A DNA stretch of 64,000 nt from Aquabacterium sp. CECT 9606 (GTDB lineage Bacteria > Pseudomonadota > Gammaproteobacteria > Burkholderiales > Burkholderiaceae_C), in the NCBI RefSeq assembly GCF_918741295.1, contig NZ_CAKKNB010000004.1:607830-671829 (forward strand), read 5' to 3'. This document shows, in pieces, positions 1-64,000 of the stretch. Both the position numbers and the translations under genes were made by a program. Every line of letters begins with the position of its first letter. Position 1 is the first letter of the stretch. The notes below the pieces were generated by a model, which searched no databases, was not told the origin of the DNA, and was given only the letters and a program-made list of their open reading frames with translations.

Positions 1-927
1 AAGGTCAAGGGCCGCATCGAGATCAGCAACGATGAGCTGGACGACCTGGTGATCGCGCGCCCTGACGGCACGCCCACCTACAACTTCTGCGTGGTGATCG
101 ACGACCTTGACATGGCCATCACCCACGTGATCCGCGGTGACGACCATGTCAACAACACGCCGCGCCAGATCAACATCTTGCGCGCCTTGGGCCACGAGCC
201 ACCGGTCTATGCCCACTTGCCCACAGTGCTCAACGAGCAGGGCGAGAAGATGTCCAAGCGCCATGGTGCCAAGGCCGTCACGCAGTACCGCGATGAAGGC
301 TACCTGGCCGATGCCGTGGTGAACTACCTGGCCCGCCTGGGCTGGAGCCATGGTGACGACGAGATTTTCTCGCGCCAGCAACTGGTCGAGTGGTTCAACC
401 TGGATCACCTGGGCAAGAGCGCCGGCCAGTTCGACGAAGCCAAGCTGCGCTGGGTGGCCCAACAACACATGAAGACGACCGCCGACGAGGTGTTGGCGCC
501 CTTGGTGCGTGGTCAATGGGCGGCCCGCGGTGTGCAGGTGCCTGCCGCGCTGGCCTCGGGTGATTTGTTGAACCGTGCTTGCGCTCTGTTCAAGGATCGA
601 TGCTCGACCACGGTGGAATTGGCCGACTGGTTGTCCATGTATGTGACCGATGTGCAACCGCCTGCCGAAGAACTGGTCGCCCAGCTGACTGATGCCGTCA
701 AGCCCGCTGTGGCCGCCCTGCGCGAGCGCCTGGCCACTGTCACCTGGGACAAGGCCTCCATTGCGCTGGCCTTGAAAGAGACCCTGGCCCAGTTCAGCTT
801 GAAGATGCCCCAACTGGCCATCCCCGTGCGGCTGCTGGTGTGTGGTCGTTCGCAAACACCATCGGTCGATGCGGTGCTGGAGTTGTTCGAGCGTGAAAAC
901 GTGTTGAAACGTTTGCAGCTGACTTGA
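1..927 (+). CDS. gltX: Glutamyl-tRNA synthetase, C-terminal part (5' truncated by window edge)
   Basis: Class I aminoacyl-tRNA synthetase that charges tRNA-Glu with glutamate in the cytoplasm. The reading frame is open from base 1 and ends at TGA 925-927, so the N-terminal Rossmann half with the HIGH motif lies outside the window. What is visible is the end of the catalytic domain ([14 protein letters not shown]), the KMSKS-type loop as EKMSKRHG at about bases 244-267, and the helical anticodon-binding C-terminal domain. A tRNA-Glu gene lies just downstream in the following tRNA array. The stop codon overlaps a probable promoter for that array. Assignment is firm; only the start is missing. 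Confidence 0.96.
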
Positions 928-953
928 TAAAACGTCAAAAATCGATGTATACT
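924..953 (+). promoter_or_regulatory. Probable sigma70 promoter of the tRNA array
   Basis: A TTGATA box (924-929) is followed after 18 bases by TATACT (948-953). Both are close to the sigma70 consensus. The -35 box overlaps the gltX stop codon, and the predicted start lies about 80 bases before the first tRNA-Ala, as expected for a stable-RNA operon. Confidence 0.6.
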
Positions 954-1043
954 TTTGGTCTTGCTTGAACGACGCTTTGTTTAGTCAAAGCAGCCGGGCA
1001 GACCAACAAAATGGTGGAATGTTGAAAAACAGAAACCGTTGAC

Positions 1044-1119
<76 letters not shown>

Positions 1120-1176
1120 AATTTGGTGTCTGGTGTGCTTTGAAAAGCGAAGTGTCGAACAGGTAGAAAAGATTTT

Positions 1177-1252
1177 GTCTCCTTCGTCTAGAGGCCTAGG
1201 ACACCACCCTTTCACGGTGGCTACAGGGGTTCGAATCCCCTAGGAGACGCCA
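1177..1252 (+). tRNA. tRNA-Glu (UUC), copy 1
   Basis: A 76-nt cloverleaf. The acceptor GTCTCCT pairs with AGGAGAC, the anticodon loop CTTTCAC gives UUC, the T arm is GGGGTTCGAATCCCC, and CCA is encoded. The same gene recurs at 1580. Confidence 0.95.
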
Positions 1253-1276
1253 GTTAGTTGTCAGTTAAACCACTGC

Positions 1277-1353
1277 GGAGTGGTAGTTCAGTTGGTTAGA
1301 ATACCGGCCTGTCACGCCGGGGGTCGCGGGTTCGAGTCCCGTCCACTCCGCCA
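1277..1353 (+). tRNA. tRNA-Asp (GUC), copy 1
   Basis: A 77-nt cloverleaf. The acceptor GGAGTGG pairs with CCACTCC, the anticodon stem-loop CGGCCTGTCACGCCG gives anticodon GUC, discriminator G, and CCA is encoded. The same gene recurs at 1679. Confidence 0.95.
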
Positions 1354-1441
1354 TGTTGATTGACGAGTTGATTTTGTTGGGAACAAGTCTCGGTGCCAGT
1401 TTGTCGCCCTGCCGTGCAAGTCACCGCAAGTGAACCACGAT

Positions 1442-1517
<76 letters not shown>

Positions 1518-1579
1518 TTCAAAAGGTGGCGTCAAATGGGCGGCTTGGTTTGTTCCCGAGCGTTGAGTTATGAGGACGA

Positions 1580-1655
1580 GTCTCCTTCGTCTAGAGGCCT
1601 AGGACACCACCCTTTCACGGTGGCTACAGGGGTTCGAATCCCCTAGGAGACGCCA
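1580..1655 (+). tRNA. tRNA-Glu (UUC), copy 2
   Basis: Appears identical over the mature tRNA to the copy at 1177-1252, with anticodon UUC and encoded CCA. Confidence 0.95.
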
Positions 1656-1678
1656 GTTTTTGTCAGTTAAACCACTGC

Positions 1679-1755
1679 GGAGTGGTAGTTCAGTTGGTTA
1701 GAATACCGGCCTGTCACGCCGGGGGTCGCGGGTTCGAGTCCCGTCCACTCCGCCA
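1679..1755 (+). tRNA. tRNA-Asp (GUC), copy 2
   Basis: Appears identical over the mature tRNA to the copy at 1277-1353, with anticodon GUC and encoded CCA. It is the last gene of the array, directly followed by a terminator. Confidence 0.95.
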
Positions 1756-1761
1756 AAATGC

Positions 1762-1795
1762 AAAGCCCTGATGCGCAAGCATCAGGGCTTTTTGC
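1762..1795 (+). terminator. Rho-independent terminator of the tRNA array
   Basis: A perfect stem, AAAGCCCTGATGC (1762-1774) with GCATCAGGGCTTT (1779-1791), has a GCAA tetraloop and is followed by further T residues. Confidence 0.9.
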
Positions 1796-1801
1796 ATTGA
1801 T

Positions 1802-2770
1802 TCACGGTTGCCGTGTCGCTTCAGGCTTCACCTCTAAAGGGGTGCGGTGTTGCTTTCGATATGCTCCTGGCGGGATTCCGAAATGGTTGTTGAACGCCAG
1901 ATGCAGGCCCACGACGCTTTCATAGCCGATGCGCTCGGCGATGTCGCTCAAAGGCAGAGAGGTCGTGTTGAGAAGGCGTTGCGCTTCGGCTAGGCGGTGA
2001 CGCACCAGGTGCTGCCGAGGGGTCTCGCCCACCAACTCCTTGAAGGTGCGTGCGAAGGACGACCGGGAGACCCCGGCCTCCTCGGCCAATGAGTCGAGGG
2101 TCCACTGTCTGGCGAAGTCCTCATGCATCGCCATGAGCGCCTGGCCAATGCCCTGGTGCTGCAGCGCGATGGAAAAGCGGCTGAAACGGCCCGCATCCCG
2201 CATCGCCACCCGAAGTCCCAGCACATACACGAGCTCGAAACCATGCACGAGCACGACATTGCGCCCCTCGCCATATACCTTTAATTCACTTTTCACGCCA
2301 TCCAGGGTGTGGGAAAGCAATGGTTCTGTTTCAATTTGTGCCGCCGAAATGATCATCAGCGGCGGTAATAGCTGGTATATGAGCCGGACGCTGTCGGCTT
2401 CGAAATGCAGGCCCGCGCACAGCATTTGGTTTTTTCGGCCTCCGCCACCAAACTGCAGGACGCTGAATTTCTCGGCGCTTCTTTCGGGCAGCAGGTCCTT
2501 CAGTTCCTGGGGCTTGCTATTCAAGGCGTCGCCAATGGAATGGCCTTGCCCGCGGGGGAACATCGCCAGATCGCCTTCATGGAGGGTCACGGGCTCGCGC
2601 CCCTCCATTTGGATCACGGCATCGCCTTGAATCATGTAATGAAGCAGTGCGCAGGACTCCTGCTCGCCCTGGATGGCCCAGGGGGTGGTCGTTTGCCATT
2701 CACTGACAAATATACCCTGGAGGCGCAGGCGGTCAAACACATATGACAAAACGTCTGCAGGCCGTTTCAT
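1802..2770 (-). CDS. AraC-family transcriptional regulator with N-terminal cupin domain
   Basis: A predicted DNA-binding regulator of 322 residues. The N-terminal half is a cupin sensing domain of the AraC-binding-like type (GDAVIQMEG, HEGDLAMFPRGQGHS). The C-terminal half, about residues 215-310, carries two helix-turn-helix units (LDSLAEEAGVSRSSFARTFK and LSDIAERIGYESVVGLHLAF). ATG at 2770 is the only well-placed start. It is divergent from the NmrA-type gene at 2865, with an 18-bp palindrome (2774-2791) in the shared 94-bp gap, so it probably controls that gene. The effector is unknown. A role in regulating the downstream indole cluster is possible but not supported by the sequence. Confidence 0.88.
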   Translation of the reverse strand: MKRPADVLSYVFDRLRLQGIFVSEWQTTTPWAIQGEQESCALLHYMIQGDAVIQMEGREPVTLHEGDLAMFPRGQGHSIGDALNSKPQELKDLLPERSAEKFSVLQFGGGGRKNQMLCAGLHFEADSVRLIYQLLPPLMIISAAQIETEPLLSHTLDGVKSELKVYGEGRNVVLVHGFELVYVLGLRVAMRDAGRFSRFSIALQHQGIGQALMAMHEDFARQWTLDSLAEEAGVSRSSFARTFKELVGETPRQHLVRHRLAEAQRLLNTTSLPLSDIAERIGYESVVGLHLAFNNHFGIPPGAYRKQHRTPLEVKPEATRQP

Positions 2771-2773
2771 GGA

Positions 2774-2791
2774 CGAATTTTAATTAATTCG
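2774..2791. promoter_or_regulatory. Palindrome in the AraC/NmrA divergent promoter region
   Basis: Inverted repeat CGAATT-TTAATT-AATTCG, with perfect 6-bp arms, lies 3 bases upstream of the araC-type start codon. It is a candidate operator for the regulator or an overlapping AT-rich promoter. Confidence 0.4.
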
Positions 2792-2864
2792 AGCCTTCTG
2801 ATTATTGTGTGCATGAAACCCCCTTAATAAAATTTGAAAACTACTTACGAATGAGGGCGATTCT

Positions 2865-3776
2865 ATGTCCAGTCAACAGATACAACAACATTTGGTCCTT
2901 GGTGGTTCCGGTGCGCAAGGTTCGGCCATCGCCCGCGAATTGCTGGGGCGGGGGCAACAGGTCAAGGTGCTGGTGCGGTCCGAAGCCGGCCCTGTGCCCG
3001 CAGGCGCACAACGGGTGGTGGCGGATCTTGCGGACGGCGATGCCCTCCTCGAAGCTTTCAAGGGCGTGACCCACCTCACGGTGACTTTGCCGCTGGAATA
3101 CAACCCCGAGGTGACAGACGCCTATGCCATGAACATCTCACGGGCTGCTGAGCGAAACCACGTGCGGCGCATCGTCTTCAATGCCAACACGCGAACGCCC
3201 CATGTGCGGTCCGATGTGGCTGCCTTCGACACACGCAATGGCGCCGACGCCATCCTGCGCGCCAGCAGCGTCGAGATTGTCACGCTGAAGCCTTCCATTT
3301 ACCTTGAGAACCTGCTGGCGCCGCCCAGCCTGGCCGGCATGCAGGAGCACGGCCAATTGCATTACCCACTGCCGGCGCAGACCCGGGTGTCATGGCTCTC
3401 GTTGGCCGACCTCGGGCGGGCCGTGGTGGCAGCCCACTCGCTGGACAATGTGCCGGCCGCCCCTGTGCTCATCGGGTCGAGCCCGTTGCAGGGCCATGAA
3501 CTTGCCGCGCAGTTGTCCGAAGCGGTGGGTCGTCCCCTCAGCTATGTGCCGCTTCCGCCCGATGTGTTCGAGCAGTCCCTGGTCGCCTTCATCGGACCGA
3601 AGAGCGCGGCCGGCGTGGCAGGGATCTACCACTGGGCCTTCCGGCATCCCGACACCACGCTGTTCGCAACCGGAGATGCCGGCGAGCAGTTGGATCAATC
3701 TTTGTTGCCGCAGGCGCTGACGCCTCGGGCGTGGTCACTTGGGCAGCCTTGGTCGCGTGCCAGGCCGGCTGCCTGA
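2865..3776 (+). CDS. NmrA-type NAD(P)-binding oxidoreductase/sensor protein
   Basis: A cytoplasmic Rossmann-fold protein of 303 residues in the atypical short-chain dehydrogenase group. The dinucleotide-binding loop is LGGSGAQGSAIA near the N-terminus. The rest follows the NmrA/azoreductase pattern (RIVFNANTRTPH, SWLSLADLGRAVV), without a clear Tyr-x-x-x-Lys catalytic pair. Such proteins are either quinone or azo reductases or redox-sensing regulators. The AraC-type gene is divergent from it, a common arrangement for this family. The gap to the next gene is 56 bases. Substrate unknown. Confidence 0.8.
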   Translation: MSSQQIQQHLVLGGSGAQGSAIARELLGRGQQVKVLVRSEAGPVPAGAQRVVADLADGDALLEAFKGVTHLTVTLPLEYNPEVTDAYAMNISRAAERNHVRRIVFNANTRTPHVRSDVAAFDTRNGADAILRASSVEIVTLKPSIYLENLLAPPSLAGMQEHGQLHYPLPAQTRVSWLSLADLGRAVVAAHSLDNVPAAPVLIGSSPLQGHELAAQLSEAVGRPLSYVPLPPDVFEQSLVAFIGPKSAAGVAGIYHWAFRHPDTTLFATGDAGEQLDQSLLPQALTPRAWSLGQPWSRARPAA

Positions 3777-3832
3777 TTCTCCCAATCGCAACACTTTCAC
3801 CCAACCTTTCACGAACGAGTGAGGAAGCCGCA

Positions 3833-5011
3833 ATGAAACGATCCCCCATGGTCTCCAAAGGCCGGTTCTCCCTGGCCGCTCTGGCGCTGATCCTGCACAC
3901 CGCGCTGCCGTCCGCGGCATGGGCCCACGCCGGTCCACATGGCGGCGTAGACACGTCGCCGGAGCCGAGTGGTCCCAGTCCCTTCACGGTGCTGGCCGAG
4001 GGGCTCTCGAATCCTCGGGGCATCGCTATCGACGAATCATCCGGGTCTCCCGTCGTCTACGTGACGGAAGCCGGCAACGGTGGCAAGGGCGGAGTCTGTC
4101 TAACCAGTGCCAATGGCGACTACGACGATTGCTATGGTCCGTCTGGCGCCATTGCCCGGGTGTCGAATGGCCAGGTTGAACGCGTCATCAAGAATCTGCC
4201 TTCCATCGCGGGGCCCAACGGTGGTTTCGCCATCGGACCTTCCCGGATCAAGCTGCTGGGTCCTTCAGTGCTCTTCACCGTGGCGAACTACGGGGATCCG
4301 GAACAACGTGGCCAACTGGCTTCGGCCGACAAGCGTTTCGGTCACGTGTTGTGGCATTCGCTGACGACACCGTCCATTTCCTTCGATGTGGCGAACCTGT
4401 CAGCCTTTGAAGACGCCCACAATCCCGATGGAGGCGAACTGGAGAGCAATCCTTCCGGCCTCGCTTTCTCCCGCCACGGCTTGATCGCCACCGATGCGGG
4501 CGCCAACGACGTGCTGAAGATCCGATTCGACGGTCAGGTCAGCGCGAGGTACGCATTTCCTGAACGGCACTTCCCAGCGCCGGCCGACCTGGGGCTACCT
4601 GCCGGTGCCACCTTGCCGGTGCAGTCCGTGCCGACGGCGGTGGTCGTCGGCCCCGATGGCGCGCATTTCGTGGCCGAGTTCACCGGTTTCCCTTATCCCA
4701 AGGGCGCGGCGCGGGTTTTCCGCTTCGGCGCCAGTGGCGCACCAACCGTGTTCGCCGACAACTTCTCGAACATCATCGACCTGACGTTTGGCCCTGACGG
4801 CAGCCTCTATGTCCTGGAGTTGGCGCACAACGGTCTGACATCGGGGGATGTGACCGGCGCTGTGACGCGGATCCTGCCAAACGGGACTCGGACCAAGGTG
4901 GCCTCGACGGGCCTGGCCTATCCCACCGCCATCGCTGTTGACCGCAGTGGGCGCATCTACGTGACCAACTACGGCACGCATGGCAGCAAGGCGCAGCTCG
5001 TTCGCTTTTGA
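3833..5011 (+). CDS. ScyD/ScyE-family secreted beta-propeller-like protein
   Basis: A protein of 392 residues with a cleavable signal peptide (MKRSPMVSKGRFSL, hydrophobic core, cleavage near AAWA-HA), so it acts in the periplasm or outside the cell. The mature part shows NHL/SMP-30-type repeats (LSNPRGIAIDESSGSPVVYV, FGPDGSLYVLE, YPTAIAVDRSGRIYVTNYG), typical of the ScyD/ScyE family first described in scytonemin clusters, where its exact role is unresolved. I chose ATG 3833 over upstream in-frame starts because it opens a good signal peptide and follows GAGGAAG. The ScyC-like gene starts 32 bases downstream, which supports a shared pathway. Confidence 0.82.
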   Translation: MKRSPMVSKGRFSLAALALILHTALPSAAWAHAGPHGGVDTSPEPSGPSPFTVLAEGLSNPRGIAIDESSGSPVVYVTEAGNGGKGGVCLTSANGDYDDCYGPSGAIARVSNGQVERVIKNLPSIAGPNGGFAIGPSRIKLLGPSVLFTVANYGDPEQRGQLASADKRFGHVLWHSLTTPSISFDVANLSAFEDAHNPDGGELESNPSGLAFSRHGLIATDAGANDVLKIRFDGQVSARYAFPERHFPAPADLGLPAGATLPVQSVPTAVVVGPDGAHFVAEFTGFPYPKGAARVFRFGASGAPTVFADNFSNIIDLTFGPDGSLYVLELAHNGLTSGDVTGAVTRILPNGTRTKVASTGLAYPTAIAVDRSGRIYVTNYGTHGSKAQLVRF

Positions 5012-5043
5012 GCGGCTGCAGCAGGCACGGTGGAGGAGGGTGC

Positions 5044-6033
5044 ATGGAAAAGCATACCGTGCCGGTGTCCGTTCACGTCGGGGTGGAGGTGGCCAGGGCC
5101 TTTTCCTTCCTGTCCGACCTGAATCATCTGTCGATGTGGACGCTGGGCACCCGGGTGCACGAGCAGATCGCGGCCAACACGTGGATTGGCGAGGTGACGG
5201 CATCCGGCCAACGCATCTACATGCGGGTTGCAACGCTGGCGCATCCCGAGGTGCCCATGCTCGAGTGGCAGTGTGGCAAGAGCATGGATCACCTGTCGGT
5301 GGTCCATCGGCTGTGCCTTCTGCCCGCCTCAGACGGCGGGGTGCACGTGCATTGGATCAGCTTCAAGCGTCCGGACGTGGAAACGACGTTGGGCCAGCAA
5401 GGCTTCGACGCCATCGCGCACCGGGCCGAGTTGCTGCGTCTCAAAGCGGTGTTGGAGCGGGATAACGGCCGGACCGCCCCTGTTGTCACACCCGAGCATT
5501 TGTTGGCCTGTTCGGTGTTCGTTGACGCGCCTGCCGCCCTGATCGCGGCTTACCTGGCCGACCTGGGTAACGCGGCCCACTGGGCAGCTCAATGGGAACA
5601 GGTGACGAGACCGGAAAAGCGTCGCTTGGCCGATGAGTCCGGGTCCTTGAAGGAGGGCTGTTTTCGCGATGCGTACAGCCGGGCGTTCAAGGCCTCATCC
5701 TCGGTGAACGACCATGCGGATTTGGGACAGGTGGTGCTGATGCGGACCACAGGCAGCGTGCCAGGCGCGGCATGTCCATGGTCTCCTCCGCTTCTTCAGG
5801 TGTTTGCTGTCCTGCCCTGTGCCCATGTGCTGGGTGTGCCGTCCGCGCAAGGTTGTGTCCTGCACCGCATCGCGCCAACGCGGCTGACTGGCGCCGCGCA
5901 TGGCGACGGGATCGCGGCGATGCGGGGCGAAAGCCTGGGCATCAAGCGGCGGGTAGAGATGCTGTCGGGGCGTTCCGAACGTTTCGCCGATGGCCTCAGT
6001 TACACCACCGCACTGGCGACAGCGCACGCCTGA
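5044..6033 (+). CDS. ScyC-like protein with two START/SRPBCC-like halves (putative cyclase)
   Basis: A protein of 329 residues starting at ATG 5044 behind a strong GGAGGAGGG site. It appears to contain two similar halves, each opening like a ligand-binding START/SRPBCC fold (VEVARAFSFLSDLNHLSMWT near residue 14; VDAPAALIAAYLADLGNAAHW near residue 165). Length, the MEK-T opening, a DLxxLxxWTL segment and an HWISF segment match my recollection of ScyC, the enzyme that cyclises and decarboxylates the indole-phenol intermediate in scytonemin synthesis. That comparison is from memory and needs a search. It sits between the ScyD/E-like and DsbA-like genes, the same company ScyC keeps in cyanobacteria. 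Otherwise it is an unassigned SRPBCC protein. Confidence 0.6.
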   Translation: MEKHTVPVSVHVGVEVARAFSFLSDLNHLSMWTLGTRVHEQIAANTWIGEVTASGQRIYMRVATLAHPEVPMLEWQCGKSMDHLSVVHRLCLLPASDGGVHVHWISFKRPDVETTLGQQGFDAIAHRAELLRLKAVLERDNGRTAPVVTPEHLLACSVFVDAPAALIAAYLADLGNAAHWAAQWEQVTRPEKRRLADESGSLKEGCFRDAYSRAFKASSSVNDHADLGQVVLMRTTGSVPGAACPWSPPLLQVFAVLPCAHVLGVPSAQGCVLHRIAPTRLTGAAHGDGIAAMRGESLGIKRRVEMLSGRSERFADGLSYTTALATAHA

Positions 6034-6088
6034 ACCGGGTCACCGGTCGGCGTTCGCTCTTCTTTTTCTTCTCCGTACAGAGGCTGTG

Positions 6089-6724
6089 ATGAATACAGAA
6101 GATGTTGTCGAAATCGAGGTTTTCTATGACTTGGTCTGCCCCTTCTGCCTGATTGGCAAGACGCAGCTCGATGCGGCGTTGGCAACATTGGGCCGCGAGG
6201 TGCGCGTGCGCTGGTCACCCTACCTGCTGGACCCCCAACTGCCCGAGGGCGGTTTGCCTTTCCAGCGCTACCACCGCATGAAATACGGCGAACGGGCACG
6301 GCCCATGCAGCAGCAGGTCGAACGCATCGGACAGCGCTTGGGCATCCCCTTCGATTTCCTGAAGTTGTCCCGCTACCCGCAAACGCTGGATGGCCATCGC
6401 GCGGTGCGTCTGGCCGCCGAGCATGGTCAGGCGGGCGCCATGGTCGAAGTGCTGCTGCGGGCTTATTTCCTGGAGGACCAGGACATCGGCCGGCCCGAGG
6501 TGCTGGCCGCGCTGGCCGAAAGCCGTTTGGGACTGCCCGGCCAAGCGTTCGCGCAGCGCCTGGCTTCCGACTGGCAGCGCGACGAGGTGCGCGCGGATCA
6601 ACGCCGATCCGTGCAACTGGGGGTCCGCTCTGTCCCGTCTTATCGGCTTGGCGGTCGGTACATCGAGCACACCGATGACCTTGTGAACATCCTGTCGGGC
6701 GCCTTGCCCGCCCCGACGCATTGA
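6089..6724 (+). CDS. DsbA/FrnE-family thiol-disulfide oxidoreductase
   Basis: A thioredoxin-fold protein of 211 residues with the active-site motif CPFC at residues 17-20 (VEIEVFYDLVCPFCLIG), a long helical insertion, and the cis-proline segment GVRSVPSYRL near the C-terminus. No signal peptide is present, as in FrnE-type cytoplasmic members (2-hydroxychromene-2-carboxylate isomerase/DsbA superfamily). ATG 6089 is chosen because upstream in-frame codons read into low-quality sequence. The stop overlaps the region where eboD begins. A DsbA-type gene also occurs in cyanobacterial scytonemin loci. A redox step or isomerisation in the pathway is an inference. Confidence 0.8.
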   Translation: MNTEDVVEIEVFYDLVCPFCLIGKTQLDAALATLGREVRVRWSPYLLDPQLPEGGLPFQRYHRMKYGERARPMQQQVERIGQRLGIPFDFLKLSRYPQTLDGHRAVRLAAEHGQAGAMVEVLLRAYFLEDQDIGRPEVLAALAESRLGLPGQAFAQRLASDWQRDEVRADQRRSVQLGVRSVPSYRLGGRYIEHTDDLVNILSGALPAPTH

Positions 6725-6735
6725 GTACCACCGAT

Positions 6736-8004
6736 ATGAGCTTCGTCCTGACGCAACGCACGTCCCAGTTCAACGGCATCGTCCCGCGCAGCCCGGAGGA
6801 GGCGCCGCATCACGTGGCCTTGCCTGCCCCCGACATGGTTGAGCAACGCTTCAGCGTGCCTTTCGATTTCCCTGTCTATTTCACCGATGGCATCTTGCGT
6901 GATCCGGACAACATGGTGCTGCGGCAAGCCATCAGCCGCAAGGAGCCGGGACGGCGTCACCGTTTCGCGGTCGTGCTCGACAGCCAAGTGGCGCAGGCCG
7001 ACCCGACCTTGGTATGCGGATTCCAGGCCTATGCCTGTCGGCATGCCGACGCCCTGGATCTGGTGGCTGCGCCGCTTCTGGTCAAGGGCGGCGAACTGAT
7101 CAAGAACGACCACCATGCCGTCCTGGGGCTTCAGACCATGCTGCACAAGCTTCGCATGGACCGCCACTCCTGCCTGGTCATCGTAGGGGGCGGCTCGGTG
7201 CTGGACATGGCCGGCTATGCCGCGGCCACCACGCACCGGGGCATCCGTGTGATCCGTGTGCCTACCACGGTGCTGGCGCAAAACGATTCGGGTGTTGGCG
7301 TGAAGACGGCGATCAACGCGTTCGGTGCCAAGAATTTCCTGGGGACCTTCACGCCGCCATTCGCGGTCATCAACGACCATGGCTTCATTGCCACGCTGCC
7401 GGAACGCGATCGCATCGCGGGCATGGCCGAGGCGGTGAAGGTGGCGGCGATCCGTGACGGAGGGTTTTTTGAATGGTTGGAAAAAAACGTCGAACGCTTG
7501 CGCAGCTTCGAGCCACAGGCCATGCGCTGGATGATCCGCCGCTGTGCGGAACTGCACTTGCGCCACATTGGGCAAGGCGGCGATCCCTTCGAGTTCGGCA
7601 GTGCCAGGCCCCTTGACTTTGGGCATTGGGCTGCGCACAAGCTGGAGAACCTCAGCGGCTACACGCTCACGCACGGTGAGGCGGTGGCCATCGGCCTGGC
7701 CCTCGACACCCGCTATGCCGTCATGACGGGCCTGCTTCCGGAGGTCCAGGGGGAACGGCTCCACCACTTGCTGGAGCGGCTCGGGTTCAAGTTGTGGCAC
7801 GAGGCCTTCGAGCTGCAGGATGCGCAAGGGCGGAGGCAGGTCATGGCCGGGCTCGCGGAGTTCCAGGAACACCTTGGCGGCGACCTGACCGTGACGATGC
7901 TGGACGCCATCGGCTGCGGGCGGGAAATCCATGAGGTTCGCCATCCCATGATGAATGCCTGCATCGATTGGCTGCGCGCGCGGAACCACGCACGATGCGC
8001 TTGA
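6736..8004 (+). CDS. eboD: EboD, 3-dehydroquinate synthase-like sugar-phosphate cyclase
   Basis: A 422-residue member of the dehydroquinate synthase fold. Visible are the NAD-binding GGGSVLDMAGYAAA, PTTVLAQNDSGVGVK, and the metal-site segments GMAEAVKVAAI, FGHWAAHKLE and LTHGEAVAIGL, which supply the Glu and His ligands. It belongs to the ebo version of the family, a divergent cyclase conserved with eboA-F and needed for precursor handling in scytonemin producers; its substrate is unknown. The frame is also open from TTG 6721, which would overlap dsbA, but ATG 6736 is the simpler start. It overlaps eboE by 10 bases. Confidence 0.88.
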   Translation: MSFVLTQRTSQFNGIVPRSPEEAPHHVALPAPDMVEQRFSVPFDFPVYFTDGILRDPDNMVLRQAISRKEPGRRHRFAVVLDSQVAQADPTLVCGFQAYACRHADALDLVAAPLLVKGGELIKNDHHAVLGLQTMLHKLRMDRHSCLVIVGGGSVLDMAGYAAATTHRGIRVIRVPTTVLAQNDSGVGVKTAINAFGAKNFLGTFTPPFAVINDHGFIATLPERDRIAGMAEAVKVAAIRDGGFFEWLEKNVERLRSFEPQAMRWMIRRCAELHLRHIGQGGDPFEFGSARPLDFGHWAAHKLENLSGYTLTHGEAVAIGLALDTRYAVMTGLLPEVQGERLHHLLERLGFKLWHEAFELQDAQGRRQVMAGLAEFQEHLGGDLTVTMLDAIGCGREIHEVRHPMMNACIDWLRARNHARCA

Positions 8005-9224
8005 ACAGCCCTTCGGGGGATCCAGGCCCGGTCCACCTGAGTTACTGCACCAATGTGCACCCGGGCGAAAGCTGGACCGACACCTTTCTGGCCTTGCGAG
8101 CGCATCTGCCTTTGGTGAAGGCCCGTGTCGCGCCAATCCAGCCCTTTGGCGTGGGGCTGCGCCTGTCGGCGCGGGCTGCCGAAGAGCTGGCGGTGCCCGA
8201 AACATTGGCGGCCTTTCAGGCGTTCCTGTCCGACCATGGACTCTACGTGTTCACCTTGAATGGCTTTCCTTATGGCGCCTTTCATGGCGAGCGCGTGAAG
8301 GACCAGGTCTACCTGCCGGACTGGCGGGCAACTGACCGGCTCAGGTATTCGGACCAACTGGCCGATCTGCTGGCGGCGCTGCTGCCGGAGGACCATGGCC
8401 TGGGCACGATCAGCACCGTGCCGGGCGGCTATCGGCCACACCTGGCGCACGAAAGCGATGGCGGCGCGCATGCCATGGCCGCCAACTTGCGGCGCCATGC
8501 GGTGAGGTTGAACCGCATTGCGCAAGACACCGGGCGCCACATCGTGCTCGCGTTGGAACCAGAACCTTCCTGCCTGCTGGAGACCAGCGCCGACACGGTG
8601 CGGTTCTTCGAATCGCATGTTCTGCACCCGGAATCTTTGGCCGACATGGCCGCCCGGTTGGGTGGTGACAAGCGGCTGGCGGAGCAAGTGCTCCGGACGC
8701 ACCTTGGGGTCTGCCTCGACGCCTGTCACGCTGCCGTCGAGTTCGAAGATCCGCTGTCTTGCCTCAAGGCACTGGAGGGCGCTGGCATCCGCATCGCCAA
8801 GGCACAGCTCAGTGTGGGGTTGCAGGCGGACGGTGCCGGTGCATTGCCCCGCCGTGCATTCGATGAACTGGACGATGCGGTTTACCTGCACCAGGTGGTC
8901 GAACGGCTGTCCGAAGATGGGATGTTGCGGCGTTTCGATGATCTGCCGCAAGCCTTGGCTGCGCTGGACGATGGCGATCTTGGCATGGCACGGGAATGGC
9001 GCGTTCATTTTCACGTGCCGGTCTGGTGCCATGACCTGGGGGCCTTCACGACGACCCAGCCCTTCCTGCAAGCGCTGCTCGCGCGCCACCGCGAACGGCC
9101 GATCGCACCGCATCTGGAAGTGGAAACCTACACGTGGAACGTGTTGCCGCCCGGATGGCGGACAAGCCCGCTGGACGAGGCCATCGCACGCGAACTCAAC
9201 TGGGTACTGGATCAACTGTCATGA
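7995..9224 (+). CDS. eboE: EboE, metabolite traffic protein (TIM-barrel, xylose isomerase-like)
   Basis: A 409-residue cytoplasmic protein of the EboE family. The signature opening HLSYCTNVHPGESW, NGFPYGAFHGERVKDQVYLPDW, LALEPEPSCLLE, and the closing segment VHFHVPVW...LEVETYTWNVLP are characteristic. The fold is an AP-endonuclease-2/xylose-isomerase-type barrel with Glu and His residues that could bind metal. The ebo locus has been linked to moving the scytonemin monomer to the periplasm; what EboE does chemically is not known. ATG 7995 lies inside the eboD tail, and the stop overlaps the eboC start (ATGA, 9221-9224), so the genes are translationally coupled. Confidence 0.88.
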   Translation: MRLNSPSGDPGPVHLSYCTNVHPGESWTDTFLALRAHLPLVKARVAPIQPFGVGLRLSARAAEELAVPETLAAFQAFLSDHGLYVFTLNGFPYGAFHGERVKDQVYLPDWRATDRLRYSDQLADLLAALLPEDHGLGTISTVPGGYRPHLAHESDGGAHAMAANLRRHAVRLNRIAQDTGRHIVLALEPEPSCLLETSADTVRFFESHVLHPESLADMAARLGGDKRLAEQVLRTHLGVCLDACHAAVEFEDPLSCLKALEGAGIRIAKAQLSVGLQADGAGALPRRAFDELDDAVYLHQVVERLSEDGMLRRFDDLPQALAALDDGDLGMAREWRVHFHVPVWCHDLGAFTTTQPFLQALLARHRERPIAPHLEVETYTWNVLPPGWRTSPLDEAIARELNWVLDQLS

Positions 9225-10084
9225 TGAAACGCAATGGGTGGCGCACCGCGCTGGAGTTGGGGCGGGTGTCCAACCTGCCCACGGTCTGGAGCAATGTGCT
9301 TGCGGGGATGGTGTTGTCGGGGCACGTGCAGGAATGGGGCATGACGCTTCGGCTGATGGCAGTCTTGTCGCTGATCTATGTGGCCGGCATGTACCTCAAT
9401 GATGCCTTCGACCGCGACATCGACCTGCGTGAGCGGCCAGAACGGCCCATTCCTTCCGGCAGGGTGTCAGCCCGCGCGGTGTTCGCCGCCGGGTACGGCA
9501 TGCTGGGTTTGGGCTTGGTGATGCTGGCCCCCATGGGTTGGCCCGCCTTCGCCTCGGGAGCATTGCTGACGGCAGTGGTCATTTACTACAACTACGATCA
9601 CAAGGCCAATCGCTTCAGCCCGCTGGTGATGGGGCTGTGCCGCATGCTCACCTACATCACGAGTGCCCTTGCGGCCACGGGCGGTGCCGTGCCGGACGCC
9701 GTCTGGCTCGGGGCGGTGGTGTTGCTGGCCTATTTGATGGGCTTGACCTACGTGGCCAAGCACGAACAAGCCGGCAAGGTGATTCGGGTCTGGCCCCTCG
9801 TGGGATTGCTTTGCCCCATGCTGGCTGTGCTCCTGGTCGCGCCGTTGGATGCGCAGACGACACTGTGTCTGCTGGCTTTCGGACTATGGACCGGTCATTG
9901 CCTGCGCATGGTTTTTTCATCCCAGCACCGCAATATCCGGCATGCCGTGGGCGGCTTCATCGCCGGCATTTCGCTGGCTGATTCATTGGCCATATCCGTC
10001 CTGGGCCTGTCGCCAGCTCTGGCAACGGCCGTGGCCGCATTCTTATTGACGCTTCTGCTGCAAAGGAAAATTTCCGGTACCTGA
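9221..10084 (+). CDS. eboC: EboC, UbiA-family membrane prenyltransferase
   Basis: A 287-residue integral membrane protein with about eight or nine hydrophobic segments. The first Asp-rich motif is present as NDAFDRDIDLRERPERPIPSG near residues 61-80, the usual prenyl-diphosphate/Mg site of UbiA enzymes, and the second region is YYNYDHKANRFSPLV. EboC is the only membrane protein of the ebo set and is thought to attach an isoprenoid or to act in membrane translocation of a metabolite; the substrate is unknown. The start overlaps the eboE stop. After this gene the operon pauses for a 284-bp AT-rich gap before the PrnB-like gene. Confidence 0.88.
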   Translation: MMKRNGWRTALELGRVSNLPTVWSNVLAGMVLSGHVQEWGMTLRLMAVLSLIYVAGMYLNDAFDRDIDLRERPERPIPSGRVSARAVFAAGYGMLGLGLVMLAPMGWPAFASGALLTAVVIYYNYDHKANRFSPLVMGLCRMLTYITSALAATGGAVPDAVWLGAVVLLAYLMGLTYVAKHEQAGKVIRVWPLVGLLCPMLAVLLVAPLDAQTTLCLLAFGLWTGHCLRMVFSSQHRNIRHAVGGFIAGISLADSLAISVLGLSPALATAVAAFLLTLLLQRKISGT

Positions 10085-10368
10085 CGTTCAATGCCAATCA
10101 TTTGTCGTCATATTCGCGCTTGTGGTCAATTTGCAAATATTTCTTGCTGACAAGCACAAGTTCATCGATCGTTGTTTTATTCATGAATTTGTCATGTTTG
10201 AAAATAACGCCGGATGTATACGAAATTTAAAGAAATTGAGTCGCTTGTTTATTCACAATAAACCACGCATCCTTAGAATTACAAAAAAATTATTCAGCCA
10301 GGGATTCTTTGTGCATAGACCTGCTGTCGCAGCAGTTTGATAAATCAATATTTCAATTGGGGGTGAAC
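10085..10368 (+). promoter_or_regulatory. AT-rich intergenic region upstream of the PrnB-like gene
   Basis: A 284-bp gap clearly richer in A/T than its surroundings. It holds a perfect 17-bp palindrome, GTTTATT-CAC-AATAAAC (10247-10263), and several AT-rich hexamers that could serve as -10 elements (for example TAGAAT in CCTTAGAATTAC), but no single convincing -35/-10 pair. A GGGGG ribosome site precedes ATG 10369. It probably carries the promoter and operator for prnB-like to trpC. A 72-codon frame across it has no ribosome site and is not called. Confidence 0.5.
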
Positions 10369-11544
10369 ATGATTTCACTGGATGCCAGCTGCTTCCACGA
10401 AAAGTGCTATTTCAACGTGGAAGCCATCCGCGCGCAGGACCCCTTGAATGCGGATTTGCGGTTAAGCAGTCTGCCGGCCATGAATGCCGCGAAAGATACT
10501 GACGGGCTCGTTCGTCTGCTTCAGTACTTGGTGCAGCAAACCCGGGAGTCGCATATTGACACCTCGGAGAAGGCGTTTGCCGCCATGCGAGACATCGGAA
10601 TTGTCCTGGGTTCTCTCAAACGGCACGGAGTGGAGCCCGTGCAGGCCGTGCCTGAGGTGGAGCAGCCCCTGGTGGACCTGGGGGCGGCGACGAACATGAT
10701 CCCGCGCGACACGGTCCACCACTACACGTCGTGGAACCCTGTTGGTGCCCGGCGGCGCAGTTACACGGGTGAGCCACAGGAGATTTGGTTGCAGGACGCG
10801 GTCGTTCGCGTGTTTCCCAGCCTGAGCGCCTCCTTGGCCATCAGCGATGTCCTGAGCACGATGTCTCCGCACGACGTGCGTTTTGCGCCCACGGTCGGCA
10901 TGTTGCATGAATCAGGCAGGACGATGGTGGACGCCATCGACTCGGTGACCGAGCGGGTCTCGCCTGTCTTTTTTGCCCAGGTGCTGCGTCCCTATTTCGA
11001 AGATGTCGTTGTTCGCGGCGAACGCTACTTGGGGCCCGCCGCGGCGCAGGCGCCCCTTTGGCTGGTGGATCTTTGCGTGTGGGCGTCTGACCGCAATCAG
11101 GCCGACTACAAGACCTTCCTGGTGGAGTCGGTGCACTACAGCCTGCCCTCATGGCGGGCGTTCTACCAGCGCCACTGCCATGATGTCTCGCTGGTGACCA
11201 AGGTGACCGAAGCACTCGATGCCTGCACGGGCGAGCCGGATGGCAATCTGGTGCGCAGCGCGACGAGCCTGACGGAACTCATGACTTTGCTCAAGGTATT
11301 CCGGGGGCGGCACATCGGCATCGCGCGCAAGGCTTACGCCGAGGAAGTGGCGCTGTATGCGCACGGCAGTGGCGGTGCGCCGGTGGCCTTGCTGCGCAAG
11401 ATCCTGGACTTGACGCGTGAGAACGAGCACCTGATGCGGGAACGCGCCAACGGCGCGCGCCGTGGCCAGGCCACTCAGGCGCCCACCGTCACGCACGAAG
11501 GCGGGCGCCGCGAGGAAGGCGTCGCCTGCGGGGAGGCTGCATGA
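10369..11544 (+). CDS. PrnB-like haem enzyme (indoleamine dioxygenase/PrnB superfamily)
   Basis: A 391-residue homologue of monodechloroaminopyrrolnitrin synthase PrnB, the haem enzyme that rearranges (chloro)tryptophan to a phenylpyrrole. The match to PrnB as I recall it is strong around residues 70-140 (AAMRDIG..LGSLKRHG, ATN..PRDT, WNP...RRSYTG). His315 in RHIGIARKAY aligns with the proximal haem ligand of PrnB, and the GSGG at 333-336 corresponds to the GTGG/GSGG loop of the IDO/TDO superfamily. A tail of about 40 residues extends past the domain. ATG 10369 follows GGGGG. The stop overlaps the monooxygenase start (ATGA). No tryptophan halogenase is nearby, so the substrate is probably tryptophan or a derivative rather than 7-chlorotryptophan (inference). 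Confidence 0.85.
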   Translation: MISLDASCFHEKCYFNVEAIRAQDPLNADLRLSSLPAMNAAKDTDGLVRLLQYLVQQTRESHIDTSEKAFAAMRDIGIVLGSLKRHGVEPVQAVPEVEQPLVDLGAATNMIPRDTVHHYTSWNPVGARRRSYTGEPQEIWLQDAVVRVFPSLSASLAISDVLSTMSPHDVRFAPTVGMLHESGRTMVDAIDSVTERVSPVFFAQVLRPYFEDVVVRGERYLGPAAAQAPLWLVDLCVWASDRNQADYKTFLVESVHYSLPSWRAFYQRHCHDVSLVTKVTEALDACTGEPDGNLVRSATSLTELMTLLKVFRGRHIGIARKAYAEEVALYAHGSGGAPVALLRKILDLTRENEHLMRERANGARRGQATQAPTVTHEGGRREEGVACGEAA

Positions 11545-12833
11545 AGCAAGCGCGCATCCTGATCGCGGGCGCGGGCATTGCCGGCCTGACGGCGGCCATC
11601 GCGTTGCGGGCACATGGTTTCACCGACATCCAGGTGCTGGAGCGCTCGCCGGTGATCGGCCCCCTTGGGTCCGGCATCAATGTGTTGCCCCATGCCGTGC
11701 GTGAGCTTCACTCGCTGGGCATGCTCGAACGCTTGCTGCCACAGTGCATCCAGACCGCCGAACTGTTCTACATGAACCACCGGGGTGACCGCATATGGCG
11801 CGAAGACCGCGGTGTGGCGGCTGGCTACAGGTGGCCCCAGCTTTCCATTCACCGCGGCTGGCTGCAGGCCGAACTGCTCAAGCGTGTGCTGGAAGAGGGT
11901 GGGCCTGGCCGAGTCCATGCTGGCCAGGAGGTGGTGGGGCTGGTCGACGAAGGCACGGGCCATGTCGTCGAGTGCGTGAATCGCCACACGGGGCAGACCC
12001 ATCGCCACCACGCCGACCTGGTGATCGGTGCGGACGGCATCCGGTCGGTCATCCGCCGCGTCCTCCATCCGCAAGAGGGGCCGCCTCCAGCGAACGGAAT
12101 GGTGGTTTTCCGCGGGATGTTGTGGGGGCCGTCCTTCATGACAGGACGCAGCATGATCATCGCTGGCGACGGGCTGCGCAAGGTCGTGCTGTATCCCATG
12201 GCACGCAGGGAGTCCGGCGACGTCCTGCTGAACTGGGCCGCCGCCTTGCCCGAGAAGCCGGACGCAGGCTATGCGCGTGGCGACTGGAACCAGCCAGTGT
12301 CACCCGAGGTCTTCGCCAGCGAGTTCGAAGGCTGGGATCTGGGCGGCGTGAGCCCCGAGGCGCTGATGCGTGGCAGCCCCGACACCTTCGTCTATCCCAT
12401 GGTCGATCGCGAGCCGCTGGCGACGTGGTCACGCGGGCATGTCGTGCTCATGGGGGATGCGGCCCACGCGATGTACCCCATCGGCTCGAACGGCGCCACG
12501 CAGTCCATCATCGATGCATGCGCCCTGGCGCACCATTTGCGCCAGCACGAAGGCAGCCTCGCGGCGGGCATTGCTGCCTATGAGGCTGACAGGCGCCCCA
12601 GGCTCACGGCCTTGCAGGCAGCCAACCGCCGCCAAGGGCCGGAGGTGGTGATCGACCTGGCTGCCCAAAGGGCGCCCGGCGGCTTTGCGCAGCCAGCCGA
12701 CGTGTTCGAATCCGGCGAGCTGGAGGAAATCGCCTCGCGCTATACACGCATTTCCGCAATGGAACGGGACGCGGTGAACCTGGCCTCGCCCTACCGGCCG
12801 GTGGGGTTGACGCCCGAGCTGGAGCCGACATGA
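11541..12833 (+). CDS. FAD-dependent aromatic monooxygenase (PhzS/salicylate hydroxylase type)
   Basis: A 430-residue group A flavoprotein monooxygenase. The FAD-binding GxGxxG is at residues 7-12 (ILIAGAGIAGLTAAIALRAHG), the DG motif is present as DLVIGADGIRSVIRR, and the second FAD motif is GHVVLMGDAAHAMYPIGSNG. It lacks a membrane anchor and should act in the cytoplasm with NAD(P)H and O2, hydroxylating an aromatic or indolic substrate. It is coupled by 4-base overlaps to the PrnB-like gene upstream and eboA downstream, so it very likely works on the PrnB-like product or its precursor. The exact substrate cannot be read from sequence. Confidence 0.87.
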   Translation: MKQARILIAGAGIAGLTAAIALRAHGFTDIQVLERSPVIGPLGSGINVLPHAVRELHSLGMLERLLPQCIQTAELFYMNHRGDRIWREDRGVAAGYRWPQLSIHRGWLQAELLKRVLEEGGPGRVHAGQEVVGLVDEGTGHVVECVNRHTGQTHRHHADLVIGADGIRSVIRRVLHPQEGPPPANGMVVFRGMLWGPSFMTGRSMIIAGDGLRKVVLYPMARRESGDVLLNWAAALPEKPDAGYARGDWNQPVSPEVFASEFEGWDLGGVSPEALMRGSPDTFVYPMVDREPLATWSRGHVVLMGDAAHAMYPIGSNGATQSIIDACALAHHLRQHEGSLAAGIAAYEADRRPRLTALQAANRRQGPEVVIDLAAQRAPGGFAQPADVFESGELEEIASRYTRISAMERDAVNLASPYRPVGLTPELEPT

Positions 12834-13666
12834 CTCTGCCCCATGTTCCTCATGCGCCACCAGCGCAGGCACGGCTGCGTCCCTACACCACGCAGATCGC
12901 CCATGATCTGAAGGACCACCTCGTCCATGCCCTGGCCGATCAACCGCAGGGTGATGCAGCGAGGGGCTGGCTGGCGCAGGCGCTGGCCGAAGCCTCATGT
13001 CCTGGAGCGGCCGAGAGCGGTGTGTTGCTGACCCACCATGCGCGGGCCGCACGGCACCTGCGCCGGCTGCACACCGAATTGCCGCCAGCGCTGCACCGCA
13101 GCTTGTTCAGGCGAGGGGTGCATGCGCCGCAGTCCTGGTCCGCGGTCGATTGCGCCAGGGTCTTGCTGACCTTGCTGGCCCTTGGCCGCCTGCCCATGCA
13201 CGCCCACATGGCCTTTGTGCGGCAGCTTTTCCTCAAGGGTGACAGTGACGAGCGGCGCGCGCTGCTGCAGGGCCTCGTGCTGCTGCCCGAACCTGTGCGC
13301 TTCACCGAACTGGCCATCGACGCCTGCCGCAGCAGCGTGAGGAGCGTGTTCGATGCCATCGCGTCCGACAACCAATTTCCTGCGCGCTACTTCCCCGATG
13401 CGGCCTTCCATCAACTTGTCCTCAAGGCCTTGTCCGTCGAGCTGCCAATCGAGCGGGTTGTCGGCCTGAGTGATCGCCTCACCCGCGATCTGAGGCGCAT
13501 GGTCAGCGAGTACGCCTCCGAGCGGCGCGCGGCGGGCCGTGCGCTCTCGGCAGACACGCAGGGCCTGCTGGATCGCCTGGCCGAGCGCTCACCGCTCAGC
13601 ACACCCTTTCACCCCACCATGCCCTCGATGGGCTCATCCCCCCGTTCAGGAGACCCCGCTTCATGA
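12830..13666 (+). CDS. eboA: EboA-domain protein
   Basis: A 278-residue helical protein of the EboA family, with no predicted signal peptide. The family hallmark is the stretch SDNQFPARYFPDAAFHQLVLKAL near residue 182, matching the NPYPxxYFPxxAxNQxVLKAL block of other EboA proteins. EboA is conserved with the other ebo genes, but its biochemical role is unknown. It overlaps the monooxygenase stop and the eboB start by ATGA, so it is in the middle of a tightly coupled operon. In this window eboA, B and F are split from eboD, E and C by the PrnB-like and monooxygenase genes. Confidence 0.83.
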   Translation: MTLPHVPHAPPAQARLRPYTTQIAHDLKDHLVHALADQPQGDAARGWLAQALAEASCPGAAESGVLLTHHARAARHLRRLHTELPPALHRSLFRRGVHAPQSWSAVDCARVLLTLLALGRLPMHAHMAFVRQLFLKGDSDERRALLQGLVLLPEPVRFTELAIDACRSSVRSVFDAIASDNQFPARYFPDAAFHQLVLKALSVELPIERVVGLSDRLTRDLRRMVSEYASERRAAGRALSADTQGLLDRLAERSPLSTPFHPTMPSMGSSPRSGDPAS

Positions 13667-14547
13667 ATATGTTCGACCCGCATGTCCACATGACATCCCG
13701 CACGACCGACGACTACCACGCAATGAATGCCGCGGGCGTGACCGTGGTCGTGGAGCCCGCATTCTGGATGGGACAGCCGCGCACCCACGTCGGCACCTTC
13801 GAGGACTATTTCCTGTCCCTGCTCGGATGGGAGCGCTTCAGGGCCAGCCAGTTCGGCATCCGCCACTACTGCACGCTGGGCCTCAATCCCAAGGAAACGA
13901 ACAACCCCGATGTGGCCGACGGTGTGATCGCCTTGCTCGACCACTACTTGGAGAAGGACGGTGTGGTGGCGGTCGGCGAGATCGGCTTCGACGATGAGAC
14001 GGAGGCGGAAGAAAAATACTTCCTGCTTCAGCTGGAGCTGGCGGTCAAGCATCAACTGCCCGTGCTGGTCCACACCCCTCACCGCGACAAGAAGGCCGGC
14101 ACCTTGCGCAGCCTGGCGATCATCCGCGAGAGCGGCATCCGCGACGAGCTGGTGCTCATCGACCACAACACCGAGGAAACGCTGCCCCTGGTGCTGGACA
14201 CCGGCTGCTGGGCCGGCCACTCCATCTATCCGGAGACCAAGATGGACGAGGCACGCATGGTGGCGCTGGTCAAGCAGTACGGGCCGGAACGAATCATCAT
14301 CAACAGCGCCGCCGACTGGGGCGTGAGCGATCCGCTCAAGGTGCCCAAGACCGCGCAGGCCATGCGCGATGCGGGCATCGCCGAGGCTGCGATCCGCGCC
14401 ATCGTGTGGGACAACCCGCTGGCTTTCTTCGCGCAAAGCGGCCGCCTCGACGAACAGGAAGCGGGGGTGGATGTGCTCATCGACCAGCGCCAGGCCTTCG
14501 AAGGCAATTCCGTGCTTCGTGGCCAGACCCCCGTGGTCCACGGCTGA
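13663..14547 (+). CDS. eboB: EboB, TatD-family metal-dependent hydrolase
   Basis: A 294-residue TIM-barrel hydrolase. The first metal-binding pair is DPHVHM near residues 5-10, followed by the Glu in VAVGEIGFDDETE, a His in VLVHTPHRDKK, a His in LIDHNTEETLPL, and the Asp region NSAADWG, in the order expected for TatD enzymes. TatD relatives are nucleases or metallohydrolases; the ebo version is not characterised and may hydrolyse a small metabolite. The start overlaps the eboA stop and the GTG start of eboF lies 13 bases beyond the stop. Confidence 0.87.
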   Translation: MNMFDPHVHMTSRTTDDYHAMNAAGVTVVVEPAFWMGQPRTHVGTFEDYFLSLLGWERFRASQFGIRHYCTLGLNPKETNNPDVADGVIALLDHYLEKDGVVAVGEIGFDDETEAEEKYFLLQLELAVKHQLPVLVHTPHRDKKAGTLRSLAIIRESGIRDELVLIDHNTEETLPLVLDTGCWAGHSIYPETKMDEARMVALVKQYGPERIIINSAADWGVSDPLKVPKTAQAMRDAGIAEAAIRAIVWDNPLAFFAQSGRLDEQEAGVDVLIDQRQAFEGNSVLRGQTPVVHG

Positions 14548-14560
14548 GGAGGGGCCCAGC

Positions 14561-15931
14561 GTGCAAAAGACCGTCGTGCTCAATGTCGTCGGGATGACAC
14601 CGGCCTTGCTGAGCCATGCGCCGAATCTGCGCGCTCTGGCCGAGCGAGGGGGGCTGAGGCCGCTGAGCACGGTCACCCCCGCGGTGACGTGCTCGGTGCA
14701 GGCCACCTTCCTCACGGGAAGGCCTCCCAGCGACCATGGCTGCGTGGCCAACGGCTGGTACTTCCGCGATCTGGCGGAGCCCCTGTTCTGGCGCCAGAAC
14801 AATGGCCTGATCCAGGGTGACAAAGTCTGGCACGAGGCCCGTCGGCGCAATCCAGACTTCACCTGTGCCAAGCTTTTCTGGTGGTACAACATGCACGCCG
14901 ACGTGGATTGGAGCGTGACGCCCCGGCCCATCTACAAGGCCGATGGCCGCAAGGTACCGGATTTCTACGCTTCGCCTTCGGGCTTGCACGGCGAGTTGCG
15001 CGCCAAGTTGGGTGACTTCCCGCTGTTTCGATTCTGGGGGCCCACGGCGGACATCATCTCCAGCCGCTGGATCGCGGACTGCGCCATGCATGTCTACGAC
15101 ACGCGCAAGCCCGCGCTCACCCTGGTCTACCTGCCGCACCTGGACTACAACCTGCAAAGGCTGGGTCCCGCCCATCCCGACATCCCTTCCGATGTGGCCG
15201 CCATCGACGAGGTTTGCGGCGACATCATCCGCAAGGTGGAGGCCGATGGCGCCCGCGTGATCGTCCTGTCGGAATATGGCATCACACCGGTCACCGGTGA
15301 CGTCGCCATCAACCGCGCCTTGCGGAATGCAGGCTGGCTGGCCACGCGCGATGAACAGGGCGAGGACAAGCTGGATCCCGGCGCATCGGATGCCTTCGCC
15401 CTGGTCGATCACCAGGTAGCGCACGTTTACGTGCGGCGTCCCGAGCTGGTGCCCAAGGTCAAAGCCCTGCTGGAGCAACTCGACGGCATCGAGCAGGTGC
15501 TCGATGCGGAGGGCAAGCGCGAGGCGGGGCTGGACCACGAGCGGTCCGGTGAGCTGGTGGCCATCAGCCGGAGTGACCGGTGGTTCAGCTACTACTTCTG
15601 GCTGGATGATGCGCGCGCACCGGACTTCGCGCGCACGGTCGACATCCACCGCAAGCCCGGCTACGACCCGGTCGAACTCTTCATCGACCCGGCCATCCGC
15701 CTGCCGAAGCTGACGCTGGCCTGGAAGCTGTTGCGCAAGTTCTGCGGCATGCGGACCTTGATGAACGTCATCCCGCTGGACGCATCGCTGGTGAAGGGAT
15801 CGCACGGCCGCCCCACCGATGACCTCGCCGCCGGCCCACTGATGATCAGTTCGCGCGCGGATCTGCTGCCCAAGGGCGTGGTGGCGGCGACTGCCGTCCA
15901 CGACCTGATCCTGGACCACCTGTTCACCTAG
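14561..15931 (+). CDS. eboF: EboF, alkaline phosphatase-superfamily phosphodiesterase
   Basis: A 456-residue member of the nucleotide pyrophosphatase/phosphodiesterase branch of the alkaline phosphatase fold. The probable nucleophile Thr lies in TPAVTCSVQATFLTG; metal-binding candidates are in LPHLDYNLQRLGP, VLSEYGITPV and VDHQVAHVYVR. The first metal-site Asp usual in the superfamily is not evident: the N-terminus reads VVLNVVGMTPALL. I chose GTG 14561 behind GAGGAGGGG because the open frame further upstream lies within eboB. Known from ebo loci in cyanobacteria, other proteobacteria and some algae; the substrate is unknown. trpE follows after 50 bases in the same direction. Confidence 0.85.
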   Translation: MQKTVVLNVVGMTPALLSHAPNLRALAERGGLRPLSTVTPAVTCSVQATFLTGRPPSDHGCVANGWYFRDLAEPLFWRQNNGLIQGDKVWHEARRRNPDFTCAKLFWWYNMHADVDWSVTPRPIYKADGRKVPDFYASPSGLHGELRAKLGDFPLFRFWGPTADIISSRWIADCAMHVYDTRKPALTLVYLPHLDYNLQRLGPAHPDIPSDVAAIDEVCGDIIRKVEADGARVIVLSEYGITPVTGDVAINRALRNAGWLATRDEQGEDKLDPGASDAFALVDHQVAHVYVRRPELVPKVKALLEQLDGIEQVLDAEGKREAGLDHERSGELVAISRSDRWFSYYFWLDDARAPDFARTVDIHRKPGYDPVELFIDPAIRLPKLTLAWKLLRKFCGMRTLMNVIPLDASLVKGSHGRPTDDLAAGPLMISSRADLLPKGVVAATAVHDLILDHLFT

Positions 15932-15981
15932 GCGCTTGATGCCGACCAGGTGCGCACCCATCACAGAGAGGACAAGCCGAG

Positions 15982-17493
15982 ATGCAACGTCAAGAGTTCG
16001 AACAATTCGCGGCCATGGGCTACAACCGGATCCCCATGAAAAGGGAGCTGGTGGCCGATTTCGAAACCGCGCTGAGCGCCTATGCCAAGTTGGCGCAGGG
16101 GTCTCATTCCTATCTGCTTGAGTCGGTGCCGGGACGGGCCGAAAACTGGGGGCGCTACTCGATCATAGGACTGCCCGGCAAGGTGGTGGTCAAGGTGCGG
16201 GGCCTGCGCATCCAGGTCGAGGATGAGGGGCGGATCTTGGAAGACGTGGAGGTGGATGACCCCCTGGTCTGGCTTCAGGAGTACGCCACACGCTTTCGTG
16301 TCGCACCTTCAAGCGGTGCCGTTCCCTTCGTGGGAGGACTGGTGGGCTACTTCGGCTACGACACCGTCGCCTACATCGAACCGGGGATGGTCCGCGCGCG
16401 CCGGGAAGATCCGCTGGATGTGCCCGACATCCTGCTGGTCGTGTCCGAGGAAGTCGTCGTGTTCGACAACCTGCGTGGCCAGCTTTCACTGGTGGTGCTG
16501 GCCGATCCTGCCGTCTCTGACGCCTACGAGCAGGCCCAGGCCAGGCTGGATAGCCTGGAGGCGGTATTCCGTGAGCCAATCAGCACCCCCTTGCGCGGTG
16601 GCCGCCGTGTGCCGTCGTCCGGCGGGCATGCCCACGCACTGGAGCAGTCGGCAACGGCCTGGTTCGACAAGGCCGATTTCGAGGCGGCGGTGCGGCGCAT
16701 CCAGCGCTACATCGTCGAAGGCGACGTGATGCAGGTGGTGCTGTCGCAGCGCATGTCCATGCCGGTCGAGGCGCAGCCGCTGGACATCTACCGCGCCCTG
16801 CGCAGCCTCAACCCCTCGCCTTACATGTTCTACATGGATCTGGGCGAGTGCCACGTCGTGGGCTCGTCGCCAGAGATCCTGGTGCGCTTGCGCGACGGCG
16901 AGGTCACCGTCAGGCCGATCGCCGGTACTCGGCGCAGGGGTGCGTCGGCGGCGGAGGATCGGATGCTGGAGCAGGATCTGCTCGCGGACCCGAAAGAGCG
17001 CGCCGAACACATCATGCTCATCGACCTGGGGCGCAACGATGTGGGGCGCATCAGCGAGGCAGGCAGCGTGAAGGTGACCGAGCGCATGCAGGTCGAGCAC
17101 TATTCGCATGTGATGCACATGGTCTCCAACGTGACGGGCGTCCTCAAACCGGGCACGTGCGCCATGGACGTCCTGCGCGCCACTTTCCCGGCGGGCACGG
17201 TGAGCGGGGCTCCCAAGGTGCGGGCGATGGAGATCATCCATGAGGTGGAGCCCGTCAAGCGGGGCATCTATGCGGGCGCCATCGGCTACCTCTCGTGGTC
17301 GGGGGCCCTGGACACCGCGATCGCGATCCGCACGGCGGTCGTCAAGGATGGCGTGCTGCACATACAAGCCGGTGCGGGCATCGTCGCCGACTCGGTGCCC
17401 GAGCTCGAATGGGAAGAGACGATGAACAAAGCCCGGGCCATGTTCAAGGCCGTGGCGGAGGCCGAAGGCGGTCCTCACCTTGCCGCGGCCTGA
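15982..17493 (+). CDS. trpE: Anthranilate synthase component I
   Basis: Converts chorismate with glutamine-derived ammonia to anthranilate, the first committed step to tryptophan. It is 503 residues, the normal length. The tryptophan feedback element is intact ([18 protein letters not shown] near residue 38), and the chorismate-binding domain carries [47 protein letters not shown] and GAGIVADS. A ribosome site (GAGAGGA) precedes ATG 15982. It sits 50 bases behind eboF and probably shares its transcript, so anthranilate supply is tied to the ebo/PrnB-like genes. Confidence 0.96.
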
Positions 17494-17534
17494 GCGCCCA
17501 GCACTTCTTCTTCAAGCAACCATCGGAGCACAAC

Positions 17535-18149
17535 ATGCTGTTGATGATCGATAACTACGATTCCTTCACCTATAACCTCGTGCAGTACTTCAGCGAGCTC
17601 GGGGCGCAGGTGCAGGTCCACCGCAATGACCGGATCACCGTGGACGACGTCCGGCGCCTGGCGCCCAGCCACATCGTGATCTCGCCCGGGCCGTGCAGCC
17701 CCAGCGAGGCTGGCGTGTCGCTGGATGTGGCACGTTATTTTGCAGGGCGTGTGCCCATCCTGGGGGTGTGCCTCGGGCACCAGACGCTGGGGCAGGTCTT
17801 CGGTGGCCGCGTGGTGAGGGCGCGCCGGCTCATGCATGGCAAGACGTCCATGATCCATCACCGGGGGACGGGGGTTTTTCAGGGCCTGCCGACACCCTTC
17901 GAGGCCACCCGCTACCACTCGCTGGCCGTCGACCGCGACAGCCTGCCGAGTTGCCTGGAGGTGACGGCGTGGACAGAGAGCCCCGACGGCAGCTTCGACG
18001 ACATCATGGGCCTGCGGCACCGAACCCTGCCGATCGAGGGGGTGCAGTTCCACCCTGAATCCCTGTTGTCCGAACATGGTCACGCGCTGCTGGGCAACTT
18101 CCTGCGTCCCCGTGTGCTGGTCGAGCGCGAACTGGCGGAGGCCTGCTGA
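17535..18149 (+). CDS. trpG: Anthranilate synthase component II (glutamine amidotransferase)
   Basis: The 204-residue class I glutamine amidotransferase subunit that feeds ammonia to TrpE. The opening is [18 protein letters not shown]. The oxyanion segment is [11 protein letters not shown], the nucleophile Cys is in [15 protein letters not shown], and the His-Glu pair is in [16 protein letters not shown] 17535 is the canonical family start; it lies 41 bases after trpE and 2 bases before trpD. Confidence 0.96.
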
Positions 18150-18151
18150 AC

Positions 18152-19189
18152 ATGGAAGCCGATGTGGATGTGAAAGCGGCCATCCAGGCCGTGGTGGCGC
18201 GGCGCGACCTGCCGCCGCACACGATGCAGCAGGTGATGCGGCAGGTGCTGGGGGGGCAGGCCTCGCCTGCACAGATCGGCGCGCTGCTGGTCGGCTTGCG
18301 CATGAAGGGCGAGTCCGTCGGCGAACTGACCGCCGCAGCCCAGGTCATGCGCGCCTTCGCACGCGGTCTGCGCACCGAGCATCCCCACCTGGTGGACACC
18401 TGCGGCACGGGGGGGGACGGTGCCCACATCTTCAATGTGTCGACCGCCTGCGCCTTCGTGGCCGCGGCCGGTGGGGCCGTCGTGGCCAAGCATGGCAACC
18501 GGTCGATCTCCAGCCGCAGCGGCAGCGCCGACCTGCTTGAAGCCGCGGGTGCCCGCCTGGACCTGCCCGACGCCAGCCTGAGCGCCTGCCTTCAGGAAAT
18601 GGGCATCGCTTTCCTGTTCGCGCCCACCCACCATCCCGCCATGGCCCAAGTGGCCGGTCCGCGTCGCGAGTTGGGTGGTCGCAGTCTGTTCAATCTGCTG
18701 GGCCCGCTGAGCAACCCCGCTGGCGCGCGACGCCAGGTGATCGGCGTGTTCGACGCCGCATGGCTGAGCCCCATGGCCGAGGTGTTGCGTGAGCTGGGCA
18801 GCGAGCACGTGATGGTGGTCCATGCGCAAGACGGCCTGGACGAGATCAGCGTGGCGGTGGCCACCGACGTGGTCGAGCTCCGCGATGGGAGCCTCCACCG
18901 CTACAGAATCGCTCCGGAGACCTTTGGCATGCCGCGCTCCTTGCTGTCGACGCTGGTGGTCGATGGCGCGCCGGACAGCCTGCGCATCATCCGCGAGGTC
19001 TTCGCCAACCGACCCGGGCCGGCTCGGGACATCGTTGTGCTCAACGCTGGAGCCGCACTGTATGTCGCCGGCATCGAGCCCACCCTGGAGGCCGGCGTGC
19101 ATCGCGCCGACCAATTGGTGGCCGATGGCAGCGCGGGCCTGCGTTTCGATGCCTTCATCCAATTCACGCAGCGAGTCACCCCCTCATGA
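18152..19189 (+). CDS. trpD: Anthranilate phosphoribosyltransferase
   Basis: Transfers phosphoribose from PRPP to anthranilate. It is 345 residues, the normal family length. The PRPP/Mg-binding motif [15 protein letters not shown] and the anthranilate-site block [19 protein letters not shown] are intact, as are [18 protein letters not shown] and the GLDEIS loop. It is in a tight operon: 2 bases after trpG and 7 bases before trpC. Confidence 0.96.
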
Positions 19190-19196
19190 GGACGCC

Positions 19197-20045
19197 ATGA
19201 TTCCCACGACCCATCCCATGCCGCCCCCGCCCAAAGACCTGCTCCAGACCATCTTGAAGACCAAGTTCGAGGAGGTCGCCGCGCGCAGCCAACTGGTCAG
19301 CAGCGAGTCGCTGCGCAGGCAGGCCTTGTCGATGCCTCCTGCCCGCGACTTCCTGGCGGCCATCAGCGCGCGGCTCGGTGCTGGTCAGGCCGCGGTCATT
19401 GCCGAGATCAAGCGAGCATCGCCCAGCCGGGGCATGCTGCGCGAGCCATTCGATCCGGTCGCGATCGCCCAGTCCTATGCCCTGCATGGTGCGGCCTGTC
19501 TGTCGGTGCTGACGGACGAACGCTACTTCTCGGGCAGTGCCAGTTTCCTGCGGCAGGCCAGGGCGGCGTGTACCTTGCCTGTCCTGCGCAAGGACTTCAT
19601 CGTCGATCCCTACCAGCTCTACGAGGCCAGGGCCATGGAGGCGGACTGCGTGCTGCTCATCGCGGCGGCCTTGTCCGATGCCCGGATGGCCGCGCTCGCT
19701 GACGAGGCGCAGGAACTGGGCATGGCCGTTCTGCTGGAAGTGCACAACATGCGCGAACTGGAACGGGCGCTGCGCATTCCCACGCCGCTCATTGGCATCA
19801 ACAACCGCAACCTGGTCACTTTCGAGATCCGCCTGGACACGACCTTGCAATTGCGCAAGTCCGTGCCGCCCGACCGCATCCTCGTGACGGAAAGCGGCGT
19901 CAGCACGCCCAGCTATGTGGCCATGATGCGCTCACAGGGCGTGCACAGTTTCCTCGTCGGTGAGGCCTTCATGAAGGCCCCGGACCCTGGCGAGGCCTTG
20001 ACGCGGCTGTTCGGGGACATGGCCGGGGGGCCCCCGGCACATTGA
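19197..20045 (+). CDS. trpC: Indole-3-glycerol-phosphate synthase
   Basis: A TIM-barrel enzyme of 282 residues that closes the indole ring. Key segments are [57 protein letters not shown] and VTESGV, carrying the catalytic Lys and Glu residues. It is monofunctional: no phosphoribosylanthranilate isomerase (TrpF) domain is fused, and no trpF lies in the window. ATG 19197 follows GAGGACGCC. The gene ends 5 bases from the convergent trpA, with no obvious terminator between. Confidence 0.95.
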
Positions 20046-20050
20046 CATGG

Positions 20051-20854
20051 CTACAGGGGCTGATCCAGCGCCTGGCGGATGTCGGCGATCAAGCGCCGGG
20101 CCGCCTCCACTGCTTCTTCCCGGGGCACCGCGGCCATCTCCTGGATCACCTTGCTGCCGATGATCACGGCGTCCGCCACGGAGGCTACCGCGCGTGCCGT
20201 CTGCGCATCCCGGATACCGAAGCCCACGCCCATGGGCAGCTTGACGTGCCGGCGGATCAGGGCCAGCCGCTGAGCCACCTCGCCCGTGTCGATGTGCGAG
20301 GCGCCCGTCACTCCCTTGAGCGAGACGTAGTAGCTGAAGCCGCGGCCCATGCGGCCAACCTCTTTCATGCGTGCCTCGGTCGAGGTGGGGGCCAGCAGGA
20401 AGACCATGTCAAGGCCCACGCGTTCCAGTGCTGCATTCAAGGCCTCGGCTTCCTGCGGAGGGTAGTCGACCACGATGACGCCATCGACACCCGCTTGGGC
20501 GGCGGCCGCCGCGAAGGGCTCGATGCCCATGTGCTCGATGGGATTGGCATAGCCCATCAGCACCACCGGCGTGCGTGGGTCGGCCTGCCGGAAATGGTGC
20601 ACCATGGCCAGTACGTCCTCCAGGCCGATGTCGAAGGCCAGTGCCCGTTCGCAGGCCCGCTGGATCACGGGGCCCTCAGCCATGGGGTCGGAAAAAGGCA
20701 CGCCCAGTTCCAGCACATCGGCGCCCGCTTGGACCAGTGCGTGCATCAGGGGCACGGTGAGTGAAGGGTGCGGGTCGCCCGCGGTGAAGAAGGGGATCAG
20801 TCCCTTGCGGTGACGCCTGCGCAGCGCGTCGAAGGTCTCGGCGATTCTGGACAT
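20051..20854 (-). CDS. trpA: Tryptophan synthase alpha subunit
   Basis: Cleaves indole-3-glycerol phosphate to indole and glyceraldehyde-3-phosphate and channels indole to TrpB. It is 267 residues. The catalytic Glu is in [20 protein letters not shown], the catalytic Asp in VIVVDYPP, and the loop in SLKGVTGAS; the phosphate site is GFGIRD. ATG 20854 lies 4 bases after the trpB stop, so the two are co-transcribed. In-frame sequence further upstream lies inside trpB and is excluded. Confidence 0.96.
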
Positions 20855-20858
20855 GGTG

Positions 20859-22142
20859 TCACTCCTTCGTGTCGGCTTGAGTCTGTTGAGCCAGCGCCAG
20901 CCGTTCGGACACGGTGTGCATGTCCTTGTCTCCCCGCCCTGACAGATTGGCCAGGACGATGTGCTGGGGGGACAGTGTGCTGGCGAGTTTGGCGGCATGG
21001 GCGAGCGCGTGGCTCGATTCGAGGGCGGGGATGATGCCTTCGAGCCGGCAGCAGTCGTGGAAAGCCTGCAGGGCCTCGTCATCGGTGACCGTGACATAGC
21101 GCGCGCGGCCTGTGTCCTTGAGCCAGGCATGTTCGGGCCCCACGGCGGGATAGTCCAGCCCGGCCGACACCGAGTGCGTGTCGATGACCTGTCCCTTCGG
21201 ATCTTGCAGCAGGTAGGTTCGGTTGCCGTGCAGCACCCCGGGAGAGCCCGCCGTCAGTGAGGCCGCGTGCCGCCCGGTGTCGAGGCCTTCGCCGCCGGCT
21301 TCCACGCCCACCAGCGACACCGACTCGTCGCCGATGTAGGGGTAGAAGATGCCCATGGCGTTGGAGCCTCCGCCCACGCAGGCCACCACGTGGTCGGGTT
21401 GGCGGCCGGTCAACTCGGGCATCTGTGTCAGGCATTCCTGCCCGATGACGGACTGGAAGTCGCGCACCATCATGGGATAGGGATGAGGCCCCGCCACGGT
21501 GCCGATGATGTAGAAGGTGTCCTCGACGTTCGTGACCCAGTCGCGCATGGCCTCGTTGAGGGCGTCCTTCAAGGTGCGTGAACCGGATTCGACCGGCACG
21601 ACCTGCGCGCCGAGCAACTGCATGCGGTAGACGTTCTGCACCTGACGGCGCACGTCGTCCGACCCCATGTAGACCACGCACTTCAAACCGAAACGTGCAC
21701 AGATCGTCGCGGTGGCGACGCCATGCTGGCCCGCGCCCGTCTCGGCGATGATGCGCGTCTTGCCCATGTGCCTGGCCAGCAGCGCCTGGCCGATCACATT
21801 GTTGATCTTGTGCGCGCCCGTGTGGTTGAGGTCTTCGCGCTTGAAGTAGATGCGGGCGCCACCCATCTGGTCCGACCATCGCCGGGCGTGGTAGATCGGC
21901 GACGGGCGGCCGACGAAATGGCGAAGTTCGGTGCGGAACTCGTTCAGAAAATCGGGTTCGTCGCGCAGGCGCTCATAAGCCTGCTGGAGCTGCTCCAGCG
22001 CGTGGACCAGCGTCTCGGACACGAAGGTGCCACCGTAGGGCCCGAAGTGGCCCTGGGCATCGGGGTGCTGGTGCTGTTGATTGCGGTGCAGGGCTTTCGC
22101 GGCATGCGCGGCGCCCAGTCCTGGGTTGGCCTGGTCTGTCAT
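20859..22142 (-). CDS. trpB: Tryptophan synthase beta subunit
   Basis: The PLP enzyme that joins indole and serine to make tryptophan. It is 427 residues; the family core begins at [14 protein letters not shown], after a slightly long N-terminal stretch of about 32 residues. The PLP lysine lies in [15 protein letters not shown], the glycine-rich phosphate loop in GGGSNAMG, and the family motif SGRGDKD is near the C-terminus. It is read towards trpA, on the strand opposite to trpEGDC. A probable attenuator leader with tandem Trp codons lies in the 312-bp gap upstream. Confidence 0.96.
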
Positions 22143-22155
22143 GGGTGTCTCTGTT

Positions 22156-22416
22156 CAAAGAAAACGGATGGCGCCAAGGCGTGGCGCACCGCTGCGCCGC
22201 ACGGTGAGTGCGCTGCAGGCGGGTCGCCAGCTTGGAGGGAGGGCGCGTCAGCGGACGCGCGAGGTCGACGCCGTGAGTGGCGTCACGCGCAGCATCGTTC
22301 GCGGCGCGTCTGTTCGAGCCACCATTCGAAACGGCCGGAGGCGCGGCTTCTTTGCGAAGAGCGAACGGGCATGACCATGAAACGGTGTGGAGTCGGAGGG
22401 AGGTTTTCCCATTCTA
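22156..22416 (-). promoter_or_regulatory. Putative trp attenuator leader upstream of trpBA
   Basis: The gap between trpB and the maoC-type gene holds, in order on the minus strand: a promoter-like TTGCAG-N16-TAGAAT (22438-22411), a short leader frame with two adjacent Trp codons, a hairpin overlapping its stop (22267-22284, GACGCC/GGCGTC), a second hairpin (22243-22260, GCGCGTC/GACGCGC), a third (22183-22198, GGCGCA/TGCGCC), and a terminator-like stem (22166-22190) followed by a T-rich run (22157-22164). The hairpins share complementary arms, so they can be mutually exclusive, as in classical transcription attenuation. The functional claim is inferred. Confidence 0.6.
22283..22372 (-). CDS. 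Putative tryptophan leader peptide (trpL-like)
   Basis: A 29-residue frame, ATG 22372 (alternatively 22378) to TGA 22285-22283, with consecutive TGG TGG codons (22324-22319; peptide segment GRFEWWLEQTRRERCC). Its stop lies within the first hairpin of the leader and about 140 bases before trpB. A ribosome pausing at the Trp codons would block hairpins downstream. There is no strong ribosome site, and the 5' untranslated part would be only about 30 bases if TAGAAT is the -10 box. The main alternative is that the frame is fortuitous. Confidence 0.5.
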   Translation of the reverse strand: MPVRSSQRSRASGRFEWWLEQTRRERCCA

Positions 22417-22454
22417 GAAGGAGCGCCGTGACCTGCAAGTGACAAATCGTGAGA

Positions 22455-22943
22455 TCAGGCGGGGGACGTGTCCGCCTGGGTGCGGCGTCCGAACATGGCC
22501 CAGCTTTCAAGCAAAAGCACCACTTCTCCACGCTGGTTGATGCCTTCCCAGCGCGATTGGGTCAGGCCAACGTGGGCCCGGCTCTTCATCGGCCGATTGG
22601 CCAGCACCGTCAGGACCGCGCGGATCTCGTCGCCCACCATCACCGGCTTGAGCCATTTCAGGCTTTCCAAGCCGGGCGATCCCAAGCTGGACGAGTCCAG
22701 CAAAAAGCCGTCGCACATCAGGCGCATCACCATGCTGCTGGTGTGCCAGCCGCTGGCCGCCAAGCCGCCAAACAAGGATGCTTTGCCGGCTTCTTCGCTC
22801 AGGTGAAAAGGTTGGGGATCGAACTTTTGTGCAAAGTCGATCACTTCATCGCGATCGACCAGCTTGGGCCCGAAGGTCATGGTCAGACCAGGGGTCAGGT
22901 CTTCCCAGAACCAGCGAGGCGCCGTTGGGTTTTGTTGGCTCAT
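22455..22943 (-). CDS. MaoC-family acyl dehydratase
   Basis: A 162-residue single hot-dog-fold protein of the R-specific enoyl-CoA hydratase/MaoC group. The catalytic-loop pattern is present (DEVIDFAQKFDPQPFHLSEEAGKASLFGGLAASGWHT), with the Asp-His pair in FDPQPFH. It probably hydrates or dehydrates an acyl-CoA in fatty-acid metabolism. The start codon overlaps the stop of the EamA-type transporter by ATGA, placing it last in a three-gene operon with ogt; the metabolic link is not obvious. Confidence 0.88.
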   Translation of the reverse strand: MSQQNPTAPRWFWEDLTPGLTMTFGPKLVDRDEVIDFAQKFDPQPFHLSEEAGKASLFGGLAASGWHTSSMVMRLMCDGFLLDSSSLGSPGLESLKWLKPVMVGDEIRAVLTVLANRPMKSRAHVGLTQSRWEGINQRGEVVLLLESWAMFGRRTQADTSPA

Positions 22944-23857
22944 GAGGCAGTGCGGGTTGGGGCGTTGAAAGGGGTCCAGGCGCCGCTGGACAACAGGGTA
23001 CCCAGAACGATCACTGTGGTGCTGGCCATCATGGAGGCACTGACCTGTTCGTTCAGGAACAAGCTGCCCCACAACATGCCGAACACGGGGATCAGGAATG
23101 TCACGGTCAGGGCCTTGGTGGGGCCGACTCGGGCAATCAATCGGTAAAACAGCAAGTAAGCCAGCGCCGTGCACAACACAGCCAGGCCCAGCGCGGCGCC
23201 CCAGGTCTGGGCGGGCACCTGGCCCCAGTGCAGAGTGGGGCCTTGCACCGACTGGGGCCCCAGCCACCAGGCGGGCCAGGCCAGCATCAAGGCGGCGCAG
23301 CCCAGCGAGCCGGCACTCACGCTGACAGGCGACAGGCCGCTGAGGTAGCGCTTGGCGTGGTGCACCGCCAAGGCGTACATCAAGGTGGAGCCCAGGCACA
23401 GTGCCACGGCCTGCCACGCGGCACCTGAGCCAATCTGAGAGCGGTCAGCCGCCAGCAGGGCCACGCCACCAATGCCAATGGCCAAGCCCAGCAGTCGGCC
23501 CGCCGACAGGCGCTCGCCCGCCCACCACCATCCAACCAGCGCGCCCCACAGCGGGGTCGTGGCGTTGAGGATGGACAGCAGCCCGGCGGGGAGCGAACGC
23601 GCCGCCTGGCTGAGCCCCAGGAATGGCAACACGTAGGAGAGCAGGGCAGAGACCAGCAAGGCGGGCAGCCACGGCTTGAGGCGGGCCAGATCGCCTCGGA
23701 GCATCACCACCGGCAATAGCAGCAAGGCGGCACCGGTGACCCGAATCGCGGCCACCGCCAGTGGGCCCACCACCGGCGCGGCCATGCGCAAGAACAGGAA
23801 GGAGGCGCCCCACACCGCGGCCAGGAGCAGCATTTCGAGGGCGTCGCGCGCCTTCAT
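22940..23857 (-). CDS. EamA/DMT-family membrane transporter
   Basis: A 305-residue inner-membrane protein with about ten hydrophobic helices in two homologous halves (opening MLLLAAVWGASFLFLRMAAPVVGP; second-half segment CTALAYLLFYRLIARVGPTKAL). This is the drug/metabolite transporter superfamily, usually exporters of amino acids or small metabolites. ATG 23857 is used because it overlaps the ogt stop by 4 bases and opens directly on the first helix. Substrate unknown. Confidence 0.9.
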   Translation of the reverse strand: MKARDALEMLLLAAVWGASFLFLRMAAPVVGPLAVAAIRVTGAALLLLPVVMLRGDLARLKPWLPALLVSALLSYVLPFLGLSQAARSLPAGLLSILNATTPLWGALVGWWWAGERLSAGRLLGLAIGIGGVALLAADRSQIGSGAAWQAVALCLGSTLMYALAVHHAKRYLSGLSPVSVSAGSLGCAALMLAWPAWWLGPQSVQGPTLHWGQVPAQTWGAALGLAVLCTALAYLLFYRLIARVGPTKALTVTFLIPVFGMLWGSLFLNEQVSASMMASTTVIVLGTLLSSGAWTPFNAPTRTAS

Positions 23858-24417
23858 ACCAGCGCGGCCTGCCCAAAAAACGCGGGCTGAAGGCGTTGGC
23901 CGCGAAACAGGTGTCCTTCTTGGGTCAGCAAGGCCATTTTGCGGTGCATGCCACCCGAATAGCCGGTCAGCTGGGCATCGCGGCCGATCACTCGATGGCA
24001 AGGAACGATGATCGAGATCGGGTTGCGGCCCACCGCCATGCCCACCGCCCGGTTGGCCCGCGGATTGCCAAGACGCTGGGCAATGTCGCCGTAACTGCAG
24101 GTCTCACCATGAGAAATCGTCAACAGCGCGCGCCACACGTCTTGCTGGAAGGGGGTGCCCACCAAATCCAACGCCACATCAAAAATCACCGCGTTGCCAC
24201 TGGGCTCGGCCCAATAACGCTGCAATTGCACCTCAACACTCTGAAAGAGCTCGTCGTGTGGATCCTCCGGCGCGTGCAGCGTGCCGGGGAAATCGCGCTG
24301 GCCTTCGGCAAACCACAGCCCGGCCAAACCCAGTGCCGTGCGCGCGAGCAAGACCTTGCCCAAAGGCGTGTCGATGTGCGTTTGCGCGGTGTACATGGTG
24401 TGGAACAAGAGGTGCAT
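23854..24417 (-). CDS. ogt: Methylated-DNA-[protein]-cysteine S-methyltransferase
   Basis: A 187-residue suicide enzyme that removes O6-methyl groups from guanine. The acceptor Cys is in the canonical PCHRVIG motif, preceded by AVGMAVGRNPISIIV. The helix-turn-helix DNA-binding part is FQQDVWRALLTISHGETCSYGDIAQRLG. ATG 24417 is the first start; a second Met at residue 8 is possible. It is the first gene of the ogt-EamA-maoC operon, which has 4-base overlaps throughout. Confidence 0.93.
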   Translation of the reverse strand: MHLLFHTMYTAQTHIDTPLGKVLLARTALGLAGLWFAEGQRDFPGTLHAPEDPHDELFQSVEVQLQRYWAEPSGNAVIFDVALDLVGTPFQQDVWRALLTISHGETCSYGDIAQRLGNPRANRAVGMAVGRNPISIIVPCHRVIGRDAQLTGYSGGMHRKMALLTQEGHLFRGQRLQPAFFGQAALV

Positions 24418-24552
24418 GGTCGCCGAGCTGGCATCCTATCTGCAATCCGTCACAGGTCCATCGCGCAGGGTCTCTAGAATCCGTCCTCAAGGCGCACCCG
24501 TTGCGCCACCCGATCACAGATCCCATTCCATTCAAATCAGCAAAGGAACACC

Positions 24553-25944
24553 ATGCAAGTCACCGCATCCATTTTCAAGGCATACGACATCCGCGGCATC
24601 GTGGACAAGACCTTGGACGTTGCCATGGCTGAGCACCTGGGCCGCGCCTTTGGCACCGAAGCACTCAAGCTGGGGGAAAAAGCGGTGGCCATTGGCCGCG
24701 ATGGCCGCTTGTCTGGCCCCAGCCTGGCTGCAGCCCTGATCAAGGGCCTGCGGTCCACCGGCATCAACGTGATCGACCTGGGCGCCGTCACCACCCCCAT
24801 GCTGTATTACGTGGCCGCCACCCGCGGCGACCAGGGCTGCCACAGCGGCATCCAGGTCACCGGCAGCCACAACCCCAAGGATTACAACGGCTTCAAGATG
24901 GTGCTGGGTGGGCGCGCCATTTACGGTGACGACATCCAGGGCCTGCGCAAGCGCATCGAGGCCGAAGACTACGCCACGGGCAGTGGTGCCCTCAGCGAGC
25001 TGAACATCCTGGCCGAGTACACCCAGCGCATCGTTGGCGATTGCAAGCTGGCCCGCCCCATGAAGATCGTGGTCGATTCTGGCAATGGCATTCCCGGCGC
25101 CTCGGCCCCCGGCATCCTGCGTGCGCTGGGCTGCGAGGTGATCGAGCTGTATTCGGAAGTGAACGGCGATTTCCCCAACCACCACCCCGATCCTTCCAAG
25201 CCCGAAAACCTGGTCGATCTGATCAAGGCCGTGAAGGAACACGGCGCCGAACTGGGCTTGGCCTTTGACGGTGATGGCGACCGCCTGGGCCTGGTCACGC
25301 AGGATGGCAACAACATCTTCCCGGACCGCCAGATCATGCTGTTTGCCCGCGACGTGCTGACGCGGGTGCCCGGTGCCCAGATCATTTTCGACGTGAAGTG
25401 CAGCCAGCGCCTGGCCCAGGCCATCCGCGAAGCCGGTGGCGTGCCCACCATGTACAAGACCGGGCACTCGCTGGTCAAGGCCAAGCTGAAGGAAACCGGA
25501 GCGCCCCTGGCCGGTGAGATGAGCGGCCACATCTTCTTCTCCGAGCGTTGGTATGGCTTTGACGATGCCACCTACACGGCCGGTCGCCTGCTGGAGATCC
25601 TGAGCAAGGTGAGCAACCCCAGCGCGGTGCTCGATGCCTTGCCCACCAGCTTCAGCACGCCTGAGTTGAACGTGGCCTGCGCCGAGGGCGAGCACCACGA
25701 GGTGGTGGCCAAGCTCAAGGAAACCGCCAAGTTCCCCGATGCCTTGGAGGTGATCACCATCGACGGCTTGCGCGCGGACTTTGCCGACGGCTTTGGCTTG
25801 GTGCGGGCGTCTAACACCACGCCGGTGCTGGTGCTGCGCTTTGAAGGCCAGACGCAAGCCGCGCTGGACCGCATTCAAAAGCAGTTCATGGCCGCGATCC
25901 TGGCGGTGAAGCCTGACGCCCACGTCGGCGCCAGCGCGCACTGA
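24553..25944 (+). CDS. Phosphomannomutase/phosphoglucomutase
   Basis: A 463-residue alpha-D-phosphohexomutase that interconverts hexose-6- and hexose-1-phosphates for LPS and exopolysaccharide precursors. The phosphoserine loop is VTGSHNPKDYNGFK, the metal loop is FDGDGDRLGLV, the sugar-binding loop is GEMSGHIFF, and the phosphate-binding loop is RASNTTPVLVLRFEG. AAAGGA precedes ATG 24553. The neighbouring waaA and exosortase genes fit an envelope-polysaccharide context. The AlgC/ManB-type bifunctional reading is from family resemblance. Confidence 0.93.
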   Translation: MQVTASIFKAYDIRGIVDKTLDVAMAEHLGRAFGTEALKLGEKAVAIGRDGRLSGPSLAAALIKGLRSTGINVIDLGAVTTPMLYYVAATRGDQGCHSGIQVTGSHNPKDYNGFKMVLGGRAIYGDDIQGLRKRIEAEDYATGSGALSELNILAEYTQRIVGDCKLARPMKIVVDSGNGIPGASAPGILRALGCEVIELYSEVNGDFPNHHPDPSKPENLVDLIKAVKEHGAELGLAFDGDGDRLGLVTQDGNNIFPDRQIMLFARDVLTRVPGAQIIFDVKCSQRLAQAIREAGGVPTMYKTGHSLVKAKLKETGAPLAGEMSGHIFFSERWYGFDDATYTAGRLLEILSKVSNPSAVLDALPTSFSTPELNVACAEGEHHEVVAKLKETAKFPDALEVITIDGLRADFADGFGLVRASNTTPVLVLRFEGQTQAALDRIQKQFMAAILAVKPDAHVGASAH

Positions 25945-25949
25945 CCCAG

Positions 25950-27284
25950 GTGATCAAGACCTGGTTGGCGCAGCAGGCCTACACCCTGCTGCTGCGCCTG
26001 TTGCTGCCCGCTTATCTTTGGCGAGTTTGGCGGCGTGGCCGTCAGGAGCCGCTTTACCGCCTGGAGTGGCCTGCGCGCCTGGGCTGGTACGGCAAGGCGC
26101 ATCGGCAGGCGATCTTGGCGGCGCCAACTTCGGCTGGGCCCGTGGTGTGGGTGCATGCCGTGTCATTGGGCGAGACCCTGGCCGCTCGCCCGCTGATCGC
26201 CGCCTTGCGCGAGTCCTGGCCGGGCATGCGCCTGCTGCTCACCCATGGCACCGCCACCGGGCGCGAGGCTGGCCGCGCCCTGCTCCGCGAGGGCGATGTG
26301 CAAACCTGGCTGCCTTATGACACCCCGGGCGCCGTGCGCCGCTTTTTGCGGCAGCACCGGCCTGCCATCGGCATCCTGATGGAAACGGAGATTTGGCCCA
26401 ATGTGCAGCGTGGTGCCCAGGCGCTGGCCGTGCCCATGGTGCTGGCCAACGCCCGCCTCAGCGCCAAGAGCCTGAGGCAAGCCTTGCGCTTTGCGCCTTT
26501 GCTGCGTCCTGCCGCTGAAAGCCTGGCCATGGCCCTGGCGCAAACCCAGGCCGATGCCGAGCGCCTGATCCAGGCTGGTGCCCAGCAGGTCAAAGTGTGT
26601 GGGAACGTCAAGTTCGACCTGACGCCATCGCCAGACCTGCTCGCGCAAGGGCGACGCTGGGCCGCGCTGAGCGAGCGGCCGGTGGTGCTGGCAGCCGTCA
26701 CTCGGGAAGGAGAAGAGGCCGAGTTGCTCGAGGCCTGGGTGGGTCTGGCGCGGTCGGGCGCCGAGCATCGCCCCTGGCCGCGCTTGCTGATCGTGCCGCG
26801 CCACCCTCAGCGCTTTGACGAGGTGGTGGGGCTGGTGGCCCAGCATGGGCTGAGCCTGTCGCGCCGAAGCCAATGGGGCAACGACGGACCGGGTGCCCAG
26901 GCCCTGGCTTGCGATGTCTGGCTGGGTGATTCAATGGGTGAAATGGCGGCGTATTACGCCTTGGCCCGGGTGGCTTTGCTGGGCGGAAGCTTCGCGCCCC
27001 TGGGCGGCCAGAACCTGATCGAGGCGGCCGCCTGCGCCTGTCCTTTGGTCATGGGCCCGCACACCTTCAATTTTGCTGACGCGGCCGAGTTGAGCGAAGC
27101 GGCGGGCGCGGCCGTGCGCGTGGCTTCCTTGCCTGAAGGGTTGAAGACCGCCCTGGCCTTGATGGAGCCCGCCCGGCATCAAGCCATGGCAACACAAGCC
27201 CTGCACTTTGCGGGTAAGCACCGCGGTGCGGCTTACCGCATGTCGCAAGTTTTGACCGAATTGGTGCGTTTCCCCCCGGTCTGA
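25950..27284 (+). CDS. waaA: 3-deoxy-D-manno-octulosonic acid (Kdo) transferase
   Basis: A 444-residue membrane-associated GT30 glycosyltransferase that adds Kdo to lipid A precursor. An N-terminal hydrophobic helix (YTLLLRLLLPAYLW) is followed by VWVHAVSLGETLAARPLI, which holds the catalytic Glu. Further family blocks are THGTATGR, LMETEIWPN, NARLSAKS, and in the C-terminal domain RHPQRF, GDSMGEMAAYYA and GGQNLIEAAACACPLVMGPHTFNF. It starts at GTG 25950, 5 bases after the mutase stop, so the pair is co-transcribed. Confidence 0.95.
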   Translation: MIKTWLAQQAYTLLLRLLLPAYLWRVWRRGRQEPLYRLEWPARLGWYGKAHRQAILAAPTSAGPVVWVHAVSLGETLAARPLIAALRESWPGMRLLLTHGTATGREAGRALLREGDVQTWLPYDTPGAVRRFLRQHRPAIGILMETEIWPNVQRGAQALAVPMVLANARLSAKSLRQALRFAPLLRPAAESLAMALAQTQADAERLIQAGAQQVKVCGNVKFDLTPSPDLLAQGRRWAALSERPVVLAAVTREGEEAELLEAWVGLARSGAEHRPWPRLLIVPRHPQRFDEVVGLVAQHGLSLSRRSQWGNDGPGAQALACDVWLGDSMGEMAAYYALARVALLGGSFAPLGGQNLIEAAACACPLVMGPHTFNFADAAELSEAAGAAVRVASLPEGLKTALALMEPARHQAMATQALHFAGKHRGAAYRMSQVLTELVRFPPV

Positions 27285-27396
27285 GGGGTTTTGGTGCATG
27301 CCTTCCCCCTCAAGCTCGGGATGGTTAAGGCGCACCGCCGTGGGACACAATGTATCTACACGTAAACAAACCCCTTGTTTGCATGCAAAGGAACGT

Positions 27397-27942
27397 ATGG
27401 GAATTGCACTGAACAAACTGAAAATCGCCGTCTTGTCGGCCTTCCTGGTGGCGGGCGCCCAAGCTGGTGCAGCGACCACTGCTTTGGGCTTGCTGGGCAC
27501 GGGCGACACGGAATTCAGCAATTCCTTCTGGAGCACGGGCACCTTCACCGACTATTACACCTTCACCCTGGGCGCAACCAGTGGTGGTGTGGGCGGCTCG
27601 GTCCTGACCACGGACTTGTCCTTGTTCACCCGTGATCTGGACGTGACCCAATTGGCACTGTCCGGTGGCACCCTGGGATCGACCCTGGTGGACACCGATG
27701 CCAGCGACGGTTTTTCGTTCAACGGGCTGGGCGCAGGCGCTTACACCATGGCCTTGACGGTCACGGTGGGCAACAAGGCCACCTTCTTCTCCAGCTATGG
27801 CGCCTACCAGGGCACCATCCACGCCCAGGCATCCACAGCTCCGGTGGCTTCCCCGGCGCCTGAACCCGCTGACTTCGCCATGGCCCTGATGGGTCTGGCT
27901 GGTGTGGGCTTCATGGTGCGTCGCCGCCGTTCGGCACGCTGA
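27397..27942 (+). CDS. PEP-CTERM sorted exported protein
   Basis: A 181-residue secreted protein of the PEP-CTERM type. It has an N-terminal signal peptide (LKIAVLSAFLVAGAQAGAA). The C-terminal sorting tail reads PAPEP, then a hydrophobic helix (FAMALMGLAGVGFMV), then RRRR, which is the exosortase recognition signal. The mature middle is Gly/Thr/Ser-rich with little homology to go on, as is usual for these proteins. I prefer ATG 27397 (AAAGGA upstream) over in-frame starts further up. It lies just ahead of the exosortase B genes, its probable processing system, and is followed by a clear terminator. Confidence 0.85.
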   Translation: MGIALNKLKIAVLSAFLVAGAQAGAATTALGLLGTGDTEFSNSFWSTGTFTDYYTFTLGATSGGVGGSVLTTDLSLFTRDLDVTQLALSGGTLGSTLVDTDASDGFSFNGLGAGAYTMALTVTVGNKATFFSSYGAYQGTIHAQASTAPVASPAPEPADFAMALMGLAGVGFMVRRRRSAR

Positions 27943-27965
27943 GACCTTAAGGTCGACAAGGAATG

Positions 27966-27990
27966 ACGGGCCTTCGGGCCCGTTTTCTTT
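27966..27990 (+). terminator. Rho-independent terminator after the PEP-CTERM gene
   Basis: Perfect hairpin ACGGGCC-TTCG-GGCCCGT followed by TTTCTTT. It separates the PEP-CTERM gene from the epsD-xrtB-epsI operon. Confidence 0.85.
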
Positions 27991-28051
27991 GGGGCCTTGC
28001 CATGGCGCTGTCACCGATAATGACTTTTTCAGACTTTGGAGTCGGGGGCCT

Positions 28052-28924
28052 ATGCGCATGTTCAAACTGGGTTGCTTGTCGTCGTTGATGGTGGTTTTGA
28101 CCGCCTGCGGGCCCGACAAGGCCCCCGCCGATGGCCAGGTTGTGGCGTTGGTCAATGAGGACGAAATCTCGGTGCACCAAGTGCAGGCCGTGCTCGAGCG
28201 CCAACCCGCCCTGGTGGGCCAACTGGGCCAGGCTGCGGGCGAGAAGGTCCTTCAAGGGCTGATCGAGCAAGAACTGGCCGCCCAAGCTGCGCGTGCGCAG
28301 AAGCTCGACAGCACGCCCAAGGTTTTGCAGGCCATGGCGCTGGCCAAACGCGAGATTCTGGCGCGCGAATACCAAGACCGCCTGGCCGACAAGGCGGTGC
28401 CGCCCAACACGGGCGACATCGACCGCTATTACGACGAACACCCCGAGCTGTTCAAAGACCGTCGCCGGTACACGATCCAGGAAATGGCCGTGAAGGTGAG
28501 CCCGGCCGACGCGCCGGCCTGGCGTGACCGGCTCAAAGCGACGACCAGCCTCGCAGAGGCCAACGAGGTGGTGCGCGCCAGCGGTTTGCCGGCCACCAGC
28601 CGCGAAATGGTGGAATGGGCGGAGAACCTGCCGTTGGCTTTGCTCAAGCAATTTTCAAAGCTGGAGCCCGGCCATTCGCTGGTATTGGAGCGGCCGGACG
28701 GCTTGGTGATCGGCACCCTGGTGCGCACCGAAGCGGCTTCGGTCAATCGGCGTGACGCCGCGCAGGCGATTCAGTCCGTGATGAACAACCAGCGTCGCCG
28801 CGAGGCGGTGGCCAAGGGCATGGAAACCTTGCGCCAGGGCGCCAAGATCCAGCTGTTGGGTCCGTATGCCAAGGGTGCTGGCGCGTCGGCAGCCGGTGCT
28901 TCGTCGGCTTCCTCGGCCCCGTGA
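28052..28924 (+). CDS. epsD: EpsD-family peptidyl-prolyl isomerase lipoprotein
   Basis: A 290-residue SurA/parvulin-like protein linked to exosortase B loci. The N-terminus is a lipoprotein signal with lipobox LTAC (Cys near residue 20). Next comes a SurA-N-like helical region (VALVNEDEISVHQVQAVLE), then the parvulin-type region (YYDEHPELFKDRRRYTIQEM), and an Ala/Ser-rich tail. A GGGGG ribosome site precedes ATG 28052. The stop overlaps the GTG start of xrtB. It is presumed to help fold or export polysaccharide machinery or PEP-CTERM proteins in the periplasm. Confidence 0.87.
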   Translation: MRMFKLGCLSSLMVVLTACGPDKAPADGQVVALVNEDEISVHQVQAVLERQPALVGQLGQAAGEKVLQGLIEQELAAQAARAQKLDSTPKVLQAMALAKREILAREYQDRLADKAVPPNTGDIDRYYDEHPELFKDRRRYTIQEMAVKVSPADAPAWRDRLKATTSLAEANEVVRASGLPATSREMVEWAENLPLALLKQFSKLEPGHSLVLERPDGLVIGTLVRTEAASVNRRDAAQAIQSVMNNQRRREAVAKGMETLRQGAKIQLLGPYAKGAGASAAGASSASSAP

Positions 28925-29787
28925 GCAGCCTGGCCTTCGCGCTGCCTGCCGATCCTGATCGGCGGTTCTGGGGCATTGCCGGCCTGGGCCTGGCGGCCCT
29001 GGTCCTGCCCACCTTGTGGGATTTTTTGTTCGGCGAGTGGTCTTCGTACAGCCAGGGCCATGAGGTGCTTTTGTTGGCGGCCGCAGGCTGGTTGTTCTAC
29101 CGGCAGTCGGGCCCCATCGCGGCCTTGCCTGATCGGCCCACAGGGTGGGCGCCGATCCTGCTGCTGGTGCTTGGCCTGACGCTGTACGCCTTTGGTCGCA
29201 CCCAACAATTCCTGCGCCTGGAGATCCTGTCGCTGTATGTGGTGCTGGTGGCCGTGCTGGCCTGCTTCAAGGGCTGGGCGGTGCTGCGGCGCATCTGGTT
29301 CGTGCTGCTGTTCTTGCTGTTCGTGGTGCCCTTGCCGTTTGCCATGGTCTTGGTGGTGACGGGCCCCTTGAAGGAAGCGGTGTCGGTGGTGTCCAGCACC
29401 GTGTTGGGCTGGGTGGGTTACCCGGTCGGGCATGTGGGGGTTGTGATCACGGTGGGCCAGTACCAACTGCTGGTGGCCGAGGCCTGCGCAGGCTTGCACT
29501 CCATGTTCATCCTGGAGGCCATGGGCCTGCTGTACAGCAACCTCATGAACTACCAGTCGTGGCTGCGCAATGTGCTGCTGGCCGTGCTGGTGGTGCCCTT
29601 GTCCTTCCTGGCCAACGTGCTGCGGGTGATGATTTTGGTGATGGTGACCTACCATCTGGGCGACCGGGCGGGGCAGGGTTTTCTGCACCACTTCGCGGGC
29701 TTGGTGCTGTTTGGCCTGGCGCTGGCCTTGATCGGAGGGGCCGACCGGCTGTTGGGGGCGGTGCTGCCTGAGAGGTTTCGGCAATGA
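28921..29787 (+). CDS. xrtB: Exosortase B
   Basis: A 288-residue polytopic membrane transpeptidase with about eight helices, which cleaves PEP-CTERM proteins. The catalytic triad regions are present: Cys in VAEACAGLHSMFIL, Arg in FLANVLRVMILV, and His in FLHHFAGLVLF. The variant B assignment comes from the adjacent epsD and the B-type epsI. It starts at GTG 28921 inside the epsD stop, and its own stop overlaps epsI by 4 bases, so the three genes are translationally coupled. The PEP-CTERM protein at 27397 is the nearest substrate. Confidence 0.9.
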   Translation: MSSLAFALPADPDRRFWGIAGLGLAALVLPTLWDFLFGEWSSYSQGHEVLLLAAAGWLFYRQSGPIAALPDRPTGWAPILLLVLGLTLYAFGRTQQFLRLEILSLYVVLVAVLACFKGWAVLRRIWFVLLFLLFVVPLPFAMVLVVTGPLKEAVSVVSSTVLGWVGYPVGHVGVVITVGQYQLLVAEACAGLHSMFILEAMGLLYSNLMNYQSWLRNVLLAVLVVPLSFLANVLRVMILVMVTYHLGDRAGQGFLHHFAGLVLFGLALALIGGADRLLGAVLPERFRQ

Positions 29788-30491
29788 CGAGCCCCAACCG
29801 GACCAAGGCCTGGCTGCTCGCGGCCAGCATGGTGGCCGTGGCTGGCCTGGCCGCCATCGGCAAGCCGAACACGCAAGCCGGGATGGACGTGCGCGCGCAG
29901 GTGCCGCTGGAGTCGATCTTTCCCAGCCAGTTTGACGATTGGCGCCTGGACCCGGCCAGTTCGGTGTTCGTGCGGCCGGCCGTGGACAAGGCCAAGCAGT
30001 TCCAGATGTACGACCAGGTGCTGGAGCGCACCTACATCAATGGGCAGGGCCAGCGCTTGATGCTGTCGGTGGCCTATGGCCGCCAGCAGTCGGTTGGTTT
30101 GCAGATGCACCGCCCTGAAGTCTGCTACCGGGCTGGCGGGTTCACGGTGCAAGGCGTCACGCCAACAGTGATCGAGGTGGCGGGGCAGGCTCTGCTAGTG
30201 ACGCACCTGCAGGCGCACATGGACGGCCGTCCCGAGCCCATCACCTACTGGCGCTTGCTGGGCAATGGCGTGGTGAGCGACGACTCATCATTCAAGTTCC
30301 AGCAGTTGTCGCTGGGCTTGCGGGGGCAGGTGCTGGATGGCCTGTTGGTGCGCGTGTCCAGCATTGACCAGGATACCTTGGGCGCGCACCGTTTGCAGGC
30401 GCGTTTTGCCGATCAAATGGCGCGGGCCATGGACCCGCCAACGCGTGTTCGGGCGTTTGGCGTGCCCCCGGCCTCATCAGGCTTGAAGTGA
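29784..30491 (+). CDS. epsI: Exosortase-associated protein EpsI
   Basis: A 235-residue periplasmic protein anchored by an N-terminal helix (AWLLAASMVAVAGLAAIG). It contains the EpsI pattern with FPSQFDDWRLD, the conserved YxxGQGQRLMLSVAYG and the HRPEVCYRAGGF segment, whose Cys and neighbours are invariant in the family. EpsI co-occurs with exosortases and polysaccharide export; its chemistry is not established. It ends 26 bases from the convergent chromate-transporter gene. Confidence 0.88.
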   Translation: MTSPNRTKAWLLAASMVAVAGLAAIGKPNTQAGMDVRAQVPLESIFPSQFDDWRLDPASSVFVRPAVDKAKQFQMYDQVLERTYINGQGQRLMLSVAYGRQQSVGLQMHRPEVCYRAGGFTVQGVTPTVIEVAGQALLVTHLQAHMDGRPEPITYWRLLGNGVVSDDSSFKFQQLSLGLRGQVLDGLLVRVSSIDQDTLGAHRLQARFADQMARAMDPPTRVRAFGVPPASSGLK

Positions 30492-30517
30492 TTGCCACTC
30501 GGGGTGGCGCTTGATGC
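30492..30517. other. Short convergent gap between epsI and the chromate-transporter gene
   Basis: Only 26 bases separate the two stop codons. A small inverted repeat, GCCAC-TCGGG-GTGGC (30494-30508), could act as a weak bidirectional stop, but there is no T-run. Confidence 0.3.
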
Positions 30518-31069
30518 TCATACCCAGCCCAGCGCACCCAGCACCGCGCCCAAGGCGACCAGGGCGATCAGCGGGACTTTGGTGCGCCACACCAGCAAGG
30601 CCACGGTGGCGCTCAGCAGCAAGGCGGCGGGGTGTTCAACCGACGGCGCCAGCAGCCAGCCCGTGGCCAGCAGCAGCCCGATGGTGACCGGCGTCATGCC
30701 GGATTGAAACGCTTGCACGCCCAGCCAGTCGCGGCGCGAAGCAACCCAGCGCGAGGCGGTCAATGCCAGTGTGCTGGACGGGATCATGATGCCGACGAGG
30801 CTGGTCAAGGCGCCACCCATGCCCGCGCTGTACCAGCCGATCAGGCCCACGAACAGCACGTTGGGGCCAGGCGCGGCCTGGGCCAGGGCGATGGCGGCGG
30901 TGAAATTTTCATCGGACAGCAGGCCGGCTTCGGTGACGAGGCGGCGGTGCATCTCGGACACCAGGGTGATGGCCCCGCCAATCGACATCAAGGACAGGGC
31001 CAGGAAGTGTTGGAACAGATCCCACCACAACTCCGGTGCCCAGCCCAAAGGGGATGGCGGGGGGCTCAT
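30518..31069 (-). CDS. Chromate transporter half (ChrA-type, second subunit)
   Basis: A 183-residue single CHR domain with about six membrane helices. The family signature appears as LSLMSIGGAITLVSEMHRRLV and the AQAAPGPNVLFVGLIGW block. With the gene upstream it forms a two-gene short-chain CHR pair that together would equal a full-length ChrA, exporting chromate or a related anion by proton symport. ATG 31069 overlaps the stop of its partner by 4 bases. Confidence 0.87.
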   Translation of the reverse strand: MSPPPSPLGWAPELWWDLFQHFLALSLMSIGGAITLVSEMHRRLVTEAGLLSDENFTAAIALAQAAPGPNVLFVGLIGWYSAGMGGALTSLVGIMIPSSTLALTASRWVASRRDWLGVQAFQSGMTPVTIGLLLATGWLLAPSVEHPAALLLSATVALLVWRTKVPLIALVALGAVLGALGWV

Positions 31070-31677
31070 GCGGCCCGCCACCGCAACACGGCGTAGATTG
31101 CCACGCAGGTGGCGCCCCCCAGCCCCAGCAGCACCCAGACCAGCGGCCAACGCAGCCAGGCCATCATGCCAAAAGCGGCGGCCACCAGGGCGAGGCTGAC
31201 GCTCAGGCTCAAGGGGTGTTGCTTCAAGGGCGCGGCCAACCTCAAAACCGTGCCCACGATCTGCCCAGCTGCCACGGCGGCGATACCGGTGAGAGCGCCA
31301 CGGACCAGGCCATGGGCGGTCGAGTCGTGGGGGAGCAGGGCGATGATCCACGCCAGGAACAGCATCAGGATCAGGGGGGCGGTCATCATGCCGGCCAATG
31401 CCACGGCGGCCCCGCGCCAGCCAAAGAAGCGGTCGCCGATCATGAGCGACAGATTGCAAACGTTGGGGCCGGGCAGCACTTGCGCGGTGCCCAGCAGCTC
31501 CACGAACTGCTTGGGCGTCAGCCAGCGACGACGTTCACACAATTCGCGTTGGGCAATGGCGATCACGCCGCCAAAGCCCTGCAGGGCCAGCACCGTGAAG
31601 GCGATGAACAACTCGCCCAACGATGCGGGCCGGGCGCCGCCGTCCTCCTCGCGGATGGCGAGGCCTGGATCAGGCAT
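31066..31677 (-). CDS. Chromate transporter half (ChrA-type, first subunit)
   Basis: A 203-residue single CHR-domain membrane protein. The signature is VLALQGFGGVIAIAQRELCERRRWL followed by LGTAQVLPGPNVCNLSLMIG. ATG 31677 overlaps the thioesterase stop by 8 bases and is preferred to longer in-frame versions that run back through the thioesterase gene. It pairs with the following half-transporter gene. Chromate specificity is from the family only. Confidence 0.86.
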   Translation of the reverse strand: MPDPGLAIREEDGGARPASLGELFIAFTVLALQGFGGVIAIAQRELCERRRWLTPKQFVELLGTAQVLPGPNVCNLSLMIGDRFFGWRGAAVALAGMMTAPLILMLFLAWIIALLPHDSTAHGLVRGALTGIAAVAAGQIVGTVLRLAAPLKQHPLSLSVSLALVAAAFGMMAWLRWPLVWVLLGLGGATCVAIYAVLRWRAA

Positions 31678-32503
31678 ACACGGCCACCACCTGGTAACCA
31701 AAGGCGGCCAGTTGGCCATCGGGTGTCCACAGGTGAGCGCGGTCGTTGGCATAGCCTTCGTCGTAGGCAATGGTGTCCTGGTCCAGGCGCCACAGGCCTG
31801 CAGGATCGACATTGGCAACGGGGCGCAGCTCCAGCGCCCATGACACCGAACTGGCAGGCGCGAAGCTCTTGGCTTGTGACAGCGCGGGGGTGGGGCCGGC
31901 GTCGGTCAGGATGATGGCGATGAGTTCGGGGTCCACGCCGTCGCTGTCTTTCAGGCGCAGGTGGTAGCGGGTGAGCCAGTCGCCGCCGCCCGTGAAGGGA
32001 AAGGCGCCTTCGGCCAGGCGGAAATCCAGGTGTTGCGTGAAGTTGGGCGTCAGGCCGGGCAGGTAGGGCAATGGCGCGGCCGCTTCGGCACTCACGGGCA
32101 CGGGCGGTTGCACAGGGCGGTGCGAGGCGATCTGCGAGCTGCGCCCGGTGCCGAACACGCCCAGCAAAATGCCGCACACCTGTTCGACGCCTTGCGCATC
32201 AGCCTGCACCACCGTGGCCTTCACCTGGCGCACGTTCTTGCCTTGGCGCAACAGGGCCACGTCAACGTGGAAAGTGCCCCGGCCGACAGGGCCGACGAAG
32301 TTGGTCTGCAAGGCGCGCATGGGCCAATCGGCACCGCACACGTCACGCATGGCTTGGACGGACAGCGCCGAGAGCAGGCCGCCAAAGGCGGTTCGCCCCT
32401 GCTGCCAGTCTTCGGTCACCTTGAAGCTGACTCGGCTGCCCTGGGCGCTGCGGGCCGCCAGCAAGGCGGACAAAGGGGTGATGGCGGAGAGTTCGGAAGA
32501 CAT
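31670..32503 (-). CDS. Acyl-CoA thioesterase family protein (double hot-dog)
   Basis: A 277-residue protein with two hot-dog halves of the TesB-like/thioesterase-superfamily type. The N-terminal half has GRTAFGGLLSALSVQAM and LQTNFVGPVGRGTFHVDVALLRQGKNV. The C-terminal half has GGDWLTRYHLRLKD and the terminal block NDRAHLWTPDGQLAAFGYQVVAVY. It probably hydrolyses acyl-CoA thioesters in the cytoplasm. It is the first gene of a unit with the two chromate-transporter halves. Confidence 0.85.
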   Translation of the reverse strand: MSSELSAITPLSALLAARSAQGSRVSFKVTEDWQQGRTAFGGLLSALSVQAMRDVCGADWPMRALQTNFVGPVGRGTFHVDVALLRQGKNVRQVKATVVQADAQGVEQVCGILLGVFGTGRSSQIASHRPVQPPVPVSAEAAAPLPYLPGLTPNFTQHLDFRLAEGAFPFTGGGDWLTRYHLRLKDSDGVDPELIAIILTDAGPTPALSQAKSFAPASSVSWALELRPVANVDPAGLWRLDQDTIAYDEGYANDRAHLWTPDGQLAAFGYQVVAVYA

Positions 32504-32537
32504 GATCGGCGGACCTTGGCGCTGCTGCGATGCGCCA

Positions 32538-35500
32538 TTATCGAACGATCGTGCTTTTTTTGCTGGCTTCCGCTTGTTGAAAAATCAGCTCGATCTGTTC
32601 GGGGGGCACCGGGCGGCTGAACAGGTAGCCTTGCGCGATGTCGCAACCCAGTGAAGCCAGGAAGGCTTCCTGGTCCGGCATCTCCACGCCTTCGGCCACC
32701 ACGTTCAGGTTCATGCCTCTGGCCAGCGAGATCATGGTCTGCACCAATTGGGCGTCGCTGCTGTTGCCGGGCAGGTCCTGGATGAAGCTGCGGTCGATCT
32801 TGAGCTGGTGCACCGGGAAGCGCTTGAGGTAGGCCAATGAGGAATAGCCCGTGCCGAAGTCGTCGATCGACAGGGACACGCCCAGCGCGTGCAGCATGTG
32901 CAGGAACTGTTCGGCACCCACGCTGGATTCCATCAAACCGCTTTCGGTGATCTCGAGTTCAAGCCGGTGCGCCGGCAGGCCTGTGCGGTTCAGGATGCGC
33001 GAGACGCGTTCGACCACGCCGCCACGCCGCACTTCGCTGGGCGACAGGTTGACCGACAGGCGGCCGAAATCGATGCCAGCGTCCAGCCAGGCCTTGCCTT
33101 GGCGGCAGGCTTCGTTGAGCACCCATTCGCCCAGCGCCACGATCATGCCGGTGTCTTCCATCACGGGGATGAATTCATCGGGGCCGATGGAGGGCAGGGG
33201 CTCCAGCACGCCGTCGGGCGTTTTCAGGCGCACCAGGGCTTCGAGCGCGACGACCTTGCGGTCGGTCAGGCGCACCAGGGGCTGGTAGTGCAGCACGAAC
33301 TCGCCATGCTCAACCGCGCGGCGCAGGCGCGTTTCCAAGTGCAGGCGGCTGGTGGCGTCGGTGGTGAACGAGCTGGTGTAGAAGCTGAAGCTGTTGCGGC
33401 CGCGGCGCTTGGATTCGTACATGGCCGCGTCGGCATCGCGGATCAGTTCGGCGGCGTCCACGCCGTCTTCCGGGTACATGCTGATGCCGATGCTGGCGCG
33501 CACGTAGACCTGCTGACCGCTGTCGAGTGTGAACGGCTCGTTCAGGGTATCGAGGATGGCTTGCGCCACGTGGGCGGCCTGTTGCGGGTGGCGCAGGTGC
33601 TCCAGCACCAGGATGAATTCGTCGCCACCCAGGCGGCCCAAGGTGTCTTCCTGGCGCACGCGCTGGCTCAGGCGGTGGGCCACTTGCTGCAGCAGGTTGT
33701 CGCCAGCGGCGTGGCCCAGTCCGTCGTTCACGGTCTTGAAGTTGTCCAGGTCGACGAAGACCACGCCGACGAGGGTGCGGTGGCGCTCGGCCAGGCTCAC
33801 TGCATGGGCCAGGCGCTCGTGGATCATGGCGCGGTTGGGCAGCTCGGTCAGGGTGTCGAAGTGGGCCATGCGGGCCAGGCGCTCTTCGGTCTGCTTGAGC
33901 TGGGTGATGTCTGTCATCACGCACACAAAGTGGCTGGGCTTGCCGGCCGCCGTGCGCACCGAGCTGACCGACAGCTTGGTCATGAACAGCTCGCCGTTCT
34001 TGCGCTGGCTCCACACCTCGCCCTGCCAGCTGGCTTCGGTCATCAGGCCCTTGCGGACATCGCTGATCACATCACGCGGGTTGTCGGGGAAGAGGAACTC
34101 GGGCGTGTGGCCCAGCACGTCTTCCTCGGTGTAGCCCGTGATGTCGGTGAAGGCCGGGTTGATGGACACCAGCACGCGCTCACGGTTGAGCACCACCATG
34201 CCATCGCGCGTACTTTCCAGAGCGGCGGCGTGCAGGCGGATGCGCTCTTCGGCCAACTCGCGCAGGGATTCGCGGTGCAGGTTGGTGAGGGCGAAGCCGA
34301 GGTCGCTGGCCACGTCTTCGAAGAGGGCGCGTTCGTCCTGGTCTTGCGCGTTGAGCTGCTTGTCGAGCAGGAACAGGTGGCCCATCAACTGCATGTCGCG
34401 GCGCAGCGGGATGATGGCGCAGCCTTTCAGCCCAAGGCCGATGGCTTCGTCAGCCCAGGCAGGGCGGTTCGGCACTTGCGCCAGGTCGGCGGTGTGGAAG
34501 ATGCGGCCTTCGTGCATGGCCCGGTCCATGGGCGCATCGTTGTCCAGGCTGGGCAGGAAGCCATCGAAGGCTTGCATGATGGCGTCTACTGGCGAGCTGC
34601 CTGGCAGGACCTCGCAGCTCATGATGTCGCCGTCCCACTCGCTCAGCGTCACCCAGGCTTTCTTGAAGCGGCCATGCTCCAGCGCGGCCCGGCACACATG
34701 GGTCAGCAGATCGGCCTCGGTGGTGGACCAGACGATGGCCTGGTTGACCTGGCTGAGGAAGTCGTACAAGCGGGTCATGTGCACCAGGCGCTGCTCGGCG
34801 CGTCGGCGCGCGGTCACATCCCAGATCATCCAGACAACGCGGTCGCTGTCACCCACGGGGGCGCAACGGCTGTCAAAGTGGCGCTGGCCGCCCATGATGC
34901 GGATGGGGTAGCTCAGGGTCTGTGTCTGGCGTGTTTCCAGGGCTTTGGTCAGCGTGCCCATGAACAAGGCCATGTTGGCCGGCGAGAAAAACTTCGAGGC
35001 GGGTTGCCCGATCAGTTGCTCGCGCGGGCGGCCCAGCAGCGAGGACGAATGGTTGCCAAAAATCTCGATGTAGCGGCCATCCTTGTCCAGCAGAAAGGCG
35101 AGGTCGGGCAGGGCATCGGCAAAGGCCTGCAGTTCGGCTTCGCGGCGCATCAGGGCCTGGGTGGCGGCTTCGCGCTGCTTGTGGGCTCGGCCAATCAGGG
35201 TCAGCAGCACCAGGGTCACCAGGCCCACGATGCCCATGTTGATCAGGTCGATCTGCTTTTGCGCATGGGTTTCATCCCGCAGCACGGTTTGCCATTCGGC
35301 GCGGGCCTTGGTGGCCGATTGGTCCACCGCTTCCATGGCGGCCATCAATTGCGAGGCCGGAACGGTGCCTGGCTGCTCCAGCCGCTGCTTCAGCAGTTGC
35401 TGCGCACTTTGCAGCCGGCTGAGCAAGTTTTGCAAGGTGCCGCGCATGGCGGGGGCCGGCGCTTCCAGCAACCGGGCCGCAGCCTGCACGGCCTCGTTCA

Positions 35501-35792
35501 AAGGCGCCTGAACACGCTCGTGGTTGGCGGGAATTCGCCCTTCGAGCAATTGTTCGGCCAGCCATTGGCTGCGCAGGGACTCCAGCCGCGTCTGGGCCAG
35601 CAGGGTGTCGAAGGCATGGCCACGGTCTTGCAAACCGCGCCAGCTCATGTGTGACCAGGCCATCAGGGCCATGCAGATGGCCGCCAGCGCTGCGACCGCC
35701 AGAGCCAAGGGGCCGAAACGGCCAAGGGCGGGCATGGGCAAGGAGTTGGCGCTGGGGTTGGAAGCGGAAGAAGTGATGGCGGTCGCGCTCAC
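32538..35792 (-). CDS. Membrane-bound PAS/GAF/GGDEF/EAL cyclic-di-GMP protein
   Basis: A 1084-residue multidomain signalling protein. Two membrane helices (about residues 25-48 and 187-205) enclose a periplasmic helical sensor region. Then come a PAS domain (ELQAFADALPDLAFLLDKDG), a GAF-like domain, a second PAS/PAC (RDGMVVLNRERVLVSINPAFTDITGY), a GGDEF domain with intact GGDEF (RLGGDEFILVLE), and an EAL domain with intact EAL (VALEALVRL), DDFGTGYSS and KIDRSFI. Both catalytic motifs look functional, so it could make or degrade c-di-GMP. The start is GTG 35792. The protein is transcribed alone; it may affect biofilm or motility, which is inference. Confidence 0.93.
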   Translation of the reverse strand: MSATAITSSASNPSANSLPMPALGRFGPLALAVAALAAICMALMAWSHMSWRGLQDRGHAFDTLLAQTRLESLRSQWLAEQLLEGRIPANHERVQAPLNEAVQAAARLLEAPAPAMRGTLQNLLSRLQSAQQLLKQRLEQPGTVPASQLMAAMEAVDQSATKARAEWQTVLRDETHAQKQIDLINMGIVGLVTLVLLTLIGRAHKQREAATQALMRREAELQAFADALPDLAFLLDKDGRYIEIFGNHSSSLLGRPREQLIGQPASKFFSPANMALFMGTLTKALETRQTQTLSYPIRIMGGQRHFDSRCAPVGDSDRVVWMIWDVTARRRAEQRLVHMTRLYDFLSQVNQAIVWSTTEADLLTHVCRAALEHGRFKKAWVTLSEWDGDIMSCEVLPGSSPVDAIMQAFDGFLPSLDNDAPMDRAMHEGRIFHTADLAQVPNRPAWADEAIGLGLKGCAIIPLRRDMQLMGHLFLLDKQLNAQDQDERALFEDVASDLGFALTNLHRESLRELAEERIRLHAAALESTRDGMVVLNRERVLVSINPAFTDITGYTEEDVLGHTPEFLFPDNPRDVISDVRKGLMTEASWQGEVWSQRKNGELFMTKLSVSSVRTAAGKPSHFVCVMTDITQLKQTEERLARMAHFDTLTELPNRAMIHERLAHAVSLAERHRTLVGVVFVDLDNFKTVNDGLGHAAGDNLLQQVAHRLSQRVRQEDTLGRLGGDEFILVLEHLRHPQQAAHVAQAILDTLNEPFTLDSGQQVYVRASIGISMYPEDGVDAAELIRDADAAMYESKRRGRNSFSFYTSSFTTDATSRLHLETRLRRAVEHGEFVLHYQPLVRLTDRKVVALEALVRLKTPDGVLEPLPSIGPDEFIPVMEDTGMIVALGEWVLNEACRQGKAWLDAGIDFGRLSVNLSPSEVRRGGVVERVSRILNRTGLPAHRLELEITESGLMESSVGAEQFLHMLHALGVSLSIDDFGTGYSSLAYLKRFPVHQLKIDRSFIQDLPGNSSDAQLVQTMISLARGMNLNVVAEGVEMPDQEAFLASLGCDIAQGYLFSRPVPPEQIELIFQQAEASKKSTIVR

Positions 35793-35920
35793 ATTGGCAG
35801 ACAGGTGGAGAGAGCTTGGCAGCTTAGGTGAAAAATCGCGTCATGGGCCATGATCTAGGGATGACCCCTTGCGCGACCCCTCAGGCAGGGGTCCGGCCTC
35901 ATGAACTACTTCACGAAACC

Positions 35921-36850
35921 ATGACCATTCCAGCTGTTTATTCGCCACTGTTCGAAGCGCGCTCGCATTTCATCACCGCCCGCGGCCTGCGACACCATGC
36001 CTTGGTATGGGGTGAATTGACGCAAGCCACGGTCGAACAACCGCTGTTGGTGCTGGCCCACGGCTGGATGGACGTGGGGGCTTCCTTCCAGTTCATGGTG
36101 GATGCCTTGCGCCAGCTGCCCGGCTGGGAAACGCGCCCCATTGCCGCCATTGACTGGCGTGGTTTTGGTGAAACCAGCACCCCCGCCAGCGACAGCTACT
36201 TTTTCGCCGACTACCTGGGCGACCTGGATGCCTTGCTGGACGCCCTGTCGCCCAGCCTGCCAGTTGACTTGCTGGGCCACAGCATGGGCGGCAACGTCGT
36301 CATGCTCTATGCGGGTGTGCGCCCGGCGCGCATCCGTCGTCTGATCAACCTTGAGGGCTTCGGCATGCCCGCCACCCAGCCCGACGACGCCCCCGGCCGC
36401 TACGTCAAATGGCTGGACGAACTCAAAGCCCCCGCCCGCCTGAAAGACTACGACTCGGTGAACGACGTGGCCAAACGCCTGCGATCCACCAACCCTCGCT
36501 TGCGGCAGGATTTCGCGCTGTGGCTGGCCGGCCAATGGGCACGCGAGGAGGGCGGCCGTTGGCTCATCAACGCCGATCCCGCCCACAAGCGCTCCCAACC
36601 CATCCTTTACCGGGTGGAAGAAGTGCAGGCCTTCTACAAGCGCCTCACCATGCCCGTGCTCTTTGTCGAGGCCGACCAGACGGTCTATTTCTTGCTCTTC
36701 AATGGCAAGTTCACGCGTGACGAGTTCCTGGAGCGCGTCAAATCCGTCCCTAATTTCAGGATGGAAACCATCTTTGATGCGGGCCACATGGTGCACCATG
36801 ACCAACCCGTGGAATTGGCCAGTCACATCGCCAAATTCCTCAATCCCTGA
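35921..36850 (+). CDS. Alpha/beta-hydrolase
   Basis: A 309-residue alpha/beta-hydrolase-fold protein. The nucleophile elbow is LLGHSMGGNVVML, the oxyanion region is VLAHGWMDVGASFQFM, and the C-terminal His lies in FDAGHMVHHDQP. It has no signal peptide. Substrate cannot be told from sequence; esterases, epoxide hydrolases and related enzymes share the pattern. ATG 35921 begins the conserved region; upstream in-frame Met codons are less likely. The gap to prfB is 80 bases. Confidence 0.85.
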   Translation: MTIPAVYSPLFEARSHFITARGLRHHALVWGELTQATVEQPLLVLAHGWMDVGASFQFMVDALRQLPGWETRPIAAIDWRGFGETSTPASDSYFFADYLGDLDALLDALSPSLPVDLLGHSMGGNVVMLYAGVRPARIRRLINLEGFGMPATQPDDAPGRYVKWLDELKAPARLKDYDSVNDVAKRLRSTNPRLRQDFALWLAGQWAREEGGRWLINADPAHKRSQPILYRVEEVQAFYKRLTMPVLFVEADQTVYFLLFNGKFTRDEFLERVKSVPNFRMETIFDAGHMVHHDQPVELASHIAKFLNP

Positions 36851-36930
36851 TCTCGGGGATATCGCATGAGAAAATACCCGTTGATCGGCGCCCCGGGCGC
36901 CTCCTGAACACCGATTGCGGACACAAGAAC

Positions 36931-38035
36931 ATGGACATCGAACACATCAATTCCCTGGGCCAGCAGATTGCTGATTTGGGTCAGCGCACCGCTGACCTGC
37001 GGAGGTATCTTTGACTGGGATGAAAAATCCCGCCGCCTGAGCGAAGTCAACGCCGAACTCGAAGACCCCGCCGTCTGGAACGACCCCAAGCGCGCCCAGG
37101 AGCTGGGTAAAGAGAAAAAGGCGCTGGAAAACGTCGTCCTGACGATCGCCGAACTGGAATCGGGCCTGGCCGACAACGCCGAACTGTTCGACATGTCCAA
37201 GGCTGACAACGATGTCGCCGGCCTGCAAGCCATCTTTGACGACGTGGCCACGCAAGAGTCGCGCGTGAGCGCGCTCGAGTTCCGCCGCATGTTCAACAAC
37301 CCGGCTGACCCACTGCCGGCTTTCCTGGACATCCAGGCCGGCGCAGGCGGCACCGAGGCCTGCGACTGGGCCAGCATGCTGCTGCGCCAGTACATCCGCT
37401 ACGCCGAGCGCAAGGGCTTCACGGCCACCGTTGAAGACCTCACCGATGGCGACACCGCCGGCATCAAGAGCGCCACGATCAAGGTCGAGGGGGAGTACGC
37501 CTTTGGCCTGCTGCGCACCGAAACCGGCGTGCACCGCCTGGTCCGCAAATCGCCGTTCGACTCGTCGGGCGGCCGCCACACCAGCTTCGCCAGCGTCTTC
37601 GTCTACCCCGAGATCGACGACACCATTGAGATCGACATCAACCCGGCCGATGTGCGCACCGACACCTTCCGTGCCTCTGGCGCGGGCGGCCAGCACATCA
37701 ACAAGACCGATTCGGCCGTGCGCCTGACGCACATCCCGACCGGCATCGTCGTGCAGTGCCAGGACGGCCGTTCCCAGCACAGCAACCGCGATGTGGCCTG
37801 GAAGCGCCTGCGCTCGCGCCTGTACGACTTTGAGATGCGCAAGCGCCAGGAAGCGCAGCAAAAGCTCGAAGACACCAAGACCGATGTGGGCTGGGGTCAC
37901 CAGATCCGCTCCTACGTGCTGGACAACAGCCGAATCAAGGATTTGCGCACCAACGTCGAGATCTCCAACACCCAGAAGGTTCTGGACGGTGATCTGGACG
38001 CCTTCATCGAGGCCAGCCTGAAACAAGGCGTTTGA
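36931..38035 (+). CDS. prfB: Peptide chain release factor 2, with programmed +1 frameshift
   Basis: Recognises UGA and UAA stop codons and triggers peptide release. Translation starts at ATG 36931, reads 27 codons, meets an in-frame TGA at 37012-37014 and must shift +1 at CTT-TGA-C to continue to 38035, giving about 367 residues. The RF2 anticodon-like SPF motif ([14 protein letters not shown]) and the catalytic GGQ ([11 protein letters not shown]) are both intact. The frameshift is the classic autoregulatory device of RF2 and not a mutation. pepN follows 12 bases later. Confidence 0.97.
37001..37015 (+). promoter_or_regulatory. RF2 programmed frameshift site
   Basis: Internal Shine-Dalgarno-like GGAGG (37001-37005) lies 3 bases before the slippery CTT-TGA-C. 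The layout matches the canonical AGGGGGUAUCUUUGAC signal, in which low RF2 favours the +1 shift. Confidence 0.93.
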
Positions 38036-38047
38036 GAAAGCACACCC

Positions 38048-40720
38048 ATGCGTGAAGGTACTGCCCATTTGATCCGCCGCGAAGACTATGCGGCGCCCGC
38101 GTTCTGGATCAAGACCGTCGATCTGACCTTTGACCTGGACCCAGCCAAGACCCTGGTCATCAACAAGATGACCCTGGAGCGCAACCCCCAGCAGCCGGGC
38201 GCCTCCCTGCGCCTGGACGGCGAAGACCTGAACCTCACGCGGGTGCTGGTCGACGGCGAGTCGGTGAGCTTCCGGGTGGAAGACCAGCAACTGGTGCTGG
38301 ATAACCTGCCCGACCAGCCCTTCACGCTGGAGATCCGCAACACCTGCGCGCCTGAAAAGAACACGCAGCTGTCGGGCTTGTACACCAGCAGCGGTGGCTT
38401 CTTCACGCAGTGCGAGGCCCTGGGCTTTCGCCGCATCACCTACTTCCTGGACCGCCCCGACGTGATGGCCACCTACAAGGTGACCTTGAAGGCCGACAAG
38501 GTGAAGTACCCCGCGCTGCTGTCCAACGGCAACCTGGTGGAAGAAGGTGCCATTGACGCCAACCGTCACTACGCCGTCTGGGTCGACCCGCACCCCAAGC
38601 CCTGCTACTTGTTTGCCCTGGTGGCCGCCGACCTGGTGCGCCGCGAACAGCGCATCCGCACGCGTGCCGGCAAGGACCACCTGCTGCAGATCTACGTGCG
38701 CGCTGGTGATCTGGACAAGACCGAGCACGCCATGAACTCGCTGATGGCCTCCATCGCCTGGGACGAAGCCCGCTTCGGCCTGAGCCTGGACCTGGAGCGC
38801 TTCATGATCGTGGCCGTGAGCGACTTCAACATGGGCGCCATGGAGAACAAGGGCTTGAACATCTTCAACACCAAGTTCGTGCTGGCCAACCCCGCCACCG
38901 CGTCGGATGTTGACTTCGGCAACGTTGAAAGCGTGGTCGCCCACGAGTACTTCCACAACTGGACCGGCAACCGCGTCACCTGCCGCGACTGGTTCCAGCT
39001 GTCGCTGAAAGAAGGCCTGACCGTCTTCCGCGACCAGCAGTTCAGCCAGGACATGGCGGGCAGCCCCAGCGCCCGCGCCGTCAAGCGCATCGAAGACGTG
39101 CGCACCCTGCGCCAGGTGCAGTTCCCGGAAGACGCCGGCCCCATGGCCCACCCCGTGCGCCCCGACAGCTACATGGCCATCGACAATTTCTACACGGCCA
39201 CCGTGTATGAAAAAGGCGCCGAAGTCGTGCGCATGATGCACACCCTGGTGGGCGAAGATGGCTTTGCCGCCGGCATGAAGCTGTACTTTGACCGCCACGA
39301 CGGCCAGGCCGTGACCTGCGACGATTTCGCCCAAGCCATTGCCGACGCGAACCCCGACAGCGAACTGGCCAAGCGCCTGGATGGATTCAAGAACTGGTAC
39401 GCCCAGGCCGGCACGCCGCGCGTGCAAGCCCGTGGTGAATACGATGCCGAATTGCGCACCTACACGCTGCACCTGAGTCAGTCGTCCAATCCCACGCCCG
39501 GCCAGCCCAACAAGGCGCCTTACGTGATCCCCGTGGCCATGGGCTTGGTGGCGCACGATGGCCGCAGCCTGTTCCTGCACCTGGAAGGCGATGCCGCCCC
39601 GATCGGGCCGCAGACCGTGCTAGTGCTGTCGGAAGCGCAGCAAAGCTTCACCTTCGTCCATGTGCCCGTTGAGCCCGTGCCCTCGCTGCTGCGAGGCTTC
39701 TCCGCCCCGGTGGTGCTCGAGGCAGAGCTGGACGACGATGCCTTGTTCACCTTGCTGTCGCACGATCTGGACCCCTTCAACCGCTGGGAAGCCGCGCAAA
39801 AGCTGGCCCTGCGCCGTTTGCTGGCCGCCGTCAGTGGCCAAGGCCAGGCCGAGTTGGACGAGCGCTTCGTGCAAGCCCTGCGCGGCATCTTGCGCAACCC
39901 CGAGCTCGATGCTGCCTTCAAGGACCTGGTCCTGACCCTGCCCAGCGAAAGCTATGTGGCCGAGCAGCTCGATGTGGTCGATCCCCAGCGCATCCACACC
40001 GCGCGCGAAGGCATGAAGCTGCAGCTGGCCAAGGCCCTGCACGAAGACTGGGCCTGGGCCTATGAAACCCACCACGACAACGGGGGCTACACGCCCGATG
40101 CCGTCAGCATGGGCCGCCGGGCCCTGGCCAATCTGGCGCTCAGCATGCTGTGCCTGGACGCCAGCGTGCGCAACAACCCCTTGTGGACCGGCAGAGCCTT
40201 CCAGCGCTACAAGGACGCCACCAACATGACCGACCGCCTGGGGGCCTTGAGCGCCTTGGTGTCCGGCCATTCTGAGCTGGCGCAGGCCGCGCTCGACCGC
40301 TTCCACACGCAGTACAAGGACGAAGCCCTGGTCATTGACAAGTGGTTTGCACTGCAGGCCTCCGCCCCCGAAAAAGACGGCAAGGTGTTCGCGCGCTGCA
40401 AGGCGCTGATGCAGCACCCCGACTTCACGCTGCGCACGCCCAACCGCGCGCGCAGCCTGCTGATGAGCCTGTGCTCGGCCAACCCGGCGGCCTTCCACCG
40501 CCCCGATGCGGCCGGCTACGTCTTCTGGGCCGACCGCGTGATCGAGATCGACGCCATCAACCCGCAATTGGCCGCCCGCCTGGCGCGCGCGCTGGACCAC
40601 TGGCGCCGCCTGGCCGAGCCTTATCAGACGGCTGCCCGCGAGGCATTGAGCCGCGTGGCCGCCAGGGCCGAGTTGTCGGACGACGTGCGCGAAATCATCA
40701 CGCGCGCGCTGCAAGACTAA
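38048..40720 (+). CDS. pepN: Aminopeptidase N (M1 zinc metallopeptidase)
   Basis: An 890-residue cytoplasmic M1 aminopeptidase, the usual length for the proteobacterial type. The substrate-binding motif is GAMENKGLN. The zinc motif is [16 protein letters not shown] followed by the third ligand Glu in [15 protein letters not shown]. The catalytic Tyr region is [14 protein letters not shown], and the C-terminal helical domains are complete (to ITRALQD). It is 12 bases after prfB and 34 bases before fbp, likely in one transcript. Confidence 0.96.
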
Positions 40721-40754
40721 GCACACCTTTCAAACCTCAAACACTGTCCACACC

Positions 40755-41762
40755 ATGTCCCACCGTGTCAGCCTGACCCAATACCTGATCGAGCAACAAC
40801 GCGGCGCCGCGCAATTGCCCGCCCAACTGCGCCTGCTCATCGAAGTGGTCGCGCGTGCCTGCAAGAGTATCGCCATCAGCGTCAACAAAGGCGCCCTGGG
40901 TGATGTGCTGGGCACCGCCGGCAGCGAGAACGTGCAGGGCGAAGTCCAGAAGAAGCTGGACATCATCGCCAACGAAGTGCTGATCGAAGCCAATGAGTGG
41001 GGCGGCCACCTGGCCGGCATGGCCTCCGAAGAAATGGACGACATGCACGCGGTGCCCAACCGCTATCCGCAAGGCGAGTACCTGCTGCTGTTCGACCCCC
41101 TGGATGGCTCCAGCAACATCGATGTGAACGTGAGCATTGGCACCATCTTCTCGGTGCTCAAGCACAAGGGCGGCGACGTCACCAACGACAGCTTCCTGCA
41201 ACCGGGCACTGCTCAGGTCTGCGCCGGCTATTGCGTCTATGGCCCCCAAACCACTCTGGTGTTGACCGTGGGCCAGGGCGTGGTCATGTTCACGCTGGAC
41301 CGCGAGCAGGGCTCATGGGTGATGACCGACAGCGACGTCCGGATCCCCGAAGACACCAAGGAATTCGCCATCAACATGTCGAACCTGCGCCACTGGGCCC
41401 CGCCCATGAAGCGTTACATCGACGAATGCCTGGAAGGCAAGGACGGCGTGCGCGGCAAGGATTTCAACATGCGCTGGGTGGCCTCGATGGTGGCCGACGT
41501 GCACCGCATCCTCACCCGGGGCGGCATCTTCATGTACCCCTGGGACAAGCGCGAGCCCAACAAGCCCGGCAAGCTGCGCCTGATGTACGAAGCCAACCCG
41601 ATGAGCTTTCTGGTGGAGCAGGCGGGTGGCATGTCGACCAACGGCACACAGCGCATCATGGAACTGCAGCCCACGCAGTTGCATGAGCGTGTCAGCGTGA
41701 TGCTGGGCTCGAAGAATGAAGTGGCGCGGGTGACGCAGTACCACTTGGACCAGGGCACCTGA
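40755..41762 (+). CDS. fbp: Fructose-1,6-bisphosphatase class I
   Basis: A 335-residue Mg-dependent gluconeogenic phosphatase. The metal site is visible as EEMDD and [23 protein letters not shown], and the substrate loop as [23 protein letters not shown] and [12 protein letters not shown]. Length and motif order are normal for class I enzymes. A tRNA-Thr gene lies 47 bases downstream. Confidence 0.97.
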
Positions 41763-41809
41763 GATAGAAAGCCTGGCTGAAAAGCCATGCTAGAATTTTG
41801 GTCTGGATT

Positions 41810-41885
41810 GCCGGTGTAGCTCAGTCGGTAGAGCAGCTCATTCGTAATGAGAAGGTCGGGTGTTCGATTCATCTCTCCGGCACCA
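41810..41885 (+). tRNA. tRNA-Thr (CGU)
   Basis: A 76-nt cloverleaf. The acceptor GCCGGTG pairs with CTCCGGC (one mismatch), the D arm is GCTCAGTCGGTAGAGC, the anticodon loop TTCGTAA gives CGU, the T arm is GGGTGTTCGATTCATCT, and CCA is encoded. Confidence 0.92.
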
Positions 41886-41896
41886 ATCAAACAATC

Positions 41897-41929
41897 AAAA
41901 AGCCCAACTCACAAGGTTGGGCTTTTTTT
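41897..41929 (+). terminator. Rho-independent terminator after tRNA-Thr
   Basis: AAAAAGCCCAAC pairs with GTTGGGCTTTTT across a TCACAAG loop and ends in seven T residues. Confidence 0.92.
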
Positions 41930-42017
41930 GTTTCCAGGAGCCCAGGGGAACCATTTTTGATGTGCAGGAGTCATATCGGCTCTTTGTGCAGTCAACCAAA
42001 AAATGGGTGGTGGCGCC

Positions 42018-42686
42018 ATGAGAAGGTGGCTTAAGCAGAATCGTTCCATGCTCGCTTTCGTGCTGGGTTTCGGATTTTTCCGACTGGCGATCGCGGACTG
42101 GAACCCCATTCCCTCCGGCTCCATGCGCCCTACCTTGCTCGAAGGCGACGTGGTGCTGGTGAACCGGCTGGCCTACGACTTCAAAGTACCTCTGACCAAC
42201 CTGTCCCTGCTGAAAACCGGTGAACCCCAGCGCGGCGATGTCATCACCTTCACCTCGCCCCAAGATGGCGTGCGCCTCATCAAACGCCTGGTGGCCTTGC
42301 CCGGTGACCTGGTGGAAATGCGCGAAGAAGTCCTCTACATCAATGGTCAGCCAGCCCAGTACCTCGGCGTCTCCTCCGCAGCGCAGGACTTGGTCGGTGG
42401 TGTCAAGGAACCAGTTCTGCTGGCGCGGGAGCAAAACCTGGGGGCCAACCATGCCGTGCAATTCTTGCCCCAGGTGCGCGCCATGCGGAGTTTTCCGGCC
42501 ACTCGGGTGCCTCCCGGCAGCTATTTTTTCTTGGGCGACAACCGGGACAACAGCGCCGACTCCCGCTACATCGGCGTGGTGCCCCGCGAAATGCTGATCG
42601 GCAAAGCGCACCACATCCTGGTGTCGGCCAATATCTTGGGTAATTGGTTGCCCAGATTCGATCGGTTGGGGCAGGCCATCGAGTGA
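42018..42686 (+). CDS. lepB: Signal peptidase I (short form)
   Basis: A 222-residue S26 membrane protease that removes signal peptides. It has one N-terminal helix (MLAFVLGFGFFRLAIADW), the catalytic Ser in IPSGSMRPTLLEGD, the catalytic Lys in VRLIKRLVALPGD, and the downstream box SYFFLGDNRDNSADSRY. It is shorter than the two-helix LepB usually found beside lepA and rnc, and it stands alone, so it is probably a second paralogue. An alternative ATG lies at 42003. The symbol reflects the family, not proven primary-enzyme status. Confidence 0.88.
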   Translation: MRRWLKQNRSMLAFVLGFGFFRLAIADWNPIPSGSMRPTLLEGDVVLVNRLAYDFKVPLTNLSLLKTGEPQRGDVITFTSPQDGVRLIKRLVALPGDLVEMREEVLYINGQPAQYLGVSSAAQDLVGGVKEPVLLAREQNLGANHAVQFLPQVRAMRSFPATRVPPGSYFFLGDNRDNSADSRYIGVVPREMLIGKAHHILVSANILGNWLPRFDRLGQAIE

Positions 42687-42779
42687 AAGCTCGAAACCCC
42701 ATGGCCGCGTGTCAAGCGGGCAGGTAAAATCCCTGTCTTGCCCAGTGACTGTCATCACCATGACACGCGAGACCACCCC

Positions 42780-43427
42780 ATGATTTTTGGAAAACTTCTG
42801 CCCCGAGAGGGCAATTTTTTCGAGCTGTTCAACCAGCACGCCAACCACACAGTCGCCGCGGCCCACGCGTTCGCGAACCTGGTCAAGCACTACAACGACC
42901 CGATCCTGCGAGAAAAGTACACCCAGGAAGTCGATGCGGCGGAAAACTCCGCCGATGACGTCACCCGTGAAGTCAACAAGCTGCTCCACAAGACCTTCAT
43001 CACCCCGATCGATCGCGAGCAGATCCACTCGCTGATCAACACGATGGACGACGTGGCCGACCTGATCCACGGCGCGGCCGAGACCATGGCCCTGTACGAC
43101 GTGCGCACGATGACCGACGAGATCATCCGCTTGACCGAACTGGGCGTGAAGTGCTGCGAACGCCTGCGCTCGGCCGTGGCCCTGCTGCACGACATCGGCA
43201 GCGCCAAAACCGCCGAGGCCGCACTCAAGACCTGCGAAGAAATCGACCAACTGGAGTCTGACGCCGACCGTGTTTTGCGTGCCGCCATGAGCAAGCTGTT
43301 CCGGGAAGAGTCCGATGTGCGCGAGCTGATCAAGCTCAAAGCCATCTACGAGATGCTGGAAACCGTGACCGACAAGTGCGAGGACGTCGCCAACCTGATC
43401 GAGGGCGTGATCCTCGAGAACTCCTGA
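42780..43427 (+). CDS. DUF47-family phosphate-transport accessory protein (PhoU-like)
   Basis: A 215-residue helical protein of the DUF47/YkaA group, distantly related to PhoU. Conserved segments are FFELFNQHANHTVAAAHAF, DDVTREVNKLLHKTFITPIDREQIHSL and DDVADLIHGAAETMALY. It is directly upstream of the Pit transporter gene (15 bases) in one operon, the usual arrangement in which it is thought to modulate phosphate uptake. Confidence 0.92.
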   Translation: MIFGKLLPREGNFFELFNQHANHTVAAAHAFANLVKHYNDPILREKYTQEVDAAENSADDVTREVNKLLHKTFITPIDREQIHSLINTMDDVADLIHGAAETMALYDVRTMTDEIIRLTELGVKCCERLRSAVALLHDIGSAKTAEAALKTCEEIDQLESDADRVLRAAMSKLFREESDVRELIKLKAIYEMLETVTDKCEDVANLIEGVILENS

Positions 43428-43442
43428 TCCGGGCGGCTGACC

Positions 43443-44453
43443 ATGGTTTCCATGCAGGCGGCCCTGTGGGTCGTTGTTCTTCTGGTGGTGCTCGCGCTGC
43501 TGTTCGATTTCATGAACGGTTTCCACGACGCGGCCAACTCGATCGCGACGGTGGTGTCCACCGGTGTGCTGCGCCCCGCGCAAGCGGTGCTGTTCGCGGC
43601 TTTCTTCAACGTCGTCGCCATCTTCATCTTCCACCTGAGTGTGGCCACCACCGTGGGCAAGGGCATTGCCGACCCGGGCGTGGTCGATGTGCACGTGGTG
43701 TTTGGCGCCCTGATTGGCGCCATCACCTGGAACGTGATCACCTGGCTCTATGGCATCCCCAGCAGCTCGTCGCATGCGCTGATCGGCGGCATCGTGGGCG
43801 CGGTGATGGCCAAGGCCGGGGCCGGTGCGTTGGTGGCCAGCGGCATTGTCCGCACGGTGACGTTCATTTTCGTGTCGCCCTTGCTGGGCTACGTTTTTGG
43901 CTCGCTGATGATGGTGCTGGTGGCCTGGGTGTGCCGGCGCATGGCGCCCACGCGCATTGACCGCTGGTTCCGCCGTCTGCAATTGGTCTCGGCCGGTGCC
44001 TACAGCCTCGGCCACGGTGGCAACGATGCGCAGAAAACCATCGGCATCATCTGGATGCTGTTGATCTCGACCGGCTACGCGTCGGTGGACGACAAGGCCC
44101 CGCCCACGTGGGCCATTGTGTCGTGCTACATGGCGATCGGCGCGGGCACCATGTTCGGTGGCTGGCGCATCGTGCGGACAATGGGCCAGAAGATCACCAA
44201 GCTCAAGCCAGTGGGTGGTTTCTGCGCCGAAACAGGCGGCGCCATGACCTTGTTCATCGCCACGGCCTTGGGCGTGCCGGTCTCCACCACGCACACCATC
44301 ACGGGTGCGATCGTGGGTGTGGGGTCGGTTCAGCGTGCCAGCGCGGTGCGCTGGGGCGTGGCGGGCAACATCATCTGGGCCTGGATCCTGACCATTCCCG
44401 CCGCGGCCTTTGTCGCGGCCGTGGCTTACTGGCTCAGCTTGCAGTTGTTCTAA
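43443..44453 (+). CDS. pit: PiT-family inorganic phosphate transporter
   Basis: A 336-residue inner-membrane permease with about ten helices, importing phosphate with H+ or Na+. The two inverted-repeat signatures of the family are intact: FDFMNGFHDAANSIATVVSTG near residue 20 and SLGHGGNDAQKTIGIIWML near residue 190. The second-half repeat PVSTTHTITGAIVGVG mirrors the first-half PSSSSHALIGGIVGA. It is co-transcribed with the DUF47 gene. Confidence 0.95.
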   Translation: MVSMQAALWVVVLLVVLALLFDFMNGFHDAANSIATVVSTGVLRPAQAVLFAAFFNVVAIFIFHLSVATTVGKGIADPGVVDVHVVFGALIGAITWNVITWLYGIPSSSSHALIGGIVGAVMAKAGAGALVASGIVRTVTFIFVSPLLGYVFGSLMMVLVAWVCRRMAPTRIDRWFRRLQLVSAGAYSLGHGGNDAQKTIGIIWMLLISTGYASVDDKAPPTWAIVSCYMAIGAGTMFGGWRIVRTMGQKITKLKPVGGFCAETGGAMTLFIATALGVPVSTTHTITGAIVGVGSVQRASAVRWGVAGNIIWAWILTIPAAAFVAAVAYWLSLQLF

Positions 44454-44540
44454 GGCCTGGTTTCGTAAGCATCTGTTCCTGGTTCACAGACCGGCATGGG
44501 GTTTGCCGGTTCTTGTGCGTTACACCACCAGGAACAAGCC

Positions 44541-44846
44541 ATGGCCCGAGCAACGCAACCCAGTCTGGTCGTCCAGGAATTGAATTGCGCGCCCTGCATG
44601 CTGTGCATCTACCAACCCGAACACCCGCCCTCGATTGAGGCCCTGGGCTATTGGGGGCGCAAGGGCGTGTTTTCGCTGGCCAGCGAATTGCACGTCAGTG
44701 ATGACGAACCACCGCGCCGGGTCTGGAAGACGCCGCCGCAGTGGCCCGTTCAGTGTTGCCGGGAAGAAGACCTTCACATCATCGAGATGGTCGATCCCGC
44801 CTTGGGCGGCACGTCGGTCAATGGGCCAGGGTCGCTTTCAGCGTGA
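44541..44846 (+). CDS. Small hypothetical protein with Cys motifs
   Basis: A 101-residue frame, ATG 44541 after AGGAACAAGCC. It contains CAPCMLC near residue 16 and a later CC pair, a pattern that could bind a metal, and no signal peptide or membrane helix. I do not recognise a family. Its end overlaps the 3' end of the convergent osmC-type gene by 29 bases. The opposite strand is also open here, so it may not be real; the ribosome site and the clustered cysteines are the main support. Confidence 0.4.
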   Translation: MARATQPSLVVQELNCAPCMLCIYQPEHPPSIEALGYWGRKGVFSLASELHVSDDEPPRRVWKTPPQWPVQCCREEDLHIIEMVDPALGGTSVNGPGSLSA

Positions 44847-45258
44847 TCTCAGGCACGCTGGCCAGCGCTTTTGACAGCGGACAGTTTTCCTTGGCCGCCT
44901 GGGCGATTTTCTGAAAAGCTTCCTCGTCCAAACCAGGCACCACGGCGGTCAGCTGCAGCGCAATGCGGTCAATCAAGAAGCCGTCGCCTTGCACCTTCAA
45001 GTGCACATTGGCCTGGGTGTCCACCTGGGTGGTGGCAAATCCGGCTTTGTCGCAGGCGAATGAAAACGCCATGGTGAAGCAAGCGGCGTGGGCGGCGCCC
45101 AGCAGTTCCTCGGGGTTGGTGCCGGTGCGGTCATCGCCAAACCGGCTGGCAAATCCGTAGGGGTAGTCTTTCAAGGCACTGGTCTGCGGGGTGCTGATCT
45201 TGCCCAAACCTTCCTTGCCCCGGCCTTCCCAATGAACATTGGCGGTCTTGTCTGACAT
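44818..45258 (-). CDS. OsmC/Ohr-family peroxiredoxin
   Basis: A 146-residue thiol peroxidase-fold protein. The two catalytic cysteines are in HAACFTMAFSFACDKAGF (first) and AKENCPLSKALASVP (second), the OsmC arrangement. The N-terminal strand region is ANVHWEGRGKEGLGKIST, typical for the OsmC branch rather than Ohr. It should reduce organic or lipid hydroperoxides in the cytoplasm. ATG 45258 follows AGGAGAAACGCC on the minus strand. Confidence 0.93.
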   Translation of the reverse strand: MSDKTANVHWEGRGKEGLGKISTPQTSALKDYPYGFASRFGDDRTGTNPEELLGAAHAACFTMAFSFACDKAGFATTQVDTQANVHLKVQGDGFLIDRIALQLTAVVPGLDEEAFQKIAQAAKENCPLSKALASVPEITLKATLAH

Positions 45259-45377
45259 GGCGTTTCTCCTGTGATGGGTGGTGGATGTAGCAGTAGAAGC
45301 CGGACCAGTCTATCTACTTCGCCCTGGGCGTGTTCAGGGTGTGGTCAGGCTGGCTGAGGCGGCTGGCGTCCTCCAGA

Positions 45378-46088
45378 CTACATCGCCAGGGGGCTGTTGG
45401 CGTCATTCAACTTGGCGTACGCGGCCAGCGCCGGAATGGGCAGGTCGATGCACGCCACGGACATGTGGCAAGGCTGCGCGTCGACGTTGATGACGGTGTC
45501 TTGAGCCCATGCGCCAATCCCCGCTTCAAACTCCTGGGGCTCGATGGACAGGCCGCTGCCCAGGGCTTTCAGGCAGGCTTCCTTGCGCGTCCAGCAGCGG
45601 AAGAAAACTTCCAGCCGCTGCGGCGGTGTCGTTTGCAGAAAAGCCGCGTACTCGGCCGCCGTGAAGTTTTTCCGGGCCAGCAGGTCGGCGTCGTCCATGG
45701 GCGTCAGCAACTCGATGTCGACGCCGATGGGGCCGTGGCGAGAAACCCCGATCAAGGCCCACCCTGCGCTGTGGCTCATGTTGAAGTGCAGTCCGCCGCC
45801 ATTCAACAGGCGGGGTTTGCCATGCACGCCAGTGGTGAACGCCAGCGTGGCGGCATCAATCCCCAAGGTCTGGCCCAGAACCTGACGCAAGGCGATGTGG
45901 CTGGCGCGGTAACGGCGCGCATGGATTTCAAATCGGAAGCGGTCGGCACGTGCCAGTTCTTCGGCACTTAGCACCGATGGGTCGGCCGTGGCGGGTGGGC
46001 CGGCATCCAGGTCGACCAGCCACCACAGCAAGGCGCCATCGGCGGTTGATCCCGAGGTGGAGGCCGGAGGTTTGGACATATGATTCAT
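45378..46088 (-). CDS. 4'-phosphopantetheinyl transferase (Sfp type)
   Basis: A 236-residue enzyme that transfers the phosphopantetheine arm of CoA to carrier-protein serines. The Mg/CoA-binding blocks are intact: GKPRLLNGGGLHFNMSHSAGWALIGVSR, IGVDIELL, and FFRCWTRKEACLKALGSGLS. Length and motifs are those of the Sfp group that serves NRPS and PKS systems rather than AcpS. It starts at ATG 46088 (or 46079). The giant NRPS-PKS gene begins 17 kb away and is the obvious client, because four carrier domains there need activation. It is divergent from the CocE-type gene across 28 bases. Confidence 0.92.
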   Translation of the reverse strand: MNHMSKPPASTSGSTADGALLWWLVDLDAGPPATADPSVLSAEELARADRFRFEIHARRYRASHIALRQVLGQTLGIDAATLAFTTGVHGKPRLLNGGGLHFNMSHSAGWALIGVSRHGPIGVDIELLTPMDDADLLARKNFTAAEYAAFLQTTPPQRLEVFFRCWTRKEACLKALGSGLSIEPQEFEAGIGAWAQDTVINVDAQPCHMSVACIDLPIPALAAYAKLNDANSPLAM

Positions 46089-46116
46089 CACAGTCCTGAA
46101 TGTAATCGGAGGTAGC

Positions 46117-48009
46117 GTGGGCTCCAGCGATGTGTTTGTGCAGCGGCCCAGGCGGGCTTGGAAACGTTGGGTTCTTGCTTTGCTGGTGCTGTTGGCCGGG
46201 TTGGTGGGCACGGCTTGGGCTTTGCGTGAACAGATTCCACCGCTTTGGGAGCAGCGCGCGCGCCTGCTGCTGCAGGGCATTGAGGCCGACGATTCCATCC
46301 GCATCACCATGCCCGATGGCACCCGCCTGGCGGCCAGCCTGTACAGGCCGCGGGGGGCTGATGGCCCATTGCCCACGATTCTGGTGCGCGAGCCCTATGG
46401 GCGGCTTCACCATGGCGAGGCCCTGCGCTCGGCCAGTCTGGCCAAGTTTGGCTACGCCGTGCTGGTGCAAGACTTGCGCGGCAAGTTCGACTCCGAGGGG
46501 CAGTTCGCCACCTGGGAGATGGCGACCGACGACGGCGTGGCGACCCTGGACTGGATCATCAAGCAGCCCTGGTCCAACGGCAAGGTGGGCACCTATGGTT
46601 GCTCGGCGCTGGGCGAGGTCCAGTACTCGCTGGCGCGGGCCCGTCATCCGGCGCACAAGGTGATGATCGCCTCGGGCGCGGGGGGCGGCATCGGTTCGGC
46701 CATGGGCAGCCGCGAGGCATTTGGCTGGTTCGAAGGCGGGATCTTTCAACTGGCCGGAGGCTTTGGCTGGTTTCAAGAGAACGGTAACCGCGACAAGAAT
46801 GCCCCCGTGGCTTCGCAAGTGGACCACGCGGCCGCTTTGCTCAGCCTGCCCTTGATCGACATGCTGCGGCGCGTGCAGCCCGGCGCCAACGGCTTCGAAG
46901 ATTTCCTGACCATTCCCCTGGGCGACCCCCGCTGGGAGCGCAACGACTTCGTGAGCGAAGGCGATCACCTGACAACGCCAGCCCTGGTCATCAATACCTG
47001 GGGCGATCAGACGCTGCAAGCCACCTTGGACCTGGTCGCGTTCACGAAGGCGGGGCAACCAGCGTCGCAGGTGCCGCCGCAGCATGTGATCATCGCGCCG
47101 GGCAACCATTGCGAGCACTTGTCGCTTGCCGACAGTGACCGGTTTGGCGAGGTCGAAGTCCACAACACCACGCAACCCTACACCTTGTGGTTCAGGCGCT
47201 TGTTCGACCACTACCTCAAAGGCGAGGGGCCGGGCCTGTCCGATCTGCCGCCCTACCTGTACTACGTCGTGGGCGAGAACCGCTGGTTGGAAGCCAAGCA
47301 GTGGCCGCCTGAGCAAGCCCAGATTCAACGCTGGTTTTTGAGCGGGCAGGGACACGCCAATTCGGTGAAGGGCGATGGGGCGTTGCTGCCCGAGGCGGCC
47401 GCAGCCTCGGCCCCCGAGTCTGCCGATCAATACCGCTATGACCCGGCCAAGCCCGTGCCATCGCGTGGTGGCCCGATCTGCTGCACTGGCAATCCGCAAG
47501 ACAAGGCCGGCCTGGTGAACCAGCGCGATGTGGAGTCGCGCGACGATGTGCTGGTCTACACCTCGGCCCCGCTGGCCAAGCCGATGCGCATCGCTGGTCC
47601 CTTGAACGCTCGTCTGGTCGTGTCGTCGTCGGCGCTGGACACCGACTTCGTGGCGCGCCTGGTGCATGTGCGGCCCGATGGCACGGCCACCAACATCCAG
47701 GAGGGGGCCTTGCGCGCCCGTTACCGTGAGGGGCTCACGCGTCCGGCCCTGATGAAGCCAGGGCAACGCTATGAGTTGACGGTGCGCATGCGCTCCATGG
47801 CCTACCTGATTCCCCAGGGCCACCGCATCCGGCTGGACATCACCAGCAGCAGTTTTCCGCGATTGGAGCGAAATTTGAACACCGGGGGCCGAAATTATGA
47901 CGAGTCGGTGGGCGTGGTGGCGGTGAACACCGTGCACCATGGCGGGACTGCGCCGTCCTTTGTCGAGCTGCCCGTGCTGGACACACCAGACATCGTGGAA
48001 GGGAAGTAA
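46117..48009 (+). CDS. CocE/NonD-family alpha/beta-hydrolase
   Basis: A 630-residue X-Pro dipeptidyl-peptidase-like hydrolase. A membrane helix near the N-terminus (VLALLVLLAGLVGTAWAL) suggests anchoring or export. The nucleophile elbow is YGCSALGEVQYS (Gly-x-Ser pattern), the domain continues with IAPGNHCEH (candidate catalytic His), and the C-terminal jelly-roll domain runs from about residue 470 (PLNARLVVSSSALDTDFVARLVHVRPDGTATN). It starts at GTG 46117 behind GGAGG. The family acts on esters, acyl-amides and beta-lactam-like bonds. It is 3 bases upstream of the cupin-like gene and near the NRPS, so a tailoring or self-protection role is possible but inferred. Confidence 0.85.
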   Translation: MGSSDVFVQRPRRAWKRWVLALLVLLAGLVGTAWALREQIPPLWEQRARLLLQGIEADDSIRITMPDGTRLAASLYRPRGADGPLPTILVREPYGRLHHGEALRSASLAKFGYAVLVQDLRGKFDSEGQFATWEMATDDGVATLDWIIKQPWSNGKVGTYGCSALGEVQYSLARARHPAHKVMIASGAGGGIGSAMGSREAFGWFEGGIFQLAGGFGWFQENGNRDKNAPVASQVDHAAALLSLPLIDMLRRVQPGANGFEDFLTIPLGDPRWERNDFVSEGDHLTTPALVINTWGDQTLQATLDLVAFTKAGQPASQVPPQHVIIAPGNHCEHLSLADSDRFGEVEVHNTTQPYTLWFRRLFDHYLKGEGPGLSDLPPYLYYVVGENRWLEAKQWPPEQAQIQRWFLSGQGHANSVKGDGALLPEAAAASAPESADQYRYDPAKPVPSRGGPICCTGNPQDKAGLVNQRDVESRDDVLVYTSAPLAKPMRIAGPLNARLVVSSSALDTDFVARLVHVRPDGTATNIQEGALRARYREGLTRPALMKPGQRYELTVRMRSMAYLIPQGHRIRLDITSSSFPRLERNLNTGGRNYDESVGVVAVNTVHHGGTAPSFVELPVLDTPDIVEGK

Positions 48010-48012
48010 GCC

Positions 48013-48903
48013 ATGTTGAAATGTTTTGACGACACCTGCGATCCAAGCCTGATGGACCTGCAGCCTTTCATGTTCCAGCACAAGCTGGTGGGCCACCCGG
48101 CCTTGAGCATGGAGAACCTGCGCCGCGCCATCCCTGCGCTGCCCGCGGACCATGTCAAGTATTCCAAAGGTTTGCTCAAGAATGGTGATGACTTCGAGAA
48201 CGCGTCCGTCCAGCAGCGCAACGGTCTGTCGCTGGAGGAAACCATCGAATCGATCCGGACCTCGGACTCGTACATCATGGTGCGTTCGCCGCAGGTCGAT
48301 GACTCCTTCGGGCCTTTGTTCCGCGATCTGAGTGCCGACGTCGAGGCCTTGCTGCGCCAGCAGTTGGGAGATCGTCCGGGCTTGCTGATCGCGCCCCGGC
48401 TGTACCTGTTCATCGCCTCACCCAACAGCCACACGCCTTTCCACATCGATCGCAACTCGACCATGCTGATGCAGTTTCGCGGCAGCAAGGAGATGGTGAT
48501 CTTCCCGCCGTGGGAACCCAAGGTGGTGGCCGATGCCGACCGCGAGGCTTACGCCGCTTACGTGAACACCAAACTGCCCTGGTCGCCCGACAAGGACGTG
48601 TACGCCAGGCGCTTTGACTTCAGGCCAGGCAACGGGCTGCACATCCCTTTCATGGCCGGCCACTATGTGCGCAATGGCAGCGAAGATGTTTCCATCTCCA
48701 TGTCCATCATCTTCAACACGCCGCGCACTTACGGGCAGCTCAATGCCCTGCAGTTCAACCACCAGTTGCGTGGTTTGATGCGGCCCGTGGGGCTGTCACC
48801 CAATCCGGTGGGCCAGGCCGACTGGCGCGATTCGGCCAAGTCGAACCTTTGGCGTGCGCAGATGCGCATACGCCGCTCTCTGGGCATGCCCGATTACTAC
48901 TGA
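48013..48903 (+). CDS. Cupin-like (JmjC-type) Fe(II)/2-oxoglutarate oxygenase candidate
   Basis: A 296-residue protein with a JmjC/cupin-8-like core. An HxD metal pair occurs in HTPFHIDRNSTM near residue 140, followed by the sheet segment LMQFRGSKEMVIFPPW and a distal His in PFMAGHYVRNGSEDVSISMSIIFNTP. This is the facial triad layout of Fe(II)-dependent oxygenases. It follows the CocE-type gene by 3 bases and converges with the hydrolase gene at 48897, overlapping by 7 bases. It could hydroxylate the NRPS product or a precursor; substrate unknown. Confidence 0.75.
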   Translation: MLKCFDDTCDPSLMDLQPFMFQHKLVGHPALSMENLRRAIPALPADHVKYSKGLLKNGDDFENASVQQRNGLSLEETIESIRTSDSYIMVRSPQVDDSFGPLFRDLSADVEALLRQQLGDRPGLLIAPRLYLFIASPNSHTPFHIDRNSTMLMQFRGSKEMVIFPPWEPKVVADADREAYAAYVNTKLPWSPDKDVYARRFDFRPGNGLHIPFMAGHYVRNGSEDVSISMSIIFNTPRTYGQLNALQFNHQLRGLMRPVGLSPNPVGQADWRDSAKSNLWRAQMRIRRSLGMPDYY

Positions 48904-49760
48904 TTGAGCAGGCGTTCTTTCAGCCAGCGGTCCACGTCGCGGATGAAGGCTTGCTGCGCTGGCTGGCGGGTGAGCAAGTGGTCGCTCAAGGCCAATTGTT
49001 CAAAGGCCACCCGCTGCACAAAGGCTTCGCCCTTGAACATGTCGTGGAACTGGCCCCGGTAGGCGTACCACTCGGGCTCGCCACCGCTGTAGTAGAAGAA
49101 CAGCTCCACGCCTTGGTCGACCAGGGTGCGAAAGCGCTGGGTGTATTCCTCGCGCGAGGTGACGGGCGCCGAGGTCAGGCCTTCGTAGGCGCTCACTGGC
49201 GCGCGGCTGCCGCCTTTGTCTTGGTCAGGCTTGGCCTCAGGCGGGCGCACCTTGGCGATGAGCCGCCGTGCAATCCCTTTGACGCCTGCACGGCGCAGCC
49301 GGTAGGCCAGCTTGTGGAGCTTGGACAAGTGCGTGGGGAAGGCGTAGAAATCCCACAGCACGGCACCGCGCAGACGTGGATCGGCCAGGGCGGTGAGGTG
49401 GGCCACTTCGGCGCCCGAACAAAAGCCCACCATGAAGAAGCGATCGCAGCCCAGCCGGGCTTGGGCTTCGTCCATGGCGGCACGCGTGTCGGCCACCCAT
49501 TGCTCAACCATGGGCAGGGAGCTGGTCGCGCGGCGGCTGTCGCCCAGGCCACTCATGTCGAAGCGGATGCTGGGGATGCCCATCTTGGCGAAGTGCCTGG
49601 CCAGGTGCACGTTCATGCGGTGCGGGCCAGAGCGCGGGATGACGCCGGAATTGGTCAACACCGCGCACCAGCCTGGCTTGCGTGTGCCGCTGCTGGCTTG
49701 GGTGATGGTGGCGACGATGTGCTGCTCGGCGCCCAGGATCAGGGAATGTTCTTGGGTCAT
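48897..49760 (-). CDS. Alpha/beta-hydrolase resembling exosortase-associated hydrolase 1
   Basis: A 287-residue alpha/beta-hydrolase-fold protein in the NRPS operon, third in order after the megasynthase. The fold is shown by CAVLTNSGVIPRSGPHRM, IRFDMSGLGDSRR and the nucleophile-elbow region FMVGFCSGAEVAHLTAL. The elbow reads Gly-Phe-Cys-Ser-Gly, so the usual Ser position is Cys. This resembles the hydrolase-1 family found next to exosortase and NRPS-like genes (from memory). It starts at ATG 49760, 3 bases after the neighbouring hydrolase. Possible release, editing or acyl-transfer enzyme for the thioesterase-less NRPS. Confidence 0.8.
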   Translation of the reverse strand: MTQEHSLILGAEQHIVATITQASSGTRKPGWCAVLTNSGVIPRSGPHRMNVHLARHFAKMGIPSIRFDMSGLGDSRRATSSLPMVEQWVADTRAAMDEAQARLGCDRFFMVGFCSGAEVAHLTALADPRLRGAVLWDFYAFPTHLSKLHKLAYRLRRAGVKGIARRLIAKVRPPEAKPDQDKGGSRAPVSAYEGLTSAPVTSREEYTQRFRTLVDQGVELFFYYSGGEPEWYAYRGQFHDMFKGEAFVQRVAFEQLALSDHLLTRQPAQQAFIRDVDRWLKERLLNQ

Positions 49761-49763
49761 GGC

Positions 49764-50591
49764 TCAGTCCAGTGCGGCCAGCATGAGGCGCAAGGCATCG
49801 GGCGGCACGATGGCCGTGCCCAAGGCCTGGCTGGACAGCCAGTTGGTGCGGGTCTCGACCGTGTGCAGGTGCAGGTGGTCGCTGCTGATGGGGGGCAGGG
49901 CCTGTCGCTGTTCGGCATGCAGGGCGCAGGTCAGGGTCATGCCCCGACGCAGGGCGGGTGCCAGTTGCAACTCGGAGACATCAGTCAACTCGGCCACCAG
50001 GCGCGGGCCCATGGCAAAGCCCAGGACATCACCGGGTGCCTGGGGTTCGCTCACGCGGCCTTGCCGCAGCAACTGCGGCCAGGGGTAGCCAAACTCGCGC
50101 GACAGCTCGGCGCGGTGGCCGTCGTACAGGTTTTGCAGGTAGGCGGGGCCGTCGATGACGGGTTCCCAAAGCACCACATGCCTGGGCAGGGGGGCCGCTC
50201 GGACCGAGGCGCGCAAGGCCAGGTTGGCACCCAGGCCCATGCCAAACCATCGGATGGGGCCGCCGCTCTGGGCCTGCAAATGAGCGTGCAAACAGGCGTG
50301 TGCGGCCAGGGTGTCTTCAACCCAGTCGCTCAAGGCCTGGTCTTGCTCCTCGCCGGGTGAGTCGGCCGTGCCGTGGTAATCGAACCGCAGCACGTCGCAA
50401 CCTTGGCGCGATAGGCGTTCCGACAGCACGCGGAACATGGCTGCGGTGCGCGTGGCTTCCTGCCCCCATGGGCGGCACAGCAGGAAGGCGCCCCGGTGGG
50501 CGACTTGCGTGCTGGCTTTCTGGAGCACGCCCATGCAGGGGCGCGAGGGGGATCCGAATGAGCTGACCGAAATGTCCATGCCTTGCGTCAT
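49764..50591 (-). CDS. Alpha/beta-hydrolase-like protein lacking the nucleophile Ser
   Basis: A 275-residue alpha/beta-hydrolase-fold protein directly behind the NRPS, its ATG overlapping the NRPS stop by 4 bases, so it is translationally coupled. Segments FLLCRPWGQEATR and LRFDYHGTADSPGEEQD fit the fold. The nucleophile elbow reads FGMGLGANLAL, with Gly where Ser is expected, so it is unlikely to be a classical serine hydrolase. The same oddity occurs in exosortase-associated hydrolase 2 (from memory). It may be a binding partner of the next gene's product or a carrier-domain interacting protein. Confidence 0.8.
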   Translation of the reverse strand: MTQGMDISVSSFGSPSRPCMGVLQKASTQVAHRGAFLLCRPWGQEATRTAAMFRVLSERLSRQGCDVLRFDYHGTADSPGEEQDQALSDWVEDTLAAHACLHAHLQAQSGGPIRWFGMGLGANLALRASVRAAPLPRHVVLWEPVIDGPAYLQNLYDGHRAELSREFGYPWPQLLRQGRVSEPQAPGDVLGFAMGPRLVAELTDVSELQLAPALRRGMTLTCALHAEQRQALPPISSDHLHLHTVETRTNWLSSQALGTAIVPPDALRLMLAALD

Positions 50592-53500
50592 GCGCGCCTG
50601 ACCAATCCGACAATGCGTTGCATCAGGCTGCCCGAGGAGGGTGTGGCAGCCGGTGGGGTGGCAGGGGCGCTGTGGACCGTGTCTGCGTCGTACACCACGG
50701 CCAACTGGGCCAGGGTGTCAAACACATAGCGCTGCGGAGAAATGCGCTTGCCCAAAGTTTGTTCGATTTTTTGAACTGCTTGCATGACTTGCAATGAGGT
50801 GCCACCCAGGTCAAAGAAGTTGTCGTGCAGGCTGATGTTCTTCAAGCCCAGGATGTCTTCCCAGACCTTGGCGATGAGTTGCTCGGTGGACGTGCCCGGG
50901 TTGGCCGAAGCCGCCCGGCGCGTGCCCACAGGTTCGATCTGCTCTTCCAGGCTTTGCAGCCGCCCATCGCTGCGCCAGCGCGCGGGCACGCCGGTGTGGC
51001 TGTCCTTGCCCAGCGTCAAGCGCAGAAGGCCGGCGGCACCCAAGGGCAACAGGGTTTGATGGTCTTGTTCGTCAACGACCGACAAGGCGCCGGCCAGCAA
51101 GGGGCGTCCCATCACGCCCGAATCGTTCCGGCTGGTGAGCAGCTCGGCCGTGACGGGCAGGCCCAGCGGCGAGGGGCGGTGGCAAGACAGCACGGTGCAA
51201 CCCGCGTCGAGCAGGGCCTTGACCAGGTCGGGCGTTGACTCCGTGGCTTGCAGCCAGGCGGTCAGTGAGAGCGTGGCACCTTGGCGCGCGGCCAGGATGC
51301 GCCGCCAGGTGTTGGCGGGCGCGTCCAGCTGGCCGATGGACTGGGACTTGATCAGCTTGATGAGGTGCAGGCCATCCTGCGATTGCGGGCCCGCGACGAT
51401 CAGCAGGCAGGCTTGGGCGATCCAGGTTTGCAGGGCCTGCAGCAACATGGAAGGCGCCGTGGCGGCGTCTTCCAGCACCATGACCTGGTCGGACGGCAGC
51501 ACTTGGCTGTGCTGCGACAGGGCGGCGCACAAGGTGGACAAGCTTGCCTTGCTCACGGCCATGGAGGGGGTCGTGGGCGTGGCGACTGCCGGGCTTGCGC
51601 TAGCGTGGATGCGTGCGCCCAGCAAAGTGCGCGTGTCGACCCAGGGCAATGGGCCTGCGTCTGCGGATTGCTCGCTGACAAGCACCGCGTGGTCGGCATG
51701 GCTGGGCAGCATGGCGCCCAGCAGCACCTGCGCTTCGCAACGCAGCGCGGCCACGCCCGCCACGAGCCTGACCACGGGATCGGTGGTGTGGACCACCACG
51801 GTGTCACGCCCGCCGGTCAGGTGAGGGCGCAACAAGCCCTCGACCTGGTCGATGCGTTGGCCCAACTCTCCAAAGCTCAGGCTTTGATCGCCGATGCGCA
51901 GCGCCGGCCTGGCGGGATGGGCCTGGATGTGCGCGTTCATCACTTCGATGACGTCTACCGTGGCTGGCGTGGGCAGGGCAGCCTGGCTCAAGCGCTTGAG
52001 CTGATCCTGCTCGGCGGGGCTGGCGGCCAGCAATTGCCGAACGGGTTGGCGCGGATCGCGCACGATGTCACCCAGCAAGCTCAGGAAACGATCCCGCAGC
52101 GCGGCCACGGTGGCGGGCAGTAAGAGTTCGGCGTTGTATTGCAAGCCACCTTCGATGCCGCCTGGGATCTCGACCATCCACAAGTTCAGGTCTTCGGTGG
52201 CCCCTTTTTGCAGCAAGGGGATGCGTTCGTGGGCCAAGGGGCCCCAATGGGTCTGGCGCTGGCGGGCGTCCTGGAAGGAGAACATGACCTGGTACAGGCG
52301 CGTGGCCGCGCCGGCACGTTGGCCATCCAGCTCGCGCGCCAGCACTTCGAATGGCGCATCCTGGCTGGCGAAAGCGTCCACCATGGTCTGTCGCACCGAC
52401 TTGATCCAATCCAGGCAACTCAGGTTGGGGTTGACCGCCAGGCGGATCGGCAGCATGTTGTTGAAGAAGCCCATGATGCCTTCGAGCTCGGTGGCGGTGC
52501 GGCCACGCACGGGCATGCCGATGGCAGGCTGGCTGTCGCCCAACCACTGGGACATCAAGGCCGCGTAGACCGAAAGCATGACGATGCTGACGGTGCTGCC
52601 GGTTTGCTTGGCCACCTCGCGCACTTGCTCGACAAGGGCGTTGTCCATGTGCATCCACTCGGTCGAGCCCAGGCCATTGGTCGCCAATTGGCGGGGCACG
52701 TCGCCCACGGGTGCCTTGGGCAGGGGGCCCGTGGCGAACTGCTTGGTCCAGTAAGCGACCTGGTCCTTGAGCTCCTGGCTTTGCAGCCAGGCCTGGTGCC
52801 ACTCGGCGTAGTCGCCATAGGTGATTGGCAGGGGCGGCAAGGCAGGCTCTTGGCCTTGAAGGTAAGCCTCGTACAGCGCGGAGATCTCGGTGTAGAGGAT
52901 GTCGAACGACCAGCCATCCCACAAGACATGGTGCGTCATGAAGAACAGCGCATGTTGCTGTTCGCTCAGCTTGAACAGGCGCATCTTGAGCAGGGGCGCC
53001 TGGCCGAGGTCAAAGGTCTCGGCGGTGAGGGCATCCAGGCGCTGGGCCAACAGCGTTTCTTGCGCGGCGCCACTCAAATGGCTCAGGTCTTCCAGCGGCA
53101 GCAGGCTCACATCAACGTGGTCGGCGGTTTTCTGGATGTAATGATCGCCTTCGCGCACGATGGACGTGCGCAGCGCTGGTTGGCGGCGGACCATTTCCTG
53201 GAAAGCGCGGTTGAAAGCGGCCAAATCCATCGGGCCGGTGAGCCGATGGGCCGACGGTGCGTTGTAGACCACGCGGCCGGGTTGCATCTCCTCGATGAAG
53301 CGGATGCGCTCTTGCATCAGCGTCAAGGGAGCGGTGCCTTGCTGGGGCCGGTGCACGATGGGTGTCCGTTGGGCGGCGGGGTTGGCCATGCCGCTTTGCT
53401 GCTCGATGGCTCGTGCCAGCTTGGCAACCGAAGGTGCTTCGAACAAGTTGCGCAGGGTCAGCTGCAAACCCAGTTGCTTGTTGAGCTGGCCAATCACGCG

Positions 53501-56500
53501 GGCGGCCAGCAGCGAGTGGCCACCCAAGGCGAAAAAGTCATCGTCGACGCCGATCTGGGGCACCTTGAGCATGGCCTGCATGGCTTGGGCAATGGCTTGC
53601 TCCAGCTCGTTGCGCGGCGCTTGTGCCAAAGTGCTCGTCGAGGCCTTGGGCTCGGCCGGCGCGGGCAGGGCCTTGCGGTCGATCTTGCCATTGGGCAGCA
53701 GCGGGATGGTGTCCAGGATCACCGTGTGCTGGGGCAGCATGTACTCGGGCAACTGGGCCGACAGGTGGGCCTTGACTTGCGCGGCATCAGGCGGCGTGCC
53801 GTTGGGCACGATGTAGGCCACCAGGCGCACATCGCCTGGGCCGAACTCGCGGGCCACGACCACACAGCGGTTGACTTGAGGGTGGTTGGTCAGCTGTGTT
53901 TCGATCTCGCCCAACTCGATGCGGTTGCCGCGGATCTTGACTTGGTGGTCGGCCCGGCCCAGGTACTCGATGGCGCCATCGTCCAGCCATCGGCCCACGT
54001 CGCCGGTCTTGTACATGCGGCCGCCCGGGTTGAAAGGATCGGGCAGGAATCGCTCGGCGGTCAGGTCGGGGCGGGCCACGTAGCCCATGCCCACTTGCAC
54101 GCCGCCGATGTACAGTTCGCCTTCGGCGCCCACGGGCAGCAGGCGCAGTTGCTCGTCCAACACGTACATGCGCGTGTTGGCAATGGGGCGGCCAATGGGC
54201 ACGATGCGGCGCGGATCATGGGGGCGGCAAGCCCACCAGGTCACGTCGACGGCGGCTTCGGTGGGCCCGTACAGGTTGCCCAGCTGGGCGTGGGGCAGGC
54301 ATTCGAAAAAGCGCTCCACTGCGTCAATCGGCAAGGCTTCGCCCGAGCACAGCACTTGTCGCACCGAAGTGCATTGGTCCAGGCCTGGCTCTTCCAGGAA
54401 AAGGTGCAGCATCGAAGGCACGAAGTGCAGCACGGTGACCCCTTCCTCCCGGATCAGGCCGGCCAGGTAACTGGCGTCACGGTGCCCTTCGGGCTTGGCC
54501 ACGACCACGGCGGCACCCGTCATCAGTGGCCAGAAGAACTCCCACACCGAGACGTCGAAGCTGTAGGGCGTTTTCTGGATGACGCGGTCTTGGGCGGTGA
54601 GCTGGTATTCCTGCTGCATCCATTGCAGCCGGTTGACGATGCCCTGGTGCGCATTCATGGCGCCTTTGGGGCGCCCGGTGGAGCCCGAGGTGAAGATGAC
54701 GTAGGCCGGGTCTTGGGGTGTGCCCACCAATGGGCCGGTTTGAACGGGGCCTGATGTGGGTTCATCCATGCGCAGGATGTGGGCCGAGGCCGGGAAGGCC
54801 GAACCCGCCTTGGCCCATTCGGCTTGGCGTGTGACGATGACGTTCATGGACGCGTCTTCGCACATGTGCGTCAGGCGCTCTTTGGGATAGGCCGGATCCA
54901 GGGGCACGTAAGCCCCGCCGCTGTAGACCACACCCACCAAGGCGGCGACCAGCTCGATGCTGCGATCCAGGCACACGCCCACCAAGGTGCCGGGCACGAC
55001 GCCTTGGGCGCGCAGGCGGTGAGCCAGGGCCCAGGCCTGCTGGTCGAGTTGCGCGTAGGTGACATCTTGCCCTTCAAAGCGAACGGCGATGGCGTGGGGA
55101 TGCTGTTGCGCACTGCGGCTGATGAGGTCACCCAGCCGCAGGCCGGTTTCATAAGCCGTCTCGGTGGCATTGAAGGCTTGCAGTCGCGCCAGGTCCTGGG
55201 CGCTGATCGTACTGATCGGGCTGGCTTGCTGCGTGATCTCGGCCAGCAGGGCTTGCAGATCAGCCACGATTTCAGCGGCCCGTTGTGGGCTGAAGAACTC
55301 GGTGCTGTGGTGCAGGTCCAGCGTCAGGGCCTGCGGGGTTTCGTAGAAGTTGAAGATGACTTCGCTGAGCAGGCCGAGCTTGCGGCCTTCGTGCATTTGC
55401 GCCTGCAAGGGCGCAAAGCCGCTCAGGTCCACGCGCGGGTTCAGGTTGAAGAACACACCAGTCAGCGGTGGGCGGCTGCCCATGCTGGGCTGGCCAATGG
55501 CGCGGGCCACGCTGCCTTGGGTGGCCAAGGGGTGCTCCAGGGCGTCCATCAAACTGTTGCGCGCGTGGGCAAGCACGGCCTCAAAGCTCTGGCCCCGCTG
55601 GCATTGCAGGCGCAGGGGCAGATCGAGCACGCCATCGGCGATCAAGGGCGCGTGGCGTGCCAGGCTCTGGCTGGCATAGGGGATGGACACCACGAAGTCA
55701 TCTTGACCGCTGCGGCGCTGGATCAGCATGCTCACCGCGGCCAGCATCACCTGGAACAAGGTGGCCTTGTTCTGGCGGGCCTTGGCCTGCAGGGCGGCCA
55801 GCACCGGGCCGTCGATCTGCGCGCGCAGGGTGTCGCCCTCGAAGCGGCGGGGATTGGGGGGCGTGCGGTCGCCCAGGCTCACGGGTTGCGGGGCGTTGGC
55901 CAATGCCTGGCGCCAGAAGGCCAGGTCTTCCTGGCCTTGCGGGCCGTCCCAGCGGGCTTGCTCGTCGATGGCGAAGCGGCGGGGCGATTCAGCGGCCGGC
56001 CAGGTCGGGCTGAGGCCCAGGCTGCGGGCGCGGTAAGCCGTGGCCAGGTCGGTGAGCATCACGCTGGAGGCCCAACCGTCAAACACCAGGTGGCTGGCCA
56101 CGAGGTGAACCACCACGCGACCATCGCTCAAACGAAGCAAGCTCACGCGCGCCAGGGGCGTTTGGGTCAACGAGAGGTCTTGGCGACTGGCCTGTTCGCA
56201 GAAGGCGTCGAGGGCCTGTGCCGCATTGGTCTGGCTACGCAGATCAACGTGGGCAATGCTCGGTTGATGCTGCTCGTCCAGGATCTGCTGAGGTTCTGTG
56301 GCGTCGAAGTGGATGCGGAAAGCCTCGTGGCGTTGCAGCACGTCTTGCAGAGCCGCTTCCAGCGCGGCTTCCTGCACATCGCCTTGCAGGCTCAGGCAAA
56401 AAGACTCGTTGAGCGCGATGCGGGCGTTGGCGTCAAAACTGGCGGCCAGCCAACGCTCGGTCTGGCCGGGCGTCAACGGGGCGGGGTTGGGCAGGGCCAG

Positions 56501-59500
56501 GCGCTGGGGCGGCGTGGGGGTGCCATCGCGTGGCGCGATGAAACCCAGGGCCATCAACTCATCCAGCGATTGGGTGAACACGGTGAAGATGCGGTCCAGC
56601 TCGGCATCGCCCATGGCTTCGGTGACGAAGTGTCCGAACTGCTCATACAGGTGCAGGCCGTGGAAGCGCAGCAGGTAGTAAAACAGGCTGACGTATTTCT
56701 GGTTGTCATCCCAGGCCAGGCGCCACAACGATGCGCAATGCACGGCCTTGACCGGTGCGCCGCGGGCGGCGAAGGCGGTGTTCAACCGATCGACCAAGCC
56801 TTGTGTGCGGCCATTGAGCGTGGCGTACAGCTGGCGACCGCCCTGCTTGAGGTGCAGCAGCGACGCGCGCGCGGCGGCCAGTGCCAGCGGGTGGCGCACA
56901 AAGGTGCCGGCAAAGTAGGTGACGCCCGCCTCGGGGTAGGAGTCATCGCCGTATTGCCAATGGCCTCCGTCCAACGCGTCCAGCCACGCCGACCCGCCCG
57001 CGATGGCGGCGAAGGGCAGCCCACCGCCGATGATCTTGCCGTAGGTGGAGATGTCGGAACGCACGCCATAGAACTCTTGCGCGCCGCCGGGCGCCAGGCG
57101 GAAGCCTGTCACCACTTCGTCGAAGATCAAGGCGCAGCCGGCCTTGTCGGCGATCTGCCGCAGTGATTGCACGAAGGCGCGCGGCTGCAAGGTCGGGTAC
57201 TTGTTCTGGATGGGCTCGATCATGATCGCAGCCAGTTCGTGGCCGCGTTCGCGCAAGACCTTCAGCGAGTCTTCGCTGTCGTAGTCCAGCACCAGGATGT
57301 TCTCGACGGCGTTGGCCAGGATGCCCGGCGCGGCCGACAGCGAGCGCAACTGCTTGGTGCCGCGCACGATGACTTCGTCAAAAATGCCGTGGTAGGAGTT
57401 GGTGAAGATGGCGATGGTCTTGCGGCCAGTCACGGTGCGCGCGATGCGCATGGCGCCCATCACGGCTTCGGAGCCGGTGTTGCAGAAGGCCACGCGCTCC
57501 ATGCCGGTGAACTCGGAGATCAGCTCGGCCACCTCGGCCGACATGGGATGCTGCGGGCCGACTTCGATGCCCGAGTCCAGTTGCTCCTTCATGGCCTGGA
57601 CCACGCTGTCGGGCTGGTAGCCCAGCAGGTTGGCGCCAAAGCAGGACAGCAGGTCGATGTACTCGTTGCCATCGATGTCCCACACGTGGGCACCCTTGGA
57701 GCGGTCGGCCACGATGGGGTAGACCAGGTCCTTCCACAAGGGATTGAAGCCGGTGACGACGCGTGGGTCGGCCATGACCTTGCGGTGCTTCTGGCTGAAG
57801 GCCTTGGACTGGCCGGTGCGGGCGTTGTAGCGGACGATGAAGTCGTCCAGCCATTGGCGTTGGGCGGGCGTGAAATCGGTTTGCGCATCCAGCGTGATGC
57901 GCGCCGAGGCGCCAAAAGGCTTTTCAAGCAGGGATGTCTTGGATGGCTGCTCCAGCGCGGGCAATGGGGCGGCTGGCGTGGGCGTAGGTGCAAGTGCGGG
58001 CGCACTGACCGGTGCCATCGCCGGAGCAGCGCTGACCAGGCCCTGGCCAGACAGCAAGGCCAGTTGCTGGGCCATCAGCTGCATCTGCTGCTGGATCAAC
58101 TGGTGGACAGCATCGCCCTGGACGGGGGCGAATGTGGGTGCGAACACAGGCTGACTTTGGCCCATGGCTTGTGGGGCAAACGATGCAGCCGGCGCAATCG
58201 GTGCGGCGGGCGCGGCCACGGGCGGTGGTGCGAACTTGTCGGCGGGCAGCTGGGCATCCAGGAACTCGCCCAGCTTGGCCAGGGTGTCCAGGTCTTCCAG
58301 CAGGCGGCGAAAGCGCAGCTTGATGCCAAACACGCGCTCCAGCTCCAGGGTGGCCTGGGTCAGCGAGAGCGAGTCCAGGCCCTGATCCACGAAGGTGGCG
58401 TCGCGGTGCACGGATTCGGCGGGGATGCCTGAAACATCGACAAGGATGCGGGTGAGTTCCTGTTCAAGGCGGGGTAGGCGGCTCATGGGCGGGACATCCT
58501 CTGGAACGGAAGAAGCAGGAAGAACAGGCGCGGCGTTGACCACCACGGGTGCCACGGTGCGGCGTTTGAACCAATGCACCTCGCCCCTGAAGGGGTAGGC
58601 GGGCAAAGGCCATCGGCGGGCTTGGCGCGAAACTGGCCAGGCGATGTCAACCCCCGCGCACCACAAGGCGCCAATGGCCTGCAAGGCTCGGGTAGCGGGG
58701 GCGCCGGGGTCTTGGGCCGGACCGAGCAGCGGCACGATGCGGGGCACGACGTTGTCGGCTGTGCGGTGCTGGCGCATCAAGGCGGTCAAAGCCTGGCTGG
58801 GGCCGACTTCAATGAACACCGTGTCACCTTGCGACAGCTCGGCTTGCACGGCGCGGCTGAACTGCACGGTGGCGCGCACCTGACGGGCCCAGTAGCTTGG
58901 ATCCGTGGCTTCATGCGCCAGCAAGGGCGCGCCGCTGATGCACGAGTAAACCGGGATGCTGGGCGCGCTCAAGGTGGCCTGGGCCAGCGCTTGCGCCACC
59001 TTTGGCAAGGCGCCGTCCATGCTGGCGCTGTGGAAGGCATGGGACACCTTCAGGCGCGTGGTACCGATGTCTTGCGCTTCCAGCTGAGTGGCAAAGGCCG
59101 CGATGGCATCGAAGCTGCCAGCCACCACCGTCAAGGCCGGTGCATTGGCGGCGGCCAGTTCAACCCCCGCTGGCAGCATGCGGCCGACCACATCGCTGCT
59201 GGCGCGCACGGCCAACATGGCGCCGGGTGGCTGCTCGAACATGGCTTGGCCACGCTCGATGACGGCGCGCATGGCATCGGGCAACGACAAAATGCCGGCG
59301 TGGCAGGCGGCCGCGTATTCGCCAATGCTGTGGCCAATCATGGCCTGCGGTTTGATGCCCAGGCTGTCCAGCCAGACGGCCAGCGCGTAGGACACGGCGA
59401 ACAAAGCCGGCTGGGCATGCCGCGTTTCAGCGAGGCCTGCGGCGGCCAAGGCGTCACCGGGCTCGGCATCGATCAGCCAGGTGCGCAGCTTCACGGCCAT

Positions 59501-62500
59501 GTCGGCCGGGGCCACGGCCAGGCATTGCTCGAAGGCTTCGCGGAAGGCCGGGGCCTGGTCCACCAAAGCCCGCGCCATGCCGGGATGTTGAGAACCCTGG
59601 CCGGGAAACAGGAAGACCATCCGGGGCTTGGCCGCCGGGATGGCACTGGCCACCTTCACGTCGCGCAGGGCGGCCACGGCAGAGGCCGCGTCGCTGGCCA
59701 CCACTGCCACACGGTGCGCCATGGGCTGGCGGCCCCGAGTCAAGGTGGCGACCACGCCGGACAGCGGTATGGCCGGGTGGCGCTCAAGGTGCTTGGCCAG
59801 ATCCTGGGCCCGTTGCAATGCGGCCTGTGGCGAGCGTGCAGACAAGGGCAACAGATGCAGTTGGCCAGTGTTTTCATCGTCGGGCGCGGTTTGCACGGGC
59901 GCTTCTTCCAGCACCACGTGGGCATTGGTGCCACCCACGCCAAACGAGCTGACCGCTGCGCGACGCACTTGTGGCCCACGTGGCCAGGCGCGAGCCTCAG
60001 CCTGCACTGTGAACGGCGTGTTGGCCAAGTCAATCTGTGGGTTGGGCCGGCGGTAGTGCAGGGTGCCCGGGATGATCTCGCGGTGCATCGACAAGGTGGC
60101 CTTGATCAGGCCCAGCACACCCGCAGCGGCCACCGTGTGGCCCAGGTGGCCCTTGATGGAGCCGATCTGGCAGAACTGCTTGTCCGCCGTGTCGCGGGCC
60201 CACGCCCGGCTGAGCGCGGCGATCTCGATGGGGTCGCCCAGCGAGGTGCCAGTGCCGTGGGCTTCGACATAGCCGATGCTGCGTGCATTGATGCCCGCGT
60301 GGTCCAGCGCCATGGCGATGGCCTCGGCCTGCCCGCTCACGCTGGGCGCGGTGAAGCTGGCTTTGTCGCCCCCATCGTTGTTCAGGCCGACGCCCTTGAT
60401 CACGCCATAGACGGTGTCGCCATCGGCCAGGGCCTGCTTCAGGCGTTTGAGCACGACCACGCCGCCGCCGCTGGCAAAGACGGTGCCCGAAGCTTCAGCA
60501 TCAAAAGGGCGGCAACGGCCATCGGCCGATTCCATGCTGCCTTCAACGTACAGGTAGCCGCTGATCTGTGGCACCACCAGGGTCACGCCACCGGCCAGGG
60601 CCACATCGCATTGGCCTTGCGCCAAAGCGTGCCAGGCCTGCGTGATGGCCACCAGCGAGGTCGAGCACGCCGTGTGGATGGACACCGCCGGCCCACGCAG
60701 GTTGAGCCGGTTGGCCGCGCGCGTAGCCACATAGTCTTTTTCGCTGGCCAGCATGGTGGCGAACTCGCCGTAGCGCTGGATCAGTTCGGGGTCTTCCAGC
60801 CGCATGGCGGGCAGGTAGGTGTTGTTGGCACTGCCGGCATACACACCGATGCGGTCTTGCACCCTGGCCGGGTCAATGGCGGCGTCTTCAAGGGCCGACC
60901 AGCACAGCTCCAGGAACAGGCGCTGCTGCGGGTCGAGCACAGTGGCTTCGCGCGCCGAGATGCCAAAGAAGGCCGCGTCGAAACGGTCGGCGTCTTCCAG
61001 CACCCCGCGTGCTGCCACGAAGTTGGGGCGGCTGCGCAGGTCTTGCGGCACGGACGGGTCCAGCTCGTGCGGCGCAAAGCGACGGATGCCCTCGCGGTCG
61101 GCCAGCAGGTTGTCCCAGAAGGTGTCCAGATCATGGGCGTTGTCGGCCCGCACCGACATGCCGATGATGGCAATGCCGTCTTGGTCTTGTGGGCCGGCGG
61201 GCAGGTGCCGCCGAACCGGCGCGGCGGCGCCTTGCAGGCTGTCGCGCATGCCAGCAATGGTGGGGCGGTCGTACACCTCGGCCACCGACAGGTTCAAACC
61301 CAGTTGCTTGATGCGGCCCACGAAGCGCATCACCAGCAGCGATCGGGCCCCGGCATCGAACACATTGGTGTCGTCGGCCAGGTCGCTCAGGCCCAGCAGT
61401 TCTTGCCAGACGCTGCGCAGTCGTTCGGTCACCGGCAGCGTCGTGGGGTCGACGGCCGAAGTGGCCTCCACCGCGGGCAGGGGCAAGCTGCGCCGGTCGA
61501 TCTTGCCGCTGGGGGTGGTGGGCAGTTTGTCCAGCGCGATGAAGCGCACGGGGATCATGTAGTCGGGCAGGCGGTCGCGCAGCCATTGGCGCAGCGGCGC
61601 CAGCAGTTGCGTCAGCGCCGGGCTGCCAGGGCGCAGCACCACGTGGGCGACCAGCTGGCGGCCAGAGCCAGGCACGTCGGGCGCGGTCACGGCGGCATCC
61701 TGGACCGATTCGTGCGTCATCAGGGCCAGCTCGATGTCGCCGGGCTCAATGCGGAAACCATCGACCTTGAGTTGCTGGTCAATGCGGCCCTGGTAAGTCA
61801 GCACACCCGCAGGGTCGCGGCTGACCAGGTCGCCCGTGGCGTACCAGCGGCCCGGCAGGCCAGCGGGGCCGTCCAGAAAGCGTTCGGCGCTCAACTGGGC
61901 CTGGCCCAGGTAGCCGTGGGCCAGGGTTTCGCCACCCAGCAGCAACTCGCCGGTTTCGCTGGTGCTGAGCGCGCCGGTGTCAGGGTCGCGCAGGGCCACT
62001 AGGACATGGGGCAAGGCGATGCCGATGGGCGGAATGCCGGGCCAGGAGGCGGGCGGGCCGCTGAGTTCGAAGGCCGTGACCACGTGGCTTTCAGTCGGGC
62101 CATAGTGGTTGTGCAGCACCGCTTTCGGCAGCCGCGCGAACAGGGCGCGGATGGTGGGCGTGACCTGCAATTGCTCGCCAGCGCTGACCACTTCACGAAG
62201 GGCCAGCGGGGGCTTGCTTTCCTGGTGCGCGTCATCATCTGCCTGGGCCAGCATCTGCAAGGCCACGTAGGGCAAAAAGATGCGTTCAACGCCGTGCTCT
62301 TGCAAGGCTTGTCGCAACAAGGCCGGGTCACGCCGGTGGCTGTCGGGGATCAGCACCAGCGTGCCGCCGCAAGCCAGGGTCGAGAATATCTCCTGGAAAT
62401 GCACATCGAATGACAAGGGCGCGAACTGCAGGGTTCGGGCGGCTTGCCCCAGGCGGGGATGCTGCGCATGCCATTGGGTGAGGTGGCGCAAGGGCAGGTC

Positions 62501-62983
62501 GCCCATGGCCACGCCTTTGGGCCGCCCGGTGGAGCCCGAGGTGAAGAGCACATAAGCCAGGTCGCTGGCGGCGGCATGGGGCTGCCCTTGCGGGGCCGCG
62601 ACCGAGTCCAAGCCGGGAACGGGGCCAACGAGGTCTTGCAAGGTCGACAAGGCGGCCGGCTCGCCCACCACCACGCGGGGCTGGGCGTCGGCCAACATGG
62701 CTTGCAGCCGATCAGCCGGGTAACTCAAATCCAATGGAACGTAGCCCACGCCGGCCTCGACCGCGGCCAGGATGGCGATCACCGTGTCAGCGGACCGTGT
62801 GGCGGCGATGGCGATGCGGTCCCCGGGGACCAGCCCGGCCGCGCGCAAAAGGTCGGCCTGCTGGTGGACTTTGGCGGACAAAGCCCGGTAATTCAGTCGG
62901 ATTCCCGAATATTCCAGGGCGATGCCATCGGGATTTTGGTCAGCGGCGGCGCGCAACCAGTGGCTCAGGGCCGGTGGGTTCAT
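50588..62983 (-). CDS. Hybrid NRPS-PKS megasynthase (A-T-KS-AT-T-AMT-C-A-T-C-A*-T)
   Basis: About 4131 residues; residue numbers count from an alternative ATG at 63016, but ATG 62983 has the better ribosome site (AGGA). Adenylation domain 1, SGSTG near 160; its code residues read DVQFVAHVV, proline-like. Carrier 1 near 555 (GARSLLV). Ketosynthase from about 612, Cys in TACSTSL near 784, His in EAHGTGTS and KGHLGHT. Acyltransferase with GHSIGE near 1228 and HAFH near 1327, the malonyl type. Carrier 2 near 1548 (GLDSLSL). Class III PLP aminotransferase about 1705-2157, Lys in YGKIIGGG near 1993. Condensation 1 (SHLVFDGW, near 2312). Adenylation 2 (SGSTG near 2776), code DVWHLSLVD, serine. Carrier 2b near 3166 (GGHSLLA). 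Condensation 2 (HHVLWDGW near 3364). A degenerate adenylation region about 3685-4039 with no recognisable core motifs. Last carrier near 4072 (GGTSLQV). No thioesterase or reductase. KS-AT-T-aminotransferase order recalls the iturin/mycosubtilin starter synthases. Product inferred, not known. Confidence 0.92.
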   Translation of the reverse strand: MNPPALSHWLRAAADQNPDGIALEYSGIRLNYRALSAKVHQQADLLRAAGLVPGDRIAIAATRSADTVIAILAAVEAGVGYVPLDLSYPADRLQAMLADAQPRVVVGEPAALSTLQDLVGPVPGLDSVAAPQGQPHAAASDLAYVLFTSGSTGRPKGVAMGDLPLRHLTQWHAQHPRLGQAARTLQFAPLSFDVHFQEIFSTLACGGTLVLIPDSHRRDPALLRQALQEHGVERIFLPYVALQMLAQADDDAHQESKPPLALREVVSAGEQLQVTPTIRALFARLPKAVLHNHYGPTESHVVTAFELSGPPASWPGIPPIGIALPHVLVALRDPDTGALSTSETGELLLGGETLAHGYLGQAQLSAERFLDGPAGLPGRWYATGDLVSRDPAGVLTYQGRIDQQLKVDGFRIEPGDIELALMTHESVQDAAVTAPDVPGSGRQLVAHVVLRPGSPALTQLLAPLRQWLRDRLPDYMIPVRFIALDKLPTTPSGKIDRRSLPLPAVEATSAVDPTTLPVTERLRSVWQELLGLSDLADDTNVFDAGARSLLVMRFVGRIKQLGLNLSVAEVYDRPTIAGMRDSLQGAAAPVRRHLPAGPQDQDGIAIIGMSVRADNAHDLDTFWDNLLADREGIRRFAPHELDPSVPQDLRSRPNFVAARGVLEDADRFDAAFFGISAREATVLDPQQRLFLELCWSALEDAAIDPARVQDRIGVYAGSANNTYLPAMRLEDPELIQRYGEFATMLASEKDYVATRAANRLNLRGPAVSIHTACSTSLVAITQAWHALAQGQCDVALAGGVTLVVPQISGYLYVEGSMESADGRCRPFDAEASGTVFASGGGVVVLKRLKQALADGDTVYGVIKGVGLNNDGGDKASFTAPSVSGQAEAIAMALDHAGINARSIGYVEAHGTGTSLGDPIEIAALSRAWARDTADKQFCQIGSIKGHLGHTVAAAGVLGLIKATLSMHREIIPGTLHYRRPNPQIDLANTPFTVQAEARAWPRGPQVRRAAVSSFGVGGTNAHVVLEEAPVQTAPDDENTGQLHLLPLSARSPQAALQRAQDLAKHLERHPAIPLSGVVATLTRGRQPMAHRVAVVASDAASAVAALRDVKVASAIPAAKPRMVFLFPGQGSQHPGMARALVDQAPAFREAFEQCLAVAPADMAVKLRTWLIDAEPGDALAAAGLAETRHAQPALFAVSYALAVWLDSLGIKPQAMIGHSIGEYAAACHAGILSLPDAMRAVIERGQAMFEQPPGAMLAVRASSDVVGRMLPAGVELAAANAPALTVVAGSFDAIAAFATQLEAQDIGTTRLKVSHAFHSASMDGALPKVAQALAQATLSAPSIPVYSCISGAPLLAHEATDPSYWARQVRATVQFSRAVQAELSQGDTVFIEVGPSQALTALMRQHRTADNVVPRIVPLLGPAQDPGAPATRALQAIGALWCAGVDIAWPVSRQARRWPLPAYPFRGEVHWFKRRTVAPVVVNAAPVLPASSVPEDVPPMSRLPRLEQELTRILVDVSGIPAESVHRDATFVDQGLDSLSLTQATLELERVFGIKLRFRRLLEDLDTLAKLGEFLDAQLPADKFAPPPVAAPAAPIAPAASFAPQAMGQSQPVFAPTFAPVQGDAVHQLIQQQMQLMAQQLALLSGQGLVSAAPAMAPVSAPALAPTPTPAAPLPALEQPSKTSLLEKPFGASARITLDAQTDFTPAQRQWLDDFIVRYNARTGQSKAFSQKHRKVMADPRVVTGFNPLWKDLVYPIVADRSKGAHVWDIDGNEYIDLLSCFGANLLGYQPDSVVQAMKEQLDSGIEVGPQHPMSAEVAELISEFTGMERVAFCNTGSEAVMGAMRIARTVTGRKTIAIFTNSYHGIFDEVIVRGTKQLRSLSAAPGILANAVENILVLDYDSEDSLKVLRERGHELAAIMIEPIQNKYPTLQPRAFVQSLRQIADKAGCALIFDEVVTGFRLAPGGAQEFYGVRSDISTYGKIIGGGLPFAAIAGGSAWLDALDGGHWQYGDDSYPEAGVTYFAGTFVRHPLALAAARASLLHLKQGGRQLYATLNGRTQGLVDRLNTAFAARGAPVKAVHCASLWRLAWDDNQKYVSLFYYLLRFHGLHLYEQFGHFVTEAMGDAELDRIFTVFTQSLDELMALGFIAPRDGTPTPPQRLALPNPAPLTPGQTERWLAASFDANARIALNESFCLSLQGDVQEAALEAALQDVLQRHEAFRIHFDATEPQQILDEQHQPSIAHVDLRSQTNAAQALDAFCEQASRQDLSLTQTPLARVSLLRLSDGRVVVHLVASHLVFDGWASSVMLTDLATAYRARSLGLSPTWPAAESPRRFAIDEQARWDGPQGQEDLAFWRQALANAPQPVSLGDRTPPNPRRFEGDTLRAQIDGPVLAALQAKARQNKATLFQVMLAAVSMLIQRRSGQDDFVVSIPYASQSLARHAPLIADGVLDLPLRLQCQRGQSFEAVLAHARNSLMDALEHPLATQGSVARAIGQPSMGSRPPLTGVFFNLNPRVDLSGFAPLQAQMHEGRKLGLLSEVIFNFYETPQALTLDLHHSTEFFSPQRAAEIVADLQALLAEITQQASPISTISAQDLARLQAFNATETAYETGLRLGDLISRSAQQHPHAIAVRFEGQDVTYAQLDQQAWALAHRLRAQGVVPGTLVGVCLDRSIELVAALVGVVYSGGAYVPLDPAYPKERLTHMCEDASMNVIVTRQAEWAKAGSAFPASAHILRMDEPTSGPVQTGPLVGTPQDPAYVIFTSGSTGRPKGAMNAHQGIVNRLQWMQQEYQLTAQDRVIQKTPYSFDVSVWEFFWPLMTGAAVVVAKPEGHRDASYLAGLIREEGVTVLHFVPSMLHLFLEEPGLDQCTSVRQVLCSGEALPIDAVERFFECLPHAQLGNLYGPTEAAVDVTWWACRPHDPRRIVPIGRPIANTRMYVLDEQLRLLPVGAEGELYIGGVQVGMGYVARPDLTAERFLPDPFNPGGRMYKTGDVGRWLDDGAIEYLGRADHQVKIRGNRIELGEIETQLTNHPQVNRCVVVAREFGPGDVRLVAYIVPNGTPPDAAQVKAHLSAQLPEYMLPQHTVILDTIPLLPNGKIDRKALPAPAEPKASTSTLAQAPRNELEQAIAQAMQAMLKVPQIGVDDDFFALGGHSLLAARVIGQLNKQLGLQLTLRNLFEAPSVAKLARAIEQQSGMANPAAQRTPIVHRPQQGTAPLTLMQERIRFIEEMQPGRVVYNAPSAHRLTGPMDLAAFNRAFQEMVRRQPALRTSIVREGDHYIQKTADHVDVSLLPLEDLSHLSGAAQETLLAQRLDALTAETFDLGQAPLLKMRLFKLSEQQHALFFMTHHVLWDGWSFDILYTEISALYEAYLQGQEPALPPLPITYGDYAEWHQAWLQSQELKDQVAYWTKQFATGPLPKAPVGDVPRQLATNGLGSTEWMHMDNALVEQVREVAKQTGSTVSIVMLSVYAALMSQWLGDSQPAIGMPVRGRTATELEGIMGFFNNMLPIRLAVNPNLSCLDWIKSVRQTMVDAFASQDAPFEVLARELDGQRAGAATRLYQVMFSFQDARQRQTHWGPLAHERIPLLQKGATEDLNLWMVEIPGGIEGGLQYNAELLLPATVAALRDRFLSLLGDIVRDPRQPVRQLLAASPAEQDQLKRLSQAALPTPATVDVIEVMNAHIQAHPARPALRIGDQSLSFGELGQRIDQVEGLLRPHLTGGRDTVVVHTTDPVVRLVAGVAALRCEAQVLLGAMLPSHADHAVLVSEQSADAGPLPWVDTRTLLGARIHASASPAVATPTTPSMAVSKASLSTLCAALSQHSQVLPSDQVMVLEDAATAPSMLLQALQTWIAQACLLIVAGPQSQDGLHLIKLIKSQSIGQLDAPANTWRRILAARQGATLSLTAWLQATESTPDLVKALLDAGCTVLSCHRPSPLGLPVTAELLTSRNDSGVMGRPLLAGALSVVDEQDHQTLLPLGAAGLLRLTLGKDSHTGVPARWRSDGRLQSLEEQIEPVGTRRAASANPGTSTEQLIAKVWEDILGLKNISLHDNFFDLGGTSLQVMQAVQKIEQTLGKRISPQRYVFDTLAQLAVVYDADTVHSAPATPPAATPSSGSLMQRIVGLVRRA

Positions 62984-63021
62984 GACATTCCTGCTGGATA
63001 TTTCTTGTGTGACCATGAAAC

Positions 63022-63033
63022 CCAGTCGACTGG
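63022..63033. promoter_or_regulatory. 12-bp palindrome just upstream of the NRPS-PKS gene
   Basis: A perfect palindrome, CCAGTCGACTGG, lies 5 bases beyond the outer candidate ATG (63016) and 39 bases before the preferred start (62983), in the gap to the upstream hydrolase gene. It could be an operator, or simply a small hairpin. No clear promoter hexamers were identified on the minus strand here. Confidence 0.3.
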
Positions 63034-63101
63034 TGGGGGCGAATTTGTTTCAAGGGGTATCCTGAAAATCATACGACAGTGAGGGTTATGCATACCATCC
63101 C

Positions 63102-63983
63102 CTAAAACTGTGCCATCAAGTACCTTTTCACCATTTGGGCGGTTTGAAGAGGTGTTTCCTGCATGAAACAGTGCCCGCCCGGAGTTTGAATGTCACTGAC
63201 GTGCGGATTAATGGCTTTCCACTGTTGCACGGATGCCGCGATGAATGGAAATGTCTGGTCGGCATGAATCACCTGAACCGGGGTTTTGATTCCGTTCAGG
63301 GCGCCCCACAAGCCATCAGCAACGGAGCTGAAAACCTCGGACTCCCTTTGCGGTGAGCATTTCAGTTCCATGCCGCCCTCGGCCGACGGGCGCAATGCGT
63401 GGTCAACGAAGGCTTGCAGGGCCGGCCCCGTCCAGTTTTTGTAAACGCCCCGGCCTTGCAGGGCTGCGAAAGCAGCGGCTTTGTCTGGCCAATGGTGTCG
63501 GCGGGCGCGCGCTTTGCGGGCCAGTTCGCTGTGGCTGGCCAGCCCCGTCCACTGGGCCATTTGGGCGGCCCACAGCATGGGCGCGGGCATGATCACCGGG
63601 TCCAGCAACACGGCCCGTTCGAACAAACCCGGGTGCTGGGCCAGGGTCAGGCTGGTCAACACGCCACCAAAGCTGTGCCCCACGGCATATCGGCGCACCT
63701 GCTTGTACAAGGGCAAATGGGCGTTCATGGCCTCGACGGCCAGTTCGGCGCTGCGGTTCCATCCCACGAAGTGGCCGCCATGGTCGCTGTCACCGTGGCC
63801 CTGGGCATCGCTCAGCCACAGGTCGAAATCGGGCGCCAGTTCGGCCAGCAAAGGCTCGTAGGCGCGCCCGCAAAAACCATTGCCGTGGATGAAGTGCAGC
63901 AGCGGCTTGCCGGTGGGCCGGGTGTGCCAGCCTCGCAAAGCAAACCCTTCTCGACCGGTGTAAACCCAAGGAATCAACTGCAT
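63102..63983 (-). CDS. Alpha/beta-hydrolase upstream of the NRPS-PKS gene
   Basis: A 293-residue alpha/beta-hydrolase with an intact nucleophile elbow (YAVGHSFGGVLTSL), oxyanion segment LHFIHGNGFCGRAYEP, Asp region LLDPVIMPAP and VQVIHADQTFPF, and C-terminal His in TPGGHCFMQET. No signal peptide. It lies on the same strand, about 120 bases ahead of the NRPS-PKS start, and may share its transcript. With no thioesterase domain in the megasynthase, this is the best candidate with a complete catalytic triad for product release, or it may be an unrelated esterase. Confidence 0.85.
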   Translation of the reverse strand: MQLIPWVYTGREGFALRGWHTRPTGKPLLHFIHGNGFCGRAYEPLLAELAPDFDLWLSDAQGHGDSDHGGHFVGWNRSAELAVEAMNAHLPLYKQVRRYAVGHSFGGVLTSLTLAQHPGLFERAVLLDPVIMPAPMLWAAQMAQWTGLASHSELARKARARRHHWPDKAAAFAALQGRGVYKNWTGPALQAFVDHALRPSAEGGMELKCSPQRESEVFSSVADGLWGALNGIKTPVQVIHADQTFPFIAASVQQWKAINPHVSDIQTPGGHCFMQETPLQTAQMVKRYLMAQF

Positions 63984-64000
63984 GTGAACTTGGCAAAGGT

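Follow-up and report, generated by a model that had tools for sequence, protein, structure and literature searches.

What does a bacterium make from a locus that sets a relative of the pyrrolnitrin enzyme PrnB among genes of the cyanobacterial scytonemin type? In the 64,000-nucleotide stretch of Aquabacterium sp. CECT 9606 analysed here (the window), a block of 20.7 kb (about 1800-22473) holds 19 genes in all, in the order AraC, NmrA, ScyD/E, ScyC-like, DsbA, eboD-E-C, PrnB-like, flavin monooxygenase, eboA-B-F, trpE-G-D-C and convergent trpA/trpB. We consider it probable (about 0.6) that this block is a self-sufficient biosynthesis-and-export island that would make and export a pigment or defence compound derived from an aminophenylpyrrole. 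Its features are as follows:

1800..22473: block extent, absent at the empty sites of congeners (from congener comparison)
1802..2770, minus strand: AraC-family regulator with a cupin domain (Pfam Cupin_6, HTH_18), divergent from the NmrA gene
2865..3776, plus strand: NmrA-like NAD(P)-binding protein (Pfam NmrA)
3833..5011, plus strand: ScyD/ScyE-family protein, NHL/beta-propeller (NF033206, 302 bits, cut-off 80; NHL)
5044..6033, plus strand: distant ScyC-like cyclase/decarboxylase relative (NF035924, 140 bits, cut-off 400)
6089..6724, plus strand: DsbA-family protein of FrnE type, CPFC motif (PF01323, 105 bits)
6721..8004, plus strand: eboD, 3-dehydroquinate-synthase-like, start codon uncertain (NF004852, 545 bits, cut-off 333)
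7995..9224, plus strand: eboE, TIM-barrel metabolite traffic protein (NF035939, 444 bits, cut-off 250)
9221..10084, plus strand: eboC-like UbiA-family membrane protein, NDxxDxxxD motif (PF01040; NF035940, 117 bits, below the cut-off of 250)
10085..10368, plus strand: AT-rich (36% GC) gap between eboC and prnB, probably the promoter for the prnB-ebo-trp half (conserved blocks against the congener)
10369..11544, plus strand: PrnB-like histidine-ligated haem enzyme (PF08933, 128 bits, cut-off 27)
11541..12833, plus strand: flavin monooxygenase of PRK07538/PhzS type (NF005720, 467 bits, cut-off 400)
12830..13666, plus strand: eboA (EboA domain NF035938, 136 bits, cut-off 50)
13663..14547, plus strand: eboB, TatD-like hydrolase (PF01026, 59 bits, cut-off 27)
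14537..15931, plus strand: eboF, nucleotide pyrophosphatase/phosphodiesterase, start uncertain (PF01663, 196 bits, cut-off 23)
15982..17493, plus strand: trpE, second copy (TIGR00564, 559 bits; 54% identical to the other copy at C2)
17535..18149, plus strand: trpG, second copy (TIGR00566; 57% identical to the other copy)
18152..19189, plus strand: trpD, second copy (TIGR01245, 373 bits; 52% identical to the other copy)
19197..20045, plus strand: trpC, second copy (PF00218, two copies in the genome; 59% identical to the other copy)
20051..20854, minus strand: trpA, second copy (TIGR00262, 230 bits; 58% identical to the copy left of the window)
20859..22142, minus strand: trpB, second copy (TIGR00263, 632 bits; 75% identical to the copy left of the window)
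22283..22378, minus strand: small reading frame with tandem Trp codons ahead of trpB, a putative Trp leader peptide (conserved in the congener)

Family searches confirmed the named genes, order and strand given by the original prediction, and its description of genes that mostly overlap or nearly touch also held: 4-base overlaps occur at PrnB/monooxygenase, monooxygenase/EboA, EboA/EboB and EboE/EboC (from the chosen starts), and the single large intergenic gap, of 284 bp and 36% GC, lies directly before prnB. The genes it had placed within 3833-22142 are real, but the two leftmost (AraC and NmrA) had been missed; similarly, the Ebo, ScyD/E and PrnB families were found as stated, whereas ScyC and EboC proved distant, below their equivalog cut-offs.

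The gene arrangement is not a product of chance, since all 19 genes are present in the same order in one congener, the block genes are stop-free across the spans aligned with the congener copies and have low dN/dS (0.055-0.26), and the block is gone as one piece from three congeners read, all of them empty at the same tRNA-Asp terminator. The block is under purifying selection and behaves as a single unit, kept or lost whole. Promoter-like sites in the gap before prnB are no commoner than chance (1 found, 0.9 expected). The same AT-rich gap lends weight to a reading in which the ebo/scy/trp half and the PrnB-monooxygenase half make separate products and merely share a locus, as do relatives of each half that occur without the other; we regard this as quite unlikely, given that eboDEC and eboABF flank the PrnB-like and monooxygenase genes, the latter overlapping eboA by 4 bases, and that the block is conserved whole, present or absent as one piece.

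Is the product then scytonemin? The ScyD/E-family protein has a signal-like N-terminus (by eye) and a dN/dS of 0.071 against the congener; the NF033206 model cannot separate ScyD from ScyE, of which deletion of scyE is reported to abolish scytonemin and deletion of scyD to leave it intact (PMC4870267). The product of 5044..6033 aligns over the full length of NF035924 (model positions 1-311 of 312) and, by its score, is a distant ScyC relative, not the equivalog; its predicted structure is of low confidence (pLDDT 32.6). Among 399 genomes of the order, a ScyC-type match was found in its own genome only, and a published BLAST search is described as finding ScyC in cyanobacteria and Methylocaldum marinum only (PMC9796282), a range to which the block adds a new distant member. 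The best solved relative of the DsbA-family protein is FrnE (5cp1, 81 bits), and no N-terminal export sequence was seen in it by eye. The block carries a full eboA-F set: EboE and the EboA domain score above cut-off, while the EboC-like protein and the EboA family model (NF035937, 119 bits, cut-off 320) fall below; EboB, D and F were assigned via Pfam/NCBIfam, and the whole set also by homology to six-gene ebo loci (for example L054-L057). In Nostoc, the scytonemin monomer is reported to need Ebo in order to reach the periplasm (PMC6282210).

The absence of scyA and scyB, noted for the window, extends to the genome-wide search, which found no equivalog of either. The genome yielded three TPP enzymes: against the ScyA model (cut-off 1020) two of them reach 221 and 224 bits, and ScyA is not among the 25 best models (lowest 310 bits) of the remaining one, an acetolactate synthase. 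The single Glu/Leu/Phe/Val-type (ELFV) dehydrogenase found scores 73 bits with the ScyB model (cut-off 600) and is glutamate-dehydrogenase-like, its best model giving 500 bits, under its own cut-off of 750. If genes elsewhere provided the activities of ScyA and ScyB, for example the gene of the TPP enzyme located at 230 kb of C2, scytonemin or a close relative would fit the ScyC-type, ScyD/E, DsbA, ebo and trp sets that the block has in common with the scytonemin region, and that TPP enzyme (224 bits) adjoins a VioA-like amine oxidase (93 bits, cut-off 600). We find this product very unlikely: every ScyA and ScyB score is far under its cut-off, the ScyC relative is below its own, the TPP gene sits on another contig, and the PrnB-like enzyme and monooxygenase would be left unexplained.

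These two enzymes do hold the central place assigned to them by the original prediction, between eboDEC and eboABF, with their families supported. The PrnB-like enzyme matches PrnB itself (PDB 2v7i, E 4e-55), and its proximal His, loop Ser and pocket Tyr are seen in the alignment. At the pocket position corresponding to Val117 of P. fluorescens PrnB (PMC11791213), an alignment of 20 PrnB rows has Tyr in the window enzyme, its congener and 15 other relatives, Leu in one row (L002), and Val in two rows, both with annotated halogenase neighbours; Tyr is shared with FbPrnB, a Flavobacteriales homologue described in the same paper, and with two Bacteroidota homologues in the alignment. In marinoquinoline-type aminophenylpyrrole clusters a PrnB homologue acts on unchlorinated Trp. 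Tyr in place of Val thus makes 3-(2-aminophenyl)pyrrole, formed from unchlorinated tryptophan, the likely first product here; bacteria are known to produce 3-(2'-aminophenyl)-pyrrole (PMC2630848). Because isolated PrnB is reported to give no product in vitro, and activity only with crude Pseudomonas extract (PMC11791213), the substrate proposed here is a conjecture drawn from a single position in the pocket; for the same reason a PrnB homologue that comes with a likely partner enzyme is valuable. Pyrrolnitrin or a chlorinated relative is extremely unlikely as the product: membership of the PrnB family speaks for it, but the pocket residue is Tyr, not Val, and Pfam searches of the block genes (NCBIfam for TrpA) found no halogenase or Rieske gene, both of which lie next door to PrnB in B. 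pyrrocinia and Azotobacter. The only Trp_halogenase Pfam match in the block, at 27 bits, falls inside the monooxygenase.

The best solved relatives of the monooxygenase are 2rgj/3c96 (241 bits); its family is large, with 40-47% identical proteins in plasmid records that lack a PrnB match. It adjoins PrnB in 10 of 17 outside relatives, and none of these relatives has a scy, ebo or trp match nearby. A tree places the window PrnB within a Streptomyces/Kitasatospora clade (support 95/97 and 97/95). The two enzymes are of actinobacterial type, their nearest relatives found being an actinobacterial pair, which corrects the original prediction. Homologues of the AraC regulator (42-43% identical) and the NmrA-like protein (39-41%) adjoin PrnB in loci L011-L015, and a DsbA homologue (35-37%) follows the monooxygenase gene of L011; the AraC/NmrA pair also occurs in a Nonomuraea record that is not among the 6 PrnB hits and has no PrnB match.

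A second trp set is found elsewhere in the genome, so the block trp genes are extra copies; a small Trp-Trp reading frame like that upstream of trpB arises in 14 of 1000 shuffles. We propose that the extra TrpE-G-D-C-A-B would raise tryptophan supply, with TrpF borrowed from the housekeeping set; that the PrnB-like enzyme would rearrange unchlorinated L-tryptophan to 3-(2-aminophenyl)pyrrole, which the PhzS-like monooxygenase would then hydroxylate or oxidise; and that the ScyC relative might close or decarboxylate a further ring. By analogy with scytonemin, EboA-F would move the intermediate into the periplasm; there a ScyE-type protein would be needed for the final form, as scyE is for scytonemin, and the exported aminophenylpyrrole derivative would be a pigment or defence compound. 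The two central steps could instead run in reverse, the monooxygenase acting first, with tryptophan or indole as its substrate, before PrnB rearranges the hydroxylated compound to a hydroxylated aminophenylpyrrole or phenoxazinone-like pigment; the monooxygenase gene overlaps prnB by 4 bases, and an HpaB-type hydroxylase gene precedes PrnB in Streptomyces loci, but we judge this order unlikely.

The preferred reading, an aminophenylpyrrole-exporting island, may describe a new natural-product pathway, in which a rare gene set joins a pyrrolnitrin-type enzyme to the export machinery of a cyanobacterial sunscreen pigment. More tentatively, Ebo and ScyE might form a general export kit with swappable inner chemistry, an actinobacterial-type PrnB-monooxygenase cassette having replaced scyA/scyB and the ScyC family having been recruited to cyclise an aminophenylpyrrole, so that organisms other than cyanobacteria would export tryptophan derivatives of a new class. 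For the question of what Ebo proteins carry and how, the block also offers a compact non-cyanobacterial ebo locus that has a substrate supply of its own.

Known systems resemble the block in parts. In prnABCD, PrnB of B. pyrrocinia and Azotobacter is 36-37% identical to the block enzyme; the block differs in lacking halogenases and the Rieske oxygenase, in its Tyr pocket, and in having ebo, scy and trp genes in place. Actinobacterial PrnB-monooxygenase pairs (Streptomyces, Kitasatospora, Nocardia, Glycomyces, Saccharopolyspora) are closer (PrnB 43-53%, monooxygenase 42-51% identical), and five of these loci have a divergent AraC/NmrA pair nearby, as in the block; unlike it, they have no ScyC, ScyD/E, ebo or trp match nearby, and some carry ketosynthase, HpaB or MFS genes instead. 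Across 20 other ebo loci compared, PrnB, monooxygenase and ScyC matches occur in none. Among these 20, a Mycetohabitans endofungorum plasmid cluster is closest by eboB (82%), eboD (64%) and, marginally, eboF (67%), but not by eboE (51%); it adjoins LodA/GoxA oxidase, Trp-halogenase-like and PF12902 ferritin-like genes, with no PrnB, monooxygenase or ScyC match. The EDB cluster of Pseudomonas fluorescens NZI7, likened by its description (PMC6282210), is a proteobacterial full ebo set linked to nematode deterrence. The Nostoc punctiforme scytonemin cluster (scyABCDEF, ebo, trp, dsbA), also compared by description (PMC6282210, PMC2726228, PMC4870267), shares with the block a ScyC-type protein, a ScyD/E-family protein, the ebo set, extra aromatic amino acid genes and a DsbA-like protein without an export sequence; the block differs in having no ScyA or ScyB equivalogs, a ScyC under cut-off, no tyrosinase among its 19 genes, and PrnB-like and PhzS-like enzymes mid-block. 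It is best filed as a previously undescribed variant of the ebo/scytonemin-type clusters.

Open reading frame listing and family scans define a block of 19 genes, within which the gene coordinates of the original prediction proved correct, although its two leftmost genes (AraC/cupin and NmrA-like) had been missed:

Window about 1800-22473, the block; left to right, AraC/cupin regulator (minus strand), NmrA-like, ScyD/E, ScyC relative, DsbA-family, eboD, eboE, eboC, PrnB-like, FMO, eboA, eboB, eboF, trpE, trpG, trpD, trpC, then trpA and trpB (minus strand)
Window 11541-12833, plus strand; FMO, a PhzS-type flavin monooxygenase gene directly after the PrnB-like gene
Window 22283-22378, minus strand; putative Trp leader peptide upstream of block trpB, a 31-residue frame bearing Trp codons in tandem, conserved in the block-carrying congener G1145

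The ScyC relative (140 bits, equivalog cut-off 400) and EboC (117 bits, cut-off 250) score under their cut-offs, each with nearly the whole model aligned. The ScyC relative had no solved-structure match at E 0.001, its AlphaFold model from two input sequences (pLDDT 32.6) was too low for use, and any role for it in the pathway would be a guess. Elsewhere in the window (50588-63016, minus strand) a PKS-NRPS hybrid of 4142 residues combines AMP-binding, ketosynthase, acyltransferase, class III aminotransferase and condensation domains.

Three congeners only (G1128, G1144 and G1141) provide the reading of an empty site: the left flank of the window (to 1799 or 1755), ending in tRNA-Asp and its terminator, joins the right flank (from 22474 or 22482) across spacers of 31, 49 and 87 bp, respectively, the left flank of G1144 being short as its contig starts within tRNA-Asp. 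PrnB is found in 2 of the 42 genus genomes, our own among the 42, and has no match in the other 40; downstream flank DNA is matched in 37 of the 42, mostly weakly (64–72% over parts) and possibly in paralogues. In congener G1145 (estimated contamination 9%) the block is 84% identical in nucleotides and lies on a 100-kb contig, with 19 of 19 genes in order and no stop within the aligned spans, which are incomplete (EboA, for example, is aligned minus its last 26 residues). Its downstream flank is syntenic too (83.8–88%), and the stretch at the block's right edge (window 22380-22968) has no match there. Between the two genomes dN/dS ranges from 0.055 to 0.264 (18 genes), and block dS (0.33–0.85) is similar to that of four flank genes (0.35–0.85). 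Because block and flank have diverged to a similar extent, these data fit inheritance from a common ancestor with losses afterwards; transfer is a possible alternative origin, and family scans identified no integrase among the 19 block genes.

At window 1044-1755 a tRNA-Ala-Glu-Asp array stands in two tandem copies, as it does in G1128 and G1141, with one copy at the same place in G1145. The araC-nmrA intergenic region (window 2771-2864; 94 bp, 35% GC) matches G1145 at 88 of 94 positions, compared with 84% for the whole block; it shares no 9-mer with the prnB intergenic region that could mark a common operator.

Relatives of the PrnB and ScyC proteins are rare. Among 399 genomes of the order, PF08933 exceeded its cut-off in our own and two distant members, and the latter (552 and 340 bits, above the window protein) were rejected as close kin, as they belong to other branches; the ScyC model matched our own genome alone among the 399, and none of 72,556 plasmid records matched the ScyC relative of the block. 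Of these two distant PF08933 members, L002 shares 25% identity with the window protein across 238 residues; for L003 there was no match to it at E 1e-5. Searching with the window PrnB protein returned our own genome and two matches at 23% identity among 398 phylum genomes, and our own plus one 20-bit match among 344 family genomes, the latter (G1295) being taken as chance rather than as a PrnB carrier.

We examined 17 outside PrnB relatives, comprising 4 of the 6 plasmid records with a match and 13 loci from a genome-contig scan. An FMO homologue adjoins PrnB in 10 of them (L007, L011-L018 and L023), AraC and NmrA homologues lie less than 6 kb from PrnB in five (L011-L015), and a DsbA homologue follows the pair in one (L011); ScyC, ScyD/E, ebo and Trp matches were found in 0/17 at E 1e-4 within the 15–29 kb examined at each. 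Further neighbours in some loci include ketosynthase, HpaB, MFS, DoxX or berberine-bridge-type genes. FMO relatives at 40–47% identity occur also on plasmids whose records lack any PrnB match, so it is the adjacency alone that is telling. The case for the AraC/NmrA pair as a marker specific to PrnB clusters was weakened by its presence in Nonomuraea, in a record outside the 6 with a PrnB match. In the PrnB tree, which has long branches flagged elsewhere, the window and G1145 proteins nest in a Streptomyces/Kitasatospora clade (support 97/95 and 95/97), and the FMO-next-door label requires 2 changes compared with a shuffled mean of 6.5 (0/500 shuffles as low). No starred branch of the FMO tree connects the window pair with others. 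The best solved relatives of FMO are 2rgj and 3c96 (241 bits), which we take to be PhzS.

The pocket of the PrnB-like enzyme gives a hint of its substrate. Val117 of P. fluorescens PrnB corresponds to Tyr104 in a Flavobacteriales enzyme, where the pocket is described as smaller and the indole pose as fixed (PMC11791213). At the equivalent position, 17 of 20 aligned sequences have Tyr, the window and congener proteins included, and L002 has Leu; the two with Val have annotated halogenase neighbours. All 20 retain the proximal His and the loop Ser. The Tyr thus suggests unchlorinated tryptophan as the likely substrate, with 3-(2-aminophenyl)pyrrole as the likely first product. Marinoquinoline clusters are reportedly the subject of work on aminophenylpyrrole alkaloids. 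3-(2-Aminophenyl)pyrrole itself has been isolated from Rapidithrix thailandica (PMC2630848). The Tyr enzyme is reported to bind 7-chlorotryptophan as well (PMC11791213), so the pocket hint falls short of proof.

Tryptophan synthesis is duplicated in this genome, with a second trpE-G-D-C set on another contig (C2) and a trpF-B-A set 7–10 kb left of the window; trpF is single-copy. Identity between block and other copies is 52–59% for trpE, trpG, trpD and trpC, 58% for trpA and 75% for trpB, and from sequence we predict that the block trp genes are a dedicated tryptophan supply. The putative frame before trpB looks like a Trp attenuation leader: a tandem-Trp frame arose in 14 of 1000 mononucleotide shuffles, and the 317 bp preceding the other trpE contain none.

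EboE was detected in 15 of 369 class genomes, our own included. We compared 20 outside ebo loci, namely 15 stretches from 14 class genomes and 5 plasmids of 48 matching records, the EboE match of one (L073) being under cut-off. PrnB, FMO, ScyC, ScyD/E, DsbA, AraC, NmrA and Trp matches numbered 0/20 at E 1e-4, although several contigs end near the ebo genes (that of L072 is 5.6 kb), and absence at such short contigs is partly unseen. By eboB and eboD the closest locus is on a Mycetohabitans endofungorum plasmid, where genes for a LodA/GoxA oxidase, a Trp-halogenase-like FAD enzyme and a PF12902 ferritin-like protein lie upstream of ebo. On a further plasmid, from Streptomyces sp. AMCC400023 and additional to the 20 loci, the ebo genes adjoin a type II cluster for an aromatic polyketide, and a ScyD/E gene follows some 13 kb on. 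Both plasmid contexts fit a picture in which ebo would be a movable kit. In another class genome (L066), eboDEC and eboABF are separated by genes for cytochrome c and glucose/sorbosone-dehydrogenase-like proteins, at 11211-14238.

Open-licence papers that we searched yielded none joining PrnB with scytonemin or 'ebo cluster'. scyA and scyB, noted originally as missing from the window, were sought genome-wide: of three TPP enzymes found, one is an acetolactate synthase and two score 221 and 224 bits (ScyA cut-off 1020), and the sole ELFV dehydrogenase found scores 73 bits for ScyB (cut-off 600) and is glutamate-dehydrogenase-like (500 bits, cut-off 750). With neither equivalog found in the genome, ordinary scytonemin is an improbable product. 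On C2, at about 228–233 kb (L033, 7752-13162), genes for a ScyA/acetolactate synthase-superfamily TPP enzyme, an FAD reductase-like protein, an amine oxidase resembling VioA (93 bits, cut-off 600) and an OmpW-like protein adjoin one another. Ordinary pyrrolnitrin is likewise improbable: on B. pyrrocinia and Azotobacter plasmids a halogenase gene stands on each side of PrnB and a Rieske gene comes next, whereas family scans of the block genes found neither halogenase nor Rieske gene.

By analogy with Nostoc, Ebo would export the compound and a ScyE-type periplasmic protein would be required (PMC6282210 and PMC4870267). The block DsbA protein is of the FrnE type with a CPFC motif, and visual inspection of its N-terminus, taking the ATG at 6089 as start, revealed no export sequence; the Nostoc DsbA-like NpR1268 is likewise described as having none (PMC2726228). 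Nostoc scyD is dispensable and without purifying selection (PMC4870267); in contrast, the window ScyD/E protein is under purifying selection (dN/dS 0.071), and this difference fits a possible ScyE-like role for it.
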